Source: Pseudoxanthomonas sp. CF125 (GTDB taxonomy: Bacteria; Pseudomonadota; Gammaproteobacteria; Xanthomonadales; Xanthomonadaceae). From it: a stretch of 64,000 bases of DNA. The notes below the pieces were generated by a model. That model searched no databases, was not told the origin of the DNA, and was given only the letters and a program-made list of their open reading frames with translations. Location: the NCBI RefSeq assembly GCF_900104085.1, contig NZ_FNLD01000002.1, forward strand, positions 744,001 through 808,000, written 5' to 3'. Below are positions 1 to 64,000 of the stretch, piece after piece. The first letter of the stretch is position 1. Each line of letters starts with the position of its first letter. Made by a program: the position numbers and the translations under genes.

Positions 1-2
1 TG

Positions 3-3000
3 GATGCACTCGGCCGACCGGTGATGAAGGCGATGGAATCCTTCAATGCAGGCGTCATCGACCAGGATGTTTCGGCTTCCTGCACCGACTTTGATGTGAC
101 CGGCAAGCCCAAGCGGACCTCCAACCCGTTCTTCCTGGCCGGTACGGCGGGCACGGACGGACCGAGTGGGCTGGACAACGTCTGCGTGGCAGCAGCACGT
201 CAATGGACAGTGACCAGCTACGACGTGCTGGGGCGCCCTGTGCAGGTCGTTACGCCCGATGGCAGCCAGGCCTTCAACAGCTACAACGGACTGACCACCA
301 CCGCCACCGATCCGCGTGGCAATCCCACCGTGCAAACCCGCAACGGCAAGGGCGAGTTGGTCACGGTCACCGATGCAGCCGGGCTGGTGACCACTTACAG
401 CTACACCGCCGACGGCAATCTGCGCGCGGTCAGCCGCGATGCGGGCGCAGGCACCATCACCAATGCCTTCACCTACGATGGTCTGGGGCGCAAGATCCAG
501 CAGATCGACCCGGATGCGGGCACGACCAATTTCCAGTACAACGCGATGGGCGAGATGATCGCCCAGACCGACGCCAGTGGTCAGCGAGTTGAGCACGAGA
601 TCGATGGGCGTGGCCGCGTCTGGCGCAAGACCGTCAAGCAAAGCAACGGCATGGTGGAAACGCAATCCACCTTCACCTTCGATACGGCCCAGAACGGCAG
701 CGGCTCGCTGACGTCGGAAACGATCACTGGCAACTACAGCGGTTGGGCAAACGAAACCGGCACAGCGCTTAACTTCACGCGATATCAGAGCTATGACGCG
801 CTCGGAAGACCGCAGTCGGGTATGACCGTAATCGATGACGGCATGTATGGGACCTTCACCGAATACGATGCGCTTGGCCGTCCGTGGAAATCGCGGGATG
901 CCAGCGACCAATGGACCAAGACCCAATACGGTCCGCGCGGCGTGGTGGCGGTCTGCGCCAGCGAGGGCTGGGATCTTGACCCCTCATGCCCCGCCAATGG
1001 CAACACCTATCAACGCATCCTGGCCACCGACGCATGGGGCAATGTAACCAAGGAACGTCGTGGCGATAGCGCGGCGATGGAAGTGGTGCGCAGCTACCAC
1101 GCGCAGACCGGACGCATCGCCACGATCTGCGCCGGCAACACGGCCTGCAACCTCACCAATGAAGCCTACGTATGGGATGCGGCAGGAAACCTGAGTTCGC
1201 ATCAGAAAGAACAGCGTTATCTCGAAGCCTTCACCTACGATGCCTTGAACCGTCTGGTCGAATCCAAGATGTTGATCCAGAACGGCGTGGTTACCAATCA
1301 GGTCACCCTGGCGCAGGGCTACGATCAATTGGGCAACGTCTGCACCAAGAACGGCCTGGGTTACGACTACGCGGGTGCGGACGGCTGCGGCGGCGCGGCG
1401 ATGATGTCGTCGGCGATGACGGCCAATGCCGCCTCCGTGCGAGCCGGGGCGCTGTTGCCGGCCTATCAGCGGCCGAAACCGGCGAGATGGAGACTGCCGG
1501 CCGCCTGGCGCGAGACCCGCGCGCATCAGGCGCCCGAAACCGCGACGCGCCGCTACAGCGACGATGATCGCCCGAGCTGGGATCGGGAAGCCGACCGCTG
1601 GGGCCTGGACGACGACTTGCGCCTGGGCCCCCACGAACGCTTTTGGGTGCGCAGCAAGCCCCGTCAGGCAACCAAACCCGTTGCGTTCCAGAGCACCGCA
1701 CGACCCACGGCGGCTGCTGTTGCCGGCACCCAGTCGGCGACCGTGATGTCGGTCACCGGCAGTCCGCATGCGGTGAGCCAGTCAGGCACCGGAACAGGGG
1801 CAAGCTTCTATTACTACGACACCCACGGCAACCAGACGCTACGCGATGCGCCGGGCACGGCCAGCGACCGCACAATCAAATACTCGGTGGACGACAAGGC
1901 CTATGAGATCGCCATGGGCAGCGGACAGCGCGTGCGGTTCTGGTATGGCCCCGATGGACAACGCTACAAGCGCGAGGAGGCAGGCAAGACCACGCTGTAT
2001 CTGGGTGGGGTGGAAGTGGTCATCCAAGGCGGTGGCACCACCTTCAAGCGCTACTTGGGCGGGATCGCTCTGCAGACCGTCACCGGCGGCGTGGTCAACA
2101 GCACCAAGTACCTATTCCACGACCATCTGGGCAGTCTGGTGCGCATCGCCAACGCCGATGGCAGTGTGTCGGAAGGTCTGGATTATGCCCCTTTCGGTAG
2201 CCGCAGGAGCTATACCAACCCCCTCGCCGCCGGAACGGGAACCACAACAACGGACCGCAGTTTTACCGGGCACGAGGCCGTCGATGGGACGGGCGTGATC
2301 CACATGAATGGCCGCATCTACGATGCGGAGGTGGGCAGGTTCCTGCAGGCCGATCCCGTGATCCAGGCGCCGGACAACACGCAAAGCTGGAATGCCTACA
2401 CCTACTGCTTCAACAATCCGCTGGCGTATACCGACCCCAGCGGAAATATCAGTTTGAGGCAAGTTCTGGGCATCGTCATCGCTGTGGTCGGCATGTACTT
2501 CATGCCCTATGCCTCGAACGTCTGGATCAATATCGCCTACGGCGCGGCAGTGGGTTTTGCCAGCGGTTATGTGGCCACTGGGACCCTGCGTGGTGGTGTC
2601 ACCGGGGCGTTCACGGGAGGCATGACGATGGGCATCGCTTCGTTGGGATTGGATATCTGGGGGCAGATGGCCTTCCAGGCCATGACCGGTGGCATCGTCG
2701 AAGGGATCAATGGCGGCAACTTCGGCAATGGGTTCCTGGCTGCTGGGCTGAGCACGGCTTTCATACCGCAGATGGGATACGGGAACTTGGTCCAACGGAG
2801 CGTCACAGGCGCGCTGGTTGGCGGGACGATTTCAAAGCTAACCGGTGGAAAGTTTGCCAATGGTGCGATCAGCGGGGCCATACAAGGCGCCATGAGTAAG
2901 AGGCGTGGACAACAAGCGTCTGTTCGGCAGGATGAGCCTGCCGGAGTTTTTGACAGAATCGGCAAGCTATTTTCAAAGGCCTACCGTAGTTTGATGTATC

Positions 3001-3437
3001 CAGCCGAACTAAATAGCCCCGTGGTTCTGAACAGCATGGAAGGCTCTTGGGAAGACGCTCTCCCTGGGAATCCCTACAATCGCCATGAAGAGGGCGGATT
3101 TTGGGGGTTCGAGAAAGATGGCTCTTATGGAACAAGGCGCTGGGTCGATTTGATACCTGACAGGAGCGAAATAACTCCTCCGGTCATGGAGGCAGGGAAT
3201 ATATATAAAGGTTTAAGAGTCATGGGCGAATGGCACATCCATCCCAATCCGAGACCAGTAGACGAATTCGGAGTGCGATGGATATCCAAACCATCGGGTT
3301 CCGATATTCGAACAGTTATTAATGCCAATTATTCTGGAGCAAGCTACATCATTGACAATCAATCTGTAATTCGCATGAGTAACACTGGTACGTGGAATAT
3401 CCTTGATACCCACGACGCTATTTTCGGAGGAGATTAA
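3..3437 (+). CDS. RHS/YD-repeat polymorphic toxin, 5'-truncated by the window edge
   Basis: The frame is open to the left edge; the codons before the first Met already read DALGRPV, a YD-repeat unit, so the N-terminus lies outside. Many YD repeats follow. The conserved RHS core end (GRFLQADP, then YCFNNPLAYTDPSG) is encoded near 2335-2440. After it come a hydrophobic glycine-rich stretch (about 2450-2890) and a variable C-terminal tip. The tip carries H-x-H (codons at 3234 and 3240) followed by S-x-x-D (codons at 3294 and 3303), the arrangement of JAMM/DUF4329-type metallo-domains. RHS proteins usually deliver such tips to competitors through type VI or related secretion; that role is inferred. 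About 1430-1720 encodes a Pro/Arg-rich stretch unlike the flanking repeats. The final codons double as the ribosome-binding site of the next gene. Confidence 0.85.
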   Translation, partial: DALGRPVMKAMESFNAGVIDQDVSASCTDFDVTGKPKRTSNPFFLAGTAGTDGPSGLDNVCVAAARQWTVTSYDVLGRPVQVVTPDGSQAFNSYNGLTTTATDPRGNPTVQTRNGKGELVTVTDAAGLVTTYSYTADGNLRAVSRDAGAGTITNAFTYDGLGRKIQQIDPDAGTTNFQYNAMGEMIAQTDASGQRVEHEIDGRGRVWRKTVKQSNGMVETQSTFTFDTAQNGSGSLTSETITGNYSGWANETGTALNFTRYQSYDALGRPQSGMTVIDDGMYGTFTEYDALGRPWKSRDASDQWTKTQYGPRGVVAVCASEGWDLDPSCPANGNTYQRILATDAWGNVTKERRGDSAAMEVVRSYHAQTGRIATICAGNTACNLTNEAYVWDAAGNLSSHQKEQRYLEAFTYDALNRLVESKMLIQNGVVTNQVTLAQGYDQLGNVCTKNGLGYDYAGADGCGGAAMMSSAMTANAASVRAGALLPAYQRPKPARWRLPAAWRETRAHQAPETATRRYSDDDRPSWDREADRWGLDDDLRLGPHERFWVRSKPRQATKPVAFQSTARPTAAAVAGTQSATVMSVTGSPHAVSQSGTGTGASFYYYDTHGNQTLRDAPGTASDRTIKYSVDDKAYEIAMGSGQRVRFWYGPDGQRYKREEAGKTTLYLGGVEVVIQGGGTTFKRYLGGIALQTVTGGVVNSTKYLFHDHLGSLVRIANADGSVSEGLDYAPFGSRRSYTNPLAAGTGTTTTDRSFTGHEAVDGTGVIHMNGRIYDAEVGRFLQADPVIQAPDNTQSWNAYTYCFNNPLAYTDPSGNISLRQVLGIVIAVVGMYFMPYASNVWINIAYGAAVGFASGYVATGTLRGGVTGAFTGGMTMGIASLGLDIWGQMAFQAMTGGIVEGINGGNFGNGFLAAGLSTAFIPQMGYGNLVQRSVTGALVGGTISKLTGGKFANGAISGAIQGAMSKRRGQQASVRQDEPAGVFDRIGKLFSKAYRSLMYPAELNSPVVLNSMEGSWEDALPGNPYNRHEEGGFWGFEKDGSYGTRRWVDLIPDRSEITPPVMEAGNIYKGLRVMGEWHIHPNPRPVDEFGVRWISKPSGSDIRTVINANYSGASYIIDNQSVIRMSNTGTWNILDTHDAIFGGD

Positions 3438-3438
3438 T

Positions 3439-3750
3439 ATGAGATTCGTTATAGCTCTGGCTATGCTCTTATGCTTCACCACTATTGGCTTTTCTCAAGA
3501 AAATGCTCAGCCCCCAAATGGAGTTTATGCGGCTGACCAAAAGAAAGAATTCACAATGGCGCTTGCTGCTGCCTATGAAGCTGCAAATAAAGGCAGGCTT
3601 AGCACAAGAAATAAGACTGTTGTTGTCGCAAATCATGGGAAATATGTTGTTGTATCTTTCCTAGCCAACGGTTCCGTTCGTGGAGGACAAGCACATATTG
3701 TTTATGATCCCCAGCTCAAGCAGGTAGTGTATGTGCTAGGTGAGGATTAA
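3439..3750 (+). CDS. Small exported protein after the RHS tip, candidate immunity protein
   Basis: This 103-residue product starts two bases after the RHS stop. The RBS GGAGGA lies inside the last RHS codons, so the two genes are probably co-translated. Residues 1-19 form a Sec signal peptide (MRFVIALAML..., likely cleaved after GFS). The mature part is small, mixed alpha/beta in character and ends in a valine-rich beta-like segment (PQLKQVVYVLGED). No family was recognised. Position directly behind a polymorphic toxin tip and lower GC than the genome suggest a cognate immunity protein. The signal peptide would put it in the periplasm, implying the toxin acts there. An earlier in-frame ATG at 3403 is unlikely because it would lie inside the RHS gene and bury the signal peptide. 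Confidence 0.6.
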   Translation: MRFVIALAMLLCFTTIGFSQENAQPPNGVYAADQKKEFTMALAAAYEAANKGRLSTRNKTVVVANHGKYVVVSFLANGSVRGGQAHIVYDPQLKQVVYVLGED

Positions 3751-3770
3751 GTACGAATTCGTATAAACCC

Positions 3771-4226
3771 ATGAAATTATTGACGCCAGCTTTTTTGCTA
3801 GTCATCGCCACAATAATCAGTGGCTGCAACAAGCCGCCAGAAGTTTTGTGTGTGCAGACCGGATTTACGACTGAAGACGTTTGCCCGGCCACTTTCTTTC
3901 ATGTCTTTGGGCGTGATGACTATTTAGGAAAAACAGTAAGAATCTCAGGCTTCCTAAGGACTTCTACCTTGAATGGAAAGACCAGAACGCTGTTGTTTTT
4001 CTCTAAAGATCAAGCAGATATCAATGGCTATTATGGGGCGATAGAAATTGCCAATTTTTCTGTTTCAATAAAGCCGGTACGACATAAGGCATACGAAAAG
4101 GTTTTGGCGCAACGCCACGAATCATACGTAGAGATAATTGGAAAGCTTCGCCATGCGGATGTGTTAGGTTTTGATAAAGCCCCATTAGTAATTTATGACA
4201 TCGTTGGAGTGCGGGAAGTGCCGTAG
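3771..4226 (+). CDS. Putative lipoprotein of unknown function
   Basis: This 151-residue protein starts with a type II signal peptide: MKLL, a hydrophobic stretch and the lipobox ISGC, so Cys19 should be lipidated. The rest has no family I recognise; it contains one further Cys pair (Cys27, Cys38) that could form a disulfide. It lies 20 bases behind the candidate immunity gene in the same AT-richer block and may belong to the same toxin-associated cassette. Function is unknown. It could be a second immunity protein or an orphan remnant from an earlier RHS tip. Confidence 0.6.
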   Translation: MKLLTPAFLLVIATIISGCNKPPEVLCVQTGFTTEDVCPATFFHVFGRDDYLGKTVRISGFLRTSTLNGKTRTLLFFSKDQADINGYYGAIEIANFSVSIKPVRHKAYEKVLAQRHESYVEIIGKLRHADVLGFDKAPLVIYDIVGVREVP

Positions 4227-4305
4227 CAAATTCGGTGGGCTTCAGTCTTGGAACTGGCTGGGAGAGTTCCGGAAGGGGGTTAGCTGCTTTAGGGGGATTT
4301 TGCAG

Positions 4306-4836
4306 ATGCGCCAAGCAATGCTCAGTGTAATTCTTCTGTGCGCCACGCTGCCTGCGGTGGCTGCCGATGACATCATTCGCCGGAAGGCGAGCACCGACCA
4401 CCTGACCGACGCCGACTCTGGCTTTGTGCTAGCCAGTGAGGCGCGGTTTGAAAACTTGTATTTCCTGAATGTGAAAACCCGCCAGGAATACCAATCGCAG
4501 GGCAGTTTCTGTGGGCGACTCCCCGTGGGGCACTACCAGCTCTATAAGATCAATACCCCTTACGCGCCCGTCATCGCGGACGAGCCTTACGAATTCGACG
4601 TGGTCGCAGGGCAGCGCCACTATGTGGGAACCTTGGTGCCGCCCTGGACCAGTCGGTCCAAGAAGTTCAAAGCTGAGATGGCCAAGAACCCTGCCAAACG
4701 ACCCTACAGCATGCATTTCATGGGCGTGGTCTACGACTATGCCGTGATCGACCAATTGTCCGCCCTGACGGAGAAGTATCAGAAGCGATGCCCGGGAGTG
4801 AATGTGTCCGAGTTCAGTGTGGAGCTTATGAAGTAG
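4306..4836 (+). CDS. Small periplasmic protein of unknown function
   Basis: The ATG at 4306 is preferred over the upstream in-frame ATG at 4195. It follows an AGGGGG-type RBS at 4291 and gives a clean Sec signal peptide (MRQAMLSVILLCATLPAVA, then ADD), whereas the longer form would overlap the preceding lipoprotein gene. The 176-residue product has a YEFDVVAG-like segment suggestive of a beta-sandwich, but no confident family. It is the third consecutive exported protein downstream of the RHS gene. GC content is closer to the genome average here, so it may mark the end of the low-GC cassette. Confidence 0.55.
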   Translation: MRQAMLSVILLCATLPAVAADDIIRRKASTDHLTDADSGFVLASEARFENLYFLNVKTRQEYQSQGSFCGRLPVGHYQLYKINTPYAPVIADEPYEFDVVAGQRHYVGTLVPPWTSRSKKFKAEMAKNPAKRPYSMHFMGVVYDYAVIDQLSALTEKYQKRCPGVNVSEFSVELMK

Positions 4837-5044
4837 CAATCCACCTAAACTGTTACACGTGTTATCAATCATCGATATGTTCGAAGGTGGCCGGCAGACG
4901 CCTCCTCTCATTGATAAAAATAGCCCTGATGCGCACATGTAATGCATAGAAGAGTCAGCAGGTGGCTTGTGGTTGCGGCCATCGCCTTTTGGGCTGCCGT
5001 GGCATTTGAGTTATTCGCGCGGCAAGGGATTTGAGCAGTCGCAC

Positions 5045-5070
5045 AAAAAAGCCGCCCTCTCGGGGCGGCT
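5045..5070 (-). terminator. Intrinsic terminator for the methyltransferase remnant
   Basis: On the minus strand a 7-bp GC stem (GCCGCCC pairing with GGGCGGC, 5-base loop) is followed at once by six T residues. It lies 28 bases past the stop of the minus-strand methyltransferase remnant. Confidence 0.85.
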
Positions 5071-5097
5071 CGTTGGCCTTCCGACCAACTGGCTGGC

Positions 5098-5520
5098 TTA
5101 CGCGTTCGCCAGGCGCTCGCGGGCGATGTCGGCGTAGTGCTGGGTCATCTCGCAACCGACCCAGCTGTAGCCCTCAAGCTGCGCGGCCAGCAGCGTTGTG
5201 CCAGATCCAGCGAAGGGATCAATAATCCGCCCGCCCTGCTCGCAGATCCGCACCAGTTGACGCATCAGCTCGGTAGGCTTGCCGGTCATGTGGTGCTTGT
5301 CGGACCGACGCACCGGCTCGCGGATCACGCCAGGCAATACCGGCGCCTGCCGCTGCAGCGGCATGTTGCCCTTGCTACCCCACACCACGTATTCGGCCTG
5401 ATTTCGGAAGCGGCCCAATTGCGGTCGCACGCCTTCGGTCTTGTCCCAGACCGTGATGCCACGCCAGGTGAAGCCCGCACACTGCAGCGCGTCGGTGTAA
5501 TGACCCAGCCCTTTCTGCAC
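5098..5520 (-). pseudogene. N-terminally truncated N4/N6 DNA methyltransferase
   Basis: The 140-residue reading frame carries the C-terminal half of a beta-class DNA methyltransferase. It has the SAM-binding motif I (DPFAGSGTT) followed by a GCE..Y..IARERL segment. In this class the catalytic (D/N/S)PP(Y/W) motif lies N-terminal to motif I; it is absent here. An in-frame TGA sits two codons upstream of the first usable GTG at 5520, and the next 430 bases contain no missing half. The piece should therefore be inactive as a methylase unless complemented. Such methylases are common in phages and restriction systems, so this is probably a leftover of a mobile element between the RHS locus and the gum operon. 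Confidence 0.7.
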
Positions 5521-5950
5521 AGGTCAGGCCGCTAACGCATATGCCCCAGCGAGCGCTTGTCGTATCGATGCCTCATGTTCAGTGTGAACTATTGCCGAAA
5601 AGCCCTGCCTTGAGGCAAGCAGAGTTCACGTATCAATGCCAAAAATGAACTGCAACCGTTGCATGACGCGGCCCTTTCACGGCGCCTTCGCAACCGCGTG
5701 CAAACAATCATCTAGGGTGTGACCCACGTTGCGGCCTGGATTGTGTCGCAGATCCGGAATTCATGGCGGGTTGGAATTTTGCCGTGAGAGTCGTATATCG
5801 TTGGATTGTGGTGAACAAGATCGACTGGCGCATGCCAGAGCGGCTGCGGAACATGAGTGACCAGTAGTAGATACCGCCAGGGTTGGGCAGGTTGCCGGCG
5901 ATAGTCGATGCCGGCATTGAGTATGGTGGCCCCGAATCCAGAGGTGGCAT
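5521..5950. other. Gene-free region upstream of gumB
   Basis: There is no convincing coding frame here. It contains an imperfect stem-loop at 5584-5629 (outer arms GTGAACT and AGTTCAC, inner arms around CTTGAGGCAAG) and a 13-bp inverted repeat TGCAAC-C-GTTGCA at 5651-5663. The promoter of the gum operon is expected here by analogy with Xanthomonas, but I see no unambiguous -35/-10 pair. Confidence 0.5.
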
Positions 5951-6634
5951 TTGAGCAGGATCGATCGAACGATTGGAATGGTGTTGGCTTGCGCGATGGC
6001 GCTCTGCGCATGCAGCACGCGCGCGCCGATGCGCGATTTGCCGCCGGCGGACCCGGTGGGCCAGGCGCTGGGCCGTCCCGAATACCGGCTGGGCCCGGGC
6101 GACCTGGTCAAGATACAGGTGTTCCAGCTGCCCGACCTTGAGCGCGAAGTCCGGGTCGATAACGCCGGCCGGATCACGCTGCCGCTGATCGGCGCCGTGC
6201 AGGCGGCGGGCTCCAGCATCAGCCAGATCGAAGAACAGGTGGCTTCGCGGTACCGGGATCGCTATCTGCAGAACCCGCAGGTCACCCTCTCTTTGATGGA
6301 ATCGCCCAACCAGCAGGTTACGGTGGGCGGCGCGGTCGAGCAGACCGGCATCTACCCGATGGGCGCACCGTATCTGACCTTGCAGCAGGCGGTGGCGCTG
6401 GCCAAGGGCGTCAGCAACATCGCCGACCGCCGCAACGTCATCGTGTTCCGCACCGTAAACGGCGAACGCGTATTCGCCAGGTTCGATCTGGTCCAGATCC
6501 AGCAGGGCAAACTCAAGGATCCCGATATCTATGGCGGCGACATCATCATCGTCGATCGCTCCGGTGCGCAGATGCTGCTGCGAACCTTGATCGAACTCAC
6601 TCCTTTCGTAGGGGTATGGCGGGCCTACCGATGA
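5951..6634 (+). CDS. gumB: GumB, outer-membrane polysaccharide export lipoprotein (Wza/OPX family)
   Basis: GumB forms, with GumC, the envelope export path for the polymer. The 227-residue product has a signal region with a lipobox-like ALCAC, then the polysaccharide-export motif YRLGPGDLVKIQVF and a SLBB-like segment (VTVGGAVEQTGIYPMG). It ends ELTPFVGVWRAYR, closely resembling the end of Xanthomonas GumB. I chose the TTG at 5951 because GAGGTGG stands four bases upstream. The ATG at 5978 is an alternative that still keeps most of the signal peptide. It is the first gene of the gum operon and overlaps gumC by ATGA. Confidence 0.93.
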   Translation: MSRIDRTIGMVLACAMALCACSTRAPMRDLPPADPVGQALGRPEYRLGPGDLVKIQVFQLPDLEREVRVDNAGRITLPLIGAVQAAGSSISQIEEQVASRYRDRYLQNPQVTLSLMESPNQQVTVGGAVEQTGIYPMGAPYLTLQQAVALAKGVSNIADRRNVIVFRTVNGERVFARFDLVQIQQGKLKDPDIYGGDIIIVDRSGAQMLLRTLIELTPFVGVWRAYR

Positions 6635-8085
6635 GAAGGTACACGCCCGGAACAGACGCGCCCCGAACAGACGCGCCCGGAACAGACGCACGGGAAGATC
6701 TGCGCTACGCCGATCCCCACGATGCGCCGGCTGCCGGCAATTTAGCCGAGTATGCGGGTGCCTTGCTGAGAAGCTGGTGGTTGATCCTGCTCATCGCCGG
6801 TGCGGTGGTACTGGCGGCGCTGGCGGCGAGTCTGATGATGACGCCGCAGTACCGCGCCACCACCACCTTGCAGATCGAGCGCGAGGCGATGAAGGTGGTG
6901 CAGATGGAGGACCTGATCCCCAGCGAATCGCCGATGGACCGCGATTTCTACCAGACCCAGTACGAATTGCTGATGAGCCGCTCGCTGGCGCGGCGGGTGA
7001 TCGCCAAAGCCGGCTTGGCCAACCACCCGGTTTATCGGGAGACAGTGGAGGCAGCGTCGGAGAAGCTCGGCCCCGTGGCTGCTGGCCAGCCTGCCGCTGC
7101 GTCGCGGCGCGAACTGATCGACCGTGCGCTCACCGATCAGGTGCTGGCTTCGCTGGAAATAGAACCGGTCCGCAACTCGCGTCTGGTCAAGGTGAATTTC
7201 AGTTCGCCCGATCCGGACCTGTCCGCACGCGTGGCCAATACCTATGCCAGCGAGTTCATCGCCAGTGGTCTGGAGCACCGGCTGCAGGCATCGTCTTTCG
7301 CCACCAAATACCTTTCGGAACGTCTCACCCAGATCAAGCAGCGCCTGCAGGACTCGGAGAAGAACTTCGTGGACTTCGCGGGCCAGGAGAAAATCGTTTC
7401 GGTCGGCGATGACAAGCCATCGCTGCCGGCGCAGAACCTCGAAGAACTCAATGCGCTGCTCGCGTCGGCCCAGGACGCGCGCATCAAGAGCGAAGCGGCC
7501 TGGCGCCAGGCCAGGTACGGCAGCGGCCTGGCTTTGCCGCAGGTCGTCTCCAATCCGTTGATCCAGAACCTGATGCAGACCCGCGCCCAGCTTTCCGCCG
7601 AATACCAGCAGAAGCTTTCGACCTTCAAGCCGGATTACCCGGAGATGCTGCGCCTGAACAGCCAGATGAGCGAAGTCGGCCGGCAGATCAACACCCAGAT
7701 CGCCAACATCCGCGAGTCCATCAAGGCGCAATACGAAGCGGCCAACACGCAGGAGCAGATGCTGGAAGCGCGCATCGAACAGCTGAAGGGCGACGAACTG
7801 GACCTGCAGGACCGCAGCATCCGCTACAACATGTTCAAGCGCGAAGTGGACACCAACCGCCAGCTCTATGACGGATTGCTGCAGCGGTTCAAGGAAATCG
7901 GCGTTGCAGGAAACGTGGGCGCCAACAACATATCGGTCGTGGACCTGGCCGACCCACCCGGCAACCCGTCCTCGCCGCGGTTGGCCTTCAATCTGGCGCT
8001 GGCGGCCATTTTCGGGCTCTTCGCCGGCGTCGTCGCTGCGTTGCTGCGGCATGCGATGCGTTCGTCGCGAGAGGCGCGCCGGTAG
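6631..8085 (+). CDS. gumC: GumC, inner-membrane chain-length/export co-polymerase (Wzz/PCP family)
   Basis: This 484-residue polysaccharide co-polymerase has an N-terminal transmembrane helix (WWLILLIAGAVVLAALAASL), a long periplasmic alpha-helical coiled region, and a second helix near the C-terminus (LALAAIFGLFAGVVAALL). It works with GumB and GumE to set polymer length and export. It lacks a fused tyrosine-kinase domain, as in Xanthomonas GumC. The ATG at 6631 overlaps the gumB stop as ATGA; another ATG at 6616 lies within gumB. The N-terminal cytoplasmic tail contains a threefold 15-bp tandem repeat encoding PGTDA/PRTDA units. The next gene is 557 bases away, unusual for this operon. Confidence 0.93.
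   Translation: MRRYTPGTDAPRTDAPGTDAREDLRYADPHDAPAAGNLAEYAGALLRSWWLILLIAGAVVLAALAASLMMTPQYRATTTLQIEREAMKVVQMEDLIPSESPMDRDFYQTQYELLMSRSLARRVIAKAGLANHPVYRETVEAASEKLGPVAAGQPAAASRRELIDRALTDQVLASLEIEPVRNSRLVKVNFSSPDPDLSARVANTYASEFIASGLEHRLQASSFATKYLSERLTQIKQRLQDSEKNFVDFAGQEKIVSVGDDKPSLPAQNLEELNALLASAQDARIKSEAAWRQARYGSGLALPQVVSNPLIQNLMQTRAQLSAEYQQKLSTFKPDYPEMLRLNSQMSEVGRQINTQIANIRESIKAQYEAANTQEQMLEARIEQLKGDELDLQDRSIRYNMFKREVDTNRQLYDGLLQRFKEIGVAGNVGANNISVVDLADPPGNPSSPRLAFNLALAAIFGLFAGVVAALLRHAMRSSREARR
6646..6690 (+). repeat. Three tandem 15-bp units inside gumC
   Basis: The unit CCCGGAACAGACGCG occurs three times with one or two substitutions. It stays in frame and encodes a Pro/Gly-Thr-Asp-Ala repeat in the cytoplasmic N-terminal tail of GumC. 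Confidence 0.9.
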
Positions 8086-8642
8086 GGCCGTAGCGTCTGC
8101 AACCGTTCATCGGAAACATTCGCCGCCGCCTTCCTCCGGGCGGGGACGAAGTGCGTTCGAAGCTCCACTCGCCGATCAAGCGATTTGGTATTTCGTGCGT
8201 GATCCTAATCACGGACTGGCGCGTAAATCGATTTTTTTGCGAAGCAAGTCGCGTTTACGTAGCTGACTTACCTGTACCGAATCGTTCGACCTCACAAGTG
8301 ATTCAGAAAAATTTCGCTAGCGTGCAGACCCTCAAGAACCAAGCGCAAATGCACGCGCTCTTCACAAATAGGTGCTATGTTGCAGTGCAGCGAAACATGC
8401 TTTTCCCCGCAATAAACGCCGCATTTCACTGTCGTAAGCATGTCTTGCCGCCAAGAGGTGCCCTGATCTTCTTTCCAACCAGCAAGGACGCTCTTCTTTC
8501 AATCAGCAAGTAGGTTTGTCGTTCGCCTGGGGTCGGCGCTGGAGGGCACCGGTAAAGGCATCGGCAAAGTGGTTAACAGCACGGTTCGCGTACGACGTCC
8601 CCCCGCGTCGGCCCGCTCCGCGCATGTTAGGGAATACTCAAG
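8086..8642. other. Long gumC-gumD gap with AT-rich regulatory-looking DNA
   Basis: The 557 bases carry no recognisable protein; the 120-codon frame at 8151-8513 resembles nothing and has no convincing RBS. The stretch about 8200-8520 is clearly AT-richer than the flanking genes. A CRP-type palindrome sits at 8198-8213. I looked for a JUMPstart/ops element before gumD and found none. The gap probably holds an internal promoter or an untranslated leader for gumD onwards. Confidence 0.55.
8198..8213. promoter_or_regulatory. CRP/Clp-type binding-site candidate
   Basis: CGTGATCCTAATCACG has perfect 6-bp arms and fits the GTGA-N6-TCAC core of the CRP-family consensus (TGTGA-N6-TCACA) apart from the outermost base on each side. 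In Xanthomonas the CRP-like protein Clp links cyclic-di-GMP to exopolysaccharide expression. The site is 430 bases before gumD, so activity would need a promoter within the gap. Confidence 0.5.
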
Positions 8643-10091
8643 ATGCTTCTCGCGAACCTGAGTGCCGCCAAGTCGGCATCGTCCCCCCGTTTGTTGTCGA
8701 AGTACTCCACCGCCGCCGATCTATGCTTGCGGGTCGCGGATCTGGCGGTCGTTCTGATTTCAGCGCTGATCGCCTACCGCCTGCGGTTCGATACCTGGAT
8801 GCCTGCCTTCGGGTACCGCATTCCGATCAGTACTTCGATCCTGATCGCAGCGCTGTGCTTCAACGCATTCCCGCTGTACCGCAGCTGGCGCGGCCGTGCG
8901 GTGTTCCGCGAAGTCTGGATGCTGGGCCTGGCATGGACAGGCGTGCTGGCGCTGGTCTCGGCGCATATCTGGGTGCTGTATCTGGGCCAGCACACCTCTC
9001 TGCTGTGGCTGGGTCTGTGGTATGCGACCGGTTTCGTGCTGTTCGGCTTCTTGCGCGTTGCCGTCCGTGGTGCGCTCAACTGGATACGCAGCGTGGGCAT
9101 AGACGTGCGGCGGGTGGTGGTGGTCGGCCTGCGTCCGCCGGTGCTCAAGATCCATCGCTATCTGCACCAGAACGCATGGGTCGGCATGCAGGTCGTCGGC
9201 TATTTCAGTACCCGCGACGACATCAGCATCGCCGAAAGCACCGATCTGAAGTGCCTGGGAGCGGTCGAGCAGTTGCCTGCGTTCCTGGAGGAGGACAGCG
9301 TCGAAGAAGTATGGATTTCGCTGCCCATGGGCAAGCTTGGACGGATCAAGTCGGTGCTTGCCATGCTGGACAAGACCCCGGTCAAGGTGAAGCTGATCCC
9401 GGATATTTCCGATCTGGACGCGCTCAACCAGTCCAGCGAACAGGTCGGCAGCGTGCCGGTAATCAATCTGCGGCAGGGTAGCGGCGCGCCGGACAATTCG
9501 TTCTTGCTGACCAAGGCGATGATGGACCGCGCGCTCGCGCTGGTCGCTATCGTGGCGCTGTCGCCGCTGATGCTGGGCATCGCGCTGGCGGTGAAACTCA
9601 GCTCGCCCGGTCCGGTGCTGTTCCGGCAGAAACGCCATGGGCGTGCCGGCAAGGAGTTCTCGATGCTCAAATTCCGCTCGATGCGCATCGATCAGGAAGC
9701 GGGCGCCGAAGTCAAACAGGCGACTCGCGGCGACCCGCGGGTGACCAGGATCGGCGCGTTCCTGCGACGCAGCAGCCTGGACGAACTGCCGCAGCTGTTC
9801 AATGTGCTGGATGGCAGCATGTCCCTGGTCGGGCCGCGCCCGCATGCGATCCAGCACAACAGCTACTACGGAACGCTGATCGACGGCTACATGCAGCGGC
9901 ACTACGTCAAGCCCGGCATCACCGGCTGGGCGCAGGTCAACGGTTTCCGTGGAGAAACCCCGCTGTTGCGCGACATGAAGAAGCGCGTGCAGTACGACAT
10001 GGACTACATACGCCGGTGGTCGCCGTGGCTGGATCTCAAGATCATGGCGATGACGGTGTTCAAGGTCCTGGGCCAGAAACAGGCGTACTGA
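8643..10091 (+). CDS. gumD: GumD, undecaprenyl-phosphate glucose-1-phosphate transferase
   Basis: GumD starts each repeat unit by transferring glucose-1-phosphate from UDP-glucose to the lipid carrier at the inner membrane. The 482 residues comprise an N-terminal block of about four membrane helices, a CoA-binding-like central domain, a fifth helix ([22 protein letters not shown]) and the bacterial sugar transferase catalytic domain. The catalytic domain has KFRSMR (near 342), [14 protein letters not shown] (near 376), GPRPH (near 397) and [16 protein letters not shown]. It is preceded by an unusually long non-coding stretch and followed 48 bases later by gumE. Confidence 0.95.
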
Positions 10092-10139
10092 AATGACTGG
10101 GCTTTGTTTCGACCGGCCGCTTTGCGGAAGCCGAACGCG

Positions 10140-11423
10140 ATGACCGCGACGATCGCCAGGGAGCGCGGCAGCAGTCCGGCCGTGGCGGCGCTGTTGCTGC
10201 TTGCGATCGGCTACAACTTCCTGCTGGCGTTGTTCAATGCCTCGGTGCATCCGGTCGGCGCGTCGTCGGCTTATGCGGTCGAGCTGGCCATTTATGCCGG
10301 TTGCTTCCTGTTCGGACTGCGCTCGCTGGGCCGCGACGGCCAGCTGCTGGTATTCACCGGCCTGGGTTTGGTGCTGGCCTTCAACCTGCTGCGCTTCCTG
10401 GAAACCTGGAGCTTCGACCCGAAGCTGGTGCGCGACGCGATCATCCCGTTCGCGTTCCTGACCCTGGGCACGGCCTACCGCGGCCGCCTGCACAAACTGG
10501 TGTTGTGGCTGGCGGTGATCGTGGTGCTGGTGGCGATATTCGAAATGGCGTTCCCCAACCTGTACGGCGATCTGGTCGACCCGCGCAGCTACTTCGTGAA
10601 CACGCGCGGCAACAGCGAAGACGATTTCTGGAACGAAACCAGCAAACTCTACGTAAGCGCCACCCGGCCGGGCGAACGCAACTGGCTTGGCGGGTTCGAA
10701 TTGCCGCGGGTGTCCTCGATCTTCGTGGAGCCGGTGACGATGGGGAACTTCATCATTTTCTTCTGTGCGGTGGCCATCACCTTCTGGCGGTCGCTGCGGG
10801 TCGCCGGCGTGGTCTTTTCGCTGGCGCTGATCCTGTTCCTGTTGATCGCTTCGGACGGCCGCCTGGCCAGCGCCACCTGCCTGCTGATGCTGATGCTGGC
10901 GCCCTTGCTGCGGCGGACGGACCAGACACTGGCCGCCTTCCTCTTCATCGGCGTGCTGCTGGCCGGCTGGCTGGCGGTCTGGGCGCTCGGGGTCAGCGCC
11001 TACGAAGACACGATGATGGGGCGGGTGTTCGTGTCGGTCGATGCGATCAACGCGATGAGTCCGCGGGAGTGGTTCGGCATGGATCTGGCGGCGCCTTACC
11101 GCTATTCCGACAGCGGTATCGCTTACTTCATCGCCGGGCAGTCCATCCTGGTGGTGCTCGTGTTTCTGATCGCTTATTCGTTCCTGCTCAAAATGCCCAC
11201 CAGCAACGGGCAGTTGTTCAAGAATCTTTTCGTGGTCGCCTTCGCGCTCAGCCTGCTGGTTTCCAATGCGTACTTTTCCATCAAGACCGCCGGGTTGTGG
11301 TGGTTCGCATGCGGCTACTTCTGGCGACTGCAAATTCCACAGACGACGCCTGCCTGGAAAGGCGGACTGGACACGCATGAAACGCCAATGTTCGGCGGCG
11401 CGAAAACGGCGGTGTCGCCATGA
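10140..11423 (+). CDS. gumE: GumE, exopolysaccharide polymerase (Wzy-like)
   Basis: This 427-residue protein consists almost wholly of hydrophobic helices (roughly ten to twelve) with one large periplasmic loop (about residues 150-195). That is the architecture of Wzy-type polymerases, which join flipped repeat units at the periplasmic face. Assignment rests on topology and on position between gumD and gumF. The ATG at 10140 follows GCGGAAG; a TTG at 10104 in the same frame has poorer context. Confidence 0.85.
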   Translation: MTATIARERGSSPAVAALLLLAIGYNFLLALFNASVHPVGASSAYAVELAIYAGCFLFGLRSLGRDGQLLVFTGLGLVLAFNLLRFLETWSFDPKLVRDAIIPFAFLTLGTAYRGRLHKLVLWLAVIVVLVAIFEMAFPNLYGDLVDPRSYFVNTRGNSEDDFWNETSKLYVSATRPGERNWLGGFELPRVSSIFVEPVTMGNFIIFFCAVAITFWRSLRVAGVVFSLALILFLLIASDGRLASATCLLMLMLAPLLRRTDQTLAAFLFIGVLLAGWLAVWALGVSAYEDTMMGRVFVSVDAINAMSPREWFGMDLAAPYRYSDSGIAYFIAGQSILVVLVFLIAYSFLLKMPTSNGQLFKNLFVVAFALSLLVSNAYFSIKTAGLWWFACGYFWRLQIPQTTPAWKGGLDTHETPMFGGAKTAVSP

Positions 11424-11441
11424 ACAAGAACGGAGTGCCGC

Positions 11442-12524
11442 ATGGCAGCAACTACGGGGACAGCCCCGGAATTCCAGAACGCGGGCGTATCCGACGCAAC
11501 AGGGCGCGACGCGCGCATCGACGCAGCCAAGGGCGTGGCAATCGCACTGGTGGTGCTGGGGCACGCAAAAGGCATCCCCGGGCAGTTCACGATACTGGTC
11601 TACAGTTTCCACGTACCGCTGTTCTTCCTGTTGTCGGGCTGGCTGTCCCATCGCCGCAACGCGCAGACGGCGGCGCAGGCGCTGCCGACACTCGGCCGCA
11701 CACTGTTGGTGCCTTACGCATTCTTTTTCTTCGTGGCTTATGCCTATTGGCTGCTCACCCGTCAGATAGGGGAAAAGGCGCTACGCTGGGGGCAGGTGCC
11801 CTGGTGGGACCCGCTCGGTGGGCTGCTGACGGGAATCGGACCGCAGCTGTACGTGCATCCGGCGCTGTGGTTCCTGCCCGCACTGTTCACCACTGCGCTG
11901 GCGTACTTCTTCCTCGGCAAGAAGCTGCGGCCATCGACTATCGCGGTAATGGCGCTGCTGCTGGCGCTGTTGTGGATCGCGTTCTTCCCGGGATTGGGGT
12001 TGCGTCTGCCGTTCGCCCTGGACGTGCTGCCCGTCGCGCTGTTCTTCTATGCGTGCGGCGCGCTGGCGGGGCGCACGCTGCCGTTGCCGGGATCGATGCT
12101 GGCGGGAATCGCGCTGGCCGTGGTGCTGCTGGCTCCCTGGCTGTGGCTGGCGTGGAGCAACGGGCGAGTCGATATCAATCAGCTGCGCTTCGGCGCTTCG
12201 GCGTGGAAATTCGTACTGGCCAGTCTGTTGGGCACTTCCATCGTGCTGTCGATCAGTCCGCTGGCGGCGCGATCGAAGATATTGCGCTGGATGGGCCGCA
12301 ACACGCTGTTGATCCTGTGCACGCACATGCTGGTTTTCTTCGTGCTGTCGGGAATCGCTTCGGTATTCGGTCTTTTCGTGGCGGGCGACAAGCCCGGCCT
12401 CGCATGGGCGCTGGGCATCTCGGTGGTTTCGGTCGCTTTGTGCGTACCGTTGCGCTGGCTGTTCATGCGCTACGCGCCATGGGCACTGGGGCAGCGTGGC
12501 GCCAACGTGAAGGCGACGGCATGA
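11442..12524 (+). CDS. gumF: GumF-type membrane O-acetyltransferase (acyltransferase 3 family)
   Basis: The protein has 360 residues and about ten membrane helices. It opens with the acyltransferase-3 signature R-[I/L]-D-x-x-K-G-x-x-I-x-x-V-V-x-x-H (RIDAAKGVAIALVVLGHAKG) and the following FHVPLFFLLSG motif. In xanthan synthesis GumF acetylates the inner mannose and its relative GumG the outer one. Here only one acyltransferase lies between gumE and gumH, so it could correspond to either specificity; I use gumF by order. The start has a GGAG sequence upstream, and the end lies 22 bases before gumH. Confidence 0.85.
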   Translation: MAATTGTAPEFQNAGVSDATGRDARIDAAKGVAIALVVLGHAKGIPGQFTILVYSFHVPLFFLLSGWLSHRRNAQTAAQALPTLGRTLLVPYAFFFFVAYAYWLLTRQIGEKALRWGQVPWWDPLGGLLTGIGPQLYVHPALWFLPALFTTALAYFFLGKKLRPSTIAVMALLLALLWIAFFPGLGLRLPFALDVLPVALFFYACGALAGRTLPLPGSMLAGIALAVVLLAPWLWLAWSNGRVDINQLRFGASAWKFVLASLLGTSIVLSISPLAARSKILRWMGRNTLLILCTHMLVFFVLSGIASVFGLFVAGDKPGLAWALGISVVSVALCVPLRWLFMRYAPWALGQRGANVKATA

Positions 12525-12546
12525 GTGCGGCCGGCGGAGCGATCCC

Positions 12547-13680
12547 ATGAAAGTCGTGCACGTGGTCCGGCAGTTCCATCCTTCGGTCGGGGGCATGGAA
12601 GAAGTAGTGCTGAACATAGCCCGCCGCCATCTGGCCGCTGGCGGCGAAGTGGAAGTGGTGACGCTGAACCGCGTCTTCCACGACAGTGCGCAGCGTCTGC
12701 GTACGCACGAGCAGTATCAGGGAGTGCCGGTGCGGCGCCTGTCTTACACCGGATCCACCCGCTACCCGTTATGCCCGCAAGTACTGGGCGCATTGCACGG
12801 CGCCGATGTCGTTCACGTGCACGGCATAGATTTTTTCTACGACTACCTCGCATTGACCGGCGCGGTGCACCGCAAGCCGATGATAGTTTCCACCCACGGC
12901 GGGTTTTTCCACACCGCCTACGCCTCCCGGCTCAAACGGTTGTGGTTCAACAGCATCACCCGCGCCTCGGCGCGCGCCTACCGGCGCATCGTCGCCACCA
13001 GCCGCAACGACGGAGAGATGTTCGCCCCGGTGACGGCGGCCGGGCGCCTGCGCGTTATCGAGAACGGCGTGGATATCGAAAAATTCTCCGGCATGGGTTC
13101 GCCTGTCCCCGGCAAAACTCTGGTCAGCTTCGGCCGCTGGTCGGTGAACAAGGGCATTCCGGAAACATTGGACCTGCTTGGGCATCTGGTGGCGGGCGAC
13201 GATGCCTGGCGCCTGATCCTGGCCGGCCGCGCGTTCGACCTGAAGCGCGCGGATGTGGAGCGCGACATCGCCTTACGCGGATTGCAGGCGCATGTGGAGG
13301 TGGTGGAAGCGCCGTCGCAGGAGCAGTTGGGCCGCTTGCTCTCGCGTGCGCAGTATTTCGTTTCCCTGTCGCGGCACGAGGGCTTCGGCATCGCCGCGAT
13401 CGAGGCGATGAGCGCCGGCCTGATTCCCGTGCTTGGCGACATCCCGCCTTACGCCAAGCTGCACGACGAATCGAAGCTGGGCGTGCTGGTCGATGCGCAA
13501 GCGCCCGAGGCCGCCGCCCGGGCGGTCCGGCAACTGGCCGATGTGGACGAGGAAACCTTCCAAGCGCGCCGGCGGCATGCCCTGGCGTATGTAGCGCGCT
13601 ACGACTGGGACGCGGTCGTAGCACGCTATCGGGACGAATACCGCCAGGCGCTCGTCCAAAGCGGAGGGCCGGCGCAATGA
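12547..13680 (+). CDS. gumH: GumH, GDP-mannose:cellobiosyl-diphosphopolyprenol alpha-1,3-mannosyltransferase
   Basis: GumH adds the first mannose of the side chain on the cytosolic face of the inner membrane. The 377-residue sequence is close to Xanthomonas GumH throughout: it opens KVVHVVRQFHPSVGGMEEVV, contains HGIDFFYDYLALTGAVH and STHGGFFHTAYASR, and carries the retaining GT4 E-x7-E motif HEGFGIAAIEAMSAG near residue 276. It overlaps gumI by ATGA. Confidence 0.95.
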   Translation: MKVVHVVRQFHPSVGGMEEVVLNIARRHLAAGGEVEVVTLNRVFHDSAQRLRTHEQYQGVPVRRLSYTGSTRYPLCPQVLGALHGADVVHVHGIDFFYDYLALTGAVHRKPMIVSTHGGFFHTAYASRLKRLWFNSITRASARAYRRIVATSRNDGEMFAPVTAAGRLRVIENGVDIEKFSGMGSPVPGKTLVSFGRWSVNKGIPETLDLLGHLVAGDDAWRLILAGRAFDLKRADVERDIALRGLQAHVEVVEAPSQEQLGRLLSRAQYFVSLSRHEGFGIAAIEAMSAGLIPVLGDIPPYAKLHDESKLGVLVDAQAPEAAARAVRQLADVDEETFQARRRHALAYVARYDWDAVVARYRDEYRQALVQSGGPAQ

Positions 13681-14723
13681 ACGTCGCGCATACGCCTTGG
13701 GTGTCGGCGACGCCCGCCCGCCGTTTCGTCGTGCTGCAATCCACCGGCAAGCCGGACGAGACCACCAATCCGTATCTGGTGCAGCTGCTGGACGCGCTGC
13801 CGGAAAACGTGGAAGTCCGGTATTTTTCGGTACGCGATGCTTTGTTCTCGCGCTACGACCTGTTTCACGTGCATTGGCCGGAGTATCTGCTGCGGCACCG
13901 TACTCCGCTCACCACGCTGGCCAAGCGGGCATGCATGTTCCTGCTGTTGCTGCGGCTCTGGCTGACGCGCGTGCCGGTGGTGCGCACGCTGCACAACCTG
14001 CGGCCGCACGAGCAGGGCGGAATGGCCGAACGCCTGCTGCTGCGTTGGCTGGATCATTTGACCACACGGAAAATCAGGATCAACGCGGCGGAACGCGATG
14101 CCGATCCGACCACCGATACCATTCTGCATGGGCACTACCGCGACTGGTTCGCGGCGCGGCAAGTACCGCCCAGCATAAAAGGGCGCCTGCTCTGTTTCGG
14201 ACTGATACGGCCTTACAAGGGCGTGGAGACCCTGATCGAAGCCTTCCGCGGACTTCCCGACGCCAGCGCCACTTTGCGAATCGTCGGCAGGCCGGTCGGC
14301 GCAGCCATGCGCCAGGTCGTGGAGGACGCGTGCGCGGCCGATGCACGCACCGGCGCTATTCTCGAATACGTAGGCGACGAGGTGCTGGCGAAGGAAATCG
14401 GCGAAGCGCAATGCGTGGTGCTGCCGTACCGCGACATGCAGAACTCGGGCGCGCTGTTGCTGGCGCTCTCGCTGGCGCGCCCGGTGCTGGTCCCGCGCAG
14501 CGACGCCAATGTCGCGCTGGCCGCGGAAGTCGGCGAAGAATGGGTGAGGCTGTACGACGGCGCGCTGGACGCGGACATACTCACAGCTACATTGCGAGCG
14601 CTGGGCGAACCTCAGCGCCAGTCCGCACCGGATCTGTCCCGGCGCGAATGGCCGCGGCTCGGCATGCAGCATCACGCCACCTATGTCGCCGCGCTGGACG
14701 CGACGGAAGGGCGTGGCCGATGA
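13677..14723 (+). CDS. gumI: GumI, GDP-mannose:glycolipid beta-1,4-mannosyltransferase
   Basis: GumI adds the terminal mannose, the fifth sugar of the xanthan unit. The 348-residue sequence shows the family's landmarks: TNPYLVQLLDALPENV, FHVHWPEYLLRH, VVRTLHNLRPHE, DTILHGHYRDWFA, GLIRPYKGVETL and MQNSGALLLALSLARPVL. The ATG overlaps the gumH stop (ATGA), and the end overlaps gumJ in the same way, showing tight translational coupling. A longer upstream extension of this frame lies inside gumH and is not coding. Confidence 0.94.
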   Translation: MNVAHTPWVSATPARRFVVLQSTGKPDETTNPYLVQLLDALPENVEVRYFSVRDALFSRYDLFHVHWPEYLLRHRTPLTTLAKRACMFLLLLRLWLTRVPVVRTLHNLRPHEQGGMAERLLLRWLDHLTTRKIRINAAERDADPTTDTILHGHYRDWFAARQVPPSIKGRLLCFGLIRPYKGVETLIEAFRGLPDASATLRIVGRPVGAAMRQVVEDACAADARTGAILEYVGDEVLAKEIGEAQCVVLPYRDMQNSGALLLALSLARPVLVPRSDANVALAAEVGEEWVRLYDGALDADILTATLRALGEPQRQSAPDLSRREWPRLGMQHHATYVAALDATEGRGR

Positions 14724-16219
14724 GTACGGGAAAACCTTCCCTGGACGCAGCATTGCCGCAGGTTCCTTCCCTGGGCCGTCTTGCGGCCAGCGGCGCCTTG
14801 GTGACGATGGGCAGCCAGGCGCTGAAGATCGCGGTGCAGTTCGGCGGCATAGTATTGCTGGCGCGTCTGCTGACGCCGCGCGACTACGGGCTAGTGGCGA
14901 TGGTGATCGCGATCATCGGCGTTGGCGAAGTACTTCGCGATTTCGGCCTGTCCTCGGCGGCCATCCAGGCCAAGCACCTTAGCCGCGGACAGCGCGACAA
15001 TCTGTTCTGGATCAACTCCGGCATCGGCTTTCTGCTGGCGGCCAGCGTGTTCCTGTCCGCCGATGCGATCGCGGCTTTCTATCGCGAGCCGTTGCTGCGC
15101 CCGGTCGCGCAGGCTATTTCGGCGACTCTGCTTCTCAACGGCCTGACCACGCAGTTCCGCGCGCATCTCAATCGCGACATGCGCTTCGGGCAGTTGGCTT
15201 TCGCCGACGTCACCGGCCAATTGCTTGGCCTGGCCGCGGCAGTGGCGGCTGCGTTGCTGGGCTGGGGTTATTGGGCGCTGGTGGTGCAATCGCTGGTGCA
15301 GGCTTCGACCTTGTTGGTATTGATGGCGCTGGCGGCGCGCTGGCTGCCCGGTCTGCCGAAACGGAACATGGAAATGCACGGGCTGTTGCGCTTCGGCGGC
15401 AATCTGGTGGCGTCGCAATTGCTCATCTACTTCAGCACCAACCTTGGCCAGATACTCATCGGCAACCGCCTGGGTCCGGTGCCGCTGGGGCATTACAACC
15501 GCGCCTTCGCGCTGTTGATGATGCCGCTGACCCAGCTCAACGCTCCGGCGACTACTGTCGCCCTGCCGGTGTTGTCCCGGCTGCAGGGCGACCCCGTGCG
15601 CTATTCGGCGTTCCTGCTGCGCGGGCAGGCCACGCTGATGCATTTCATCATCGCCATCTTCGCCTTCGCCTGCGCCCAGGCCAGTCCGTTGATCCATCTG
15701 GTGCTGGGCGACCGCTGGGCGATGACGGTGCCGATCTTCCAGATACTGGTGGTGGGGGGAATGTTCCAGGCGGCGGGCTATGCGGCTTACTGGGTATTCC
15801 TTTCCAAAGGACTGACCGGCCCGCAGCTGCGGTATTCGATCGTCAGCCGCACGCTGGTGATCGGCTGCATCGTGGTCGGCGCGCAGTGGGGCGTGCTGGG
15901 TGTCGCTACCGGTTATGCCTGCGGTCTGGCGTTGTCGTGGCCGCTGGTCCTGTGGTGGCTGCACCGCACCTCCGATGCGCCGGTGCGCGGCATGCTGCTG
16001 AGCGGTTTGCGTGCGATAGCCGGTTACAGCCTGTGCGGGTTCGTCTCGCACGCGGCATCCGCACGATTCGCAGGCGCGTCGTTGCCGCTGCCGCTGCAGT
16101 TGGCGGTCGGAATCGCGGCCTTCTGCGTCGCCTTCGCATTGCTATGTCTGGTCTGGTCCGCGTTCCGGCGCGATGTGGCCGGCATCCTGCACACCCGCAC
16201 CCTGTTGAGAAGCGCATGA
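14720..16219 (+). CDS. gumJ: GumJ, lipid-linked pentasaccharide flippase (Wzx/MOP family)
   Basis: The 499-residue protein has about fourteen hydrophobic helices and the N-terminal pattern of PST/MviN-type oligosaccharide flippases ([32 protein letters not shown]...GLSSAAIQ). It should move the completed repeat unit across the inner membrane before polymerisation by GumE. Start and stop overlap neighbours by ATGA on both sides (gumI, gumK). Confidence 0.93.
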
Positions 16220-17508
16220 CACAGCGCGATATCGCCCCCGCATTGGAGAATCCGGCCATGTTCCGAGTAGAAACAACGACCGAGCAGCCAACGTCAGAGG
16301 CTCCCGATACGGTCCGTGAGCGCGATCCGGCCGCCCCCGGAAGATTCCTGGTGCTGTCGGCGCACGACTACCGCACGCCGCGCCGGGCCAATATCCATTT
16401 CATCGGCGACGAGCTGGCCAAGCGCGGACATACGCGCTTCTTCTCGCTTCGCTACAGCGCGCTGTCGCGATGGAAGGACGATATACGGTTGCCGTTGGAC
16501 TCCAAAGCCAATCTCATCGAAGAGAAAAACGGCGTCGAGTGCTTCCTGTGGAAGACCGCGTTGCATCCGTTCAACACGCGCCGGCATTGGTTGCGGCCGC
16601 TCGAGAACATGATGTTCCGCTGGTATGCCAGCCATCCGCCGCCGGTGCTGGTGGCCTGGCTGCGGGAGGCCGAAGTGGTGATCTTCGAAAGCGGCACGGC
16701 GGTGGTGTTCGCGGAGCTGGCCAGGAAGCTCAACCCTTCGGCCCGCCTTATCTATCGCGCCTCCGACAGCCTGAGCGCTATCGACAGCGCGCAATACGTG
16801 GAGCGGACTTTCGCGCGCGTAGCGGCCGGTCTGGATGCGATTGCGCTGGTATCGCCCGCGATGGCCGCCGAAGTCGCCAGCCGGGACAACGTCTACCACG
16901 TCGGCCATGGCATCGATCCGGAGATAGAGCGCCAGGCCGACCCATCGCCTTACGCGGCTGGCCTGCATGCCGTCGCAGTAGGCTCGATGCTGTTCGATCC
17001 CTCGGCGATAGCGACCGCCAGCCGGGCTTTTCCGCAAGTGACTTTCCATGTGATCGGCTCGGGCCGGGGCCGCATGCCGGACTATGGCGAAAACGTAGTG
17101 GTGTACGGCGAAATGCCGCACGCGCAGACCCTGCGCTACATCAAGCACGCCACCTTCGGCATTGCCCCGTACGCGTCGGCGCAATTGCCCGCCTACCTGG
17201 CCGACAGTTCGCTCAAGCTGCTGCAGTACGATTTCTTCGCGCTGCCGGCCATCTGTCCGCACGCCATCGTCGGACGCTATGCCTCGCGTTTCGGCTATAC
17301 GCCGGGAGACGCCGAATCGATCGTCACCGCGATCGACGCTGCGTTGCTGGCGCCGCGGGTCCGTACCCGCGAGTGCCTCGATTGGCCCGGAACGGTGGAC
17401 AGGCTGCTAGAACCCGAGCGTTATCCGGAGCTGCGGATAACGCCATCCGATAACCCACCGCATGCGCTGGCGACGGCGGAGCAGGAGCCTTCGCATGTCG
17501 CTATTTGA
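16216..17508 (+). CDS. gumK: GumK, glucuronosyltransferase of the xanthan side chain (GT70)
   Basis: GumK transfers glucuronic acid from UDP-GlcA onto the inner mannose. The 430-residue protein carries a poorly conserved N-terminal extension of about 45 residues. It then follows Xanthomonas GumK closely: [53 protein letters not shown] (the Asp near residue 186 matches the proposed catalytic Asp), [52 protein letters not shown] and [12 protein letters not shown]. It starts inside the gumJ stop and ends 14 bases into gumL. Confidence 0.95.
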
Positions 17509-18283
17509 CGCGTGGCTGGAGCGCCGACAGCGTCGCGCGCTGTACTGGTGGCAGCCGAACAACGGCGGAGTCAACGTCGGCGACCATCTGTCCAAGGTGA
17601 TCGTGGAAGCGATGCTCGCCTTGCGCGATGAGGACCTTTTGCACAAGCAGGACCGGTCGCGGCGGTTGTTCGCGATCGGTTCGGTGCTGCACAACGCGCG
17701 CGATGGCGAGACGGTATGGGGTAGCGGCATCAACGCCAAGATTCCCGAAGCGCAGCATCGTTTCCGCGCGCTGGATGTGCGCGCGGTGCGCGGGCCGCTG
17801 ACCCGACAGTGGCTGATGGATCGCGGCATACCCGTCCCCGAGGTATACGGCGACCCGGCGCTGCTGATGCCTATGTTCTATTCCAACGAACTGATCGGCG
17901 CGCCGGGGAAAACCCCCTTCGTGGTGATCCCGCATTTCAACGAGGCGCCGGAGAAGTACGCCGCCAACCGCGACCGCTTGCTGTTGCCGAACATGAAGCC
18001 CTTGGCCTTCGTGCGTGCGCTGCTGGGAGCGGAAACGGTGGTCTCCAGTTCTCTGCACGGGGTGATCCTGGCCGAAGCCTACGGCATTCCGGCCGTGTAC
18101 CTGGACAGCGGCAACGGCGAAAACCGCTTCAAATACGACGACTACTACGCGGGCACGGGCCGCGCGAGCTGGCGTTCGGGGCGTACCGTCGAAGAATGCC
18201 TGGATATCGGCGGAAACGGACCGTTCGATCTGCACGGCATCCAGGTTGGGTTGCGCAAGGCGTTTCCCTATGACTTGTGGTGA
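17495..18283 (+). CDS. gumL: GumL, pyruvyltransferase that ketalises the terminal mannose
   Basis: The 262-residue product belongs to the polysaccharide pyruvyl transferase family. It has the conserved opening [16 protein letters not shown], then [25 protein letters not shown], and the late [19 protein letters not shown] motif. It uses phosphoenolpyruvate to form a 4,6-linked pyruvate ketal, which gives xanthan part of its charge. The ATG at 17495 follows GCAGGAG and overlaps the end of gumK by 14 bases; an upstream in-frame ATG at 17462 would lengthen the overlap. Confidence 0.93.
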
Positions 18284-18313
18284 TGCGCGAGGATTCGATA
18301 CGGGGGCCGGCGC

Positions 18314-19093
18314 ATGAACGCGATCGACGACGGAAGGCCGCACCCGGAGCGGGCGCCCGCAACGCCGCAAACGACCTGGCTGGGCGGCTATCGCGTGCAT
18401 TCGATGACGCGTGAGCGGCTCGCGGAAGATCTGCTGGGCGCTCTGGACTCCGGGCGCAGGCGTCAGGTGTTCTTCGCCAACACCAATTTCGTGGTGCAAT
18501 GCCGGCCGCTCCGCACGCGCCTGCAGGCTTCTTCGGTGTGCGTGGTCAATGATGGGATCGGCATGGATCTGGCGTCGGTGCTGATCCACGGCCGCCGCTT
18601 CGCCGAAAATCTAAACGGCACCGATTTCATTCCTTACCTCTGCACGCAACGCGCGCGTCCCTTGCGCTTCTTCCTGCTTGGCTCGCGGCCGGGCGTAGCG
18701 GCGCAGGCGGGCCGGCATCTGGTCGAGAAGCTGGGGCAGCAGGTGGTGGGTACTTGCGACGGTTATGGCGAATACGCCGAAGCCGGCGAGGGTTTGGTGG
18801 ATAAGATCAATGCGTCGGGCGCGGAGGTGGTGCTCGTCGCCTTCGGCAATCCTGGACAGGAGGCCTGGATCCTGGAACATTGCGCCGCTTGTAACGCGCC
18901 GGTGATGTTCGGGGTCGGCGCGCTGCTGGATTTTCTGTCCGGCAGCGCCAGGCGTGCACCGCCCTGGGTGCGTGCGTTGCACCTGGAGTGGCTGTTCCGG
19001 CTATGCCTGGAGCCAAGGCGCTTGCTGAAGCGCTATACCTGGGACATGATCGGGTTCTTCTGGATTTGTCTGCGCGCCGGGAAGCAGTCATAA
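18314..19093 (+). CDS. gumM: GumM, beta-1,4-glucosyltransferase (WecG/TagA/CpsF family, GT26)
   Basis: GumM adds the second glucose to form the cellobiose backbone unit. The 259 residues show the GT26 landmarks: VFFANTNFVVQC, VNDGIGMDLAS (with the DG active-site region), LNGTDFIPYLC, FFLLGSRPGVAAQAG, VALVAFGNPGQEAWI-like segments, and GALLDFLSG. The C-terminal LEWLFRLCLEPRRLLKRY membrane-association helix is typical. It is the last gum gene here; nothing like gumN-gumP follows. Confidence 0.94.
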   Translation: MNAIDDGRPHPERAPATPQTTWLGGYRVHSMTRERLAEDLLGALDSGRRRQVFFANTNFVVQCRPLRTRLQASSVCVVNDGIGMDLASVLIHGRRFAENLNGTDFIPYLCTQRARPLRFFLLGSRPGVAAQAGRHLVEKLGQQVVGTCDGYGEYAEAGEGLVDKINASGAEVVLVAFGNPGQEAWILEHCAACNAPVMFGVGALLDFLSGSARRAPPWVRALHLEWLFRLCLEPRRLLKRYTWDMIGFFWICLRAGKQS

Positions 19094-19220
19094 GCCCAGG
19101 CAGGGGGATGGGGTGACACCGACTGGGTCGCGCCGGGTAGCGTCATGCTGCCGGCGGGGTGGTCGCGGCCGTCGGATCGATCGCAGGAGAAGCCCTCCCA
19201 TTACCTGCAGGAGAACCACC

Positions 19221-19736
19221 ATGCTTGGTCTGACCACAATGGGCATCATCCATACCGCCATCAGTCTTGTCGCCGTGGCGGCGGCGTTCATCGCTTTCTT
19301 CCGGGACAAAGGAATCGATCCCCGCAACGGTCTGGGAAAGACCTACGTGATTACGACGGTGCTGACTTGCCTGACCGGGTTTTTCATTTTCCAGCATGGC
19401 GGATTCGGTAAGCCGCACGCCCTGGGAATCATCACCTTGCTGGTGCTTGCCGTTGCCTGGGTGGCCGGCAACAAGAAAGTATTCGGTCGCGCAAGTGCGT
19501 ATGTGGAAACGGTTCTCTATTCGCTCACCGTGTTCTTCCACATGATTCCGGCGTTCACCGAAACCTCCACGCGGCTGCCGGTCGGCGCGCCCTGGGCCTC
19601 GGGTCCGGATGATCCCAACCTGCAGAAGGCCGTCGGCATCGCGTTCCTGGTTTTCCTGGTCGGTGCTACCGCGCAAGTCATCCGCCTTCGTCGACTGCGC
19701 CGCGCTTTGCCGCCTGCTGCCGCACAAACCGTATGA
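19221..19736 (+). CDS. Small multi-pass membrane protein of unknown function
   Basis: The 171-residue protein has four hydrophobic helices (about 5-25, 42-60, 68-84, 143-160) and a short basic tail, resembling uncharacterised inner-membrane proteins. The ATG at 19221 follows GCAGGAG. An upstream GTG would add an Arg-rich extension with no support. It is separated from gumM by 127 bases and followed at once by a GTAG-headed palindrome pair. I cannot assign a function. Confidence 0.75.
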   Translation: MLGLTTMGIIHTAISLVAVAAAFIAFFRDKGIDPRNGLGKTYVITTVLTCLTGFFIFQHGGFGKPHALGIITLLVLAVAWVAGNKKVFGRASAYVETVLYSLTVFFHMIPAFTETSTRLPVGAPWASGPDDPNLQKAVGIAFLVFLVGATAQVIRLRRLRRALPPAAAQTV

Positions 19737-19740
19737 ATCC

Positions 19741-19804
19741 GTAGGGCGGGCACTGCCCGCCACCGCGCATGTTTCGAGCATTCGGCGGGCAGTGCCCGCC
19801 CTAC
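19741..19804. repeat. GTAG-headed REP pair in inverted orientation
   Basis: GTAGGGCGGGCACTGCCCGCC at 19741-19761 and its exact reverse complement at 19784-19804 are separated by 22 bases. Each arm is itself a hairpin (GGCGGGCA/TGCCCGCC). The GTAG head and paired arrangement resemble the SMAG/REP elements of Stenotrophomonas. It sits four bases after a stop codon and could also act as a transcript-stabilising hairpin. Confidence 0.85.
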
Positions 19805-19955
19805 AGCGAAGGTGCGGTGAAAAAATGCACTGGCGTTTGCATGCTTGTAACCATCGCTGCACTACCTTGGCAAGGCCGCACGCGGGCGGGTGCGGCCCGC
19901 TGCCGCCGTGAACCATTCGAGCGACTTTCCCCCACCCGAACCCACAGGAGAAACC

Positions 19956-20780
19956 ATGGCCACCTTCACCACCAAAGACGGCACCCAGCTCTACTACAAG
20001 GATTGGGGTACCGGCCCCATCGTCACCTTCAGTCATGGCTGGCCTTTGACCTCCGATGCCTGGGAAGCGCAGATGTTCCATCTGGCTTCCAACGGCTTCC
20101 GTTGCATCGCCCATGACCGCCGCGGCCACGGACGCTCCAGCCAGCCTTGGGACGGCAACGAGATGGACACCTATGCCGACGACTTGGCGGAACTGTTCGC
20201 GCATCTGGACGTCAAGGACGCGGTCATGATCGGCCATTCGACCGGCGGCGGCGAAGTGGCGCGCTACATCGGCCGCCATGGCACCAAGCGCGTGAAGAAA
20301 GCCGTGCTGATGGGCGCGGTGCCGCCGATCATGCTCAAGACCGAAGCCAATCCCGGTGGCCTGCCGATCGAAGTCTTCGACGGCTTCCGCAAGGCTTACC
20401 TCGCCGATCGTTCGCAATTCTTCCTCGATGTGGCCAGCGGTCCGTTCTTCGGCTTCAACCGGCCTGGCGCGAAGGTTTCGCAGGGCCTGATCCAGTCGTG
20501 GTGGGCGCAGGGCATGTTGTCCGGACACAAGAACGCCTACGACTGCATCAAGGCTTTTTCGGAAACCGACTTCACCGAGGATCTGAAGAAGTTCGACGTG
20601 CCCACCCTGATCATCCACGGCGACGACGACCAGATCGTGCCGATCGGCGCCTCGGCGATGCTTTCGTCGAAGTTGGTCAAGGATTCGGTGTTGAAAATCT
20701 ATCCCGGCGGTACCCACAGCCTGGGCGACACCAGCAAGGACCAGCTCAACGCCGATCTGCTGGAGTTCGCGCGCAGCTGA
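19956..20780 (+). CDS. Alpha/beta hydrolase, non-haem chloroperoxidase type
   Basis: The 274-residue protein fits the cofactor-free haloperoxidase/arylesterase branch of alpha/beta hydrolases. It has an oxyanion segment [25 protein letters not shown], the nucleophile elbow GHSTGGG (Ser95), the acid in [12 protein letters not shown] (near 226) and the catalytic His in GGTHSLGD (near 253). These proteins hydrolyse small esters and show perhydrolase/halogenation activity in vitro; the natural substrate is unknown. The ATG at 19956 follows ACAGGAGAAACC. It stands alone between the membrane protein and mobA. Confidence 0.88.
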
Positions 20781-20843
20781 TCGACGGGCGCCCCGGCACG
20801 GGGTGTGGATATGGCGAAAACGCACGGGTGGTAGATTGGCGGT

Positions 20844-21488
20844 ATGAGCCAAGCCACCCGTGCCGCCGAATCGAACCCTCCGCGCGAAACGCTCCCCGCG
20901 CTGCATGGCCTGGTGCTGAGCGGCGGCGCCAGCACGCGGATGGGGAAGGACAAGGCGCTGCTCGACTGGCACGGCGAACCGCAACTGCAGGCGACATTTC
21001 GCCTGTTGAGTGGGCACGTGCGATCCTGCTTCGTGTCCTTGCGCAGCGATCAGCGGGCCGAACCGGTCCGTGCGGCGTTGCCGGGCATCATCGACGAGAT
21101 CGAAGGAGCAGGGTCGGCCGCCGGTTTGCTGGCAGCGCACGCGGCTTATCCGGAGGCAGCATGGCTGGTGCTGGCCTGCGATCTTCCGCTTTTGCAGGCC
21201 TCTACTTTGGAAGCGCTGATCCGCGCTCGCGACGGACAGCGCGCGGCCATCGCCTATCGCAGCCCCATCGACGGTTTGCCTGAGCCCCTGTGCGCCCTGT
21301 GGGAACCGGCGGCGCTGGCGCGCTTGTCGCACCAGGCGCAGGCGGGGCGGTACGGGCTGCGCGAGGTGTTGCGATCGGCCGACACGCTGTTGCTGCCCGC
21401 GCCCGGTGGTGGCGAACTGGACAACATCAACACGCCACAAGAGCGGCAACGGCTGGCTCTTCGAATGGAGCGAGGCACGTCGGAATGA
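20844..21488 (+). CDS. mobA: Molybdenum cofactor guanylyltransferase MobA
   Basis: MobA attaches GMP to molybdopterin to make the guanine-dinucleotide cofactor used by DMSO-reductase-family enzymes such as formate dehydrogenases. The 214-residue protein has the nucleotidyltransferase signature LSGGASTRMGKDKA (residues 25-38) and the ACDLPLL motif. Its stop overlaps the moeA start (ATGA), giving a mobA-moeA operon that faces an enzyme of the cofactor-using family and its FdhD maturation factor. Confidence 0.93.
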   Translation: MSQATRAAESNPPRETLPALHGLVLSGGASTRMGKDKALLDWHGEPQLQATFRLLSGHVRSCFVSLRSDQRAEPVRAALPGIIDEIEGAGSAAGLLAAHAAYPEAAWLVLACDLPLLQASTLEALIRARDGQRAAIAYRSPIDGLPEPLCALWEPAALARLSHQAQAGRYGLREVLRSADTLLLPAPGGGELDNINTPQERQRLALRMERGTSE

Positions 21489-22711
21489 TCGCCTACGCCC
21501 AAGCGCTTGAACTGCTGTTGGCGGAAGCCGCTGTCCTGCCAGCCGAGTGGTGCCGATCGGCGGATGCTTGCGGACGGATTCTCGCCGAACCATTGCGCGC
21601 GTCGAATATGCTGCCGCCCTTCGACAATGCAGCGATGGATGGATACGCCTTCGCCACTTCGAGCGAAGGACTGGCCGCAGGCAGCGAGCATCGGGTCGCC
21701 GGCCAGCTCGCCGCTGGCGCGCCACCGCCGCCCGATGCGGCCGGCGACGTGTGGGAAATCGCTACCGGTGCAGCCTTGCCGGCAGGGCTGGATTGCATCG
21801 TGCCGTTCGAACGCGTCGAACGCTTGAGTGCAGAGCGCATCCGGTTGCGCGAAGCCGCCTTCGCCGGACAGAACATACGCCGTGCAGGCAGCGACATCGC
21901 CATTGCCGGAGAGGTGGCGGCAGCCGGGCAGCGTATCGATCCGGCCTTGCGAATGGTCCTGGCTGCGCTGGGCGTTGAGCGAATCAGCGTGCGGCGCAAG
22001 CCGCGCGTGGCGTTGCTGAGCACCGGCGCCGAACTGGTCGTCGATGCTTTGCTGCCACTGGGACCGGGACAGATCTACGCCTCCAATGCCTCGTACCTGG
22101 AAGCGTCGCTGCGTGCGCTGGGTGCGGAAGTAATCGCGAACGTGGCGCTGGGCGACGATGCGCAAGCCTTCGCCGCGCAGACGGGGCGGCTGGCCGATCA
22201 AGCCGATCTCGTCCTGAGCACCGGTGCGGTGTCGATGGGCAGCCGCGATTTCATACCTGCCGGCCTGCAAGCGATGGGCGCGCGTTTGCTGTTCCACAAG
22301 GCGGCGATCCGGCCCGGCAAGCCGATCCTGGCCGCGCGTTTGCAGGAAGGGGCCTTGTTCGTGGGGTTGCCCGGTAATCCGATCGCCGTTGCGGTCGGGC
22401 TGCGCTACTTCGTGGTGCCGTTGCTGCGTGCCATGCTGGGCATGCCTGCGGAAACTCCCTTGCGCGCTTCATTGGCGGCGCCGATCCGCGTGGCCAAGGG
22501 ATTGCGGCATTTCCTCAAGGCGCGGCTGCGTCAAAGCAGCGATTCGGGCCTGGTCGCCGAGTTGCTGGAAGGCCAGCAGTCTTACCGCATGGGTTCGCTG
22601 CTGCAGGCCAATGCGTGGGTGGTGCTGCCGGAGGATGCCGACGAATGGCCGGCGGGAGCGCTGGTCGATGCGTTGCCGCGCGATGCGGATGGTGGTTGGT
22701 TTGTAGTTTGA
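21485..22711 (+). CDS. moeA: Molybdopterin molybdotransferase MoeA
   Basis: MoeA inserts molybdate into adenylated molybdopterin. The 408-residue protein follows the family from LPPFDNAAMDGYA through EIATGAALPAGLDCIVP and QNIRRAGSDIAIAGEV to the MoCF-binding domain (LSTGAELV, STGAVSMGSRDFI, GKPILAARL, FVGLPGNPIAVAVG). It starts inside the mobA stop. Repeats of the CTCCCGC type follow its stop and separate it from the convergent fdhD. Confidence 0.94.
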   Translation: MIAYAQALELLLAEAAVLPAEWCRSADACGRILAEPLRASNMLPPFDNAAMDGYAFATSSEGLAAGSEHRVAGQLAAGAPPPPDAAGDVWEIATGAALPAGLDCIVPFERVERLSAERIRLREAAFAGQNIRRAGSDIAIAGEVAAAGQRIDPALRMVLAALGVERISVRRKPRVALLSTGAELVVDALLPLGPGQIYASNASYLEASLRALGAEVIANVALGDDAQAFAAQTGRLADQADLVLSTGAVSMGSRDFIPAGLQAMGARLLFHKAAIRPGKPILAARLQEGALFVGLPGNPIAVAVGLRYFVVPLLRAMLGMPAETPLRASLAAPIRVAKGLRHFLKARLRQSSDSGLVAELLEGQQSYRMGSLLQANAWVVLPEDADEWPAGALVDALPRDADGGWFVV

Positions 22712-22728
22712 TTGTTTGGTTATTCGCC

Positions 22729-22775
22729 CTTCTCCCGCTAGCGGGAGAAGAGCCTGCCCCGTACTTGATACGGGG
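22729..22775. repeat. CTTCTCCCGCTAGCGGGAGAAG palindrome plus second hairpin
   Basis: A perfect 22-bp palindrome (22729-22750) is followed by the hairpin CCCCGTA-CTTGA-TACGGGG (22757-22775). It belongs to the same repeat family as the element at 22910-22933 and a degenerate copy near 52636. Confidence 0.85.
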
Positions 22776-22893
22776 TGGCCGACAGGCGGGATGAGGGGGA
22801 GGCGTCGCAAATGTCCGGCGCGCGTTGCTTCGCCGAACGTGCCACCACTCGACGCAATGCTGAGCGCCGAACCCACAACAGCTCCGGCGTCCC

Positions 22894-23745
22894 TCACCCG
22901 CCTTCGGCACCCTCTCCCGCTAGCGGGAGAGGGGTTTGTCTCTGCAATCGGTGCGGATGGCTATAGACCACCTGACGTCCTGGCCGCGCGAAGCCGGCGA
23001 GGGTGAGGCCGCAATCGCGCGCCAAGTCGACGGCCAATGCCGTAGGCGCGGAGATGGCGGCAAGCAGGCCGATGCCCGCCACCGCTGCCTTGGTCACCAT
23101 TTCGTAACTGGCGCGGCTGGTCACCAGCGCGAAACCCTGTGTCGGATCGACCTCGCCACGCACCATCGCGCCGATAAGTTTGTCCAACGCGTTGTGGCGC
23201 CCCACATCCTCGCGCACCAGTAGCAACGTTCCCTCAGGGGAAGCCCAGGCGGCGGCATGGGTTGCGCCGGTCGCCGCATTCAGCGGTTGCCGGTCCTGCA
23301 GCGCAGCCAATGCGATCTCGAGCGCGGCCAGCTCGACCGCCACGCTATCGCCGACAGGTGCAGGACGCTTCACCACCTCCTCGAGCAGGCGATTGCCGCA
23401 GATGCCGCAGCCGCTGCGGCCCGGCAGCAAGCGTTCGGGAGCCGCGTCGCCGGAGGCGGGATTGCGCGTGCGGATATCCAGCAGCAGACCTTCGAGAACG
23501 CTGCGCACCTCTATAGCCAAGATGTCGCCGGGAACCGCGCGCCCTTCGGTCAGCGAAAAACCGTAAGCGAAGTCCTGCAGGTCTCCCGGCGACGCCATCA
23601 TCACCGCGAACGGCGTGCCGTCGTAGCTCACCGCTACCGGCACCTCTTCTGCGAGCAGATCCGAGTCGGTCCGCGCAATGCCGGCATGCAGTTGCGTGAC
23701 CGGCCGGCGCGCATAGCCGTTGCCTGGTGGGTCAGGATCAACCAC
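22894..23745 (-). CDS. fdhD: FdhD, sulfur-carrier/formate dehydrogenase maturation protein
   Basis: FdhD passes sulfur from IscS to the molybdenum cofactor before insertion into formate-dehydrogenase-type enzymes. The 283-residue protein has the twin-cysteine motif S-G-C113-G-I-C116-G and the C-terminal segments REDVGRHNALDKLIG and VTSRASYEMV. The start overlaps the end of the upstream oxidoreductase gene by 8 bases. The last dozen or so residues (after the family's usual end near VYSHPH) are encoded by a CTCCCGC palindrome, which also leads to the stop. Confidence 0.94.
   Translation of the reverse strand: MVDPDPPGNGYARRPVTQLHAGIARTDSDLLAEEVPVAVSYDGTPFAVMMASPGDLQDFAYGFSLTEGRAVPGDILAIEVRSVLEGLLLDIRTRNPASGDAAPERLLPGRSGCGICGNRLLEEVVKRPAPVGDSVAVELAALEIALAALQDRQPLNAATGATHAAAWASPEGTLLLVREDVGRHNALDKLIGAMVRGEVDPTQGFALVTSRASYEMVTKAAVAGIGLLAAISAPTALAVDLARDCGLTLAGFARPGRQVVYSHPHRLQRQTPLPLAGEGAEGG
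22910..22933. repeat. 24-bp perfect palindrome within the 3' end of fdhD
   Basis: CCCTCTCCCGCTAGCGGGAGAGGG reads identically on both strands. It lies inside the fdhD frame, where it encodes a PLPLAGEG-like tail. Confidence 0.9.
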
Positions 23746-26059
23746 GGCCCGGCGTATCTTGCGAAGCGCGGATAGACACCGGAATGGACTTGTACGCGGG
23801 CGTGCCGGACTTGGGGTCGTGACTGTCCAGCGGCACCAGGCAATTGCCTTCCGGGTAGTACATGGCGGCCGAGCCGCGCGGGATGTCGTATTCCACCGCG
23901 GTAAAGCCGCGCACGCAGCGCGCTCCGGTGCCCGCCGCAGTCCCCATGCGCGATTCGATATCGATGCGGTCGCCGTGCTTCAAACTGCGCACCTGCAGAT
24001 CCGCCGCATTCATGAACACCACATCGCGGCGTCCGCTGATGCCGCGATAGCGGTCGTCGAAGCCGTAGATGCTGGTGTTGTACTGGTCGTGCGAGCGGAT
24101 CGTGGTCATGGTCAGCGTATCGGCGCGGTCGTCGCGCGGATCTTCGTTGAGCCTGGGCGCGACCAGGAAGTTGGCCTTGCGGCCAGGGCCGCCCCAGTCG
24201 CGTACCGAGGCGCCTACGTATAAGCGGAAGCCGCCCGGTTCGCGCACCCTGCGGTTGTAGTCGGCGAAGATGGGAAATACCGCTTCGATGCCGTCGCGGA
24301 TGCGGTCGTAGTCGTCCACCAGCGACTGCCAATCCACTTTGCTCTCGGGCAGAGTCGCTTTGGCGATGCCGGCGACGATGGCCGGTTCGGAAAGCAGGTG
24401 TTCCGATGCCGGTTTCAAGCCGCCTTGCGAGGCATGCACCATCGACATCGAATCCTCCACCGTCACCGACTGCACGCCGCCGGTTTGCACATCCAGTTCG
24501 GTGCGGCCCAGGCACGGCAGCAGGAACGCCTGTTTGGCCGGGATCAGGTGCGAACGGTTGAGCTTGGTGGCCACATGCACCACCAGATCGAGTTTGCGCA
24601 TGGCCGGGAAGGTGGTTTCCGGATCGGAGATCGCCACCGCCAGGTTGCCGCCCAGACACACCAGCGCCTTGGAGCGGGCGTCGCGGATCGCGCGCACTGC
24701 TTCTACCGCATCGTGCCCGTGGGTAAGCGGGAATTCGAAACCGTAGGCGCGCTTGATCGCGTCCACTAACGCTTGCGTGGGTTTCTCGGTGATGCCGACG
24801 GTGCGGTCGCCATACACATTGGAATGACCGCGGATCGGGGCGATGCCCGCACCAGGGCGGCCGATGTTTCCGCGCAGCAGCATCAGGTTGGCCATCAGTT
24901 GCACGTTCTGCGTGCCGAAGCGGTGCTGGGTCATGCCCATGCCGTAGCAGAGAATCACGCGTTCGGCCTTGGCGTAGACCTGCGCGGCGGCTTCGATATC
25001 GGCGCGCGACAGGCCGGAAGCCTCCACGATGTCTTCCCAGCGCGTACCGGCGATGTCCTCGCGCAACGCTTCCAGGCCCTGCGTGTGTTCGGCGATGAAG
25101 GCATGGTCCAGCACGCCCTTGCCGCCGGCGGCAAGATCGGCGGCGTCGGCTTCGAACAGCCACTTCATCATTCCCTTCAGCAGCGCGGCGTCGCCGCCGA
25201 TCTTCACCTGGTAGTAGGTCTGGGCGATGGGCGTGGAGCTGTTGGTGAGCATCTCGCCAGGATCCTGCGGCGAGGCGAAGCGTTCCAGCCCGCGTTCGCG
25301 CAGCGGGTTCACCGCGATGATCGGCGCGCCTCGCTTGGAAATTGCACGCAAGGTCGAAAGCATGCGCGGATGGTTGGTGCCGGGATTGTGGCCGAAGCTG
25401 AAAAGCGCATCGCAATGATCGAAGTCTTCCAGCGTCACCGTGCCCTTGCCGACGCCGATGGATTCCGGCAGGCCGACGCTGGTGGCCTCGTGGCACATGT
25501 TGGAGCAGTCGGGAAAGTTGTTGGTGCCGAATTCGCGCACCATCAGTTGGTACAGGAATGCGGCTTCGTTCGAGGTTCGTCCCGAGGTGTAGAACTCGGC
25601 CATGTCCGGGTGGGGCAATTCACGCAGCGCTGCGCCGATGCGGGCGAACGCGTCTTCCCAAGCGATCGGGTGGTAGCGGTCGCTGGCCGCGTCGTAGGAC
25701 AGCGGCTGGGTCAGCCGGCCGGCGTCTTCCAGCGCATGGTCGGACCACTCCCACAGCTCCGCGACGGTGTGGGTGGCGAACAGTTCGGGCGTGGCACGCT
25801 TGCCGGTGGCTTCCCATGCAACGGCTTTGGCGCCGTTCTCGCAGAACTCGAAGGAAGAAGTGTGCTTGGGGTCGGGCCAGGCGCAGCCGGGACAATCGAA
25901 ACCGGCGGGCTGGTTGACGCGCCGCAGCGCGGCGGCTTCGCGTCCTACCGCCATCTGGCTCTTCAACGCCCGCGCCACCGCGCCCAGTGCGCCCCATCCC
26001 CCGGCGGGGCCTTCGAAATTTTCTACGCCAGGAACCTTGCGTTCAGCCATGGAATTCAA
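23738..26059 (-). CDS. FdhF/YdeP-family molybdopterin oxidoreductase
   Basis: This 773-residue cytoplasmic enzyme belongs to the formate-dehydrogenase-alpha-like branch that includes E. coli YdeP. It carries CPGC (Cys56, Cys59) but not the full N-terminal four-cysteine 4Fe-4S motif of classical FdhF. NFPDCSNMCHEATSVGL places Cys189 where the molybdenum-ligating Cys/Sec sits in formate dehydrogenases. The C-terminal MGD-binding domain is present (TTIRSHDQYNTSIYG...RGISGRRDVVFMN). It is co-transcribed with fdhD. Formate oxidation is possible but unproven for this family; YdeP has been linked to acid resistance. Confidence 0.9.
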   Translation of the reverse strand: MNSMAERKVPGVENFEGPAGGWGALGAVARALKSQMAVGREAAALRRVNQPAGFDCPGCAWPDPKHTSSFEFCENGAKAVAWEATGKRATPELFATHTVAELWEWSDHALEDAGRLTQPLSYDAASDRYHPIAWEDAFARIGAALRELPHPDMAEFYTSGRTSNEAAFLYQLMVREFGTNNFPDCSNMCHEATSVGLPESIGVGKGTVTLEDFDHCDALFSFGHNPGTNHPRMLSTLRAISKRGAPIIAVNPLRERGLERFASPQDPGEMLTNSSTPIAQTYYQVKIGGDAALLKGMMKWLFEADAADLAAGGKGVLDHAFIAEHTQGLEALREDIAGTRWEDIVEASGLSRADIEAAAQVYAKAERVILCYGMGMTQHRFGTQNVQLMANLMLLRGNIGRPGAGIAPIRGHSNVYGDRTVGITEKPTQALVDAIKRAYGFEFPLTHGHDAVEAVRAIRDARSKALVCLGGNLAVAISDPETTFPAMRKLDLVVHVATKLNRSHLIPAKQAFLLPCLGRTELDVQTGGVQSVTVEDSMSMVHASQGGLKPASEHLLSEPAIVAGIAKATLPESKVDWQSLVDDYDRIRDGIEAVFPIFADYNRRVREPGGFRLYVGASVRDWGGPGRKANFLVAPRLNEDPRDDRADTLTMTTIRSHDQYNTSIYGFDDRYRGISGRRDVVFMNAADLQVRSLKHGDRIDIESRMGTAAGTGARCVRGFTAVEYDIPRGSAAMYYPEGNCLVPLDSHDPKSGTPAYKSIPVSIRASQDTPGRG

Positions 26060-26174
26060 TGCCGGTCAGCGCCGTTGCGACTGACCGGAGTTTGCCACGA
26101 TTGAGCCAGGCCTGCGGTGAATGGCGTTGCGTGATGGATGTGCGTACGGCGCAGTCCGCCATCGGTTTTCGAGC

Positions 26175-28220
26175 TTAGTTGCCGCGCATTTCCAGCTTCA
26201 GCGCGCGCGCGATCGATTCCCACGGCACGTACTTGTAGTTCTGGTTTTCCACCGGCATCACGTTGCGGCCGTCCTGGGCGATCATGGCGCCGTGCTCGAA
26301 ACCGGGGCCCAGGTTGCGGCTGGTGATCTCCAGCCCATCGGTTTCGGAAATGCCGTCGATGCCGCGCAGCGGATCGGCGACCACGGCGAACGATCCCAGA
26401 TATTCCTGCTTGCCTTCGCGGCGATAGACCGCATAGGTGTCGTTGCCCTGGCTGGACACGACGATGTAGCCGCGGCCGTCGCCCAGGTCGTAGATGCCCA
26501 GTCCCTCGAAGTCGTCCTTGACCGCGGGATTGTCGGCGATCTTCTGCACCGCGGTCTTCGCATCGCCACCATCGGGCTCGGCCGACATGCGCCACAGGGC
26601 CACGTCTTCTTCGTCCACGTACAGCGTGCCGTCGTGGTCGTCGGCCACGCACCCTTCGGTCTGCGAATCGAAATTCATGTCGCGCACCAGCTTGGCGGTT
26701 ACGCGGCCTTGCGCGGTCGCCACCAGTTCCCATTGGCGCTTGCGCGTGTCGTCGCCGTTGACGAACACGTAAAAGCGCTGGTCCTTCGGGCTGCGGTACA
26801 TGCACAGGCCGTAGGGGTCGCCCAGTCCAGTGGGCTGTACGCCATCGGCGACATCGACCAGTTCGCGCTTCTGCGTGTCCAGCCGGTAGAGCCCGATGGA
26901 CTTGTCGGTGCGATTGCTGGCCGCGACCAGCACGATCTTCTCGCCGCCCAGCTCGAAGTCCTCGCGCAGGTCGACGTTGTTCATCTTGCCGACCGGCAGG
27001 AACTGCACCACCTTGCCTTGCATGTCGTAGAGGTACAGGCCGGCCTTCTTGTCGGTGGCCACTACCAGACTCTTGGCCGGATCCTGCGGGTTGGCCCAGA
27101 TCGCGGGGTCGTCGGCGGCGTCGCCGTAGCTGCCGGCGAACGTGGTCTCCACGGTGGCGGTGACTGCTGCGACCTTTTTGGGTTCGGCCGTGGCGGCGGC
27201 GGTAGCGTCGAGGGGCAGATTCAGCGCCTTGGCGATATCTTCCATGGCCAGCGCTTTGTAGTTGGAGCCGTCTTCGTCGGTGATCAACAGCAGGCCGTTG
27301 GGGAACGACGGATAAGCCGCGCCGGTCGCGAACAGCGGGCCCGGTTCGCCGATGGCTTCGCTGCTGCCTGGCGCCGCTACCTTGAACGCGCCCAGGAAGG
27401 CGTCGTGCTTGTCGCGGTCGTACACGTTCACCTGGCCTGCCGAGGCGTCCGATGCGATCAGCCAGCGCTTGCCGCCTCCGTCGTAGACCGCGATGCCGCC
27501 GCTTTCCTCTTCGATATGGCCCAGTCGCGGCGCGTCGACGATCCTGGCCGAGACATCGGCTTCCGGATCGGCGTTGAAGCGCCAGATGCCCACACCTTCT
27601 TCCGAGGCGTACACGTGGCCTTTGTTGTCCGCCGCGCATTGCTTGAGCGGGGAGGGCACGTTGATGCGGCGCATCTGCCGAGCGTCCAGCTTGCCCCCGG
27701 CGGTGGCGAACAGGATCTGCTGATCCACTTCGCCGCCATCGCCGACGATGAAGGCGTACAAGGCGCTGTCCAGCGGGTTGCGGAACAGGCAGATGCCTTC
27801 GGCCGCGAAGCCGAGCGGCAACGGCCGCGCTCCTATTTCGGTCAGTTTTTCGCCCTGCATGGAAAACAGGCGCAGGCTATTGGTAGTGGTGTCGATGGCG
27901 GCCAGCACGGTGGCTTTGCCCTTGCCCAGTGCGACGTCGTAGGCCACGTCCACCGCGGCTACTTCGCCCGAAGGCGCCGTGCCCAGGAGCTTGCCGGCAA
28001 GGTCGTAGACCTCCAGTCCGCCCAGTGCCGAGGTGCCGACCAAGCGGCTGCGCGCCGGTTTGGCCGAATCGCGCACCAGCACGGCGGCATTGGCCTCTTT
28101 GCTGACGGTCGGCGCGGTCTGCGATCTGGCGGAAATCAAGGCGGTTTCCTGCGCGGCCGCGGTGCAGCAAAGCGCAAGAGCGATCGAGGCGGCCAGACAG
28201 GCCGTGCGGCGGATTCCCAT
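26175..28220 (-). CDS. Two-domain beta-propeller phytase (3-phytase, BPP family)
   Basis: The 681-residue exported enzyme should remove phosphates from phytate in the periplasm or outside the cell. The ATG at 28220 follows GGGAGA and gives a Sec signal peptide (MGIRRTACLAASIALALCC...AAAQ). The second half (about 355-680) has canonical BPP landmarks: DDPAIW (370-375), MNNVDLREDF, TEGCVADDHDGTLYVDEED and DDFEGLGIYD. The first half (about 40-335) keeps the propeller pattern (GGLEVYDLAGK, AEGICLF, QCAADNKGHVYASEE) but lacks the DDPAIW motif and looks degenerate, as in dual-domain BPPs. It is divergent from a TonB receptor and two genes from a histidine-acid phosphatase. Confidence 0.92.
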   Translation of the reverse strand: MGIRRTACLAASIALALCCTAAAQETALISARSQTAPTVSKEANAAVLVRDSAKPARSRLVGTSALGGLEVYDLAGKLLGTAPSGEVAAVDVAYDVALGKGKATVLAAIDTTTNSLRLFSMQGEKLTEIGARPLPLGFAAEGICLFRNPLDSALYAFIVGDGGEVDQQILFATAGGKLDARQMRRINVPSPLKQCAADNKGHVYASEEGVGIWRFNADPEADVSARIVDAPRLGHIEEESGGIAVYDGGGKRWLIASDASAGQVNVYDRDKHDAFLGAFKVAAPGSSEAIGEPGPLFATGAAYPSFPNGLLLITDEDGSNYKALAMEDIAKALNLPLDATAAATAEPKKVAAVTATVETTFAGSYGDAADDPAIWANPQDPAKSLVVATDKKAGLYLYDMQGKVVQFLPVGKMNNVDLREDFELGGEKIVLVAASNRTDKSIGLYRLDTQKRELVDVADGVQPTGLGDPYGLCMYRSPKDQRFYVFVNGDDTRKRQWELVATAQGRVTAKLVRDMNFDSQTEGCVADDHDGTLYVDEEDVALWRMSAEPDGGDAKTAVQKIADNPAVKDDFEGLGIYDLGDGRGYIVVSSQGNDTYAVYRREGKQEYLGSFAVVADPLRGIDGISETDGLEITSRNLGPGFEHGAMIAQDGRNVMPVENQNYKYVPWESIARALKLEMRGN

Positions 28221-28422
28221 ATGCTCTCCCGTGCGGACGCAGGCGGCCCGTGGTGTCATCAAGCGTCAATGTGTGGGCGGCAAGATCACATACCGTTTCC
28301 GGTTTTGCAAGAGAAATTCTAAATCTGTTGCAATTTGGAATGTTTGTTCGTAATCTCCCGAGCAACCGCCCGGTCAGGCCTTCGCCTGGCTGTTTGCGGA
28401 CGTCCTCGGGAGGGACTGAACG

Positions 28423-30807
28423 ATGCGGAACATTCACAGGAATGCGCTGACGGCTTTGATATTGAGCAGCCTGGCCATCGCGCCGGGATATGCGCTGGCA
28501 CAGGACGCGGATGCCGCGCCCGCGCCGCAGAACGATGAGGTCACCGATCTGCAATCGGTGGTGGTGACCGGGGAAATCCAGTACCGCAACCGCACCGAAA
28601 CCACCGCGCCGGAGCTGGTCTACGGCCAGGAATTCTTCGCCCAGTTCGAGCCGGTTTCGGTCGGCGACCAGCTGCGCCGCGTGCCGGGCGTGGCCTTTAC
28701 CAGTGATATCGGCGAGTCCGATTCGCCGCAGTTGCGCGGGCTTGGCCAAGGCTATACCCAGGTGCTGGTGAACGGCCGTCCCATTCCCGGCGCCGGCAAC
28801 GACCGCACCGTGTTCGTCGACCGCATTCCGGCCGAGATCATCGACCGCATCGAGATCGTGCGTTCGCCCAGCGCCGACATCGACAGCCAGGGCGTAGGCG
28901 GCACCATCAACATCATCCTCAAGGACGGCGAAAGCCTGCCGCCGGGCGTGATCGCCCGCGTCGGCGCCACCTACAACACCGATGCCGGCAATATCCGCGG
29001 CAACGGTTCGGTGTCCTGGTCCGGGCGCAACGAAGCAGACACGGTCTTCTATTCGCTCACTCTGGATGCGCAGGAACGCTACAACAATAAAGACACCGTG
29101 CAGGAAGTGTTCGAAAGCGATTCGGTGGGCTTCGACGAGGAAGTCGGCCGGCATGGCTCCGGCGCCGGCCTCGCCCGCTTCGACGACCCTGAAAATTCGT
29201 CGGCGATAGAGCGCACCGAAGAACAGGACAGCCGCGATTCGCGCGACCTGTCGTTCAACGGCGATTTGACCTGGAAGCCGACGGAGGATTCCAGCCTGCG
29301 GCTTGACGCGTTCTACCTGAGCACCGACCGCAAGGAACATCAGGACACTTTCAATTACGAAGGCGACGGCAGCGTCGGCGGGCTCGACCTCGAGAATCCC
29401 GAGCTGGAGTTCGAGGACACCGACATCCAGCAGGACAGCTTCGGTTTGGGCGCCGAGTACCAGAAACAATTGAGCGACGTGAGCAAGTTCAGCCTGCAGG
29501 CGGCCTATGCCAGCTTCACGGACGACACCGTGCAGGACAAGTTCGAGGAAACCAACGAGGATCTGGTCAGCAAGGAAACCACCGACGCCGAAGACGCCGA
29601 ATGGTCGGCCAGCGCGTCCTACACGCGCGAGCTGTCCGACCGGGTGGAAATGAAGGTGGGCGTCTCCGGCAAGGTCAAGGACCGCGACTATCGCCTGATC
29701 GTCGACGACGACCTGGATGACGAAGAGGAATTCACCCGCAACGACGGACGCTTCCAATACAAGGAGCGCCGCCTGGACGCCTATGCGCAATTCAAATGGA
29801 AACTCAGCAGCGCGGTGACGCTGGAAACCGGTCTGCGGGCGGAAAGCACCAAGACCGAACAGGATTTCCAGAACGAACTCTCCGAAGGCGGCGTGCTGGA
29901 AGAGACCATCGTCGGCGATGCGGACAGCAGCGAGTTCATGCTCAATCCGTCCGCTCACCTGCAATGGAAGCTTACCGACAACGATCAGTTCCGCGTCAGC
30001 CTGGCGCGCACGGTCCGCCGGCCCAGCATCGATCAGGTCATTCCGTCGTACGCGCTGGAATCGCCGGCCGACGAAGACGTGACCATAGGCAACCCGGATC
30101 TTTCGTTCGAATCCTCGTGGGGCCTGGACGTAGGTTACGAGCGGCGCTTCGGCGGGCGCGGCGTGTTCGGCGTCAACGTGTTCACGCGGCGGATCTCCGA
30201 CCTGATCGGGCTGGTCAATACAGGCCTGACGGTCGACGAGATCGGCCTGGATCCGGAAGATTTCCCCGGCAATATCTACACCTACCAGAACATCGGCGAT
30301 GCCAAGACCCATGGCGTCGAATTCGATCTGTCCACGCCGCTGGAATTCATGGGCATGTCCGAAACAGGCGTGTTCGCCAACTACACCCGGCTCTGGTCCG
30401 ACCGCGACGATCCGGCCGGCGGCGGCAAGATCGAGATCGACTACCAGCCCAAGTACGTCTATAACGTCGGCGTCACCCAGAACCTGCCTACCTGGAACAT
30501 GAGCTTCGGCTTCAGTTACCAGAAGCAGGGCGAATCGCGTTTCGTCACTTACGGCGAGATCGAAAGCCAGAAGTACGACGGCAATCTGGAATTCTTCGTC
30601 GAAAAGCGTCTTGGCGACCGCTGGGTGCTGCGTCTGACCGGCAATAACCTGCTGGACGCGGACAGCTTGCAGGCCGAAGCCGGGTTCGACGGCGACAACG
30701 GTGCGGAGATCCTGGCCAACCAGGCGGCCTACGACGTGGACGCGTATGAAATCGAGCGCGAGAATTCTTCGCCACGGTGGACCCTCACCTTGCGCGCGGT
30801 GTTCTGA
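28423..30807 (+). CDS. TonB-dependent outer-membrane receptor of the phytate locus
   Basis: The 794-residue receptor has a signal peptide (cleaved near YALAQ), a TonB-box-like segment DLQSVVVTG, a plug domain (GDQLRRVPGVAF..., QVLVNGRPIPG, IDRIEIVRSPSADIDSQGVGGTINI) and a beta-barrel ending in LTLRAVF with a terminal Phe. It lies between two phytase-type genes, so transport of phytate or partly dephosphorylated inositol phosphates is the best inference. The extracellular regions are rich in Asp/Glu, which does not exclude metal-phytate complexes. The divergent region with the phytase gene is about 200 bases. Confidence 0.9.
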   Translation: MRNIHRNALTALILSSLAIAPGYALAQDADAAPAPQNDEVTDLQSVVVTGEIQYRNRTETTAPELVYGQEFFAQFEPVSVGDQLRRVPGVAFTSDIGESDSPQLRGLGQGYTQVLVNGRPIPGAGNDRTVFVDRIPAEIIDRIEIVRSPSADIDSQGVGGTINIILKDGESLPPGVIARVGATYNTDAGNIRGNGSVSWSGRNEADTVFYSLTLDAQERYNNKDTVQEVFESDSVGFDEEVGRHGSGAGLARFDDPENSSAIERTEEQDSRDSRDLSFNGDLTWKPTEDSSLRLDAFYLSTDRKEHQDTFNYEGDGSVGGLDLENPELEFEDTDIQQDSFGLGAEYQKQLSDVSKFSLQAAYASFTDDTVQDKFEETNEDLVSKETTDAEDAEWSASASYTRELSDRVEMKVGVSGKVKDRDYRLIVDDDLDDEEEFTRNDGRFQYKERRLDAYAQFKWKLSSAVTLETGLRAESTKTEQDFQNELSEGGVLEETIVGDADSSEFMLNPSAHLQWKLTDNDQFRVSLARTVRRPSIDQVIPSYALESPADEDVTIGNPDLSFESSWGLDVGYERRFGGRGVFGVNVFTRRISDLIGLVNTGLTVDEIGLDPEDFPGNIYTYQNIGDAKTHGVEFDLSTPLEFMGMSETGVFANYTRLWSDRDDPAGGGKIEIDYQPKYVYNVGVTQNLPTWNMSFGFSYQKQGESRFVTYGEIESQKYDGNLEFFVEKRLGDRWVLRLTGNNLLDADSLQAEAGFDGDNGAEILANQAAYDVDAYEIERENSSPRWTLTLRAVF

Positions 30808-30885
30808 GCGTTTCGCAGAATGCAATAACGCAGTCGACCGATGGCCTCCCAGGAGGTCATCGGTCCATCCGGCAGAAGGAAAAAC

Positions 30886-32175
30886 ATGTCATCGATACGC
30901 TTCGGATGCGCGGTCGCGCGCCTGTCCTGCATTGGCGTCCTGACAGCGTGCGCGGCCGGTTGCGCCGCCGAAGGTCGGACCTCGGCTACCGGTCCTCAAG
31001 CCGTGCATGGGGACGATCTGCGTCTCGAGCGGGTGGTGATGCTGATGCGGCACGGCGTACGGCCGCCGACCAGGGCCAAGGTCGCACCCGAGGCACTGCA
31101 CGATAAATCCTGGCCGAAGTGGTCGGTGGATTTCGGCGAACTCACCGCGCACGGCTACGACGCAGTGCGCCTGCTGGGGCAGTGGGACCGCGCCAACTGG
31201 GTGGCCCGCGGGCTGCTGCCGGCGACGGGCTGTCCCGCCGAAGCCGACGTGGAGGTCGCGGCCAGCAACAAGTCGCGCACCCAGGCGACCGCACGGGCGC
31301 TGGTGGAAGGCATGGCGCCCGGCTGCGCACTGCATGTCGAATTTCCCGCCACTCCCGACGACGACGTCGAGTTCCATCCGCTGGATGCCGGCGCAATGCC
31401 CATCGATGCGGACGAAGCAATGCGCGCGGTGGCGGCGCTTGCGCCGGCCGGCGGCATGCAGGCAGAAATCGCCACGCATGCCGAACGCTTCGCTTTGCTC
31501 AACAAGGCGCTGGGATGCGAAGGCTCGCGCAAGAGCGCTGCTTGCGATGTATCGGCGCTGCCTGCGGGTCTGGTGCGCAATGAGGGCGACCGGCCCGATG
31601 TCGGCGATCCCTTCGGTTTGGCTTCGACGATCAGCCAGACTTTCCTGCTGGAATACCTGGAAGGCATGCCGATGCGGGACGTGGCCTGGGGCCGGCTGAC
31701 GCGCGGGCAGATCGAAGAGTTGCTGGAATTCCATTCGCTGAAGTTCTACTACGAAGGACGCGCACCTTACGTGGCAGCGCGCGCGGCCTCGCCGCTGGCC
31801 GCGCGCATGCTCGAGGCGATGGAGCAGGGGCCGCGACTCACCGTGCTGGTGGGACACGACACCAACATCGCCGACCTGGGCGGGCTGCTGGATCTGCACT
31901 GGCAGGTGCCCAGCTATCCGCGCGACGATCCGCCGCCGGGTGGCGCGCTGGGATTCGAAGTGCTGGCCGATGCATCGGGAAAACGCTTCGTGCGTGCGTT
32001 CTATCGTTCGCAGACCATGGACCAAGTGCGCGAACTGCAGCCGTTGTCGGCAGCCAACGCGCCCGCCTACCAATACCTGCCGATTCCCGGTTGCGACAAC
32101 GGCTGCCCATTGCCGGAATTCGAAGCGCTGCTCCGCTCGCGCCTGGTGCGGCCGCTGAAGTCCGCCGGCCGCTGA
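30886..32175 (+). CDS. Exported histidine-acid phosphatase, phytase-like
   Basis: The 429-residue enzyme is in the branch-2 histidine phosphatase family (AppA/Agp type). The phosphate pocket RHGVRPPT starts at Arg55 and the proton-donor motif is GHDTNIADL (His324, Asp325). The ATG at 30886 follows AGAAGGA; an in-frame ATG at 30841 would bury the signal sequence. The N-terminus is a signal peptide, with LTAC at 19-22 possibly serving as a lipobox, so the enzyme may be lipid-anchored. It follows the TonB receptor by 78 bases and is likely co-transcribed. Enzymes of this type degrade phytate to inositol monophosphate, but glucose-1-phosphatase activity is an alternative. Confidence 0.88.
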   Translation: MSSIRFGCAVARLSCIGVLTACAAGCAAEGRTSATGPQAVHGDDLRLERVVMLMRHGVRPPTRAKVAPEALHDKSWPKWSVDFGELTAHGYDAVRLLGQWDRANWVARGLLPATGCPAEADVEVAASNKSRTQATARALVEGMAPGCALHVEFPATPDDDVEFHPLDAGAMPIDADEAMRAVAALAPAGGMQAEIATHAERFALLNKALGCEGSRKSAACDVSALPAGLVRNEGDRPDVGDPFGLASTISQTFLLEYLEGMPMRDVAWGRLTRGQIEELLEFHSLKFYYEGRAPYVAARAASPLAARMLEAMEQGPRLTVLVGHDTNIADLGGLLDLHWQVPSYPRDDPPPGGALGFEVLADASGKRFVRAFYRSQTMDQVRELQPLSAANAPAYQYLPIPGCDNGCPLPEFEALLRSRLVRPLKSAGR

Positions 32176-32189
32176 TTCCGCCGAATGCG

Positions 32190-33167
32190 TTACAGGCGCA
32201 CCGGCGCGCCGGTGCGCACCGATTGCGCGGCGGCCTCGGCCAGGGCCAGGGCGGCGACGCCGTCGGCGTAGCCCACCGATGCGGCGGCGCCATCGAGCAT
32301 GTCAGCGAAATGATCCATCTCGCGGCGATAGGCTTCTGCGTAGCGGTCCAGGAAGAAGTTCTGGAAGCGGTCCGCAGCCGCGCCGTTCTCGCTCCATACC
32401 TGCACGGTGCTTTCGGTGACGTTGTCGGCGCGGACCATGCCGGCCGAGGCATAGGCTTCGATGCGCTGGTCGTAGCCGAAGCCGGAGCGCCGCGAGTTGG
32501 AGATCACGCAGATGCGGCCCGAGGCGGTCTTCAACACCGTGCGTGCGGTATCCACGTCGCCCAGTTTGCCTATTTCCGGATCCACCAGGCAGCTGCCGGC
32601 GGCGTAGACCTCCACTGGCTCTTCTCCCAATAGCCACCGCGCCATGTCGAAGTCGTGGATGGCCATGTCCTTGAACAGGCCGCCGGACACTGCGACATAC
32701 GAAGGCGGCGGCGGGCTGGGATCGTTGGAGGTGATCTGCAGCGTTTCCAGCGTGCCGATGGCGCCGCTGTCCAGGCGCGCCTTCAATGCCTGGAAGTTGG
32801 GATCGAAGCGGCGGTTGAAGGCCAGCAGCAGTTTCGCTTTCGACAACTGGCCCGCTGCGCTGCGCGCACGCGCCAGGTCCTGGTCGATGGGCTTCTCGCA
32901 GAACACGGCCTTGCCGGCCGCCGCTGCGCGCACGCTGTAATCCAGGTGGGTATCGGTGGAGCTGGCGATGATCACGCCGGCCACCGATGCGTCATCCATC
33001 GTCTGATCCAAGCTCAGCACCGGGCAACCGTATTCCTGCGCCAGCGATTGTGCCGAAGCGTCGATGGCATCGACCACGCCGGCCAGTTCGATACGCGGAT
33101 TGAAAGCGGCGTTCTTGGCATGGATGCGGCCGATGCGTCCGGCGCCGATAAGTACGACCTTGTGCAT
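32190..33167 (-). CDS. iolG: Inositol 2-dehydrogenase-type oxidoreductase (Gfo/Idh/MocA), copy 2
   Basis: The 325-residue NAD-dependent enzyme has a Rossmann start (GAGRIGRIHAKNAA), the EKP motif (CEKPIDQDLA) with catalytic Lys, a NRRFDPNF segment and the D-x-x-x-H catalytic pair in KDMAIHDFDMARWLLGEEP. In the pathway it oxidises myo-inositol to scyllo-inosose. It lies 13 bases downstream of a close paralogue in the same orientation and converges on the acid phosphatase gene. One copy may act on another stereoisomer such as scyllo- or D-chiro-inositol. Confidence 0.87.
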   Translation of the reverse strand: MHKVVLIGAGRIGRIHAKNAAFNPRIELAGVVDAIDASAQSLAQEYGCPVLSLDQTMDDASVAGVIIASSTDTHLDYSVRAAAAGKAVFCEKPIDQDLARARSAAGQLSKAKLLLAFNRRFDPNFQALKARLDSGAIGTLETLQITSNDPSPPPPSYVAVSGGLFKDMAIHDFDMARWLLGEEPVEVYAAGSCLVDPEIGKLGDVDTARTVLKTASGRICVISNSRRSGFGYDQRIEAYASAGMVRADNVTESTVQVWSENGAAADRFQNFFLDRYAEAYRREMDHFADMLDGAAASVGYADGVAALALAEAAAQSVRTGAPVRL

Positions 33168-33180
33168 GGAGTTTCCCCTT

Positions 33181-34167
33181 CTAAAGATGGATGACGGTGC
33201 CGCTGCGCATCGACGCCGCGCAGGCTTCGGCCAGGACCAATGCGGCTACGCCGTCGGCATAGCCCACCAGCGGTTGCGCGCGACCGTGCAGTACGTCGGC
33301 GAAGTGATGGATCTGGTCGCGGTAGCCGTCCTGGTAGCGAGAGGCGAAACCCGGATGGATCGGCGCGCTGGATACGGCTTGTTCGGTCAGCGTTTGCAAC
33401 GTGTCCTGCTGCATGTTGCCGGCGCTGAGCATGCCGGAAGAACCGAAGGCCTCGATGCGCTGGTCGTAGCCGTAGCCGCTGCGGCGCGTGTTGGAAATCA
33501 CGCACAGCTTGCCGGATGCGGTCTTGAGCACGGTGCGCGCGGTATCCACGTCGCCCAGGCGGCCGATCTCCGGGTCGACCAGGCAACTGGCGGTGGTGTA
33601 GAGCTCCACCGGTTCCTCGCCCAGCAGCCAGCGCGCCATGTCCAGATCGTGGATGGTGAAGTCCTTGAACAGGCCGCCGCTGGTGGGAATGAAACCCGGC
33701 GGCGGCGAGGCGGGGTCGTGGTTGATCAGGTGCAGCGATTCCAGCCTGCCGATCGCGCCAGTGTCGAGTTTCTGTTTCAACGCCTTGAAGTGCGGATCGA
33801 AGCGTCGGTTGAAACCGAGCAGGAAGCGCGCGCCTTCGAAGCGCGATTGCGCCTGCAGCGCTTTCTGCAGGTCCAGGTCGATGGGTTTTTCACAGAACAC
33901 CGCCTTGCCGGCTTCCACCGCGGCCAGCGCGTTGGCCAGATGCTGGTCGGTGGAGCTGCAGACCAGTACGCCCTGGATCAAGGGATCGGCCAACGCCTGT
34001 TCCAGCGTGGCGGGCCGCGCGTCGAAGCGCTGGCACATGGCCTGTGCGGCCTCGGGCCGCGGATCGACCACGTACTTCAGCCTCAGGCCCGGGTGCCGGG
34101 CCGCGTTGGGGCCATGCACCTGGCCCATGCGCCCGGCGCCGATCAGCGCTAACTCGATGCGTTCCAC
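33181..34167 (-). CDS. iolG: Inositol 2-dehydrogenase-type oxidoreductase (Gfo/Idh/MocA), copy 1
   Basis: The 328-residue paralogue shares most motifs with the next gene: GAGRMGQVHGPNAARHP, CEKPIDLDL, FNRRFDPHFK, TIHDLDMARWLLGEEPVE and LVDPEIGRLGDVDTARTVLKTASG. The last of these is nearly identical in both copies, pointing to a local tandem duplication. It is transcribed divergently from the rpiR-type regulator through an AT-rich operator region, so it is probably controlled by that protein. Function is myo-inositol (or isomer) oxidation. Confidence 0.88.
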   Translation of the reverse strand: MERIELALIGAGRMGQVHGPNAARHPGLRLKYVVDPRPEAAQAMCQRFDARPATLEQALADPLIQGVLVCSSTDQHLANALAAVEAGKAVFCEKPIDLDLQKALQAQSRFEGARFLLGFNRRFDPHFKALKQKLDTGAIGRLESLHLINHDPASPPPGFIPTSGGLFKDFTIHDLDMARWLLGEEPVELYTTASCLVDPEIGRLGDVDTARTVLKTASGKLCVISNTRRSGYGYDQRIEAFGSSGMLSAGNMQQDTLQTLTEQAVSSAPIHPGFASRYQDGYRDQIHHFADVLHGRAQPLVGYADGVAALVLAEACAASMRSGTVIHL

Positions 34168-34197
34168 GGTCGTCCTCGCGGGGCTGGGCCAATGAAT

Positions 34198-34231
34198 GGA
34201 AGTTCTATTCTATTTCATATTGTAATAGAAT
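34198..34231. promoter_or_regulatory. AT-rich operator candidate between iolG and the RpiR regulator
   Basis: The divergent gap is strikingly AT-rich. It contains GGAAGTTCTATTCT (34198-34211), close to the GGAA-N6-TTCC pattern reported for RpiR-type IolR, and an inverted repeat ATTCTATT-N9-AATAGAAT (34207-34231). Confidence 0.5.
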
Positions 34232-34300
34232 TTCCAAGAAAATACTTTATATTCCATTCTCCGGCAGGTGCCGGGCATCGCATTGGCAAGGAGTGGCCGT

Positions 34301-35194
34301 ATGGCCGAATCGAATACCCCGCCGACCACGGCCGAAGAACTGCGTGCGGCGATCCTGGCCCGCTACGAGTCGCTCAGCAAGCGTCTGCAGCAGATCGCCC
34401 GCTACGTGCTGGATGAGCCCAACGCGGTGGCGCTGGAGACGCTGGCCGTGCTGGCTGATCGCACCGGCGTGCAGCCCTCGGCCATCGTGCGTTTCGCCAA
34501 GTATTTCGGCTTCGACGGCGCCACCCAGATGCAGCGCCTGTTCCGCGACGGCCTGCTGTCGGGCACTGCGCCGATGGGCTACAGCGAGCGCGTGCGCGAG
34601 TTCACCCAGAACGTGGAAGGCAAGGCGGTCGGCGACCCGGGGCAGGTGCTGGGAGAATTCGTCGAAGGCAATATCCTGGCCATGCAGAACCTGGGCAAGA
34701 TCGTCGGCCGCGACGACCTCAGTCGTGCGGTGAAGCTCATTTCCCAGGCAGAAACGGTGTACGTGGCCGGCTTCCGCCGCTCGTTCCCGGTGGCGGCCTA
34801 TCTTGCGTATTCGCTGTTGCAGGTGGACAAGCGCACGGTCTTCATCGATAGCTTGGGCGGCATGTCGCTGCAGCAGGTGCACGCCATCACTGCCCGCGAC
34901 TTGCTGATCGCGGTCAGCTACCACCCGTATGCGGAAGAGACCGTGCATGTGGTCGATGCGGCAGTGGAGCGCGGCGCCAAGGTGCTGTCGATCAGCGACA
35001 GCCTGGTCAGCCCGGTAGCCAAGCCGGCCACGCTGGTGCTGCAGGTGCGCGAAGCGGAAATCCGCAAGTTCCGTTCGCTTTCCGCTTCCATGTGCCTGGC
35101 CCAGGCGCTGGTGATTTCCTACGCCTTCGCCGCCAGTCCGGCTGCGGGCGGCGCCAAGAAAGCGGTCGTGCCGGCCAAGCGCGCCAAAAAATGA
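34301..35194 (+). CDS. iolR: RpiR/MurR-family transcriptional regulator, probable IolR
   Basis: The 297-residue protein has an N-terminal RpiR winged-helix domain (LSKRLQQIARYVLDEP...TLAVLADRTGVQPSAIVRFAKYFGFDG) and a SIS sugar-phosphate-binding domain (VYVAGFRRSFPVAAYLAYSL, SYHPYAEETVHVVDAA, ISDSLVSPVA), then a Lys/Ala-rich tail. RpiR-type IolR proteins repress inositol genes and respond to pathway intermediates. It lies between divergent iolG copies and the iolC operon, with similar AT-rich motifs on both sides. The ATG at 34301 follows AAGGAG. Confidence 0.85.
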   Translation: MAESNTPPTTAEELRAAILARYESLSKRLQQIARYVLDEPNAVALETLAVLADRTGVQPSAIVRFAKYFGFDGATQMQRLFRDGLLSGTAPMGYSERVREFTQNVEGKAVGDPGQVLGEFVEGNILAMQNLGKIVGRDDLSRAVKLISQAETVYVAGFRRSFPVAAYLAYSLLQVDKRTVFIDSLGGMSLQQVHAITARDLLIAVSYHPYAEETVHVVDAAVERGAKVLSISDSLVSPVAKPATLVLQVREAEIRKFRSLSASMCLAQALVISYAFAASPAAGGAKKAVVPAKRAKK

Positions 35195-35235
35195 AACATA
35201 TGTTGCTTTAATTTCATTTATGGAATATATGTTAC
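35191..35235. promoter_or_regulatory. Operator/promoter candidate upstream of iolC
   Basis: Two direct copies of GRAAYATATGTTRC occur at 35193-35206 and 35222-35235, and ATGAAA-N15-TTTCAT forms an inverted repeat at 35191-35217. Both copies fit a GRAA-N6-TTRC pattern related to the site on the other side of the regulator gene. Confidence 0.5.
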
Positions 35236-35283
35236 ATCAATTGGGGCGAATGGCGTCCACAACCGGCTGAGGGACGGCCCTGC

Positions 35284-37221
35284 ATGGCGGCGACCGAGCG
35301 ACAACTAGATCTGATCACTCTCGGCCGTTCCTGCATCGATCTGTACGGCGAACAGGTGGGCGGCCGGCTGGAAGACATGATGTCTTTCGCCAAGTACATC
35401 GGCGGCAGCCCTACCAACACCGCGGTCGGTGCCTCGCGCCTGGGCCTGCGCAGCGGCCTGCTGACCCGTGTGGGCGCAGACCACTTCGGTCGCTTCATCC
35501 GCGAACAGCTGGTCCGCGAAGGGGTTTCCACGCAGGGCGTGCTGGAAGACGGCGAACGCCTGACCGCGCTGGTGTTCCTAGGCATCCGCGACCCCGACAC
35601 CTTCCCGCTGATCTTCTACCGCGAGAATTGCGCCGATATGGCGCTGGAAGCGCACGATGTGGACCCGGACTTCATCGGTTCGGCCGGCGCCTTGCTGATT
35701 AACGGGACGCATCTGTCGCGCCCCAATGTGTTCGACGCAAGCCTGCGCGCCTGCGAGATCGCTCGCGCGGCCGGTGCGCGCATCGTGTTCGATATCGACT
35801 ACCGGCCGGTGCTGTGGGGACTGACCGGCAAGGACGCGGGTGAGAACCGTTTCGTGGCCCACGACGCGGTGACCGCACGGTTGCAGGAAGTGCTGCCGCT
35901 TTGCGATCTGATCGTGGGCACCGAGGAAGAAGTGCACATCCTGGGCGGCACTACCGACACCATTGCCGCCTTGCGCGCGATCCGCGAAAAGACCTCCGCG
36001 CTGCTGGTATGCAAGCGCGGCGCGCAAGGATGTTCCGTGTTTCCAGGGGCCATACCCGACCGCCTCGACGAGGGGGTGGTCGGGCGTGGGTTCAAGGTGG
36101 AAGTGTTCAACGTGCTGGGCGCGGGCGATGCGTTCATGGCTGGCTTCCTGCGCGGCTGGCTGCGCGATGAAGCGCTGCACGTCTGCTGCGAATACGGTAA
36201 CGCCTGCGGCGCGATAGTGGTCTCGCGGCACGGTTGTTCGCCGGCCATGCCGACCTGGGAAGAACTGCAACTGTTCCTGCAGGAGACCGCGCGCCCGTTC
36301 CGGCTGCGCGACGACGCGGAGCTGGAGCACGTGCACTGGGCTAGCACGCGGGCGGGGCGGTGGGACGAACTCACCGTGCTGGCCATGGATCATCGCAGCC
36401 AGTTCGAAGCCCTGTGCGAACAGGTCGGCGCCGATCCGGCGCGCATCGTCCAGTTCAAGACGCTGGCGCTCAAGGCTGTGGACCGTCTGGCAAAAGGCGA
36501 TCCCCGCTTCGGCGTGCTGCTGGACGGCCGCTATGGCATGCGCGGACTGGAAGCGGCGGCGGACCGGCCTTATTGGATAGGAAGGCCGATCGAGTTGCCG
36601 GGCTCCTGCCCGCTGGAATTCGAAAGCTCCGCCGACGTGGCCACCGAGATCGCCACCTGGCCGGCCAACCACGTAATCAAGTGTCTGGCCTTCTATCATC
36701 CCGACGACGCGCAGGATCTGCGCGAACGCCAGGAACGGCAGCTGCTGCGCCTGCAGGACGCCGCGCGCAAGACCCGGCATGAACTGCTGGTGGAAATTAT
36801 CGCTTCCCGCAATGGCGCGGTCGACGACACCACGGTATCGCGCGTCATGCAACGGCTCTACGATCTGGGCATGAAGCCCGATTGGTGGAAGCTGGAGCCC
36901 AACGAGAGTCCGCAAGCCTGGGACCACATCGAGCGCACCATCGCGGCCAACGATCCACGCTGTCGCGGTGTGGTGCTGTTGGGGTTGTCGGCGCCAGAAG
37001 AGGAGCTGATCGCCTCGTTCGATGCCGCCGCTTCCACGCCGATCGTGAAGGGATTCGCAGTGGGCAGGACCATATTCGCCGACGCGGCGGAGAAGTGGTT
37101 GGCCGGGAAGATCGACGATGAAAGCGCCATTGCCGATCTTTCGCGCCGGCTGTCGGTTCTGGTGGACGCATGGCGCGCGGCCAAGACACGCGTTGCGGTT
37201 GCCGCCGGGGAAGCAGGCTGA
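35284..37221 (+). CDS. iolC: IolC: 5-dehydro-2-deoxygluconokinase fused to DUF2090 aldolase-like domain
   Basis: The 645-residue protein joins two domains. Residues 1-320 are a PfkB/ribokinase-type sugar kinase (GRSCIDLYGEQVG, IGGSPTNTAVGASRLG, and the GAGDAFMAGFLRG active-site loop with Asp282). Residues about 335-635 are a DUF2090 domain (LTVLAMDHRSQFE, VLLDGRYGMRGLEAA, KCLAFYHPDD, KPDWWKLEP, KGFAVGRTIF) with aldolase-like TIM-barrel features. The kinase phosphorylates 2-deoxy-5-keto-gluconate. The fused part probably performs the next step, cleavage to DHAP and malonate semialdehyde, since no separate iolJ is present. It opens the iolC-D-E-B run. Confidence 0.92.
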   Translation: MAATERQLDLITLGRSCIDLYGEQVGGRLEDMMSFAKYIGGSPTNTAVGASRLGLRSGLLTRVGADHFGRFIREQLVREGVSTQGVLEDGERLTALVFLGIRDPDTFPLIFYRENCADMALEAHDVDPDFIGSAGALLINGTHLSRPNVFDASLRACEIARAAGARIVFDIDYRPVLWGLTGKDAGENRFVAHDAVTARLQEVLPLCDLIVGTEEEVHILGGTTDTIAALRAIREKTSALLVCKRGAQGCSVFPGAIPDRLDEGVVGRGFKVEVFNVLGAGDAFMAGFLRGWLRDEALHVCCEYGNACGAIVVSRHGCSPAMPTWEELQLFLQETARPFRLRDDAELEHVHWASTRAGRWDELTVLAMDHRSQFEALCEQVGADPARIVQFKTLALKAVDRLAKGDPRFGVLLDGRYGMRGLEAAADRPYWIGRPIELPGSCPLEFESSADVATEIATWPANHVIKCLAFYHPDDAQDLRERQERQLLRLQDAARKTRHELLVEIIASRNGAVDDTTVSRVMQRLYDLGMKPDWWKLEPNESPQAWDHIERTIAANDPRCRGVVLLGLSAPEEELIASFDAAASTPIVKGFAVGRTIFADAAEKWLAGKIDDESAIADLSRRLSVLVDAWRAAKTRVAVAAGEAG

Positions 37222-37222
37222 C

Positions 37223-39067
37223 ATGAGTACGATACGACTCACCGCCGCGCAGGCCCTGGTGCGCTGGCTCAGCGCCCAGCACGTCGTCGTCGATGGCGCG
37301 GAAGTACCTTATTTCGCAGGGGTCTGGGCGATCTTCGGACATGGCAACGTCGCCGGCCTGGGCGAAGCGCTGTATGCAGGCCGCGACGCGCTGCCCACTT
37401 GGCGCGCGCACAACGAGCAGGGCATGGCCCACGCGGCCATCGCCTATGCCAAGCAGATGCGCAGGCAACGGGCGATGGTGTGCACCACCTCCATCGGCCC
37501 TGGCGCCACCAACATGGTCACCGCTGCCGCACTGGCGCACGTGAACCGCTTGCCGGTGCTGCTGGTGCCCGGCGATGTCTACGCCAGCCGCCGTCCGGAC
37601 CCGGTATTGCAGCAACTGGAGGATTTCAACGACGGCACCGTATCGGTGAACGACTGCTTCAAACCAGTCTCGCGTTATTTCGACCGCATCCTGCGCCCCG
37701 AGCAACTGCTCGACGCACTGCCCAGGGCACTGGCGACGATGCTCGATCCTGCCAGCTGCGGCCCGGCGACGCTCGCCTTCTGCCAGGACGTGCAAGCCGA
37801 GGCCTTCGACTATCCCGCGCATTTCTTCGAGCGCCGTCTGTGGAAGCAGCGCCGGCAACCGGCCGACGCGCACGAGCTCGATGCGCTGGCTGCGGCGATA
37901 CGTGCCGCAAAGCGTCCCTTGATAATCGCCGGCGGCGGCGTGCGCTACAGCCAGGCCGAAAGCGCACTGGCGGCGCTGGCCGAAACCAGCGGGATTCCGG
38001 TGGCCGAAACGCAGGCCGGTAAAGGCGTCTTGGGCTGGCAGCATCCGCGTGCGCTGGGCTCGATCGGTGTCACCGGCTCTGCCGCCGCCAACACCGCGGC
38101 GCAGCAAGCCGACCTCATCGTCGGCATCGGCACGCGCTTGCAGGACTTCACCACCGGTTCGCGCAGCCTGTTTCCGGACCGCAAGCTGTTCCAGGTCAAT
38201 GTTCAGGCCTTCGATGCCCATAAGCACGGCGCCGAACCCGTTGTCGGAGATGCGCTCAGCGTCATCGATGCCCTGAGCGCGCGCCTGCGCGGTTGGTGTG
38301 TGGCCGAAGAGGTCGTGCTCGCCGATCGCAATGCCATCGCCGCCTGGAACGAAACCGTCGCCGCTGTCACTGCGGGTGCGGACGATCAGGCGCTTCCCAG
38401 CGACGCGCAGGTGATCGGCACGGTGCAGCGCGGCGTCGGCGAAGACGCGGTGGTCGTGTGCGCCGCAGGCGGTCTGCCCGGCGAACTGCACAAGCTCTGG
38501 CGCACTTCCAAGCCCGGCGGCTACCACCTGGAATACGGCTACTCGTGCATGGGCTACGAGATCGCCGGCGGACTGGGCGTGAAGATGGCCGAGCCGCAGC
38601 GCGAAGTGGTGGTGATGGTCGGCGACGGCAGCTATCTGATGATGAACTCGGAACTGGCTACGTCGGTGATGCTGGGCCTCAAGCTGATCGTAGTGGTGCT
38701 GGACAACCGCGGCTATGGCTGCATCAACCGCCTGCAGCAGGCCACCGGCAGTCCCGGCTTCAACAATCTGCTTGCGGATTCCCGCCACCAGATGCTGGCG
38801 GACATTGACTTCGCCGCGCATGCGCGCAGTCTCGGCGCATTGTCCGAACATGCGGCCACGCTTGGCGAACTCGGCGCCTCGCTCGGCCGTGCCCGCGCCG
38901 CCGACCGCAGCTATGTCGTGGTCATAGATACCGATCCATTGAAAACCACGGAAGCCGGCGGCTGGTGGTGGGACGTAGCCGTCCCGGAAGTTTCCGACCG
39001 CTCCGAAGTCAACGCAGCACGCCGCGCCTACGAACACGGCGTGCGCATGAAAAGAGACCTGTCATGA
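37223..39067 (+). CDS. iolD: IolD, 3D-(3,5/4)-trihydroxycyclohexane-1,2-dione hydrolase
   Basis: The 614-residue protein is a thiamine-diphosphate enzyme of the acetolactate-synthase fold. It has an N-terminal PYR domain (GNVAGLGEAL, RAHNEQGMAHAAIAYAKQ with catalytic Glu), a central domain, and a C-terminal PP domain with the ThDP/Mg motif GDGSYLMMNSEL. It opens the ring of the diketone to 5-deoxy-glucuronate. The ATG at 37223 is one base after the iolC stop, and its own stop overlaps iolE as ATGA. Confidence 0.94.
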   Translation: MSTIRLTAAQALVRWLSAQHVVVDGAEVPYFAGVWAIFGHGNVAGLGEALYAGRDALPTWRAHNEQGMAHAAIAYAKQMRRQRAMVCTTSIGPGATNMVTAAALAHVNRLPVLLVPGDVYASRRPDPVLQQLEDFNDGTVSVNDCFKPVSRYFDRILRPEQLLDALPRALATMLDPASCGPATLAFCQDVQAEAFDYPAHFFERRLWKQRRQPADAHELDALAAAIRAAKRPLIIAGGGVRYSQAESALAALAETSGIPVAETQAGKGVLGWQHPRALGSIGVTGSAAANTAAQQADLIVGIGTRLQDFTTGSRSLFPDRKLFQVNVQAFDAHKHGAEPVVGDALSVIDALSARLRGWCVAEEVVLADRNAIAAWNETVAAVTAGADDQALPSDAQVIGTVQRGVGEDAVVVCAAGGLPGELHKLWRTSKPGGYHLEYGYSCMGYEIAGGLGVKMAEPQREVVVMVGDGSYLMMNSELATSVMLGLKLIVVVLDNRGYGCINRLQQATGSPGFNNLLADSRHQMLADIDFAAHARSLGALSEHAATLGELGASLGRARAADRSYVVVIDTDPLKTTEAGGWWWDVAVPEVSDRSEVNAARRAYEHGVRMKRDLS

Positions 39068-39954
39068 GCATACGTTTCGGTGTCAGTCCCATCGCCTGGG
39101 CCAACGACGACATGCCCGAATTGGGCGGCGATACCCCGCTTGAAAGCATCCTGAAGGACATCCAGGAACTGGGCTTCGAAGGCGTGGAACTCGGCGGTAA
39201 ATTTCCCCGCGACGCGGCCGCGCTCAAGCCCCTGCTTGCGAGCTACGGCATAGATCTGATCGGCGGCTGGTACAGCGGATCGCTGCTGATCCAGGACGCC
39301 GACGCCGAAATTGCCGCGCTGCAACCGCATCTTGAACTATTGAAGGCGATGGGCAGCACCGTGTTCGTGTTCGCCGAAACCAGCAATGCCGTGCACGGGG
39401 AACGCGGCATTCCGCTGACCGGCACGCCGCGCCTGTCCGGCGCCGACTGGGTGTTGTTCGGCACGCGCATGACCGCAGTGGCGGACTATATCCAGGCGCA
39501 GGGGCTCAAATTCGCCTACCACCATCACCTGGGCACGGTCGTGGAAAACGCGGCCGACCTGCAGGCGTTCATCGAAAATACCGGCCCATCGGTCGGGCTG
39601 ACCCTGGATACCGGCCATGCGGCGCTGGGCGGCGTGGATTCTCTGGAAGTGATCCGCAACCATCCCGGCCGCGTCGTCCACGTGCACTGCAAAGACGTGC
39701 GCTGGGAAACTTTCGCCAAGGCGAAGGAGGGCGGCTCCAGCTTTCTCGATGGCGTGGTCTCCGGCATGTTCACCGTGCCCGGCGATGGTGGCCTCGATTA
39801 CGCGGAAATCATGCGCGCGCTGAAGGCCATCGATTATTCCGGCTGGATCGTGATCGAAGCCGAACAGGATCCCAAGCTCGCAGATCCACGCACCTACGCG
39901 GCGCTCGGATTGAAGACCTTGCGCGACGAAGCGGCCAGGGCGGGTCTGCGCTGA
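39064..39954 (+). CDS. iolE: IolE, inosose dehydratase
   Basis: The 296-residue protein is a xylose-isomerase-like TIM barrel that removes water from scyllo-inosose. Landmarks are GVSPIAWANDDMPELGG, FEGVELGGKFP, KFAYHHHLGTVVE, LTLDTGHAALGG, VHVHCKDVR and a metal-binding WIVIEAEQDP near the end. It overlaps both iolD (ATGA) and iolB (TGATG), showing a tightly coupled operon. Confidence 0.94.
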   Translation: MSIRFGVSPIAWANDDMPELGGDTPLESILKDIQELGFEGVELGGKFPRDAAALKPLLASYGIDLIGGWYSGSLLIQDADAEIAALQPHLELLKAMGSTVFVFAETSNAVHGERGIPLTGTPRLSGADWVLFGTRMTAVADYIQAQGLKFAYHHHLGTVVENAADLQAFIENTGPSVGLTLDTGHAALGGVDSLEVIRNHPGRVVHVHCKDVRWETFAKAKEGGSSFLDGVVSGMFTVPGDGGLDYAEIMRALKAIDYSGWIVIEAEQDPKLADPRTYAALGLKTLRDEAARAGLR

Positions 39955-40757
39955 TGCAACTGCGCGTTCGCCCGCATGCGCCCGATGCTGCCGGCACCGT
40001 GCTGGAAGTGACGCCCGCCAGCGCGGGTTGGCAGCACGTGGGGTTCAAGCTGGTACAGCTGCGGGCGGGGCAGACCTATGCCGCCAGCGATGCCGGCCGC
40101 GAGACCTGCCTGGTACTCGTTTCTGGCGCCGCGGATGTGACTGCCGGCGACGAAACCTTTGAAAACCTCGGTGGCCGCGCCACGCCGTTCGAGGACAAGG
40201 CGCCGGGTGCGGTCTACGTTCCGGCGGGAATCGCCTGCACCGTCACCGCGAAAACCGCTGTCGAACTTGCTGTCTGCACGGCTCCCGGCACCGGTGCGGG
40301 AAAGGTACGTGCGATCGACGAATCGACGATGACGCGCGAGGTTCGCGGCAAGGACACGAACACCCGTTACGTGCGCAATATCCTGCCCGAGACCGAACCC
40401 GCCGAGGCCCTGCTGGTGGTGGAAGTGATCACGCCCGGCGGCCACTGGTCCAGCTATCCGCCGCACAAGCACGATACCGCCACGCCGGAACAGGAAACGG
40501 CGCTGGAGGAAACCTACTACCACCGTCTGCAGCCGCAGCAGGGCTTCGCCATCCAGCGCGTCTATACCGACGACCGGTCGCTGGACGAAACGATTTCGGT
40601 GGAGGATGGCGACGTGGTGATGGTGCCGCGTGGCTACCACCCGGTCGGCGCGCCCCACGGATACGATCTCTACTACCTCAACGTGATGGCAGGCCCGAAG
40701 CGCCAATGGGTCTTCCGCAACGATCCCGCCCACGAATGGATCGTGCGCAAGCGCTGA
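39954..40757 (+). CDS. iolB: IolB, 5-deoxy-glucuronate isomerase
   Basis: The 267-residue bicupin isomerises 5-deoxy-glucuronate to 2-deoxy-5-keto-gluconate. The C-terminal cupin carries the family signature SSYPPHKHDT, followed by EETYYHRLQPQQGFAIQRVYT and GYHPVGAPHGYDLYYLNVMAG, which contain the metal-binding His/Glu set. Its start shares one base with the iolE stop. Confidence 0.94.
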   Translation: MQLRVRPHAPDAAGTVLEVTPASAGWQHVGFKLVQLRAGQTYAASDAGRETCLVLVSGAADVTAGDETFENLGGRATPFEDKAPGAVYVPAGIACTVTAKTAVELAVCTAPGTGAGKVRAIDESTMTREVRGKDTNTRYVRNILPETEPAEALLVVEVITPGGHWSSYPPHKHDTATPEQETALEETYYHRLQPQQGFAIQRVYTDDRSLDETISVEDGDVVMVPRGYHPVGAPHGYDLYYLNVMAGPKRQWVFRNDPAHEWIVRKR

Positions 40758-40796
40758 TCCAGGTGCGGCACGACGCGAATACTCAGGAATACGAAC

Positions 40797-42296
40797 ATGC
40801 GCAACATCGAACATTTCATCGGCGGCCAGTCGGTCGCAGGAACCTCCGGCAACTACGGAGAAGTTTTCGACCCGAACCGCGGGCTGGTGCAGGCTCGCGT
40901 ATCGCTGGCTTCGGCCGCCGAGCTGGATCGCGCGGTGGCCATTGCCGCCGAAGCGCAGAAAGGATGGGCCCAGGCCAACCCGCAGCGCCGCGCGCGGGTG
41001 ATGTTCGAATTCAAGCGCCTGCTGGAGGCGCATATGGACGAGCTCGCCCTTCTGCTGTCCAGCGAGCATGGAAAGGTGATCGCTGATTCGAAGGGCGACC
41101 TTCAGCGCGGCCTTGAGGTCATCGAATTCGCCTGCGGCATTCCGCACCTGCTGAAGGGTGAATACACCCAGGGCGCCGGTCCGGGCATCGATGTGTACTC
41201 GGCACGCCAGCCCTTGGGTGTGGTCGCGGGCATCACTCCTTTCAATTTCCCCGCGATGATCCCGATGTGGATGTTCGGTCCGGCCATCGCCTGCGGCAAC
41301 GCCTTCATCCTCAAGCCTTCCGAGCGCGATCCCTCGGTGCCGGTGCGGTTGGCCGAGTTGATGATCGAAGCAGGCCTGCCGCCCGGCGTGCTCAACGTGG
41401 TGCATGGCGACAAGGACACGGTGGAAGCGATCCTGAAACATCCGACCATCAAGGCGGTGAGCTTCGTCGGTTCCTCCGACATCGCCCAGTCGGTCTATTC
41501 ACTGGGCGCGCAACATGGCAAGCGTGTGCAGGCGATGGGCGGGGCCAAGAACCACGGCATCGTGCTGCCCGACGCCGACCTTGACCAGACCGTCGCCGAC
41601 CTGATCGGTGCGGCCTACGGTTCAGCCGGCGAGCGCTGTATGGCCTTGCCGGTGGTGGTGCCGGTGGGCGAGGAAACGGCGGAAGCGTTGCGCGAGAAGC
41701 TCGTCATCGCGATCAAGGCCTTGCGCATCGGCAACTCCACCGACGCGCAAGCGCACTACGGCCCGGTCATCAACGCTGCGCACCGCAGCAAGATCGAGGC
41801 CTACCTGCAGACCGGCGTGGACGAAGGCGCCGAACTGGTGCTGGACGGACGCGGCTTCTCGCTGGCCGGCAGCGAACAGGGCTTCTTCCTCGGCCCCAGT
41901 CTGTTCGACCACGTCACCGCCGGGATGAAGACCTATCGCGAAGAGATCTTCGGCCCGGTGCTGCAGATCGTGCGCGCCGCGACGTTCGAGGAAGCGCTGG
42001 AACTTCCTTCCAAGCACCAGTACGGCAACGGCGTGGCCATCTTCACCCGCAATGGCGATGCCGCGCGCGAATTCGCCGACCGGGTGGAAGTGGGCATGGT
42101 CGGCATCAACGTGCCTATTCCGGTGCCGGTGGCCTACCACAGCTTCGGCGGCTGGAAGCGTTCGGGCTTCGGCGATCTCAACCAGTACGGCATGGATGGC
42201 GTGCGCTTCTACACGCGCACCAAGACCATCACCCAGCGCTGGCCCAAAGGCGGGCCCGTGTCCGACCAGAGCTTCGTCATTCCGACGATGCGCTGA
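40797..42296 (+). CDS. mmsA: Methylmalonate/malonate-semialdehyde dehydrogenase (IolA/MmsA)
   Basis: The 499-residue CoA-acylating aldehyde dehydrogenase has GVVAGITPFNFPAMIPMWM, the NAD-binding FVGSSDIAQSVY, and the catalytic Cys281 in GSAGERCMALPV. In the inositol pathway it converts malonate semialdehyde to acetyl-CoA and CO2; the same family also serves valine breakdown. Position right behind iolB argues for the inositol role here (iolA). Confidence 0.93.
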   Translation: MRNIEHFIGGQSVAGTSGNYGEVFDPNRGLVQARVSLASAAELDRAVAIAAEAQKGWAQANPQRRARVMFEFKRLLEAHMDELALLLSSEHGKVIADSKGDLQRGLEVIEFACGIPHLLKGEYTQGAGPGIDVYSARQPLGVVAGITPFNFPAMIPMWMFGPAIACGNAFILKPSERDPSVPVRLAELMIEAGLPPGVLNVVHGDKDTVEAILKHPTIKAVSFVGSSDIAQSVYSLGAQHGKRVQAMGGAKNHGIVLPDADLDQTVADLIGAAYGSAGERCMALPVVVPVGEETAEALREKLVIAIKALRIGNSTDAQAHYGPVINAAHRSKIEAYLQTGVDEGAELVLDGRGFSLAGSEQGFFLGPSLFDHVTAGMKTYREEIFGPVLQIVRAATFEEALELPSKHQYGNGVAIFTRNGDAAREFADRVEVGMVGINVPIPVPVAYHSFGGWKRSGFGDLNQYGMDGVRFYTRTKTITQRWPKGGPVSDQSFVIPTMR

Positions 42297-42345
42297 ATAA
42301 AGCATCCGATGGAATAGCAAGTCCGACCATTCCTGGGAGGGAATC

Positions 42346-43692
42346 GTGGCTGGTGGAATCCTGAAGTTCTTCACGACCGGCCCCGATCTGCCGGAGCTGT
42401 CCGACCGTGCGCAAATCGACGGCCTGTTCAAGCGCCACCGGTTCCGGGTGATGCTGGCCATCACCCTGGGCTACGGTCTTATCTACACCTGCCGGCTGGC
42501 ATTGGGCGTGGTGAAGAAACCGCTGATCGATACGGGCATCTATTCGCCCAGCGATCTGGGCATGATCGGATCGGCGCTGTTCTACACCTACGCAATCGGC
42601 AAGCTGACCAACGGCTTCCTGGCCGACCACGCCAACATGAAACGCTTTTTGGCGTTCGCTTTCCTGGCCACGGCGCTGTGCAATCTGGCGATGGGATTCA
42701 CTACCGCCTTGTGGGCGGCGGTGATGCTGTGGGGATTGAACGGCTGGTTTCAGAGCTTCGGCGCGCCCGGCGGCGTGGTGGCGATGACCAGCTGGTTCTC
42801 CAACCGCGAGCGAGGCCGTGCTTATGGTGTCTGGAGCACCGCCCACTCGATCGGCGAAGGCCTGACCTTCCTGGTGGTCGGCAGCGCGGTCGCCGCGCTG
42901 GGCTGGCGCTGGGGCTTCTGGGGTCCGGGCATCATCGGTATCGCCACCGCGATCGGCTGCTTCCTGCTGATCCAGGACCGGCCGCGCACGATGGGCCTGC
43001 CCACGGTCAACGATTGGAAGAACGACCACTACGGCGAGGCGGCCAAGCCTGCGGCCAAATCGGTGATCGGCCTGCAGTTCTCCATCCTCAGGATTCCTGC
43101 GATCTGGGTGCTGTGCCTGGCCAGCGCACTCACCTATGTCACCCGCTACGCGATCAACTCCTGGGGCGTGCTGTACCTGCAGGAGGAACGCGGTTTCTCC
43201 TTGCCTGCGGCAGGCACTTTGCTGATGGTCAGCACGCTGGCCGGCATCGTCGGCGCCATCGCCTTCGGCCTGGTGTCCGACAAGGTATTCAATGGCAGGC
43301 GTCCGCCGGCCAATCTGCTGTTCGGCATGCTGGAACTGATCGGTCTTTGCCTGATCTTCTTCGGACCGGCCAACATGCCGGTGCTGGTGGCGGGCATGCT
43401 GCTGTTCGGCATGGGCATGACCGGCATGGTGACTTCGCTGGGTGGCCTGTTCGCGGTGGACATAGCGCCCAAGCGCGTGGCCGGCGCGGCAATGGGAGTG
43501 ATCGGCATCTTCAGCTACATCGGCGCGGGCATCCAGGAACAGGTATCGGGCTTGCTGATCGAAAAAGGCATGACCGTCGCGGGCGCTGTGCGCAGCTACG
43601 ATTTCGGGCCGGTGATCTGGTTCTGGATCGGCTGCTCGGTCGTCGCAACGCTGCTCGCCACCAGTCTGTGGCGCACCAAACTTAGAGATTGA
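42346..43692 (+). CDS. Organophosphate:phosphate antiporter-type MFS transporter (GlpT/UhpT family)
   Basis: The 448-residue protein has about twelve membrane helices and aligns by eye with GlpT. Arg50 (YTCRLALG), His167 (STAHSIGEG) and Arg267 (YVTRYAINSWG) fall where GlpT has Arg45, His165 and Arg269, the residues that bind the phosphate group. The inter-lobe segment GLPTVNDWKNDHY also matches. GTG start at 42346 follows GGGAGGGAA. It lies between iolA and an IMPase-family gene. No IolT-type or ABC inositol transporter is present, so import of an inositol phosphate in exchange for phosphate is plausible; free inositol, or a UhpC-like sensor role, are alternatives. Confidence 0.85.
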   Translation: MAGGILKFFTTGPDLPELSDRAQIDGLFKRHRFRVMLAITLGYGLIYTCRLALGVVKKPLIDTGIYSPSDLGMIGSALFYTYAIGKLTNGFLADHANMKRFLAFAFLATALCNLAMGFTTALWAAVMLWGLNGWFQSFGAPGGVVAMTSWFSNRERGRAYGVWSTAHSIGEGLTFLVVGSAVAALGWRWGFWGPGIIGIATAIGCFLLIQDRPRTMGLPTVNDWKNDHYGEAAKPAAKSVIGLQFSILRIPAIWVLCLASALTYVTRYAINSWGVLYLQEERGFSLPAAGTLLMVSTLAGIVGAIAFGLVSDKVFNGRRPPANLLFGMLELIGLCLIFFGPANMPVLVAGMLLFGMGMTGMVTSLGGLFAVDIAPKRVAGAAMGVIGIFSYIGAGIQEQVSGLLIEKGMTVAGAVRSYDFGPVIWFWIGCSVVATLLATSLWRTKLRD

Positions 43693-43702
43693 GGAAGAAG
43701 AC

Positions 43703-44509
43703 GTGCTTGAACCTTCGCGTGACCTGCAGGCGATGATCGAAGCGGCGCAAGCCGCCGGCGCAGGACTGCGCAAACATTTCGGCAAACTGTCCGAACTCGG
43801 CATCCGTTCCAAGAGCGGGCCGGCCGATCTGGTCTCCATTGCCGACGAGGAAGCGGAGCGCGCCACGCGTTCGATCCTGGAAAAAGCCCAGCCGGGTTTC
43901 GGATTCCTGGGCGAGGAAGGCGGCGAGTTCGGCGGCAGCGACCGCTCGCAGACCTGGATCGTCGATCCGCTGGACGGTACCACCAACTTCCTGTTCGGCA
44001 CGCCGCTGTGGGGCGTGAATGTGGCGCTGGCGCGCGAAGGCGAAGTGGTCGCCGGCGTCACCTACCTGCCGGCGATCGATGAACTTTATGTCGCCGAGCA
44101 GGGCAAAGGCTGTTGGCTCAACGGCCAGCGTATCCGCGTCTCCACGCGCGCCACTCTGATCGAATCGGTGTTGGCCTGCGGCATCCCCTTTGCCGGCAAA
44201 CCGGACCACCCGGTGTTCGCGCGCGAGATGGCGCTGCTGAGCGCCGAAGTGGCCGGCATCCGCCGCACCGGCGCGTGCGCGGTGGACATGGCCTGGGTCG
44301 CTGCCGGCCGATGGGATGCCTACTGGGAACGCGCGCTCAACGCCTGGGACATGGCGCCGGGGGTGATTCTGGTGAAGGAAGCGGGCGGGGTGGCGACTTC
44401 GGTCACCGGCGGCGCGCTGGATCTGCATGGCGGCAACGTCTGCGTTTCCAACGGTGCGGTCCAGCATGCGCTGATGGAAAAACTCAACGCGGCGCTCGAT
44501 CAGGATTGA
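43703..44509 (+). CDS. Inositol monophosphatase-family phosphatase
   Basis: The 268-residue enzyme has the complete Mg-dependent IMPase signature: GEEGGE (Glu71/72), DPLDGTTNF (Asp88, Asp91) and WDMAPG (Asp216). It should release phosphate from myo-inositol monophosphate in the cytosol. GTG start follows GAGGAAG and lies 10 bases after the transporter stop. SuhB-type housekeeping copies are usually elsewhere in the genome, so this one looks dedicated to the inositol cluster. Histidinol-phosphate or 3',5'-bisphosphate activity cannot be excluded from motifs alone. Confidence 0.9.
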   Translation: MLEPSRDLQAMIEAAQAAGAGLRKHFGKLSELGIRSKSGPADLVSIADEEAERATRSILEKAQPGFGFLGEEGGEFGGSDRSQTWIVDPLDGTTNFLFGTPLWGVNVALAREGEVVAGVTYLPAIDELYVAEQGKGCWLNGQRIRVSTRATLIESVLACGIPFAGKPDHPVFAREMALLSAEVAGIRRTGACAVDMAWVAAGRWDAYWERALNAWDMAPGVILVKEAGGVATSVTGGALDLHGGNVCVSNGAVQHALMEKLNAALDQD

Positions 44510-44513
44510 ATCG

Positions 44514-45977
44514 ATGAAGCCGAGACGCCGCAGTTTCCTCAAGGGCACCGGGCTTGCCGCCGCGTTAGCGCTGGTTCCGCGCGCATGGGCGCAAGTGCTG
44601 GGATATCCGCGTGCCTTGCAGGGTCCGATGATAGGCGCTCCGGGTCCGAACCATTTCACCGTGTGGGTGCGGGCCAGCGGCGCGTTCGAGGTGCAGTTGG
44701 AATACTCCACCGACCGCTACTTCGAAACCGTCATGCGCGGTTCCGGCGCAGTGGCGAGCGCGGAGAACGATTGCTGCGTAGTGCTGCGCGCCGAAGGCTT
44801 GGAACCGGACACCACGTATTGGTACCGCCTCAAGTACGCCGGCGAGGAAGATCGCTACCAATTCCTGCCGCACAAGACCAGGACCGCTCCGGAAGGTCCT
44901 GCCGACTTTCGCATCGCCTTCGGTTCCTGCTGCCGCATCCAGTACGACCCCGACCAACGCATCTGGAACGCGGTGCGCGCGCTGGAGCCGGACATGTTCT
45001 TCTGGCTGGGCGACAACATCTACGCCGACAGCGATCAGCACGCCGCGCTGATCGACTTGTATGGCCGCGGCCGGGTGGTCGAGCGGTTGGAACCGCTGCT
45101 GCGCTCCACTCCGCAACTGGCGACCTGGGACGATCACGATTTCGGCCATAACAACTCCGATGGCGCCAACCCGCGCAAGGCCGATTCGCTCAAGATCTTC
45201 CGCAACTTCTGGGCCAATCCGGGCTACGGCGAGTCCGGTAATCCTGGCGTGTACTTCAAGCAGCACTACGGCGGCGTGGATTTCTTCGTGCTCGACGGAC
45301 GTTACCATCGCGATGCCACCGACAAGACCGACGACGCCGGCAAGACCATGCTCGGCGCGGCGCAGAAGGCTTGGCTGAAGCGCGGACTGAAAGCCAGCCG
45401 GACGCCGTTCAAGGTCCTGGCCATCGGCGGCGGCTGGTCGTCGGCCGAGAACGAAAAGGGCGGCGATTCCTGGGGCGTGTACCTGACCGAGCGCAACGAG
45501 ATCTTCGATTTCATCCGCGACAACGATATCGGCGGCGTGGTCTGCATCTCGGGCGATTCGCACATGGGCGAACTGAACTGCATTCCGCGCTCGGGCCAGG
45601 GCGGCTACGATCTCTACGATTTCTGTTCTTCGCCGCTGGCGCAGATGCCGGCGGCCAAGAACACGCGGCAAGCGCCGGAAGTGCGGGTGCGCGATACCTG
45701 GACGCGTTCGGTGAACGTGGGCCTGATGCGCTTCGATATGACTGGCGCCGAACCCACGCTCACCTACACCTTGCACGACGTGATGGGCGAGCCGGTATGG
45801 GATCCGTTGGTGCTGACGCCGTCCGATCTGAAGAACGGAGTCAAGACCTGGGACCGCAAGTCCGATCCCGAAGAGCTGGGAAGGCTGGAACGCTTCAAGC
45901 GCGGCGGCGGCTATTACGGCTACGATGCGCCGGAAGGCTGGCCTAGCCGCCCATACTACGACGGAATGTCAGACTGA
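44514..45977 (+). CDS. Tat-exported PhoD-like alkaline phosphatase/phosphodiesterase
   Basis: The 487-residue protein starts with a twin-arginine signal (RRRSFLKGTG) and a short fibronectin-like N-terminal domain. The PhoD-type metallophosphatase domain follows: FGSCCRI, FFWLGDNIYADSDQ, ATWDDHDFGHNNSDG, VLDGRYHRD, GDSHMGEL. Such enzymes hydrolyse phosphomonoesters and diesters outside the cytoplasm using Ca and Fe. It begins four bases after the IMPase gene, so it is part of the same operon. Its 3' end overlaps the convergent TonB receptor gene by 35 bases. Confidence 0.9.
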   Translation: MKPRRRSFLKGTGLAAALALVPRAWAQVLGYPRALQGPMIGAPGPNHFTVWVRASGAFEVQLEYSTDRYFETVMRGSGAVASAENDCCVVLRAEGLEPDTTYWYRLKYAGEEDRYQFLPHKTRTAPEGPADFRIAFGSCCRIQYDPDQRIWNAVRALEPDMFFWLGDNIYADSDQHAALIDLYGRGRVVERLEPLLRSTPQLATWDDHDFGHNNSDGANPRKADSLKIFRNFWANPGYGESGNPGVYFKQHYGGVDFFVLDGRYHRDATDKTDDAGKTMLGAAQKAWLKRGLKASRTPFKVLAIGGGWSSAENEKGGDSWGVYLTERNEIFDFIRDNDIGGVVCISGDSHMGELNCIPRSGQGGYDLYDFCSSPLAQMPAAKNTRQAPEVRVRDTWTRSVNVGLMRFDMTGAEPTLTYTLHDVMGEPVWDPLVLTPSDLKNGVKTWDRKSDPEELGRLERFKRGGGYYGYDAPEGWPSRPYYDGMSD

Positions 45978-48012
45978 AATAACCGGGCGTTTCGCGGTCG
46001 CGGCGTTCGGTTTCCTCCAGCGCCGAGGTCGAACGCGGGCCGTCGTACTTGCGGCGCGATTCGATGAAATCGCGGCCGAACAGATCGGTGGCTTCGGCGC
46101 GCACGCGCCAGCGTTCGCCGATGCGGCGCTCCACGAACAGCGTCCATCCCGCGTCTTCCGATTCGCGCGCCACTTCGTCGTAGCGGTATTTGGCTTCGCG
46201 TTCTGCGATATGTTCGAATTCGACGCCCCAGTTGATGCGCCACGCGGGCAAATCCTGGGTCAGCTCAATGCTGCCTTCCACCGGCTTCTCCTCGGAGATC
46301 GGCCGCGACTGGCCGGTGACCGGATCGGTGACCCGACTGCGCCGCCACAACATCGAGGTGCGCAGGTGCGCGCCACTGAATCCGATGCGGTCCAGGGGCG
46401 TGGAGAATTCCAGGACCAGCGTGTCGCGGCGTCCGTCGCCGATATTGCCGGGCGCATCGAACGCATCGTCGGGCGTGGTCACCAGCACGCGGTCGATCAC
46501 GTCGCTGATCTCGTCGTGGGTCCAGGTCAGGGTCAGTGCCGCATCGCTGCCGAAGCGACGCTCCCACGCCGCGCTCGCGCGCCAGGTTTTGTCCGGTTCC
46601 AGGCTGGCGTTGCCCGCCGCCACCAGATCCGAATCCAGCGAGGCGGAGGCGACGAAATCGCCGAACTCCAGTTGGCCTACTTCCCGCGACAAGGCGAAGC
46701 GGAACTGGTTGCGCTGATCCCGATCCCAGCGCGCAGCCAAGCGTGGCTTCGGGTAGGTGAAGCTGCGTCGCAGCGGGCTGTCGCCGCTCTGCGAGATGGA
46801 AGAGCGCTCGACCCGCATGGTCCCTTCCAGCAGCCAGTGGTTGGCCGGTTTCCAAAGTGCGCCGAAAGCGGCCTCCGCGCGCTTCTCCTCGATCCTTACC
46901 TGCGAACCAGGCAGTGCGACCGGCGCGCCGTTCTGCACCAGCGCCGCCTCGCTTTCCAGGAAATTGAATGCGCCTTCCAATGATGTGACGAAAGACAGTC
47001 GCTGCGAATGCTCGTGGGTCAGTTCCAGGTGGCCGATGGTCTCGCCGGTGTCGGTCTTCTCGCCGAAGGTCTCCTGCTCGCCGTCCTCGATCGATTGCTC
47101 CTTGCCCTCCAGCCAGCCGAGTTGCTGCGAAAGCGTCATCTCCATGGTGGAATGGGCACCGAACTGCTTGACGAAGCGCGCGCCGAATTCCACTTCTTTG
47201 CTGTCTTCCGATTCCTGCACTGTCTCGTCCTCGGCATTGCCGAAGACAGCTTCGATGCCGGTGCTGGTTCGCACGCGTTCGCCGCGCGCGGCGGCGGTCA
47301 GGGTCAGCCGTCCGCCGGCGACGGGCTGGCGCCAGCTCACCCCGGCTTCGCTGTTCCTGGCGACGGTGCGCGTGCGCAGACGGCTTAGGGCCAGCAGACC
47401 GCCTTCGGGCGAGAACGTGCGGATGGTGCCGCGCCCGCTGTCGTCGTCCAGCTCGGGTTCGAACTTCAGCGCCAGATCCAGGGCGCGATCCTGCCAGCGG
47501 CGTCCGTACTCCACTTGTCCCTGCGGCGACAGCCAGCCGTCGGTGGAAGCCACCGCACCGGCTTCCAGCGCCGCCTCGGTGGAGGCCTCGCGCCGCCGCA
47601 CCACGTTGGCCAGGATCGGGTGACCGGACATGTCCACGCCGCTAGCGCCGCTGCGGATCAATTCGATGCGTTCCACCGCAGCGGCTGGAATGCGCTTGAG
47701 CAGATCGCCGATATCCTCGCGCTTGCTCGAGGGCCTCGCGCCGTCGATCAGCACGTTCCCCTGCGCGGCCGCGTAACCGCGCACGTCCTCGTCGGCTTCT
47801 ACCAAAGTGAAGCCGGGCAGGCGATCGAGCATGTCGCGCGCGTTGGCCGGAGAAGCGGAGGCGAAATACTCGGGCGGGTAGGCCGTGATTCCGTTGGCGG
47901 CGGCAGTCTGCGCCGCCGCCGGCAGCGCCATGCACGCAGCCACGCATGCGATCAGGCGAAAGGCGAGTGCCGATGGCCAAGCCCTGGGCGATGATCCGGT
48001 GCCGGTCTGCAT
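45943..48012 (-). CDS. TonB-dependent receptor, second copy of the island
   Basis: The 689-residue receptor has a signal peptide (…ALPAAAQ), a short plug (ANARDMLDRLPGFTLVEADEDVRGY..., NVLIDGARPSSKRED, VERIELIRSGASGVDMSG) and a barrel ending SLTFRRSMGG. The C-terminus lacks the usual terminal aromatic residue, which is odd for an outer-membrane barrel; the last aromatic lies in YFSLTFRR. It converges on phoD with a 35-base overlap and is divergent from the PepSY/two-component operon. Substrate is unknown; a phosphoester or metal related to the island is a guess. Confidence 0.85.
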   Translation of the reverse strand: MQTGTGSSPRAWPSALAFRLIACVAACMALPAAAQTAAANGITAYPPEYFASASPANARDMLDRLPGFTLVEADEDVRGYAAAQGNVLIDGARPSSKREDIGDLLKRIPAAAVERIELIRSGASGVDMSGHPILANVVRRREASTEAALEAGAVASTDGWLSPQGQVEYGRRWQDRALDLALKFEPELDDDSGRGTIRTFSPEGGLLALSRLRTRTVARNSEAGVSWRQPVAGGRLTLTAAARGERVRTSTGIEAVFGNAEDETVQESEDSKEVEFGARFVKQFGAHSTMEMTLSQQLGWLEGKEQSIEDGEQETFGEKTDTGETIGHLELTHEHSQRLSFVTSLEGAFNFLESEAALVQNGAPVALPGSQVRIEEKRAEAAFGALWKPANHWLLEGTMRVERSSISQSGDSPLRRSFTYPKPRLAARWDRDQRNQFRFALSREVGQLEFGDFVASASLDSDLVAAGNASLEPDKTWRASAAWERRFGSDAALTLTWTHDEISDVIDRVLVTTPDDAFDAPGNIGDGRRDTLVLEFSTPLDRIGFSGAHLRTSMLWRRSRVTDPVTGQSRPISEEKPVEGSIELTQDLPAWRINWGVEFEHIAEREAKYRYDEVARESEDAGWTLFVERRIGERWRVRAEATDLFGRDFIESRRKYDGPRSTSALEETERRDRETPGYFSLTFRRSMGG

Positions 48013-48118
48013 TGCGCGATTCCCCTCTAAGAGGAGCGCAGGCTAGACTGGCGTGGCTGACATCCCGGCGGGGCTCTTCGTCAGGTCGATATCAGCAAGG
48101 CCATCGCATGCTGTGCTC

Positions 48119-48448
48119 ATGAACCTATCCCTCCGCTCCCGCAAGCTTCTCGTTCCGCTGGCCCTGGTTGCCGCGGCCTCGCTGTTTCCCGCCGCCGTGG
48201 TGTTGGCGGCCAAGCACGACGATCACGTCGCCGCGCGCGAACTGCTCAAGCGCGGCGAGATCCTGCCGCTGAACCAGATCCTCGAAGTGGCCCAGCGCCG
48301 CGTGCCTGGCGATGTGATCGAAGTCGAGCTGGAGCACGAAGACGAAGGCTGGGAATACGAAGTGAAAGTGCTCACGCCCACCGGCCATGTCCGCAAGATC
48401 ACCTTGAACGCGCGCAACGGCGCCGTACTGAAGATCAAGGACGACTGA
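48119..48448 (+). CDS. PepSY-domain exported protein
   Basis: The 109-residue product begins with a Sec signal (MNLSLRSRKLLVPLALVAAASLFPAAVVLA) followed by one PepSY unit: AARELLKRGEILPLNQILEVA, VIEVELEHEDEGWEYEVKVLT, VRKITLNARNGAVLKIKDD. PepSY proteins next to two-component genes often modulate or report on the sensor in the periplasm. The ATG at 48119 gives the clean signal peptide; an upstream in-frame ATG at 48053 does not. The stop overlaps the response regulator start (TGATG). Confidence 0.85.
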   Translation: MNLSLRSRKLLVPLALVAAASLFPAAVVLAAKHDDHVAARELLKRGEILPLNQILEVAQRRVPGDVIEVELEHEDEGWEYEVKVLTPTGHVRKITLNARNGAVLKIKDD

Positions 48449-49110
48449 TGCGTTGCCTGGTGGTCGAGGACGATCCGGATATCAGCGCCGACCTGCAGCG
48501 CGCGCTGGAGGCGGCGGGTTTCTCGGTCGATGCGGTCGCCGACGGAGAGAGCGCCTGGTACCAGGGCGATGTGGAGGATTACGATGCGGCCGTCCTCGAT
48601 CTGGGTCTACCCAAGCTCGATGGCCTGTCGGTGCTGAGGCGCTGGCGTTCCGCGGGACGCGCGTTCCCGGTGATCGTGTTGTCCGCGCGGGGAGACTGGA
48701 CAGAGAAAGTGGAAGGCATAGAGGCGGGCGCCGACGACTATCTGTCCAAGCCTTTCCAAATGGGCGAGCTGGTCGCGCGTCTGCGCGGGCTGGTGCGCCG
48801 CGGCGCGGGCCGGTTGTCAAACGTAGTGGTGACCGGCGCGTTGCGGCTGGACACCACGCGCATGACCGCGGTTTTCAACGGTGCCCCCGCCCGGCTCTCG
48901 CCGCTGGAATTCCGCCTGCTCGATTTTCTCGCCCACCAGTCCGGCCGCGCGGTTCCGGCCGACGAGCTGGCCGAGCACCTCTACGGCGCGAGCGAAAGCG
49001 GCGATGCCAACGCGATCGAAGCAATCGTCGCGCGCTTGCGCCGAAAATTCGGTGCCGATGTGATAGTCACCCGGCGCGGCTTCGGATACCTGCTGGAATC
49101 GGGCGCGTGA
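48448..49110 (+). CDS. OmpR/PhoP-family response regulator
   Basis: The 220-residue regulator has a receiver domain (acidic pocket VVEDDPD, phospho-acceptor Asp51 in VLDLGLPKLDG, and SKPF Lys) and a winged-helix trans_reg_C domain (LSPLEFRLLDFLAHQ..., ARLRRKFGADVIVTRRGFGYLL). It sits between the PepSY gene and the kinase with overlapping codons. The C-terminal domain and partner kinase resemble PhoP/QseB-type systems, but the signal cannot be deduced. Confidence 0.92.
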   Translation: MRCLVVEDDPDISADLQRALEAAGFSVDAVADGESAWYQGDVEDYDAAVLDLGLPKLDGLSVLRRWRSAGRAFPVIVLSARGDWTEKVEGIEAGADDYLSKPFQMGELVARLRGLVRRGAGRLSNVVVTGALRLDTTRMTAVFNGAPARLSPLEFRLLDFLAHQSGRAVPADELAEHLYGASESGDANAIEAIVARLRRKFGADVIVTRRGFGYLLESGA

Positions 49111-50468
49111 TCGCGCGTTCGTTGCGCTGGCGTCTGCTGCTGGGCGCGACGGCGGCGATCCTGGCGGCGCTGGTGATCGCCTGGCTGTTGATGACGCTGT
49201 TGTTCGAACGGCATCTGGAGCGCCGCCTGCAGGCGGAGATGACCCGCGATGCCTTGGGACTGGTCGCCGATCTGTCGCTGGCGCCCAATGGCGCCCCTTT
49301 GTTGGAGTCCGAGCCGCGCGATCCGCGCCTGCAGAAACCGGCGGGCGGTTATTACTGGCAGATATCCGCGCGCGCGGGCGTGCTGCGCTCCCGTTCGCTA
49401 TGGGATGCGGCCCTGCCGGTGCCCAAGGACACGCCTGCCGGCGACTGGCGTTTGCGACGAATTGAAGGGCCGTTTCACGAACCTGTGGCGATTCTCGAAC
49501 GCCGTCTGCAACTGGATGACGCGAAATCACCCGTACAAGTACAGCTGGCGCAGGACACGCGTCCGCTGGCCAGCGCGCGCGCCGAGTTCGGGCGCGAGTT
49601 GGCTGCATTCCTGGCGGTGCTATGGCTGGTGCTGTCCGCCGCTGCCTGGCTGCAGGTGATGTTGGGGCTCAAGCCGCTGGGAAAAGTACGAGGCGAACTG
49701 GAGGCGCTGCGCGACAGTGCCAGCGCGCGCCTGCCCGATTCCAGCCTGCGTGAAATCCAGCCGTTGACCGATGCCATCAACGCCCTGGCCGACGCCCGCG
49801 AACGCGATCTGGATTTGGCGCGGCGCCGTGCCGCCGATCTGGCGCACGGATTGAAGACGCCGCTGGCCGCGATGGCGGCGCAGAGCCGCCGTGCCCGTGA
49901 AACCGGCGCCGAAGCGGCGGCCGATGGCATGGACCGGGCGATCGCCGCGATCGGCGCCACCATCGACGCCGAGCTTGCGCGCGCGCGTATCGCCGCGGCC
50001 GGTCATGCTCCTGGAGTCTTCACCTTCGTCCGTGCCGCGGTCGAACGCCTGGCCACGGTACTGGAACACACGGAAAAGGGCGGACAGATCGCTTTCGCGC
50101 TTGATATCCCGGCCAGCCTGCAACTGGCGATCAGACCCGAGGATCTGTCGGAGATACTCGGCGCGGTGTTGGAAAACGCCGTCAAGTACGCGCGCCGTCA
50201 GGTACGGGTGACGGGCAGCGCGGGTCCGGAGTGGACCAGTGTGTCGGTCGAAGACGATGGTCCGGGAATCGCCCATGACCGTTTCGACGATGCATTGATG
50301 CGTGGTGGCCGGCTGGACGAATCGGGTAGCGGATACGGGTTCGGTCTATCCATCGCCCGCGAACTGATCGAAGCGATGGGCGGAACGATGGAGCTCGGCG
50401 AGTCTTCGATGGGTGGCTTGAAAGTCCGTTTTTTCTGGGGGTTGAGGGCATCAGCGGGCCGGGATTGA
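49107..50468 (+). CDS. Membrane sensor histidine kinase
   Basis: The 453-residue kinase starts at GTG inside the regulator stop (GTGA). It has two membrane helices (LLLGATAAILAALVIAWLLMTLLF and LAAFLAVLWLVLSAAAWL) around a periplasmic sensor of about 130 residues. A HAMP-like linker, the H-box ADLAHGLKTPLAAM (His247), an N-box EILGAVLENAVKYAR, and the ATP lid VEDDGPGI / GYGFGLSIARELIEAMGG follow. The architecture matches PhoQ-like kinases. Ends 23 bases before convergent recQ. Confidence 0.92.
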   Translation: MIARSLRWRLLLGATAAILAALVIAWLLMTLLFERHLERRLQAEMTRDALGLVADLSLAPNGAPLLESEPRDPRLQKPAGGYYWQISARAGVLRSRSLWDAALPVPKDTPAGDWRLRRIEGPFHEPVAILERRLQLDDAKSPVQVQLAQDTRPLASARAEFGRELAAFLAVLWLVLSAAAWLQVMLGLKPLGKVRGELEALRDSASARLPDSSLREIQPLTDAINALADARERDLDLARRRAADLAHGLKTPLAAMAAQSRRARETGAEAAADGMDRAIAAIGATIDAELARARIAAAGHAPGVFTFVRAAVERLATVLEHTEKGGQIAFALDIPASLQLAIRPEDLSEILGAVLENAVKYARRQVRVTGSAGPEWTSVSVEDDGPGIAHDRFDDALMRGGRLDESGSGYGFGLSIARELIEAMGGTMELGESSMGGLKVRFFWGLRASAGRD

Positions 50469-50491
50469 CGGGTGCCGATCCATGGCCCGGC

Positions 50492-52294
50492 CTAACCCTG
50501 CGCGCGGATGGTTTCCAGTACTTGCGGGCCATAACGCTCGAGTTTGGTCCCGCCGATGCCGCCGACTTGCGCCAGTTCGCCCAGGCTGCCGGGGCGCTGT
50601 TCGGCGATGTTGCGCAGCGTGCTGTCGTGGAAGATGACGTAGGCCGGCACGTTCTGTTCGCGCGCCAGTTGCGCGCGCAGTTCGCGCAAAGCGCCGAACA
50701 AGGGCAAATCCTGCGCCTGCACGGCAACGCCAGTGCGTGGGCCGCGATCGCGTTCGCGCGGTTTCTTCCCCGGCAGTTCCTTGCGCAGTACGACCGCCTG
50801 CTTGCCGGTGAGGACCGCACGGCTCGAATCGGTCAGGCGCAGACCGCCGAAGGCTTCGGCGTCGACTTCCAGCAGTCCCGCGGCGACCAGTTGCCGGAAC
50901 ACGCCGCGCCACGATTTCGCATCCAGGTCCTTGCCGATGCCGTAGGTGCTGAGCTTGTCGTGGCCGAACTGCTGGATGCGTTCGCCCTCGCCGCCGCGCA
51001 GCACCTCGATCAGGTGCACCACGCCGAAGCGCTGGCCGGTGCGGTAGACGCAGCTCAATGCCTTTTGCGCGGCCAGCGTCGCATCCCAACTGGCGGCAGG
51101 CTGCAGGCAGTTGTCGCAATTGCCGCAGGGGTTCGGATAGGTTTCGCCGAATCCCGCCAGCAGCACCTGGCGCCGGCACTGCATGGATTCGCAATAGCCC
51201 AGCAACTGATCCAGCTTGCGGCGTTCCAGCTGCTTGCGTTCCTCGCCGGCCTCGGACTGCTCGATCATCTGCTTCAGCAGCACCATGTCGCCAAGTCCGT
51301 AACAGAGCCAGGCTTCGGCGGGTTCGCCGTCGCGGCCGGCGCGGCCGGTTTCCTGGTAATAGCCTTCCAGCGATTTGGGCAGGTCCATGTGCGCGACGAA
51401 GCGCACATCCGGTTTGTCGATGCCCATGCCGAAAGCAATCGTGGCCACCATCACCACGCCTTCCTCGCGCAGGAAGCGGCGCTGGTTGGCGGCGCGCACT
51501 TCCGCATCCAGACCGGCGTGATAGGGCAGGGCCTTGAAGCCCAGCTCGGCCAGGGCCTCGGCGGTCTGGTCGACCTTGCGCCGCGACAGGCAATAGACAA
51601 TGCCGGCCTCGCCGCGATGCGCGTCCAGGAACTCCAGCAGCTGGCGCTTGCCGTTCTCCTTCTGCACCACGTTGTAGCGGATGTTGGGGCGGTCGAAGGA
51701 GCTGACGAACCATTGCGCTTCGTCCAGCTGCAGGCGCTCGGCGATTTCGCGCTGGGTGGGCGGGTCGGCGGTGGCGGTCAGCGCGATCCGCGGCACTTGC
51801 GGCCAGCGCTCGTGCAGGACGGTGAGCTCGCGGTATTCGCGGCGGAAATCGTGGCCCCATTGCGAGACGCAATGCGCTTCGTCGATGGCGAACAGGGCGA
51901 TGGGGGAGCGGTCCAGCAGCGACAGGAAGCGTGGCGTCAGCAGGCGTTCCGGGGCGACGTACAGCAGGTCCAGCTCGCCGACCAGTAGCGCACGCTCCAC
52001 ACGCGCGGCGGATTCGCCATCCAGGGTGGAGTTGAGGAACTCGGCGCGCACACCGACCTGGCGCAGCGCCTCCACCTGGTCCTGCATCAGTGCGATCAAC
52101 GGCGAAATCACCACGCCCACGCCCGTGCGCAGCAGCGCCGGCACCTGGTAGCACAGCGACTTGCCGCCGCCGGTGGGCATCAGCACCAAGGCGTCGCCGC
52201 CGGCGGTGATGTGCTCGATGATGGCTTGCTGCGGGCCACGGAAATCGGCGTGGCCGAAAATGCGGTGCAACAGTTGCTGTGGGGATTCCTGCAT
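50492..52294 (-). CDS. recQ: ATP-dependent DNA helicase RecQ
   Basis: RecQ unwinds DNA from 3' to 5' during recombination repair and fork restart. The 600-residue protein has Walker A MPTGGGKSLCYQVPAL, DEAH box AIDEAHCVSQWGHDFR, ALTATADP, motif VI YYQETGRAGRDG, the RecQ-Ct zinc cysteines (CESMQCRR…CGNCDNC) with winged helix, and a C-terminal HRDC domain (ALRELRAQLAREQNVPAYVIFHD). Length and domain order are normal. Confidence 0.96.
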   Translation of the reverse strand: MQESPQQLLHRIFGHADFRGPQQAIIEHITAGGDALVLMPTGGGKSLCYQVPALLRTGVGVVISPLIALMQDQVEALRQVGVRAEFLNSTLDGESAARVERALLVGELDLLYVAPERLLTPRFLSLLDRSPIALFAIDEAHCVSQWGHDFRREYRELTVLHERWPQVPRIALTATADPPTQREIAERLQLDEAQWFVSSFDRPNIRYNVVQKENGKRQLLEFLDAHRGEAGIVYCLSRRKVDQTAEALAELGFKALPYHAGLDAEVRAANQRRFLREEGVVMVATIAFGMGIDKPDVRFVAHMDLPKSLEGYYQETGRAGRDGEPAEAWLCYGLGDMVLLKQMIEQSEAGEERKQLERRKLDQLLGYCESMQCRRQVLLAGFGETYPNPCGNCDNCLQPAASWDATLAAQKALSCVYRTGQRFGVVHLIEVLRGGEGERIQQFGHDKLSTYGIGKDLDAKSWRGVFRQLVAAGLLEVDAEAFGGLRLTDSSRAVLTGKQAVVLRKELPGKKPRERDRGPRTGVAVQAQDLPLFGALRELRAQLAREQNVPAYVIFHDSTLRNIAEQRPGSLGELAQVGGIGGTKLERYGPQVLETIRAQG

Positions 52295-52309
52295 GGGTCT
52301 AGGTTAACA

Positions 52310-52326
52310 GCGGGGTCAAGCCCCGC
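52310..52326. repeat. GCGGGGTCAAGCCCCGC hairpin
   Basis: Six-base perfect arms around a five-base loop, 16 bases upstream of the recQ start codon. It could fold in the recQ leader. Confidence 0.7.
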
Positions 52327-52613
52327 ATTCCGGGTATGCCGGAGACGGTGCTAAGGCTTGGCCGATTGTTCCGGTAAGGGTTTTCCGTATTCGGGGCAAT
52401 ATTTTGAAGTAGTGCGGTCGCATTCGCAGAGAACGCAGTGAAGAAGACCACGCGCGCCGCTAGCTTTTCTCCTCTCCCCTTGTGGCGCCCGAAGGGTGTG
52501 CAAGGCTGAGAGGATGCCCGGAGGGCAGGAGACGGGTGCGCGAGCGCAGCGCGTGCTTTTGGACCTCATCGTTCAATACACGCCTTATCTGTTGGTGCTG
52601 AAGGCTCCGGCGC

Positions 52614-52660
52614 ACCCTCTCCCGGCCTTCGGCCACCCTCTCCCATCAAGGGAGAGGGGG
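52614..52660. repeat. CTCTCCC-type palindromic repeat
   Basis: CACCCTCTCCCGGCCTTCGGC precedes a 9-bp inverted repeat CCCTCTCCC/GGGAGAGGG (52636-52658). It is related to the palindromes at 22729 and 22910. Confidence 0.8.
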
Positions 52661-52694
52661 TCCCACACCCGTTTGGAAAAAGCGCGGGAGGGAG

Positions 52695-53279
52695 TTACTG
52701 CAGCAGCGAACGCAGCATCCAGGCGTACTTCTCATGGGTCTGCAGGCGCTGGGTCAGCAGGTCCACGGACGGGTCGTCGCCAGCGCTGTCGGCGGTCTTG
52801 AGCACCTTGCGCGCGGTGCGGCATACGGCTTCGTTGCCGACCACCAGCTGGCGCACCATTTCGTGCCAATCGGCGCTATGGGTCAGGCCGGGTTCCTCGG
52901 GAATGGAGGACAGGGCGACGAATTCGCGGTACGAGCCGGGCGCGTTGTAGCCGAGCGCGCGGATGCGTTCGGCCACTTCGTCCAGCGCCGTCCACTGCTC
53001 GGTGTACTGGGTCTCGAACATCGTGTGCAGCGAGTTGAACATCGGGCCGGTGACGTTCCAGTGGAAGTTGTGGGTCTTCAGGTACAGCGTGTAGCTGTCG
53101 GCGAGGAACCCGGAAAGACCGTCGGCGATCTTCTTGCGATCGCCGCTGCCGATCCCGATATCGATGTTGGGCGCGGTAGGCGCGGCGGCGGCCAATCGGG
53201 CCGCGGCGGGTGAGGTCGCCGGCGCCTTGCTCTTGTCCGGCTTGCTGCTTTTGGGCTTGCTGCTCTTGGTCTTGGCCAT
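52695..53279 (-). CDS. dps: Dps-family ferritin-like DNA-protection protein
   Basis: The 194-residue protein oxidises and stores iron and shields DNA. The ferritin-like domain has the ferroxidase residues in KTHNFHWNVTGPMFNSLHTMFETQYTEQWTALDEVAERIRALG. An N-terminal tail of about 35 residues is rich in Lys/Ser/Pro (KTKSSKPKSSKPDKSK), longer and more basic than in E. coli Dps, and should bind DNA. An AAGGAG RBS precedes the ATG. It is divergent from hrpA. Confidence 0.94.
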   Translation of the reverse strand: MAKTKSSKPKSSKPDKSKAPATSPAAARLAAAAPTAPNIDIGIGSGDRKKIADGLSGFLADSYTLYLKTHNFHWNVTGPMFNSLHTMFETQYTEQWTALDEVAERIRALGYNAPGSYREFVALSSIPEEPGLTHSADWHEMVRQLVVGNEAVCRTARKVLKTADSAGDDPSVDLLTQRLQTHEKYAWMLRSLLQ

Positions 53280-53363
53280 GCGGGGCGCTCCTTAAGGTGG
53301 GATAGGCGACAATAAACAAGGTAACGCATGTTGTGTAATCAAAAGATTCACTGCCACTGATCG

Positions 53364-56300
53364 ATGGGTGCTTCCGAAGCCGAAAACAAGGACCTGCCTG
53401 CCGCGCGCCGTGCCATAGACGGAGCGCTGACCCGCGACCGTGGGCGATTGCACGGCCTGTGGTCGCGCTGGCAGGCCAAACCCGCCGACCCGGCCGCCCG
53501 CGCCGCGTTCGAACAGGCGTTGGCGCTTTCCAGCGCCAAGATCGCCGCCCGTGCCGCCTCCGCGCCTGCGATGACGCTGGACGAAGCGCTGCCGATCGCG
53601 CGCGAAGCCGAAAAGATCGTCGAACTGATCCGCGCCCATCCGGTGGTGGTGATCGCAGGCGAAACCGGCTCCGGCAAGACCACCCAGCTGCCCAAGCTGT
53701 GCCTGGCGGCCGGCCGCGGCGTGGCCGGCATGATCGGCTGCACCCAGCCGCGCCGGATCGCGGCGCGCGCGGTGGCGCGGCGCGTGGCCGAGGAGCTCAA
53801 GACCCCGGTCGGCGGCGCGGTCGGCTTCCAGGTGCGTTTCAACGACCAAGTCGGAGACGACACCCGCATCAAGTTCATGACCGACGGCATCCTGCTGGCC
53901 GAGATCGCTTCGGACCGCTGGCTCTCGGCCTACGACACCATCATCGTCGACGAGGCGCACGAGCGCAGCCTCAATATCGATTTCCTGCTCGGTTTCCTCA
54001 AGCAGCTGTTGCGCAAGCGCCGCGACCTCAAGGTCATCGTGACCTCGGCCACCATCGATACCGAACGCTTCGCGCGCCACTTCGACAACGCGCCAGTGAT
54101 CGACGTGGAGGGCCGCACGTTTCCGGTGGAAGTGCGTTACCGGCCTTTGGAAGAGATGGGATTGGGGATTCGGGATTCGGGATTCGTAGAAGCGGATCGT
54201 CGGACGCCATCGGTATCACGACCCGCTGCTGCTGCGAATCCCGAATCCCGAATCCCCAGTCCCACCCTCACCGTCAACGACGCCATCGTGGCCGCCATCG
54301 ACGAGATCACCCGCCAGGACCCGCGTGGCGACGTGCTGATGTTCCTGCCCGGCGAACGCGAGATCCGCGACGCGCACCAGGCGCTGGAGCGACGCAAATA
54401 CCGCGAGACCGAAGTGACCCCGCTGTACGCGCGGCTGTCGGCGCGCGACCAGGACAAGGTCTTCAATCCCGGAACCAAGCGCCGCCTGGTGCTGGCGACG
54501 AACGTCGCGGAAACCTCGCTCACCGTGCCGCGCATCAAGTACGTGGTCGATCCCGGCTACGCGCGCGTCAAGCGCTACAGCCCGCGGCAGAAACTCGACC
54601 GCCTGCATATCGAACCGGTGTCGCAGGCCAGCGCCAACCAGCGCAAGGGACGTTGCGGCCGCATTTCCGACGGCATCTGCTACCGCCTGTATGCGGAAGC
54701 CGATTTCCAATCGCGCCCCGAGTTCACCGATCCGGAGATCCGCCGCTCCAGCCTGGCCGGGGTGATCTTGCGCATGCTGTCGCTGGGGTTGGGGCGCATC
54801 GAGGACTTCCCGTTCCTGGAACCGCCTGACGAGCGCGCCATCGCCGACGGCTGGCAGCAGCTGGGCGAACTGGGCGCGGTCGATAAAGACAGAAAACTCA
54901 CCGCCATCGGCAAGCAGATGGCGCGCCTGCCGGTCGATGTGAAGCTGGCGCGCATGCTGGTGGCCGCGCACGGCAATGCGTCGTTGCGGGAGATGACGGT
55001 CATCGCCTCGTTCCTGGGCATCCAGGACCCGCGCGAGCGTCCGCCCGAAGCACGCGAGGCCGCCGACAACGCGCACGCGAAATTCGCCGACTCCAGATCC
55101 GAATTCGTCGGCATCCTCAAACTGTGGCAGGCCTATCGTGATGCCCACGAAGAGCTGACCCAATCGAAGCTGCGCGATTGGTGCGAGCGCCACTTCCTGG
55201 GCTTCCTGCGCATGCGCGAGTGGCGCGAGCTGCACCGGCAATTGCTGCTGATGTGCGCCGAACTGGGATGGGAACTCAACGAAGGTTCCGCTTCAGTGAA
55301 AGTTGGCGAAGGCATCCCCCCTTTGAAAAAGGGGGGCAGGGGGGATTTGCTCTTGGCGCGAAAAGCAAATCCCCCTCAATCCCCCTTTTCCAAAGGGGGA
55401 AGACAAGCGGGCGACGAAGGTTTGCCGGCAGAGGGCATGAGTCTCGCCGCTTATGTCTCGCTGCACCGTGCCTTGCTCGCCGGCCTGCCCACCCAGATCG
55501 GCCACAAGACCGAGAAAGGCGATTTCCTCGCCCCCCGCCAGCGCCGCTACCACTTGTTCCCGGGCTCCACGCTGGCGAAAAAGCCTCCGGCATGGGTGTT
55601 GAGCGCGACCTTGCTCGACACCGCGCGGGTGTGGGGCATGACCAATGCCGCCATCGAACCGGACTGGGTGATCGCCGAGCTGCCGCATCTGCTGGCGCGC
55701 AAGCATTTCGACCCGCACTGGTCGCGCGCGCAGGGCCATGTGCTCGCATCGGAGCAGATCAGCTTGTTCGGGCTGGTGCTGGCGCCGAAGAAGCCGGTGC
55801 ACTACGGCCGCATCGCGCCGGTCGAGGCGCACGACATCTTCGTGCGCCAGGGCTTGGTCACCGGCGAGATCAACACCCGCGCCGGTTTCGTCGCCGACAA
55901 TCTGAAGACGCTGGAACAGGCGCGCGAAGAAGAAGCCAAGCTGCGCCGCGCCGGCATCGTCGCCGACGAGGATTGGCAAGCGCGCTGGTACCTGGACCGT
56001 ATTCCCGCCGATCTGCATTCCGCCGCCGGGCTGGATGCCTGGTACAGGACGCTGGCGCCGGAAGCGCGCCGCGCGCTGTACTGGTCGCTGGCCGACCTGT
56101 TGCCGGGCGAAGGCAGCGAAGAAGACCGTTTCCCGAAATATTTCCCACTTGGCGACGCGCGTTTGCCGCTGCATTACAAGTTCGAGCCGGGCGCCGTGGA
56201 CGATGGGGTGACCCTGGAAGTGCCTGTGCATCTGCTCAACGCACTGGATGCCTCGCGCCTGTCATGGCTGGCTCCGGGCTTCATCGCCGACAAGGCCGCC

Positions 56301-57473
56301 GGCCTTATCCGCAGCCTGCCCAAGGCGATGCGGCGCAATTACGTGCCCGCGCCCGATTTCGGCCGGGCCTTCGCCGAGGCGTTTCCGAAATCAGGCGCCG
56401 ACGACATCCGTGGCGAACTGGCGCGCTTCCTCACCCGCGCCACGGGCGCTGCCGTGGCCGCGCTGGATTTCGACGACGCTGCGCTGGAACCGCATTTGCG
56501 GATGAACCTGCGCTTGCGTGCGGAAGACGGCAAGGTGCTGGCCGAGTCGCGCGACCTGGACGATCTGCGCATGCGCTTCGGAGAACGTGCCGGGCATGCG
56601 TTCGCCGCGCGCGCCGGTCGCGAGATGGCAGCGCAGGGGCTGCGCGAATTCCCCTCCGCGCCGATTCCGTTGCAGGTGCCGGGCGAAGTGGGCGTGCCGG
56701 CCTATCCGGCACTGGTGGACGAGGGTGAGAGCGTGGCGCTACGCGTCTTTGCCGACCGGGCCGAGGCGGCGATCGCGCATCCGCAAGGCGTGCGCCGGTT
56801 GCTGGACATCGCCTTGGCCGACAAGGTCAAGCAGGCGCGCAAGCAATTGCCGGTGTCGCCCAAGACCGGGCTGCTGTATGCGGCGATCGAATCACAGGAA
56901 CGCCTGCGTGGCGATCTGGTGGAAGCCGCGCTCAATGCGGTGCTGGCCGAGGGACTAGGCGACATTCGTGACCGCGAGGCTTTTGAGCGCCGCAGCGAGG
57001 ACGCTGCGCGCAAGCTGTTCGCCGAAGCCATGGAGCGCCTGAAACTGGCCGAGGCCATCCTTTCCGCCGTGGCCGAACTCAAGCCGCAGCTCGAATCCAA
57101 GCTGATGGGCTGGGCCAGCGGCAACCTGGACGACCTGCGCGGCCAACTGGCGTCGTTGGTGCATCCCGGTTTCCTGCGCGACACTCCCGCCGACGCGCTG
57201 GCGCAATTTCCGCGCTACCTGAAAGCCATGCGGCTGCGCGCGGAACGTGCATTGCGCGATCCCAGCCGCGACCAGGCGCGGATGCTGGAATTGCGGCCGT
57301 TCCTGGAAGCGCTCGACCAAGCCGCCGCGCGCGGGCGCCAGTCGGATCCGGCCTGGCAATCGTTGCGCTGGGATCTGGAGGAGCTGCGCGTGTCGCTGTT
57401 CGCGCAAGAGCTGGGCGCACGCGCGGGGATTTCGCCGAAGAAGATCGCCCAGCGGATAGCAGCGCTCAGCTGA
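53364..57473 (+). CDS. hrpA: ATP-dependent RNA helicase HrpA with in-frame palindromic insertions
   Basis: The 1369-residue DEAH-box helicase has Walker A GETGSGKTTQLPK, GCTQPRRIAARAVARRVAEE, DEAH in VDEAHERSLNIDFLLG, SAT (VTSATIDT), FLPGEREIRD, ATNVAETSLTVP, and QRKGRCGR, followed by the ratchet/OB region and the long C-terminal DUF3418 domain typical of HrpA. Two palindromic repeats interrupt it without breaking the frame: one between the RecA-like domains (54158-54263) and one in the region after the helicase core (about 55312-55402). Its stop abuts a GTAG-headed REP. HrpA rescues stalled ribosomes and processes mRNA in E. coli. Confidence 0.95.
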   Translation: MGASEAENKDLPAARRAIDGALTRDRGRLHGLWSRWQAKPADPAARAAFEQALALSSAKIAARAASAPAMTLDEALPIAREAEKIVELIRAHPVVVIAGETGSGKTTQLPKLCLAAGRGVAGMIGCTQPRRIAARAVARRVAEELKTPVGGAVGFQVRFNDQVGDDTRIKFMTDGILLAEIASDRWLSAYDTIIVDEAHERSLNIDFLLGFLKQLLRKRRDLKVIVTSATIDTERFARHFDNAPVIDVEGRTFPVEVRYRPLEEMGLGIRDSGFVEADRRTPSVSRPAAAANPESRIPSPTLTVNDAIVAAIDEITRQDPRGDVLMFLPGEREIRDAHQALERRKYRETEVTPLYARLSARDQDKVFNPGTKRRLVLATNVAETSLTVPRIKYVVDPGYARVKRYSPRQKLDRLHIEPVSQASANQRKGRCGRISDGICYRLYAEADFQSRPEFTDPEIRRSSLAGVILRMLSLGLGRIEDFPFLEPPDERAIADGWQQLGELGAVDKDRKLTAIGKQMARLPVDVKLARMLVAAHGNASLREMTVIASFLGIQDPRERPPEAREAADNAHAKFADSRSEFVGILKLWQAYRDAHEELTQSKLRDWCERHFLGFLRMREWRELHRQLLLMCAELGWELNEGSASVKVGEGIPPLKKGGRGDLLLARKANPPQSPFSKGGRQAGDEGLPAEGMSLAAYVSLHRALLAGLPTQIGHKTEKGDFLAPRQRRYHLFPGSTLAKKPPAWVLSATLLDTARVWGMTNAAIEPDWVIAELPHLLARKHFDPHWSRAQGHVLASEQISLFGLVLAPKKPVHYGRIAPVEAHDIFVRQGLVTGEINTRAGFVADNLKTLEQAREEEAKLRRAGIVADEDWQARWYLDRIPADLHSAAGLDAWYRTLAPEARRALYWSLADLLPGEGSEEDRFPKYFPLGDARLPLHYKFEPGAVDDGVTLEVPVHLLNALDASRLSWLAPGFIADKAAGLIRSLPKAMRRNYVPAPDFGRAFAEAFPKSGADDIRGELARFLTRATGAAVAALDFDDAALEPHLRMNLRLRAEDGKVLAESRDLDDLRMRFGERAGHAFAARAGREMAAQGLREFPSAPIPLQVPGEVGVPAYPALVDEGESVALRVFADRAEAAIAHPQGVRRLLDIALADKVKQARKQLPVSPKTGLLYAAIESQERLRGDLVEAALNAVLAEGLGDIRDREAFERRSEDAARKLFAEAMERLKLAEAILSAVAELKPQLESKLMGWASGNLDDLRGQLASLVHPGFLRDTPADALAQFPRYLKAMRLRAERALRDPSRDQARMLELRPFLEALDQAAARGRQSDPAWQSLRWDLEELRVSLFAQELGARAGISPKKIAQRIAALS
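54158..54263. repeat. GGGATTC-type inverted repeat inserted in hrpA
   Basis: A 29-bp arm (54158-54186) of near-tandem GGGATTCGGGATTCG units pairs with 54235-54263 with a single mismatch, leaving a 48-base loop. The whole is translated in the hrpA frame (MGLGIRDSGF…NPESRIPSPT). Confidence 0.92.
55312..55402. repeat. CCCCCTTT-type palindromic element inserted in hrpA
   Basis: Hairpins built from CCCCCCTTT/AAAGGGGGG (left) and CCCCCTTTT/AAAGGGGG (right) flank a stem GGGGGATTTGC/GCAAATCCCCC (55340-55350 and 55365-55375). About 90 bases are read in frame as GIPPLKKGGRGD…NPPQSPFSKGGR. Confidence 0.9.
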
Positions 57474-57555
57474 GTAGGTCGGGGCTACGCCCCCGACGCA
57501 TGCGATGCCCGCGCGCCCGGATGCCGCTTGGGTCGGGGGCGTAGCCCCGACCTGC
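57474..57555. repeat. GTAG-headed REP pair after hrpA
   Basis: GTAGGTCGGGGCTACGCCCCCGAC begins on the base after the hrpA stop. Its inverted partner GTCGGGGGCGTAGCCCCGACC ends near 57552, with an imperfect head (CCTGC). It separates the convergent hrpA and the secreted-protein gene. Confidence 0.88.
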
Positions 57556-57566
57556 GGCTGGGCGCG

Positions 57567-58100
57567 TTACTTTATGCGGCGGACTTTGGCGGCGGTGTTG
57601 TAGCCGTCTATCTTCATGTACCAGCTGTTGAAGATGCCTGGCTTGATCGAGACTTTGGGATCGGTCTTGCGCACGCCGGGGAGCGTGGCCGGTTCGATCT
57701 GTTCCCACACCTGGCCATTGGCCAGAGTGTATTTCTTGCCGTCGGAAAAGCCCTTGAACTCACCGACGATGTTGCTCTCGATGGGCTCGGCGGTTCCGAA
57801 ATCGAAGAAGCCGCGGCTCTTCGCCACCACTTCCTTGCGGCCTTCTTCCTTCGCCGTCTCGACCGCCTTCGTCGTTTCCTGCGTCACTTTGTGCTGCAGC
57901 CACGCATTGAGCGCGGCCAGTTCCTGCGGACTCAGCTTGTCCAGCCCGGCGGCCTTGAACTGCTCGGCGCTCATCTGCTGCTCGACATTGGCCGTCAATG
58001 GCGGCGATTGCTGGGCCCAGGCCAGAGGCGCAAATGCGAGCGCCATCAGTACCAAAGGGATGCGAAGCGATTTCAAGTGAGCTTTCATGGCGGCTTTCAT
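57567..58100 (-). CDS. Exported protein of unknown function
   Basis: The 177-residue product starts at ATG 58100 behind GGAGGAG and has a Sec signal peptide (…PLVLMALAFAPLAWAQ). The mature protein has an alpha-helical charged region (LSPQELAALNAWLQHKVTQETTKAVETAKEEGRKEVV) and a C-terminal beta-rich part (IVGEFKGFSDGKKYTLANGQVWEQIEPATLPG...KPGIFNSWYMKIDGYNTAAKVRRIK). The second part resembles small domains found in uncharacterised xanthomonad periplasmic proteins, but I cannot name a function. It is divergent from relA with a 72-base gap. Confidence 0.8.
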   Translation of the reverse strand: MKAAMKAHLKSLRIPLVLMALAFAPLAWAQQSPPLTANVEQQMSAEQFKAAGLDKLSPQELAALNAWLQHKVTQETTKAVETAKEEGRKEVVAKSRGFFDFGTAEPIESNIVGEFKGFSDGKKYTLANGQVWEQIEPATLPGVRKTDPKVSIKPGIFNSWYMKIDGYNTAAKVRRIK

Positions 58101-58172
58101 GCGGGTGTTCTCCTCCGGGCGCAAGGCGGCTAGTGTAGTCATATCTTCCGCAAAACCATCACCCTGATCGCC

Positions 58173-60320
58173 GTGACTTCCGCACCGCTGCAAACCTGGC
58201 TGCAGTCCCGTTCAGCCGACGGATTGGCCCCGGAAATGCGGGCCACCCTCGCCGATGCCGCGCTGCTGCCCAATCTGGAATCGGGCATGCCCGATGCCTG
58301 GCCCGTGCTGACCGATACGCTCGAGGCATTGGCCGGCCTGTCGGCGGAAGGCGACGTACTGGTCGCGGCTTTGCTGTTCGGCATCCCCGGCTTGCAAGCA
58401 GGCCTGAAAACGCAGCTGGCCAAACAGCCCGGCATCGCGGGCCTGCTGGACGGACAGAATGCGGCGGCGCAGGTCTGGGCACTGCATGCCGAACGTACGG
58501 TCGCCGGCAACAGCGAAGGCCTGCGCCGGCTGCTGCTTTCCATCGTCCACGATCTGCGGGTGGTGCCTATCCTGCTGGCCCGGCAGCTGGCGCGAATGCG
58601 GGCCGCCGGAAAACTGCCTGCCGCCGACAAGCGCCTGCTGGCGCAGCTGACCCGCGACATCCACGCGCCTTTGGCCAACCGCCTTGGCATCTGGCAGTTG
58701 AAGTGGGAGCTGGAAGATCTGGCCTTCCGCTACCTGGAACCGGAAACCTACCGCCAGCTTGTCCAGCAGCTGGACGAAAAGCGCGCCGGCCGCGAACGCT
58801 ACATAGAGGGTGTGAAGACCACGCTGCGCGCGGCGCTGGCCGAACAGGGCATCGCCGCGGAGATCAGCGGACGGCCGAAACATATCTACAGCATCTGGCG
58901 GAAAATGCAGAAGAAGCAGGTGTCGATGGACGAGCTTTACGACCTGCGTGCGGTCCGCGTGGCGGTGGAGGACGTGGCCGCCTGCTATGCCGCACTGGGT
59001 GTAGTGCATGCGTTGTGGCTGCCTGTGCCCAGCGAATTCGACGATTACATCGCACGGCCCAAGCCCAACGATTACCGTTCGCTGCATACCGCGGTGATCG
59101 GTCCGGAAGGGCGCACGCTGGAAGTGCAGATCCGCACCCACGAGATGCATGCGCAGGCCGAACTGGGCGTAGCCGCGCATTGGCGCTACAAGGAAGGCAA
59201 GGGCGGCGACAAGGCCTTCGATCGCAAGATCGCCTGGATGCGGCAACTGCTGGAGCAGAGCGGCGAAAGCGGGCGCGACGAAGCCGAAGGCCTGGCCGGC
59301 GAACTCGATGCCCAGCTCGCCGAAGAGCGCATCTACACGCTGACGCCCAAGGGCGAGGTCATCGATCTGCCGCACGGGGGCACCGTGCTCGACTTCGCCT
59401 ACCACGTGCACACCATGGTCGGACACCGCACGCGCGGCGCCAAAGTCAATGGCCGCATCGTGCCGCTCAACCACCAGCTGCGCAGCGGCGACCGCGTGGA
59501 GATCATGACCGCCAAAACCGGCGAACCGCGCCGCGACTGGCTGCTGGCCGCCAACGCATTCCTGGCCAGCGGCCGGGCGCGCGACAAAGTCCGCGCCTGG
59601 TTCCACAAGTTGGACCGCGCACGGAACATCCAGGCCGGTCGCGAAGTGCTGGAGCGCGAGCTCAAGCGGCTGGGGCTGCATCACGCCGATCTTGCGCCGA
59701 TGGCGAAGAAGTTCCATGCCGAAAGCATCGATGACCTGTATATCCAGATCGCCTTGGGCGACGTCGGCCCCAGCCAGATCGGCCGCGCGCTGCACGAGGA
59801 ACAGCGCGCCACCAGCGAGCCGGCAATGGCGCCCGCGATTCGGCGCCCGCCCAAACGCGCGCCTACGCCTTCGAAGTCCAAGTTCACCGTGCAGGGCGTG
59901 GGCAATCTGCTGGTGCAGCTTGCGCGTTGCTGCCAGCCGGTGCCGGGCGAGCCCATCGCCGGCTATCTGACCCGCGGACGCGGGGTCACCGTGCATCGCG
60001 CCAACTGCCCGTCGCTGCTGCGCCTGGCGGCGAGCAGTCCGCAGCGGGTGTTGCCGGTGGAATGGGGCGTGGCCGGCGGCGGTTACGAAGTCGACGTGCA
60101 GATCCGTGCGCTGGACCGCAAAGGCCTGCTCAAGGACATCACCACGCTGATCGCGCAGGAAGACGCCAATGTCACCGATATCCAGAGCGACAACGTGCGC
60201 GGCAGCGGCCAGGTGGCGCTGCGTCTGCGCCTGAAGGTCGCCGACTACGGCCAGCTTTCCATGCTGCTGGGCAAGCTGGATGCGTTGCCCGGGGTCGAAG
60301 AAGCGCGACGTTCAGCCTGA
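58173..60320 (+). CDS. relA: RelA-type (p)ppGpp synthetase
   Basis: The 715-residue alarmone synthetase has a degenerate N-terminal HD hydrolase region; the HDxxED motif expected in bifunctional SpoT is absent, so it should be synthetase-only like RelA. The synthetase domain is intact (GRPKHIYSIWRKMQKK, YDLRAVRVAVED, DYIARPKPNDYRSLHTAVIGPEGRTLEVQIRT). A TGS domain (IYTLTPKGEVIDLPHGGTVLDFAYHVHT), a CC region (LARCCQPVPGEPIAGYLTRGRGVTVHRANC) and a C-terminal ACT domain follow. GTG start at 58173. The TPR gene follows 17 bases later. Confidence 0.94.
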   Translation: MTSAPLQTWLQSRSADGLAPEMRATLADAALLPNLESGMPDAWPVLTDTLEALAGLSAEGDVLVAALLFGIPGLQAGLKTQLAKQPGIAGLLDGQNAAAQVWALHAERTVAGNSEGLRRLLLSIVHDLRVVPILLARQLARMRAAGKLPAADKRLLAQLTRDIHAPLANRLGIWQLKWELEDLAFRYLEPETYRQLVQQLDEKRAGRERYIEGVKTTLRAALAEQGIAAEISGRPKHIYSIWRKMQKKQVSMDELYDLRAVRVAVEDVAACYAALGVVHALWLPVPSEFDDYIARPKPNDYRSLHTAVIGPEGRTLEVQIRTHEMHAQAELGVAAHWRYKEGKGGDKAFDRKIAWMRQLLEQSGESGRDEAEGLAGELDAQLAEERIYTLTPKGEVIDLPHGGTVLDFAYHVHTMVGHRTRGAKVNGRIVPLNHQLRSGDRVEIMTAKTGEPRRDWLLAANAFLASGRARDKVRAWFHKLDRARNIQAGREVLERELKRLGLHHADLAPMAKKFHAESIDDLYIQIALGDVGPSQIGRALHEEQRATSEPAMAPAIRRPPKRAPTPSKSKFTVQGVGNLLVQLARCCQPVPGEPIAGYLTRGRGVTVHRANCPSLLRLAASSPQRVLPVEWGVAGGGYEVDVQIRALDRKGLLKDITTLIAQEDANVTDIQSDNVRGSGQVALRLRLKVADYGQLSMLLGKLDALPGVEEARRSA

Positions 60321-60337
60321 CTGGGTATGCTGCGGCG

Positions 60338-61900
60338 GTGACCCGCGACTCCGACAATCCGCCGCGCGGCAAGATCGAACCGGTAGCCGACTGGCTGCAG
60401 GAAGTCGAGTTCCGTCGTCCCACCGCAAAACCGGCGGCGCCCATTTGGCGGAGCCGCGGCTGGTGGCGCTGGGTGGCAGCGGTAATTGTGCTGCTGGTGC
60501 TGGCGGTCGTGGCCTTCAGGCAACCCCTGGCCGACTTGATCTGGCCCGATATGCGCGTGCAGCGCTTGCTGGACGACGCCGAGCTGGCTTTAAAACAGGG
60601 CAGGTTGAGCGCGATCGACGGCACCGGCGCCCGCCAGCGTTTCGAAGCGGCGCAGGCGCTGGACTCGGACCGCAGCGAGGCCCGCGACGGCCTGGCGCGG
60701 GTCGCGCAAGCCGCCGTCGCGCAAGCGCGCGGGTATGTACGCGACAACCGTTTCGAACAGGCGCGCCAGTCTCTTGCCCTGGCGCGCGAGCTGCAGGTGC
60801 CGCGCGCGGATGCAGACGCCGTGGCCGATCAATTGCGGCAGCGCGAAGTCGCGCATGCGGGGCTGGATGAGCTGATGCGGCAGGCCGGCAGCGCCAGGAC
60901 CAGCGGCGCGCTGGAAACCGCACTGCCGCTGTACCAGCGCGTGCTGGCGCTGCAGCCGACCCATACCACCGCACTGGAGGGCCGCGAGGACGCGTTGTCC
61001 GAATTGCTGCAACAGGCGCGGCTGGCGATCGCTGCGGACGATCTTGCGAAAGGGTCCGCACTGATCGAACAAACGCGCGAATACGATGCCGGCCACGTGG
61101 ACTTGCCCGACGCACAGGCGCAGCTTGCACGCGCCGTGGAAGCGCGCCGCCGCGACGCCGACGGCGATCTGCGCCGGCTGCGGCTGGAGCAGGCGCTGAC
61201 GGGCTACCGGCTGGTGCTGGCCGCTTCGCCCGCCGATGCGGACGCGCAACAAGGCATCGAGCGGATTGCCGTGGCTTATGCGCAGCGATCGGCGCGGGAA
61301 GCTTCGGATTTCGACTTCGCCGCCGCCCAGGCTTCGTTGCGGCTGGCCCGCGAACTCAGCCCGCGCGCCAGCGTAGTCAGGGAAGCGGAGCAGGCCCTGG
61401 CGCGCGCGCGGCAATCGCAATCGCGGCTGGGTTCCACGCTGCCGCTGCGGGAAAGGAAACGGCGCACGGAGAGTTTACTAGCGGCAGTGGAGCAGGCCGC
61501 TGCGCGGGGCGAATGGATCGCTCCTCCCGGCGAAAGCGCCTACGACAAGCTGCGCGCCGCGCAGGCGCTCGCGCCGGACGATGCGGCGGTCAAGCGCGCG
61601 GCCGCACGCGTGGTGCTGGCCACGCGCGCGTGTTTCGAGGACGAACTGCGCGCCAACCGCGTACGCCGCGCACGCGCCTGTTACGACGCCTGGCAGACCC
61701 TGGAGACCCGTGATGCGGGTCTGGCCGATGCGCGTCGGCGCTTGTCCTTAAAGTGGATCGCGGTAGGCGACGAGCGCTTGGGATCGGGTGATGTCGAATT
61801 CGCCGCGCAGGCGCTGCAGGAAGCGCGTGGTTTGGACGCGAATGCGCCGGGATTGGCTGAATTCGCTGCACGGGTACGCCGCGCCCAAACCGGCCAGTAG
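60338..61900 (+). CDS. Membrane-anchored TPR-like protein
   Basis: The 520-residue protein has a cytoplasmic N-terminal segment (about 40 residues), a single membrane helix (residues about 44-61), and a long alpha-helical Ala/Arg-rich C-terminal region with repeated helix pairs of TPR type. GTG at 60338 is the first start in frame after relA; there is no strong RBS. It probably scaffolds other proteins in the periplasm. The stop codon TAG lies inside a GTAG-headed REP. I recognise no named family. Confidence 0.8.
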   Translation: MTRDSDNPPRGKIEPVADWLQEVEFRRPTAKPAAPIWRSRGWWRWVAAVIVLLVLAVVAFRQPLADLIWPDMRVQRLLDDAELALKQGRLSAIDGTGARQRFEAAQALDSDRSEARDGLARVAQAAVAQARGYVRDNRFEQARQSLALARELQVPRADADAVADQLRQREVAHAGLDELMRQAGSARTSGALETALPLYQRVLALQPTHTTALEGREDALSELLQQARLAIAADDLAKGSALIEQTREYDAGHVDLPDAQAQLARAVEARRRDADGDLRRLRLEQALTGYRLVLAASPADADAQQGIERIAVAYAQRSAREASDFDFAAAQASLRLARELSPRASVVREAEQALARARQSQSRLGSTLPLRERKRRTESLLAAVEQAAARGEWIAPPGESAYDKLRAAQALAPDDAAVKRAAARVVLATRACFEDELRANRVRRARACYDAWQTLETRDAGLADARRRLSLKWIAVGDERLGSGDVEFAAQALQEARGLDANAPGLAEFAARVRRAQTGQ

Positions 61901-61970
61901 GTCGGGGCTACGCCCCGACGGCATCGCGCGATCGGGGACTACGGGTGTCGGGGGCGTAGCCCCGACCTAC
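61897..61970. repeat. GTAG-headed REP pair spanning the stops of two convergent genes
   Basis: GTAGGTCGGGGCTACGCCCCGAC (61897-61919) and GTCGGGGGCGTAGCCCCGACCTAC (61947-61970) are inverted copies with a 27-base spacer. The TAG in the left head ends the TPR gene (61898-61900). The TAG in the right head, read on the minus strand, ends the glycosyltransferase gene (61967-61969). Confidence 0.92.
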
Positions 61971-63997
61971 AGGAAAATCTTGCGCACTGTTTCGCGCGCC
62001 GCATCCAGCGAGAAATGGCGCGCGACATTTTCCAGCCCGTTCCGCGCCAGCCGGTTCCACAGTGCCTCGTCCGAATACAACCGCACCACCGCGTCGGCGA
62101 AAGCCCGCGCGTCGTCGGCGACCAGCACGTCGACTCCATCCTGCAGATGCATTCCTTCCACCGCGCACAGCGTGGCCACCACCGGCTGCCCATGGGCCAT
62201 GCTCAGGTTGACCTTGCCCTTGACTCCTGCACCGAAGCGCAGCGGCGCGACTGCCACGCGCATGCCGTTCATGGCCGCTTCCAGGCTGGGCATGTGACCG
62301 TGGATGACAACGCCTTCCTGCGCCAGCGCAGAGATCGAATCGGGAACATCGCCGCCGATGCAATGGAACACCGCATCGGGCAGGCGTGGGCGCAGCAGAG
62401 GAAAAACGTCCTGCACGAACCAGCGCACCGCATCGACATTGGGCGTATGGCGGAATCCGCCCACGAAAACAAGATCGCGCCGTTGCGCGAACGGCAAGCC
62501 GGGTCCGGCCACTTCATGCAGGTTGGAAAGCACTTCCACCTTGCTGGCGGGGGCGTCCTTGGTGAGTACTTCGCGTTCGGTTCCACTTACCACCAAGGTG
62601 GTGTCCGCGGCCGCAACCACCGAAAGCTCGCGTTGCCGGGTTTGCAACGCCGCCTTGGCCAACGCTGCATTGCCAGCCAGTTCGGCGGCGCGCGACTCGC
62701 GCAGGTAGTGCAGGTCGATGGTATCCAGCACGAAGCGCGCTTGCGGTGCGTGCTTCCTGGTTAGCGGCAGGATCTTCTCGGCCAGATGGTAGCGGCAAGC
62801 CAGCACCACCGAAAAACGCGGTCCGTGCGACGACAGCCAGGCCGGCGGGCTTTGCGAGAACGGCGGGTACCAGACTTCCACGCCCAAGGCCTGCAAGGCA
62901 GCCAGCGCCTGCGGCGGCGGTGCGTGTTCGGTGGCCAGGAAAACCACGTGAGCGTTTTCGTGGCACAGCATTTTGATCAGGTTGAACAAGCGCAGCGACG
63001 CCGAATCGCGGTCGGGCTGCGGGACAGCCTCGTCGACGATCAGGATCTGCCGCTGATGCGCATGCGCCGTCGCCGGCGTCGGCGTCGGCGACACGCCCGG
63101 CGCGGGAAAGGCCGAAAGCGCATCGCGCCATTTGCGTTCGAACAACTCCCGGTTGCGCACCTGATAGGCCTTGGGGCCTTGATTGAGGTCGGTGCCGGAG
63201 GTGATGCCTTCCAGATGAACCACGCGCGACGCAGGCTGGTAGAGCACACGTTTCCCGGCTGCGCGCACCGAAAACGCAAGATCGGTGTCTTCGTAGTAGG
63301 CGGGCGCATAGCGCGTATCGAAGCCGTTCAACGATTCGAACAAAGCACGCGGAATCGCGATGGCCGCCCCCGAGCAATAGTCGGCGTCGCGCAGGCTGGC
63401 GTAGCGCGGATCTTCGGGCGATTCGAAACGCCCGTAGTTCCAGGCCGAACCATCGGAGAACACCACGCCGCCGGCCTCCTGCAGTCGCCCGTCCGGATAT
63501 ATCAGCTGCGCCCCGACCAAACCCACATCGGGCAGGGCGTCGAAGGTATCCAGCAACGCGTCCAGCCAGCCGGGCTGGGGCACGGTGTCGTTGTTGAGGA
63601 ACACCAGCACCTCGCCGCGCGCACGCGCGGCGCCGTCGTTGCAGGCGGCGATGAAACCGCCGTTGTGCGCGCGGCGGTGGAAATGCAGACCCGCCACCTG
63701 CGCCATCCACTCCTGGGTCTGGTCGCTGGAGCCGTCATCGACGACCAGGATCTCGCAAGCGGCCAGCGGCGGATGTCCGGCCAGCGCGCGCAGGCAGGTC
63801 AGGGTGTGCGCGACTTGGTTGTAGACCGGCACCACGATGCTGGCGCGCGGTTTGTCGCTGTCGGGAACGGTGAACGGAGCGAACGGCGCCTCGGCGGGAA
63901 AATAGAGCTTCGCCCGCTGGGAGGCCGGCGCGCGGCGCAATTGGCGCCGCACCCGCTGCCAGGTGGCCTGCCAGCCGCGCATGCGCAGGCTGGCCAT
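61967..63997 (-). CDS. Two-domain glycosyltransferase (GT2 plus GT4-like), possibly 5'-truncated by the window edge
   Basis: At least 676 residues are visible. The first part is a GT-A/GT2 transferase: SIVVPVYNQVAHTLTCLRAL, EILVVDDGSSDQTQEW, HNGGFIAACNDGAARARGEVLVFLNNDTVPQPGWLDAL, GFDTRYAPAYYEDTDLAFSVRAAG. The second part (about 330 onward) is a GT-B/GT4-like domain (LFNLIKMLCHENAHVVFLAT, LVFVGGFRHTPNVDAVRWF, PLRFGAGVKGKVNLSMAHGQPVVAT). The first Met is four bases from the right edge, so further domains may lie outside. Such fused enzymes build O-antigen or other surface glycans. The donor and acceptor are not deducible. Confidence 0.88.
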   Translation of the reverse strand: MASLRMRGWQATWQRVRRQLRRAPASQRAKLYFPAEAPFAPFTVPDSDKPRASIVVPVYNQVAHTLTCLRALAGHPPLAACEILVVDDGSSDQTQEWMAQVAGLHFHRRAHNGGFIAACNDGAARARGEVLVFLNNDTVPQPGWLDALLDTFDALPDVGLVGAQLIYPDGRLQEAGGVVFSDGSAWNYGRFESPEDPRYASLRDADYCSGAAIAIPRALFESLNGFDTRYAPAYYEDTDLAFSVRAAGKRVLYQPASRVVHLEGITSGTDLNQGPKAYQVRNRELFERKWRDALSAFPAPGVSPTPTPATAHAHQRQILIVDEAVPQPDRDSASLRLFNLIKMLCHENAHVVFLATEHAPPPQALAALQALGVEVWYPPFSQSPPAWLSSHGPRFSVVLACRYHLAEKILPLTRKHAPQARFVLDTIDLHYLRESRAAELAGNAALAKAALQTRQRELSVVAAADTTLVVSGTEREVLTKDAPASKVEVLSNLHEVAGPGLPFAQRRDLVFVGGFRHTPNVDAVRWFVQDVFPLLRPRLPDAVFHCIGGDVPDSISALAQEGVVIHGHMPSLEAAMNGMRVAVAPLRFGAGVKGKVNLSMAHGQPVVATLCAVEGMHLQDGVDVLVADDARAFADAVVRLYSDEALWNRLARNGLENVARHFSLDAARETVRKIFL

Positions 63998-64000
63998 GCC

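Follow-up and report, generated by a model that had tools for sequence, protein, structure and literature searches.

A conserved locus of Pseudoxanthomonas sp. CF125 that probably joins phytase, inositol catabolism and a candidate inositol-phosphate importer into one route

The DNA analyzed here, referred to as the window, is a stretch of 64,000 nt from Pseudoxanthomonas sp. CF125 (GCF_900104085.1, NZ_FNLD01000002.1, positions 744,001-808,000 of the forward strand), in which genes were called with Pfam and NCBIfam profiles, using equivalog cut-offs where given. A previous sequence-only reading had placed a complete set of genes, from phytase to a second TonB receptor, within positions 26175-48012, and the two profile collections between them recovered every one in its place; the right edge, however, did not hold, since the locus continues to 50468 with an overlooked two-component system at 48448-50468. 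The leftmost gene encodes a dual-domain beta-propeller phytase (26175-28262, - strand; PF02333, 426.7 bits in two stretches), whose start, read by eye, likely lies near 28220, ahead of a Sec-like signal peptide. Residues 351-689 cover profile positions 17-358 of 375, and the C-terminal half aligns with the solved phytase 1poo, so that this domain is near-complete; these are the sole PF02333 matches of the genome. By family the protein is a beta-propeller phytase, with calcium-dependent phytate hydrolysis as its predicted activity. Dual-domain enzymes of this kind are known and share the two PF02333 stretches, the difference here being the inositol-type regulatory site under which the gene lies.

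On the opposite side of the phytase promoter stands a TonB-dependent receptor (28423-30807, + strand; PF00593, PF07715), followed by an AppA/Agp-like histidine acid phosphatase (30841-32175, + strand; PF00328), in which RHGVRPP and HDTN are visible and a lipobox-like LTAC, noted by eye, points to a possible lipoprotein. The solved structures nearest to it belong to phytases and histidine acid phosphatases, but it scored 233.4 bits against the NCBIfam AppA equivalog and did not reach the cut-off of 585, and its assignment stops at branch-2 histidine phosphatase, with PF00328 above cut-off. This gene appears dispensable, because it lies beside the block in just five of the 10 Xanthomonadaceae genomes that carry the locus. 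A PhoD-like phosphatase (44514-45977, + strand; PF09423, PF16655), present in all 10 of these carriers, has a Tat-type N terminus that scores 20.4 bits with TAT_signal, below the cut-off of 22.7, and the second TonB-dependent receptor (45943-48012, - strand; PF00593, PF07715) is found at the locus in nine of the 10.

The inositol genes comprise two iolG paralogues on the - strand, encoding inositol 2-dehydrogenases (32190-33167, 410 bits, and 33181-34167, 365.8 bits; TIGR04380, cut-off 355), and a + strand series that starts with a gene previously read as iolC. That call was right as far as the kinase is concerned, but the gene is an iolC-J fusion of 5-dehydro-2-deoxygluconokinase and aldolase (35284-37221; NF047869, 776 bits, cut-off 600). 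It is followed by iolD (37223-39067; TIGR04377, 928 bits, cut-off 715) and iolE (39064-39954; TIGR04379, 375.9 bits, cut-off 290), both correctly named before, although their starts, read from the sequence, come later than those of the longest reading frames, by iolB (39954-40757; TIGR04378, 341 bits, cut-off 205) and by iolA, for a CoA-acylating (methyl)malonate-semialdehyde dehydrogenase (40797-42296; TIGR01722, 662 bits, cut-off 448.5). A survey of such clusters (IolCatGC) requires three or more of the genes iolB, C, D and E to be clustered (PMC9430895); as in the clusters of that survey, these genes occur together here, all four above their NCBIfam cut-offs. By gene content this is an iol catabolic gene cluster, and growth on myo-inositol is predicted.

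Immediately downstream lie an OPA-type MFS transporter (42346-43692, + strand) and an enzyme of the inositol monophosphatase family (IMPase; 43703-44509, + strand; PF00459, 208.9 bits, cut-off 27). The transporter belongs to the OPA family by sequence (E 9.5e-51 against GlpT, 1pw4), with organophosphate:Pi exchange as its predicted activity; it is most similar to the UhpC, PgtP and GlpT subfamilies, but reached none of the curated GlpT, UhpC, PgtP and UhpT cut-offs, the best being UhpC with 266.9 bits against 564. It thus shares with these proteins the sequence family and four GlpT-type residues, and differs from them in falling below every subfamily cut-off and in being tied here to phytase and iol genes. 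Its R50, K86, H167 and R267 align with GlpT R45, K80, H165 and R269, residues that GlpT uses, and all four are kept in 27 of 27 aligned module rows, near-duplicates among them. The IMPase met none of the NCBIfam equivalog cut-offs, and no signal peptide was seen by eye. It is a third PF00459 copy, where two are the norm in the genus (27 of 31 genomes), and it adjoins the transporter in 20 of 20 carriers; in G000 and G063 it is an extra PF00459 copy.

Beyond the second receptor lie an UrpR-like response regulator (48448-49110, + strand; 66% identical to the regulator of L018, in which Response_reg and Trans_reg_C domains were found) and an UrpS-like sensor histidine kinase (49107-50468, + strand; PF02518). 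The pair is in place in all 10 Xanthomonadaceae carriers and belongs to the locus. When the Caulobacteraceae locus L125 was used for comparison in place of the C. crescentus CCNA_01362/01363 sequences, the regulator was 72% and the kinase 53% identical, and the gene order of L125 fits the published CCNA_01362/01363 locus numbers. Neither the import step nor this two-component system had figured in the sequence-only reading.

Between the iolG paralogues and iolC-J, an RpiR-family regulator of IolR type (34268-35194, + strand; HTH_6 and SIS) is 67-72% identical to the RpiR proteins of the Caulobacter iol loci L007, L008 and L011. Candidate sites for this protein were sought with a palindrome motif drawn from the Caulobacter IolR operator (PMC2597717), and the predicted target promoters contain near rather than exact matches. 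Two lie in the gap between the second iolG and rpiR (34198-34211 and 34222-34235; this promoter belonged to the training set of the weight matrix) and two upstream of iolC (35193-35206, score 17.3, and 35222-35235, score 21.6, the top of the window; both in the training set). A further pair, 30 bp apart, occupies the divergent phytase/TonB-receptor promoter: the palindrome at 28337-28350 (score 12.1, rank 8 in the window) is GGAA-N6-TTCC with one mismatch, in a block nearly invariant across 12 aligned loci, and that at 28307-28320 (score 11.6, rank 10) is conserved in position in the same alignment. Palindromes upstream of the phytase were found in 22 of 22 module loci, scoring 9.0-15.0 with p of 0.08 or less each, whereas under the same scoring rule the best score was 8.4 or less in nine of nine phytase loci lacking the OPA transporter, including L125, where iol genes adjoin the phytase; one non-module phytase, that of G034, attains p 0.05. 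Because the palindromes mark the module phytase promoters and not the others, the phytase seems to have been drawn into the regulon for inositol carbon through putative IolR binding, and their presence argues for its co-induction with the iol genes.

The locus is real and conserved among members of Xanthomonadaceae and Caulobacteraceae. Among 198 Xanthomonadaceae genomes, a full-length beta-propeller phytase was found in 12, the iolC-J fusion in 12 and both in 10 (Fisher p about 2e-13, a value that overstates independence because the genomes are related), and the OPA-type transporter occurred in exactly these 10 and in no others. The three genes share a contig and the locus keeps one gene order in all 10, with phytase and iolC separated by less than 8 kb in nine genomes and by about 27 kb in G063. 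The earlier reading would have been undermined by phytase and iol blocks seldom adjacent in relatives; instead, 10 of the 12 Xanthomonadaceae phytase genomes have the linked block. This adjacency does not extend to Caulobacteraceae at large, where the OPA transporter is missing from 96 of 106 phytase genomes and, of seven dual-domain phytase loci read without it, only one adjoins iol genes. Among 199 Caulobacteraceae genomes the transporter is present in 14, with a phytase within about 18 kb in 10, and these 10 loci have the iol genes and IMPase in the order of the window, except that iolA was not detected in L113 and L011 has a single iolG. Since carrier loci share ancestry, none of these counts represents independent events.

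The joint pathway from phytate to carbon first proposed from the sequence gains support from gene order, co-occurrence and the palindromes at the phytase promoter, and is very likely as a whole. The TonB receptors would help phytate or lower inositol phosphates across the outer membrane, and the secreted phytase and PhoD, with the histidine phosphatase in some loci, would remove phosphates in the envelope. Whatever inositol phosphate is left would then be imported by the OPA-type antiporter, probably in exchange for Pi; the IMPase would cleave off the last phosphate in the cytosol, and IolG, E, D, B, C-J and A would convert inositol to DHAP, acetyl-CoA and CO2. The IolR-type regulator would act on the phytase/TonB-receptor promoter as well as on the iol genes, so that the phytase would be induced as a carbon gene, and the UrpRS-like system may add a metal or phosphate signal. 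That this full account, transport and regulation included, explains the locus as a phytate-catabolism cassette is somewhat favored, while the new element within it, import of inositol phosphate instead of free inositol by the transporter and a cytosolic IMPase, is evenly balanced on the sequence evidence.

The strongest competing explanation, which is less likely but has appreciable weight, is that phytate loses all its phosphates in the envelope and that the cell takes up free myo-inositol, either through the MFS protein, turned into an inositol importer, or through a sugar porter, SSS or ABC system encoded elsewhere, with the IMPase as a passenger. PhoD in every xanthomonad carrier and the histidine phosphatase in five would suit it, as would L024, where a phytase and an alkaline-phosphatase-like gene stand with an SSS symporter. 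The axial 2-phosphate that phytases tend to leave behind is a poor substrate for classical IMPases. Free inositol could enter the carriers, since strong sugar porters occur somewhere in the genome in seven of the 10 xanthomonads and strong SSS symporters in several, including G128 and G168, both without a strong sugar porter. A strong PF13407 binding protein was also found in the xanthomonad carriers G010, G123, G158 and G162, 28-30% identical to the Caulobacter-type binding protein. The transporter clade is moreover not tied to inositol phosphates, because four homologues (within 53-68% identity) sit in loci without phytase or iol genes, beside glutamine synthetase, oxidoreductase, LysR/MFS or O-antigen genes. 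Against this stand the OPA-IMPase pair in 20 of 20 loci, the unchanged GlpT-aligned residues and G072, a module genome in which strong matches to sugar porters, SSS and ABC sugar-binding proteins are all missing. In genomes with iol genes and no OPA transporter, an ABC binding protein was present in seven of seven examined: the Caulobacter-type protein (70-92% identity) occurs in four alphaproteobacterial genomes besides that of the query, and G090 and G138 have another kind within their iol clusters. L009, L020, L021, L022 and L024 stand outside this set of seven, and three of them show other candidate carriers. Among OPA carriers an ABC binding protein occurs in three of 20, or four counting G162. 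The two routes may coexist, given the complete ABC importer beside the phytase in G162 and the IbpA-like binding proteins beside the phytase in G271 and G328 and elsewhere in G201.

It is improbable that the phytase block serves phosphorus scavenging and merely adjoins the iol genes, carbon use being incidental. Such a role is known from C. crescentus, where, according to a review, the phytase CCNA_01353 is regulated by UrpRS (CCNA_01362/01363), within phosphate and uranium biology, and matters when phytate is the phosphate source (PMC8963506); UrpRS-like genes accompany all 10 carriers and also lie beside the phytase of L121 and L124, which have no iol genes. However, the palindromes set the 22 module loci apart from the nine others, even the iol-adjacent L125, and phytase, iol genes and OPA transporter are found together in Xanthomonadaceae. 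It is most unlikely that the OPA protein senses a periplasmic organophosphate in the manner of UhpC rather than acting as a carrier, for despite its top match to UhpC and a two-component system nearby, the kinase matches PhoQ best (125.9 bits, cut-off 497) rather than the UhpB type, and the two-component system also occurs where OPA is missing, in L121, L124 and L125.

With the C. crescentus myo-inositol module, described as idhA, iolR and iolCDEBA with ibpA-iatA-iatP (PMC2597717), the locus shares the enzymes, the RpiR-type IolR and GGAA-N6-TTCC-like palindromes. It differs in that a separate ABC system is reported there as the sole inositol importer, whereas an OPA transporter and IMPase lie in the operon here, and in the palindromes that its phytase promoter bears. 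Phytase and two-component system at one locus recall CCNA_01353 and UrpRS (PMC8963506), and in Caulobacter the iol genes stand between the two, judging from the gene numbers in both sources (PMC2597717, PMC8963506) and from L125; L125, however, has no OPA transporter, IMPase or IolR-like phytase site, and all three are present here. By its own account the IolCatGC survey left out of its cluster lengths any transporter not homologous to known inositol facilitators, and "phosphatase" and "monophosph-" are absent from its main text (PMC9430895). Judged by title, none of the nine papers that a full-text literature search listed concerns a bacterial inositol-phosphate carrier, for which the locus supplies a candidate.

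Should this candidate prove true, bacteria would have an importer of inositol phosphates, a second solution next to the uptake of free inositol. Phytate is the main plant phosphorus store and a dominant pool of organic phosphorus, and most discussion of phytases treats them as enzymes of phosphorus; the conserved phytase-inositol cassette suggests that certain bacteria may draw carbon from phytate, with phosphate as a by-product, even when phosphate-replete. Whether several bacterial families obtain phytate carbon in this way, with a dedicated OPA antiporter, Pi exchange, cytosolic finishing and the phytase in the inositol regulon, has about equal chances either way. Pseudoxanthomonas dokdonensis is among the carriers.

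The comparison across relatives suggested in the sequence-only reading was made in a sample of 198 Xanthomonadaceae genomes from 54 genera, and the phytase block lies near the iol block in relatives of the window genome (G000). The full-length beta-propeller phytase (PF02333) was found in 12 of them, the kinase-aldolase fusion iolC-J (NF047869) above cut-off in 12, and both in 10. The raw counts were dropped in each case: of the 55 genomes matching PF02333 at E 0.001, 43 had partial weak matches of no more than 33.7 bits, mostly at profile positions 205-333, and the 162 genomes matching NF047869 held mostly other sugar kinases, those counted being the 12 with more than 600 bits. The organophosphate-type MFS transporter of the locus (OPA; 75-100% identity, E 1e-30) was present in exactly the 10 genomes with phytase and iolC-J, and all three genes share one contig in every carrier. 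Phytase and iolC are less than 8 kb apart in nine carriers and about 27 kb apart in G063, which is closely related to the window genome. The gap in G063 holds three genes of TonB-receptor type together with an S9 peptidase gene; this stretch (L084:1635-20000 and L085:1-700, fetched from G063) parts iolG1 from the histidine acid phosphatase (HAP) gene. Gene order is conserved as well, with phytase, iolG1, iolG2, rpiR, iolCDEBA, OPA, IMPase, PhoD and the two-component system arranged identically in 10 of 10 carriers and TonB receptor 2 at the locus in nine. HAP adjoins the block in five carriers; since it is absent beside the block in the other five and was not seen in three of the 10 Caulobacteraceae loci described below (L110, L111 and L113), it was rejected as a core part. 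One carrier without HAP beside the block, G158, has a 34% HAP match past the two-component system. Elsewhere in the family, G034 and G040 harbor phytase without iolC-J, and G090 and G138 have an iol cluster of another kind and lack both full phytase and OPA. When the flanking genes of the window were used as queries, the flanks retrieved for the remaining nine carriers gave no match to them.

In the window (G000:C5:744001-808000), all the genes named from sequence were recovered by Pfam and NCBIfam matches. Phytase runs leftward and TonB receptor 1-HAP rightward, diverging from a common 160-bp gap, and iolG2-iolG1 (leftward) and rpiR (rightward) diverge from a 100-bp gap. The genes iolC-D-E-B-A-OPA-IMPase-phoD all run rightward with overlaps or gaps of at most 49 bp, suggesting that they form one operon. 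N-terminal signals, judged by eye and not with a predictor, comprise a Sec-like signal in phytase, a lipobox-like LTAC in HAP and a twin-arginine stretch in PhoD; none was seen in the IMPase.

Of 199 Caulobacteraceae genomes, 14 carry OPA (E 1e-50) and 106 a phytase of the window type (E 1e-30), with OPA absent from 96 of these 106. Phytase and OPA lie close together in 10 of the 14 OPA genomes, and in all 10 loci the iol genes and IMPase follow the window order, except that iolA was not detected in L113 and L011 has a single iolG. In the remaining four (G225, G232, G251 and G364), no phytase or iol genes were found in the stretches read, which cover 9 kb in G251 and 19-20 kb in the rest. In a wider set of 80 named iol loci, taken from among the matches listed, tblastn placed OPA in eight, namely those of Pseudoxanthomonas dokdonensis (L003), a Rhodanobacter MAG, a Phenylobacterium MAG (L006), Caulobacter sp. 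Root343, a betaproteobacterial MAG, Sphingomonas horti and two Sphingopyxis. HAP was found in seven of these eight, the eighth being L006, whose sequence is incomplete; it is also present in L004, a locus that is cut off ahead of where OPA would lie, OPA being found on another contig of that genome. The Rhodanobacter locus (L005) and L006 show equal identities gene by gene and are probably one sequence in two bins. No window-type phytase was found within the stretches of the sphingomonad OPA loci. Across 24 loci (22 for phytase), the pairwise distances of nine proteins correlate, with Spearman coefficients of 0.47-0.77.

An OPA carrier and a cytosolic IMPase (PF00459), replacing the inositol permease of other iol clusters, would provide what the import of inositol phosphates requires. 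The OPA protein can be aligned to GlpT, and the residues aligned to GlpT R45, K80, H165 and R269 are unchanged in 27 of 27 module rows, a few of which are near-duplicates. In G000 and G063 the IMPase is one of three PF00459 copies, the third; across 31 genomes of the genus, 27 have two copies and four have three. A third PF00459 gene also occurs in G410 and G413, of the same genus, which may carry the locus too.

One rival explanation is that free inositol enters through other porters. Among the strongest points against inositol-phosphate import is that IMPases are weak on 2-phosphates. Another is the occurrence of transporter homologues in other gene contexts: four OPA homologues of 53-68% identity (L116:8666-12903, L118:6520-12749, L117:8923-12558 and L115:3647-8045, the last with Arg at the Lys position) neighbor glutamine synthetase and aldehyde dehydrogenase, oxidoreductases, MFS/LysR or O-antigen genes, indicating that the OPA clade has other roles. 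The third is that some of the carriers possess porters of the ABC, SSS or sugar type. An ABC binding-protein orthologue occurs in three of the 20 OPA carriers (G201, G271 and G328), that of G271 and G328 being IbpA-like and placed beside phytase, where another carrier, G162, has a complete ABC sugar-type importer (binding protein, permease and ATPase) with a calcineurin-like phosphoesterase (L093:10323-15037). Among the Xanthomonadaceae carriers, a PF13407 search detected strong proteins elsewhere in G010, G123, G158 and G162. Sugar porters (E 1e-106 or better) were found in seven of the 10 xanthomonad carriers; of the other three, G128 and G168 have strong SSS matches and G072 only one of 8.4e-6. 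The best PF13407 match in G072 (6.5e-21) is above the family cut-off and may be a LacI-type regulator.

ABC sugar-type binding proteins were present in all seven genomes tested that have iol genes and no OPA. The binding protein shares 70-92% identity in G199, G210, G211 and G290, besides the query source G198, and in G090 and G138 a different one lies inside the iol cluster. Five further loci, L009, L020, L021, L022 and L024, likewise combine iol genes with the absence of OPA; among them, MFS proteins other than OPA occur in L020 and L022. The Parvularculaceae locus L024:6961-21900 combines iol genes, a dual-domain phytase, an alkaline-phosphatase-like gene and an SSS symporter, with OPA and IMPase absent from the stretch, and looks like a free-inositol design, in contrast to the OPA module.

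Regarding regulation, the published Caulobacter IolR operator GGAA-N6-TTCC has three exact matches in the window and none in the locus, so the argument for IolR-like palindromes draws on near matches, on scores from a trained matrix and on sequence conservation. One-mismatch sites number 43 in the whole window against 18.6 expected, and single sites thus carry little meaning; by matrix score, the two sites at the window phytase come 8th and 10th, with unrelated sites of similar score elsewhere in the window. The matrix was trained on the iolC and iolG2 promoters only, whose own scores are therefore not evidence, and was applied to phytase promoters under a rule common to all loci, 350 bp upstream of the first aligned codon, with uncorrected p-values from shuffles by pairs of bases and not exact dinucleotide shuffles. 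The phytase promoter scored 9.0-15.0 in 22 of 22 module loci, which are related and hence not independent events (12 xanthomonad-type: the 10 carriers, L004 and L005; 10 Caulobacteraceae: L011 and L106-L114), with p 0.005-0.08, at most 0.05 in 21 and 0.08 in G168. In the nine phytase loci without OPA (L119-L125, G034 and G040), scores ranged from -0.6 to 8.4, with p 0.05 in G034 only; L125, where iol genes adjoin phytase, scored 2.7. L015, with a phytase of 33% identity and no palindrome, was counted in neither group. For L011 (p 0.124; 0.274) and L114 (p 0.527), scores from a wrong start were discarded, as the phytase match covers the C-terminal domain only. Paired sites 30 bp apart occur in 11 of the 12 xanthomonad-type phytase promoters, and in alignment the pair sits in nearly invariant blocks amid diverged flanks. 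For control regions upstream of TonB receptor 2, the response regulator and HAP, the median p was 0.24-0.44, the isolated exceptions being the L005 receptor and L011 HAP; HAP upstream regions adjoining phytase (L107-L109 and L011) do score. A separate site before OPA was rejected as a general feature, being strong only in G072, G158, L005 and L011 and weak in G000 among 12 scored.

In C. crescentus, idhA, iolR and iolCDEBA correspond to CC1296-CC1302 (PMC2597717), and phytase CCNA_01353 is under UrpRS, CCNA_01362/01363 (review PMC8963506). The order phytase-iolG-rpiR-iolCDEBA-small ORF-response regulator-histidine kinase in L125 agrees with these gene numbers, by which the UrpRS pair lies at phytase +9 and +10. 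The window regulator and kinase share 72% and 53% identity with the L125 pair, and L121 and L124 hold phytase and a two-component pair without iol.

In titles and abstract openings, with subscription papers mostly outside the search, neither a locus of this kind nor a bacterial importer of inositol phosphates was found described. Klebsiella and Chryseobacterium have been isolated with phytate as the only source of both carbon and phosphorus (PMC11219571); the literature consulted also includes a gut review (PMC12482443), a pig study (PMC12838507) and a review (PMC9414882).

Elsewhere in the window, positions 6616-18283 hold an exopolysaccharide-type cluster (Wzz, bacterial sugar transferase, glycosyltransferase, GumK and pyruvyl transferase) reminiscent of xanthan genes, and an RHS-repeat protein (21-3437) adjoins the lowest-GC stretch (2001-4000, 52% versus about 65%).
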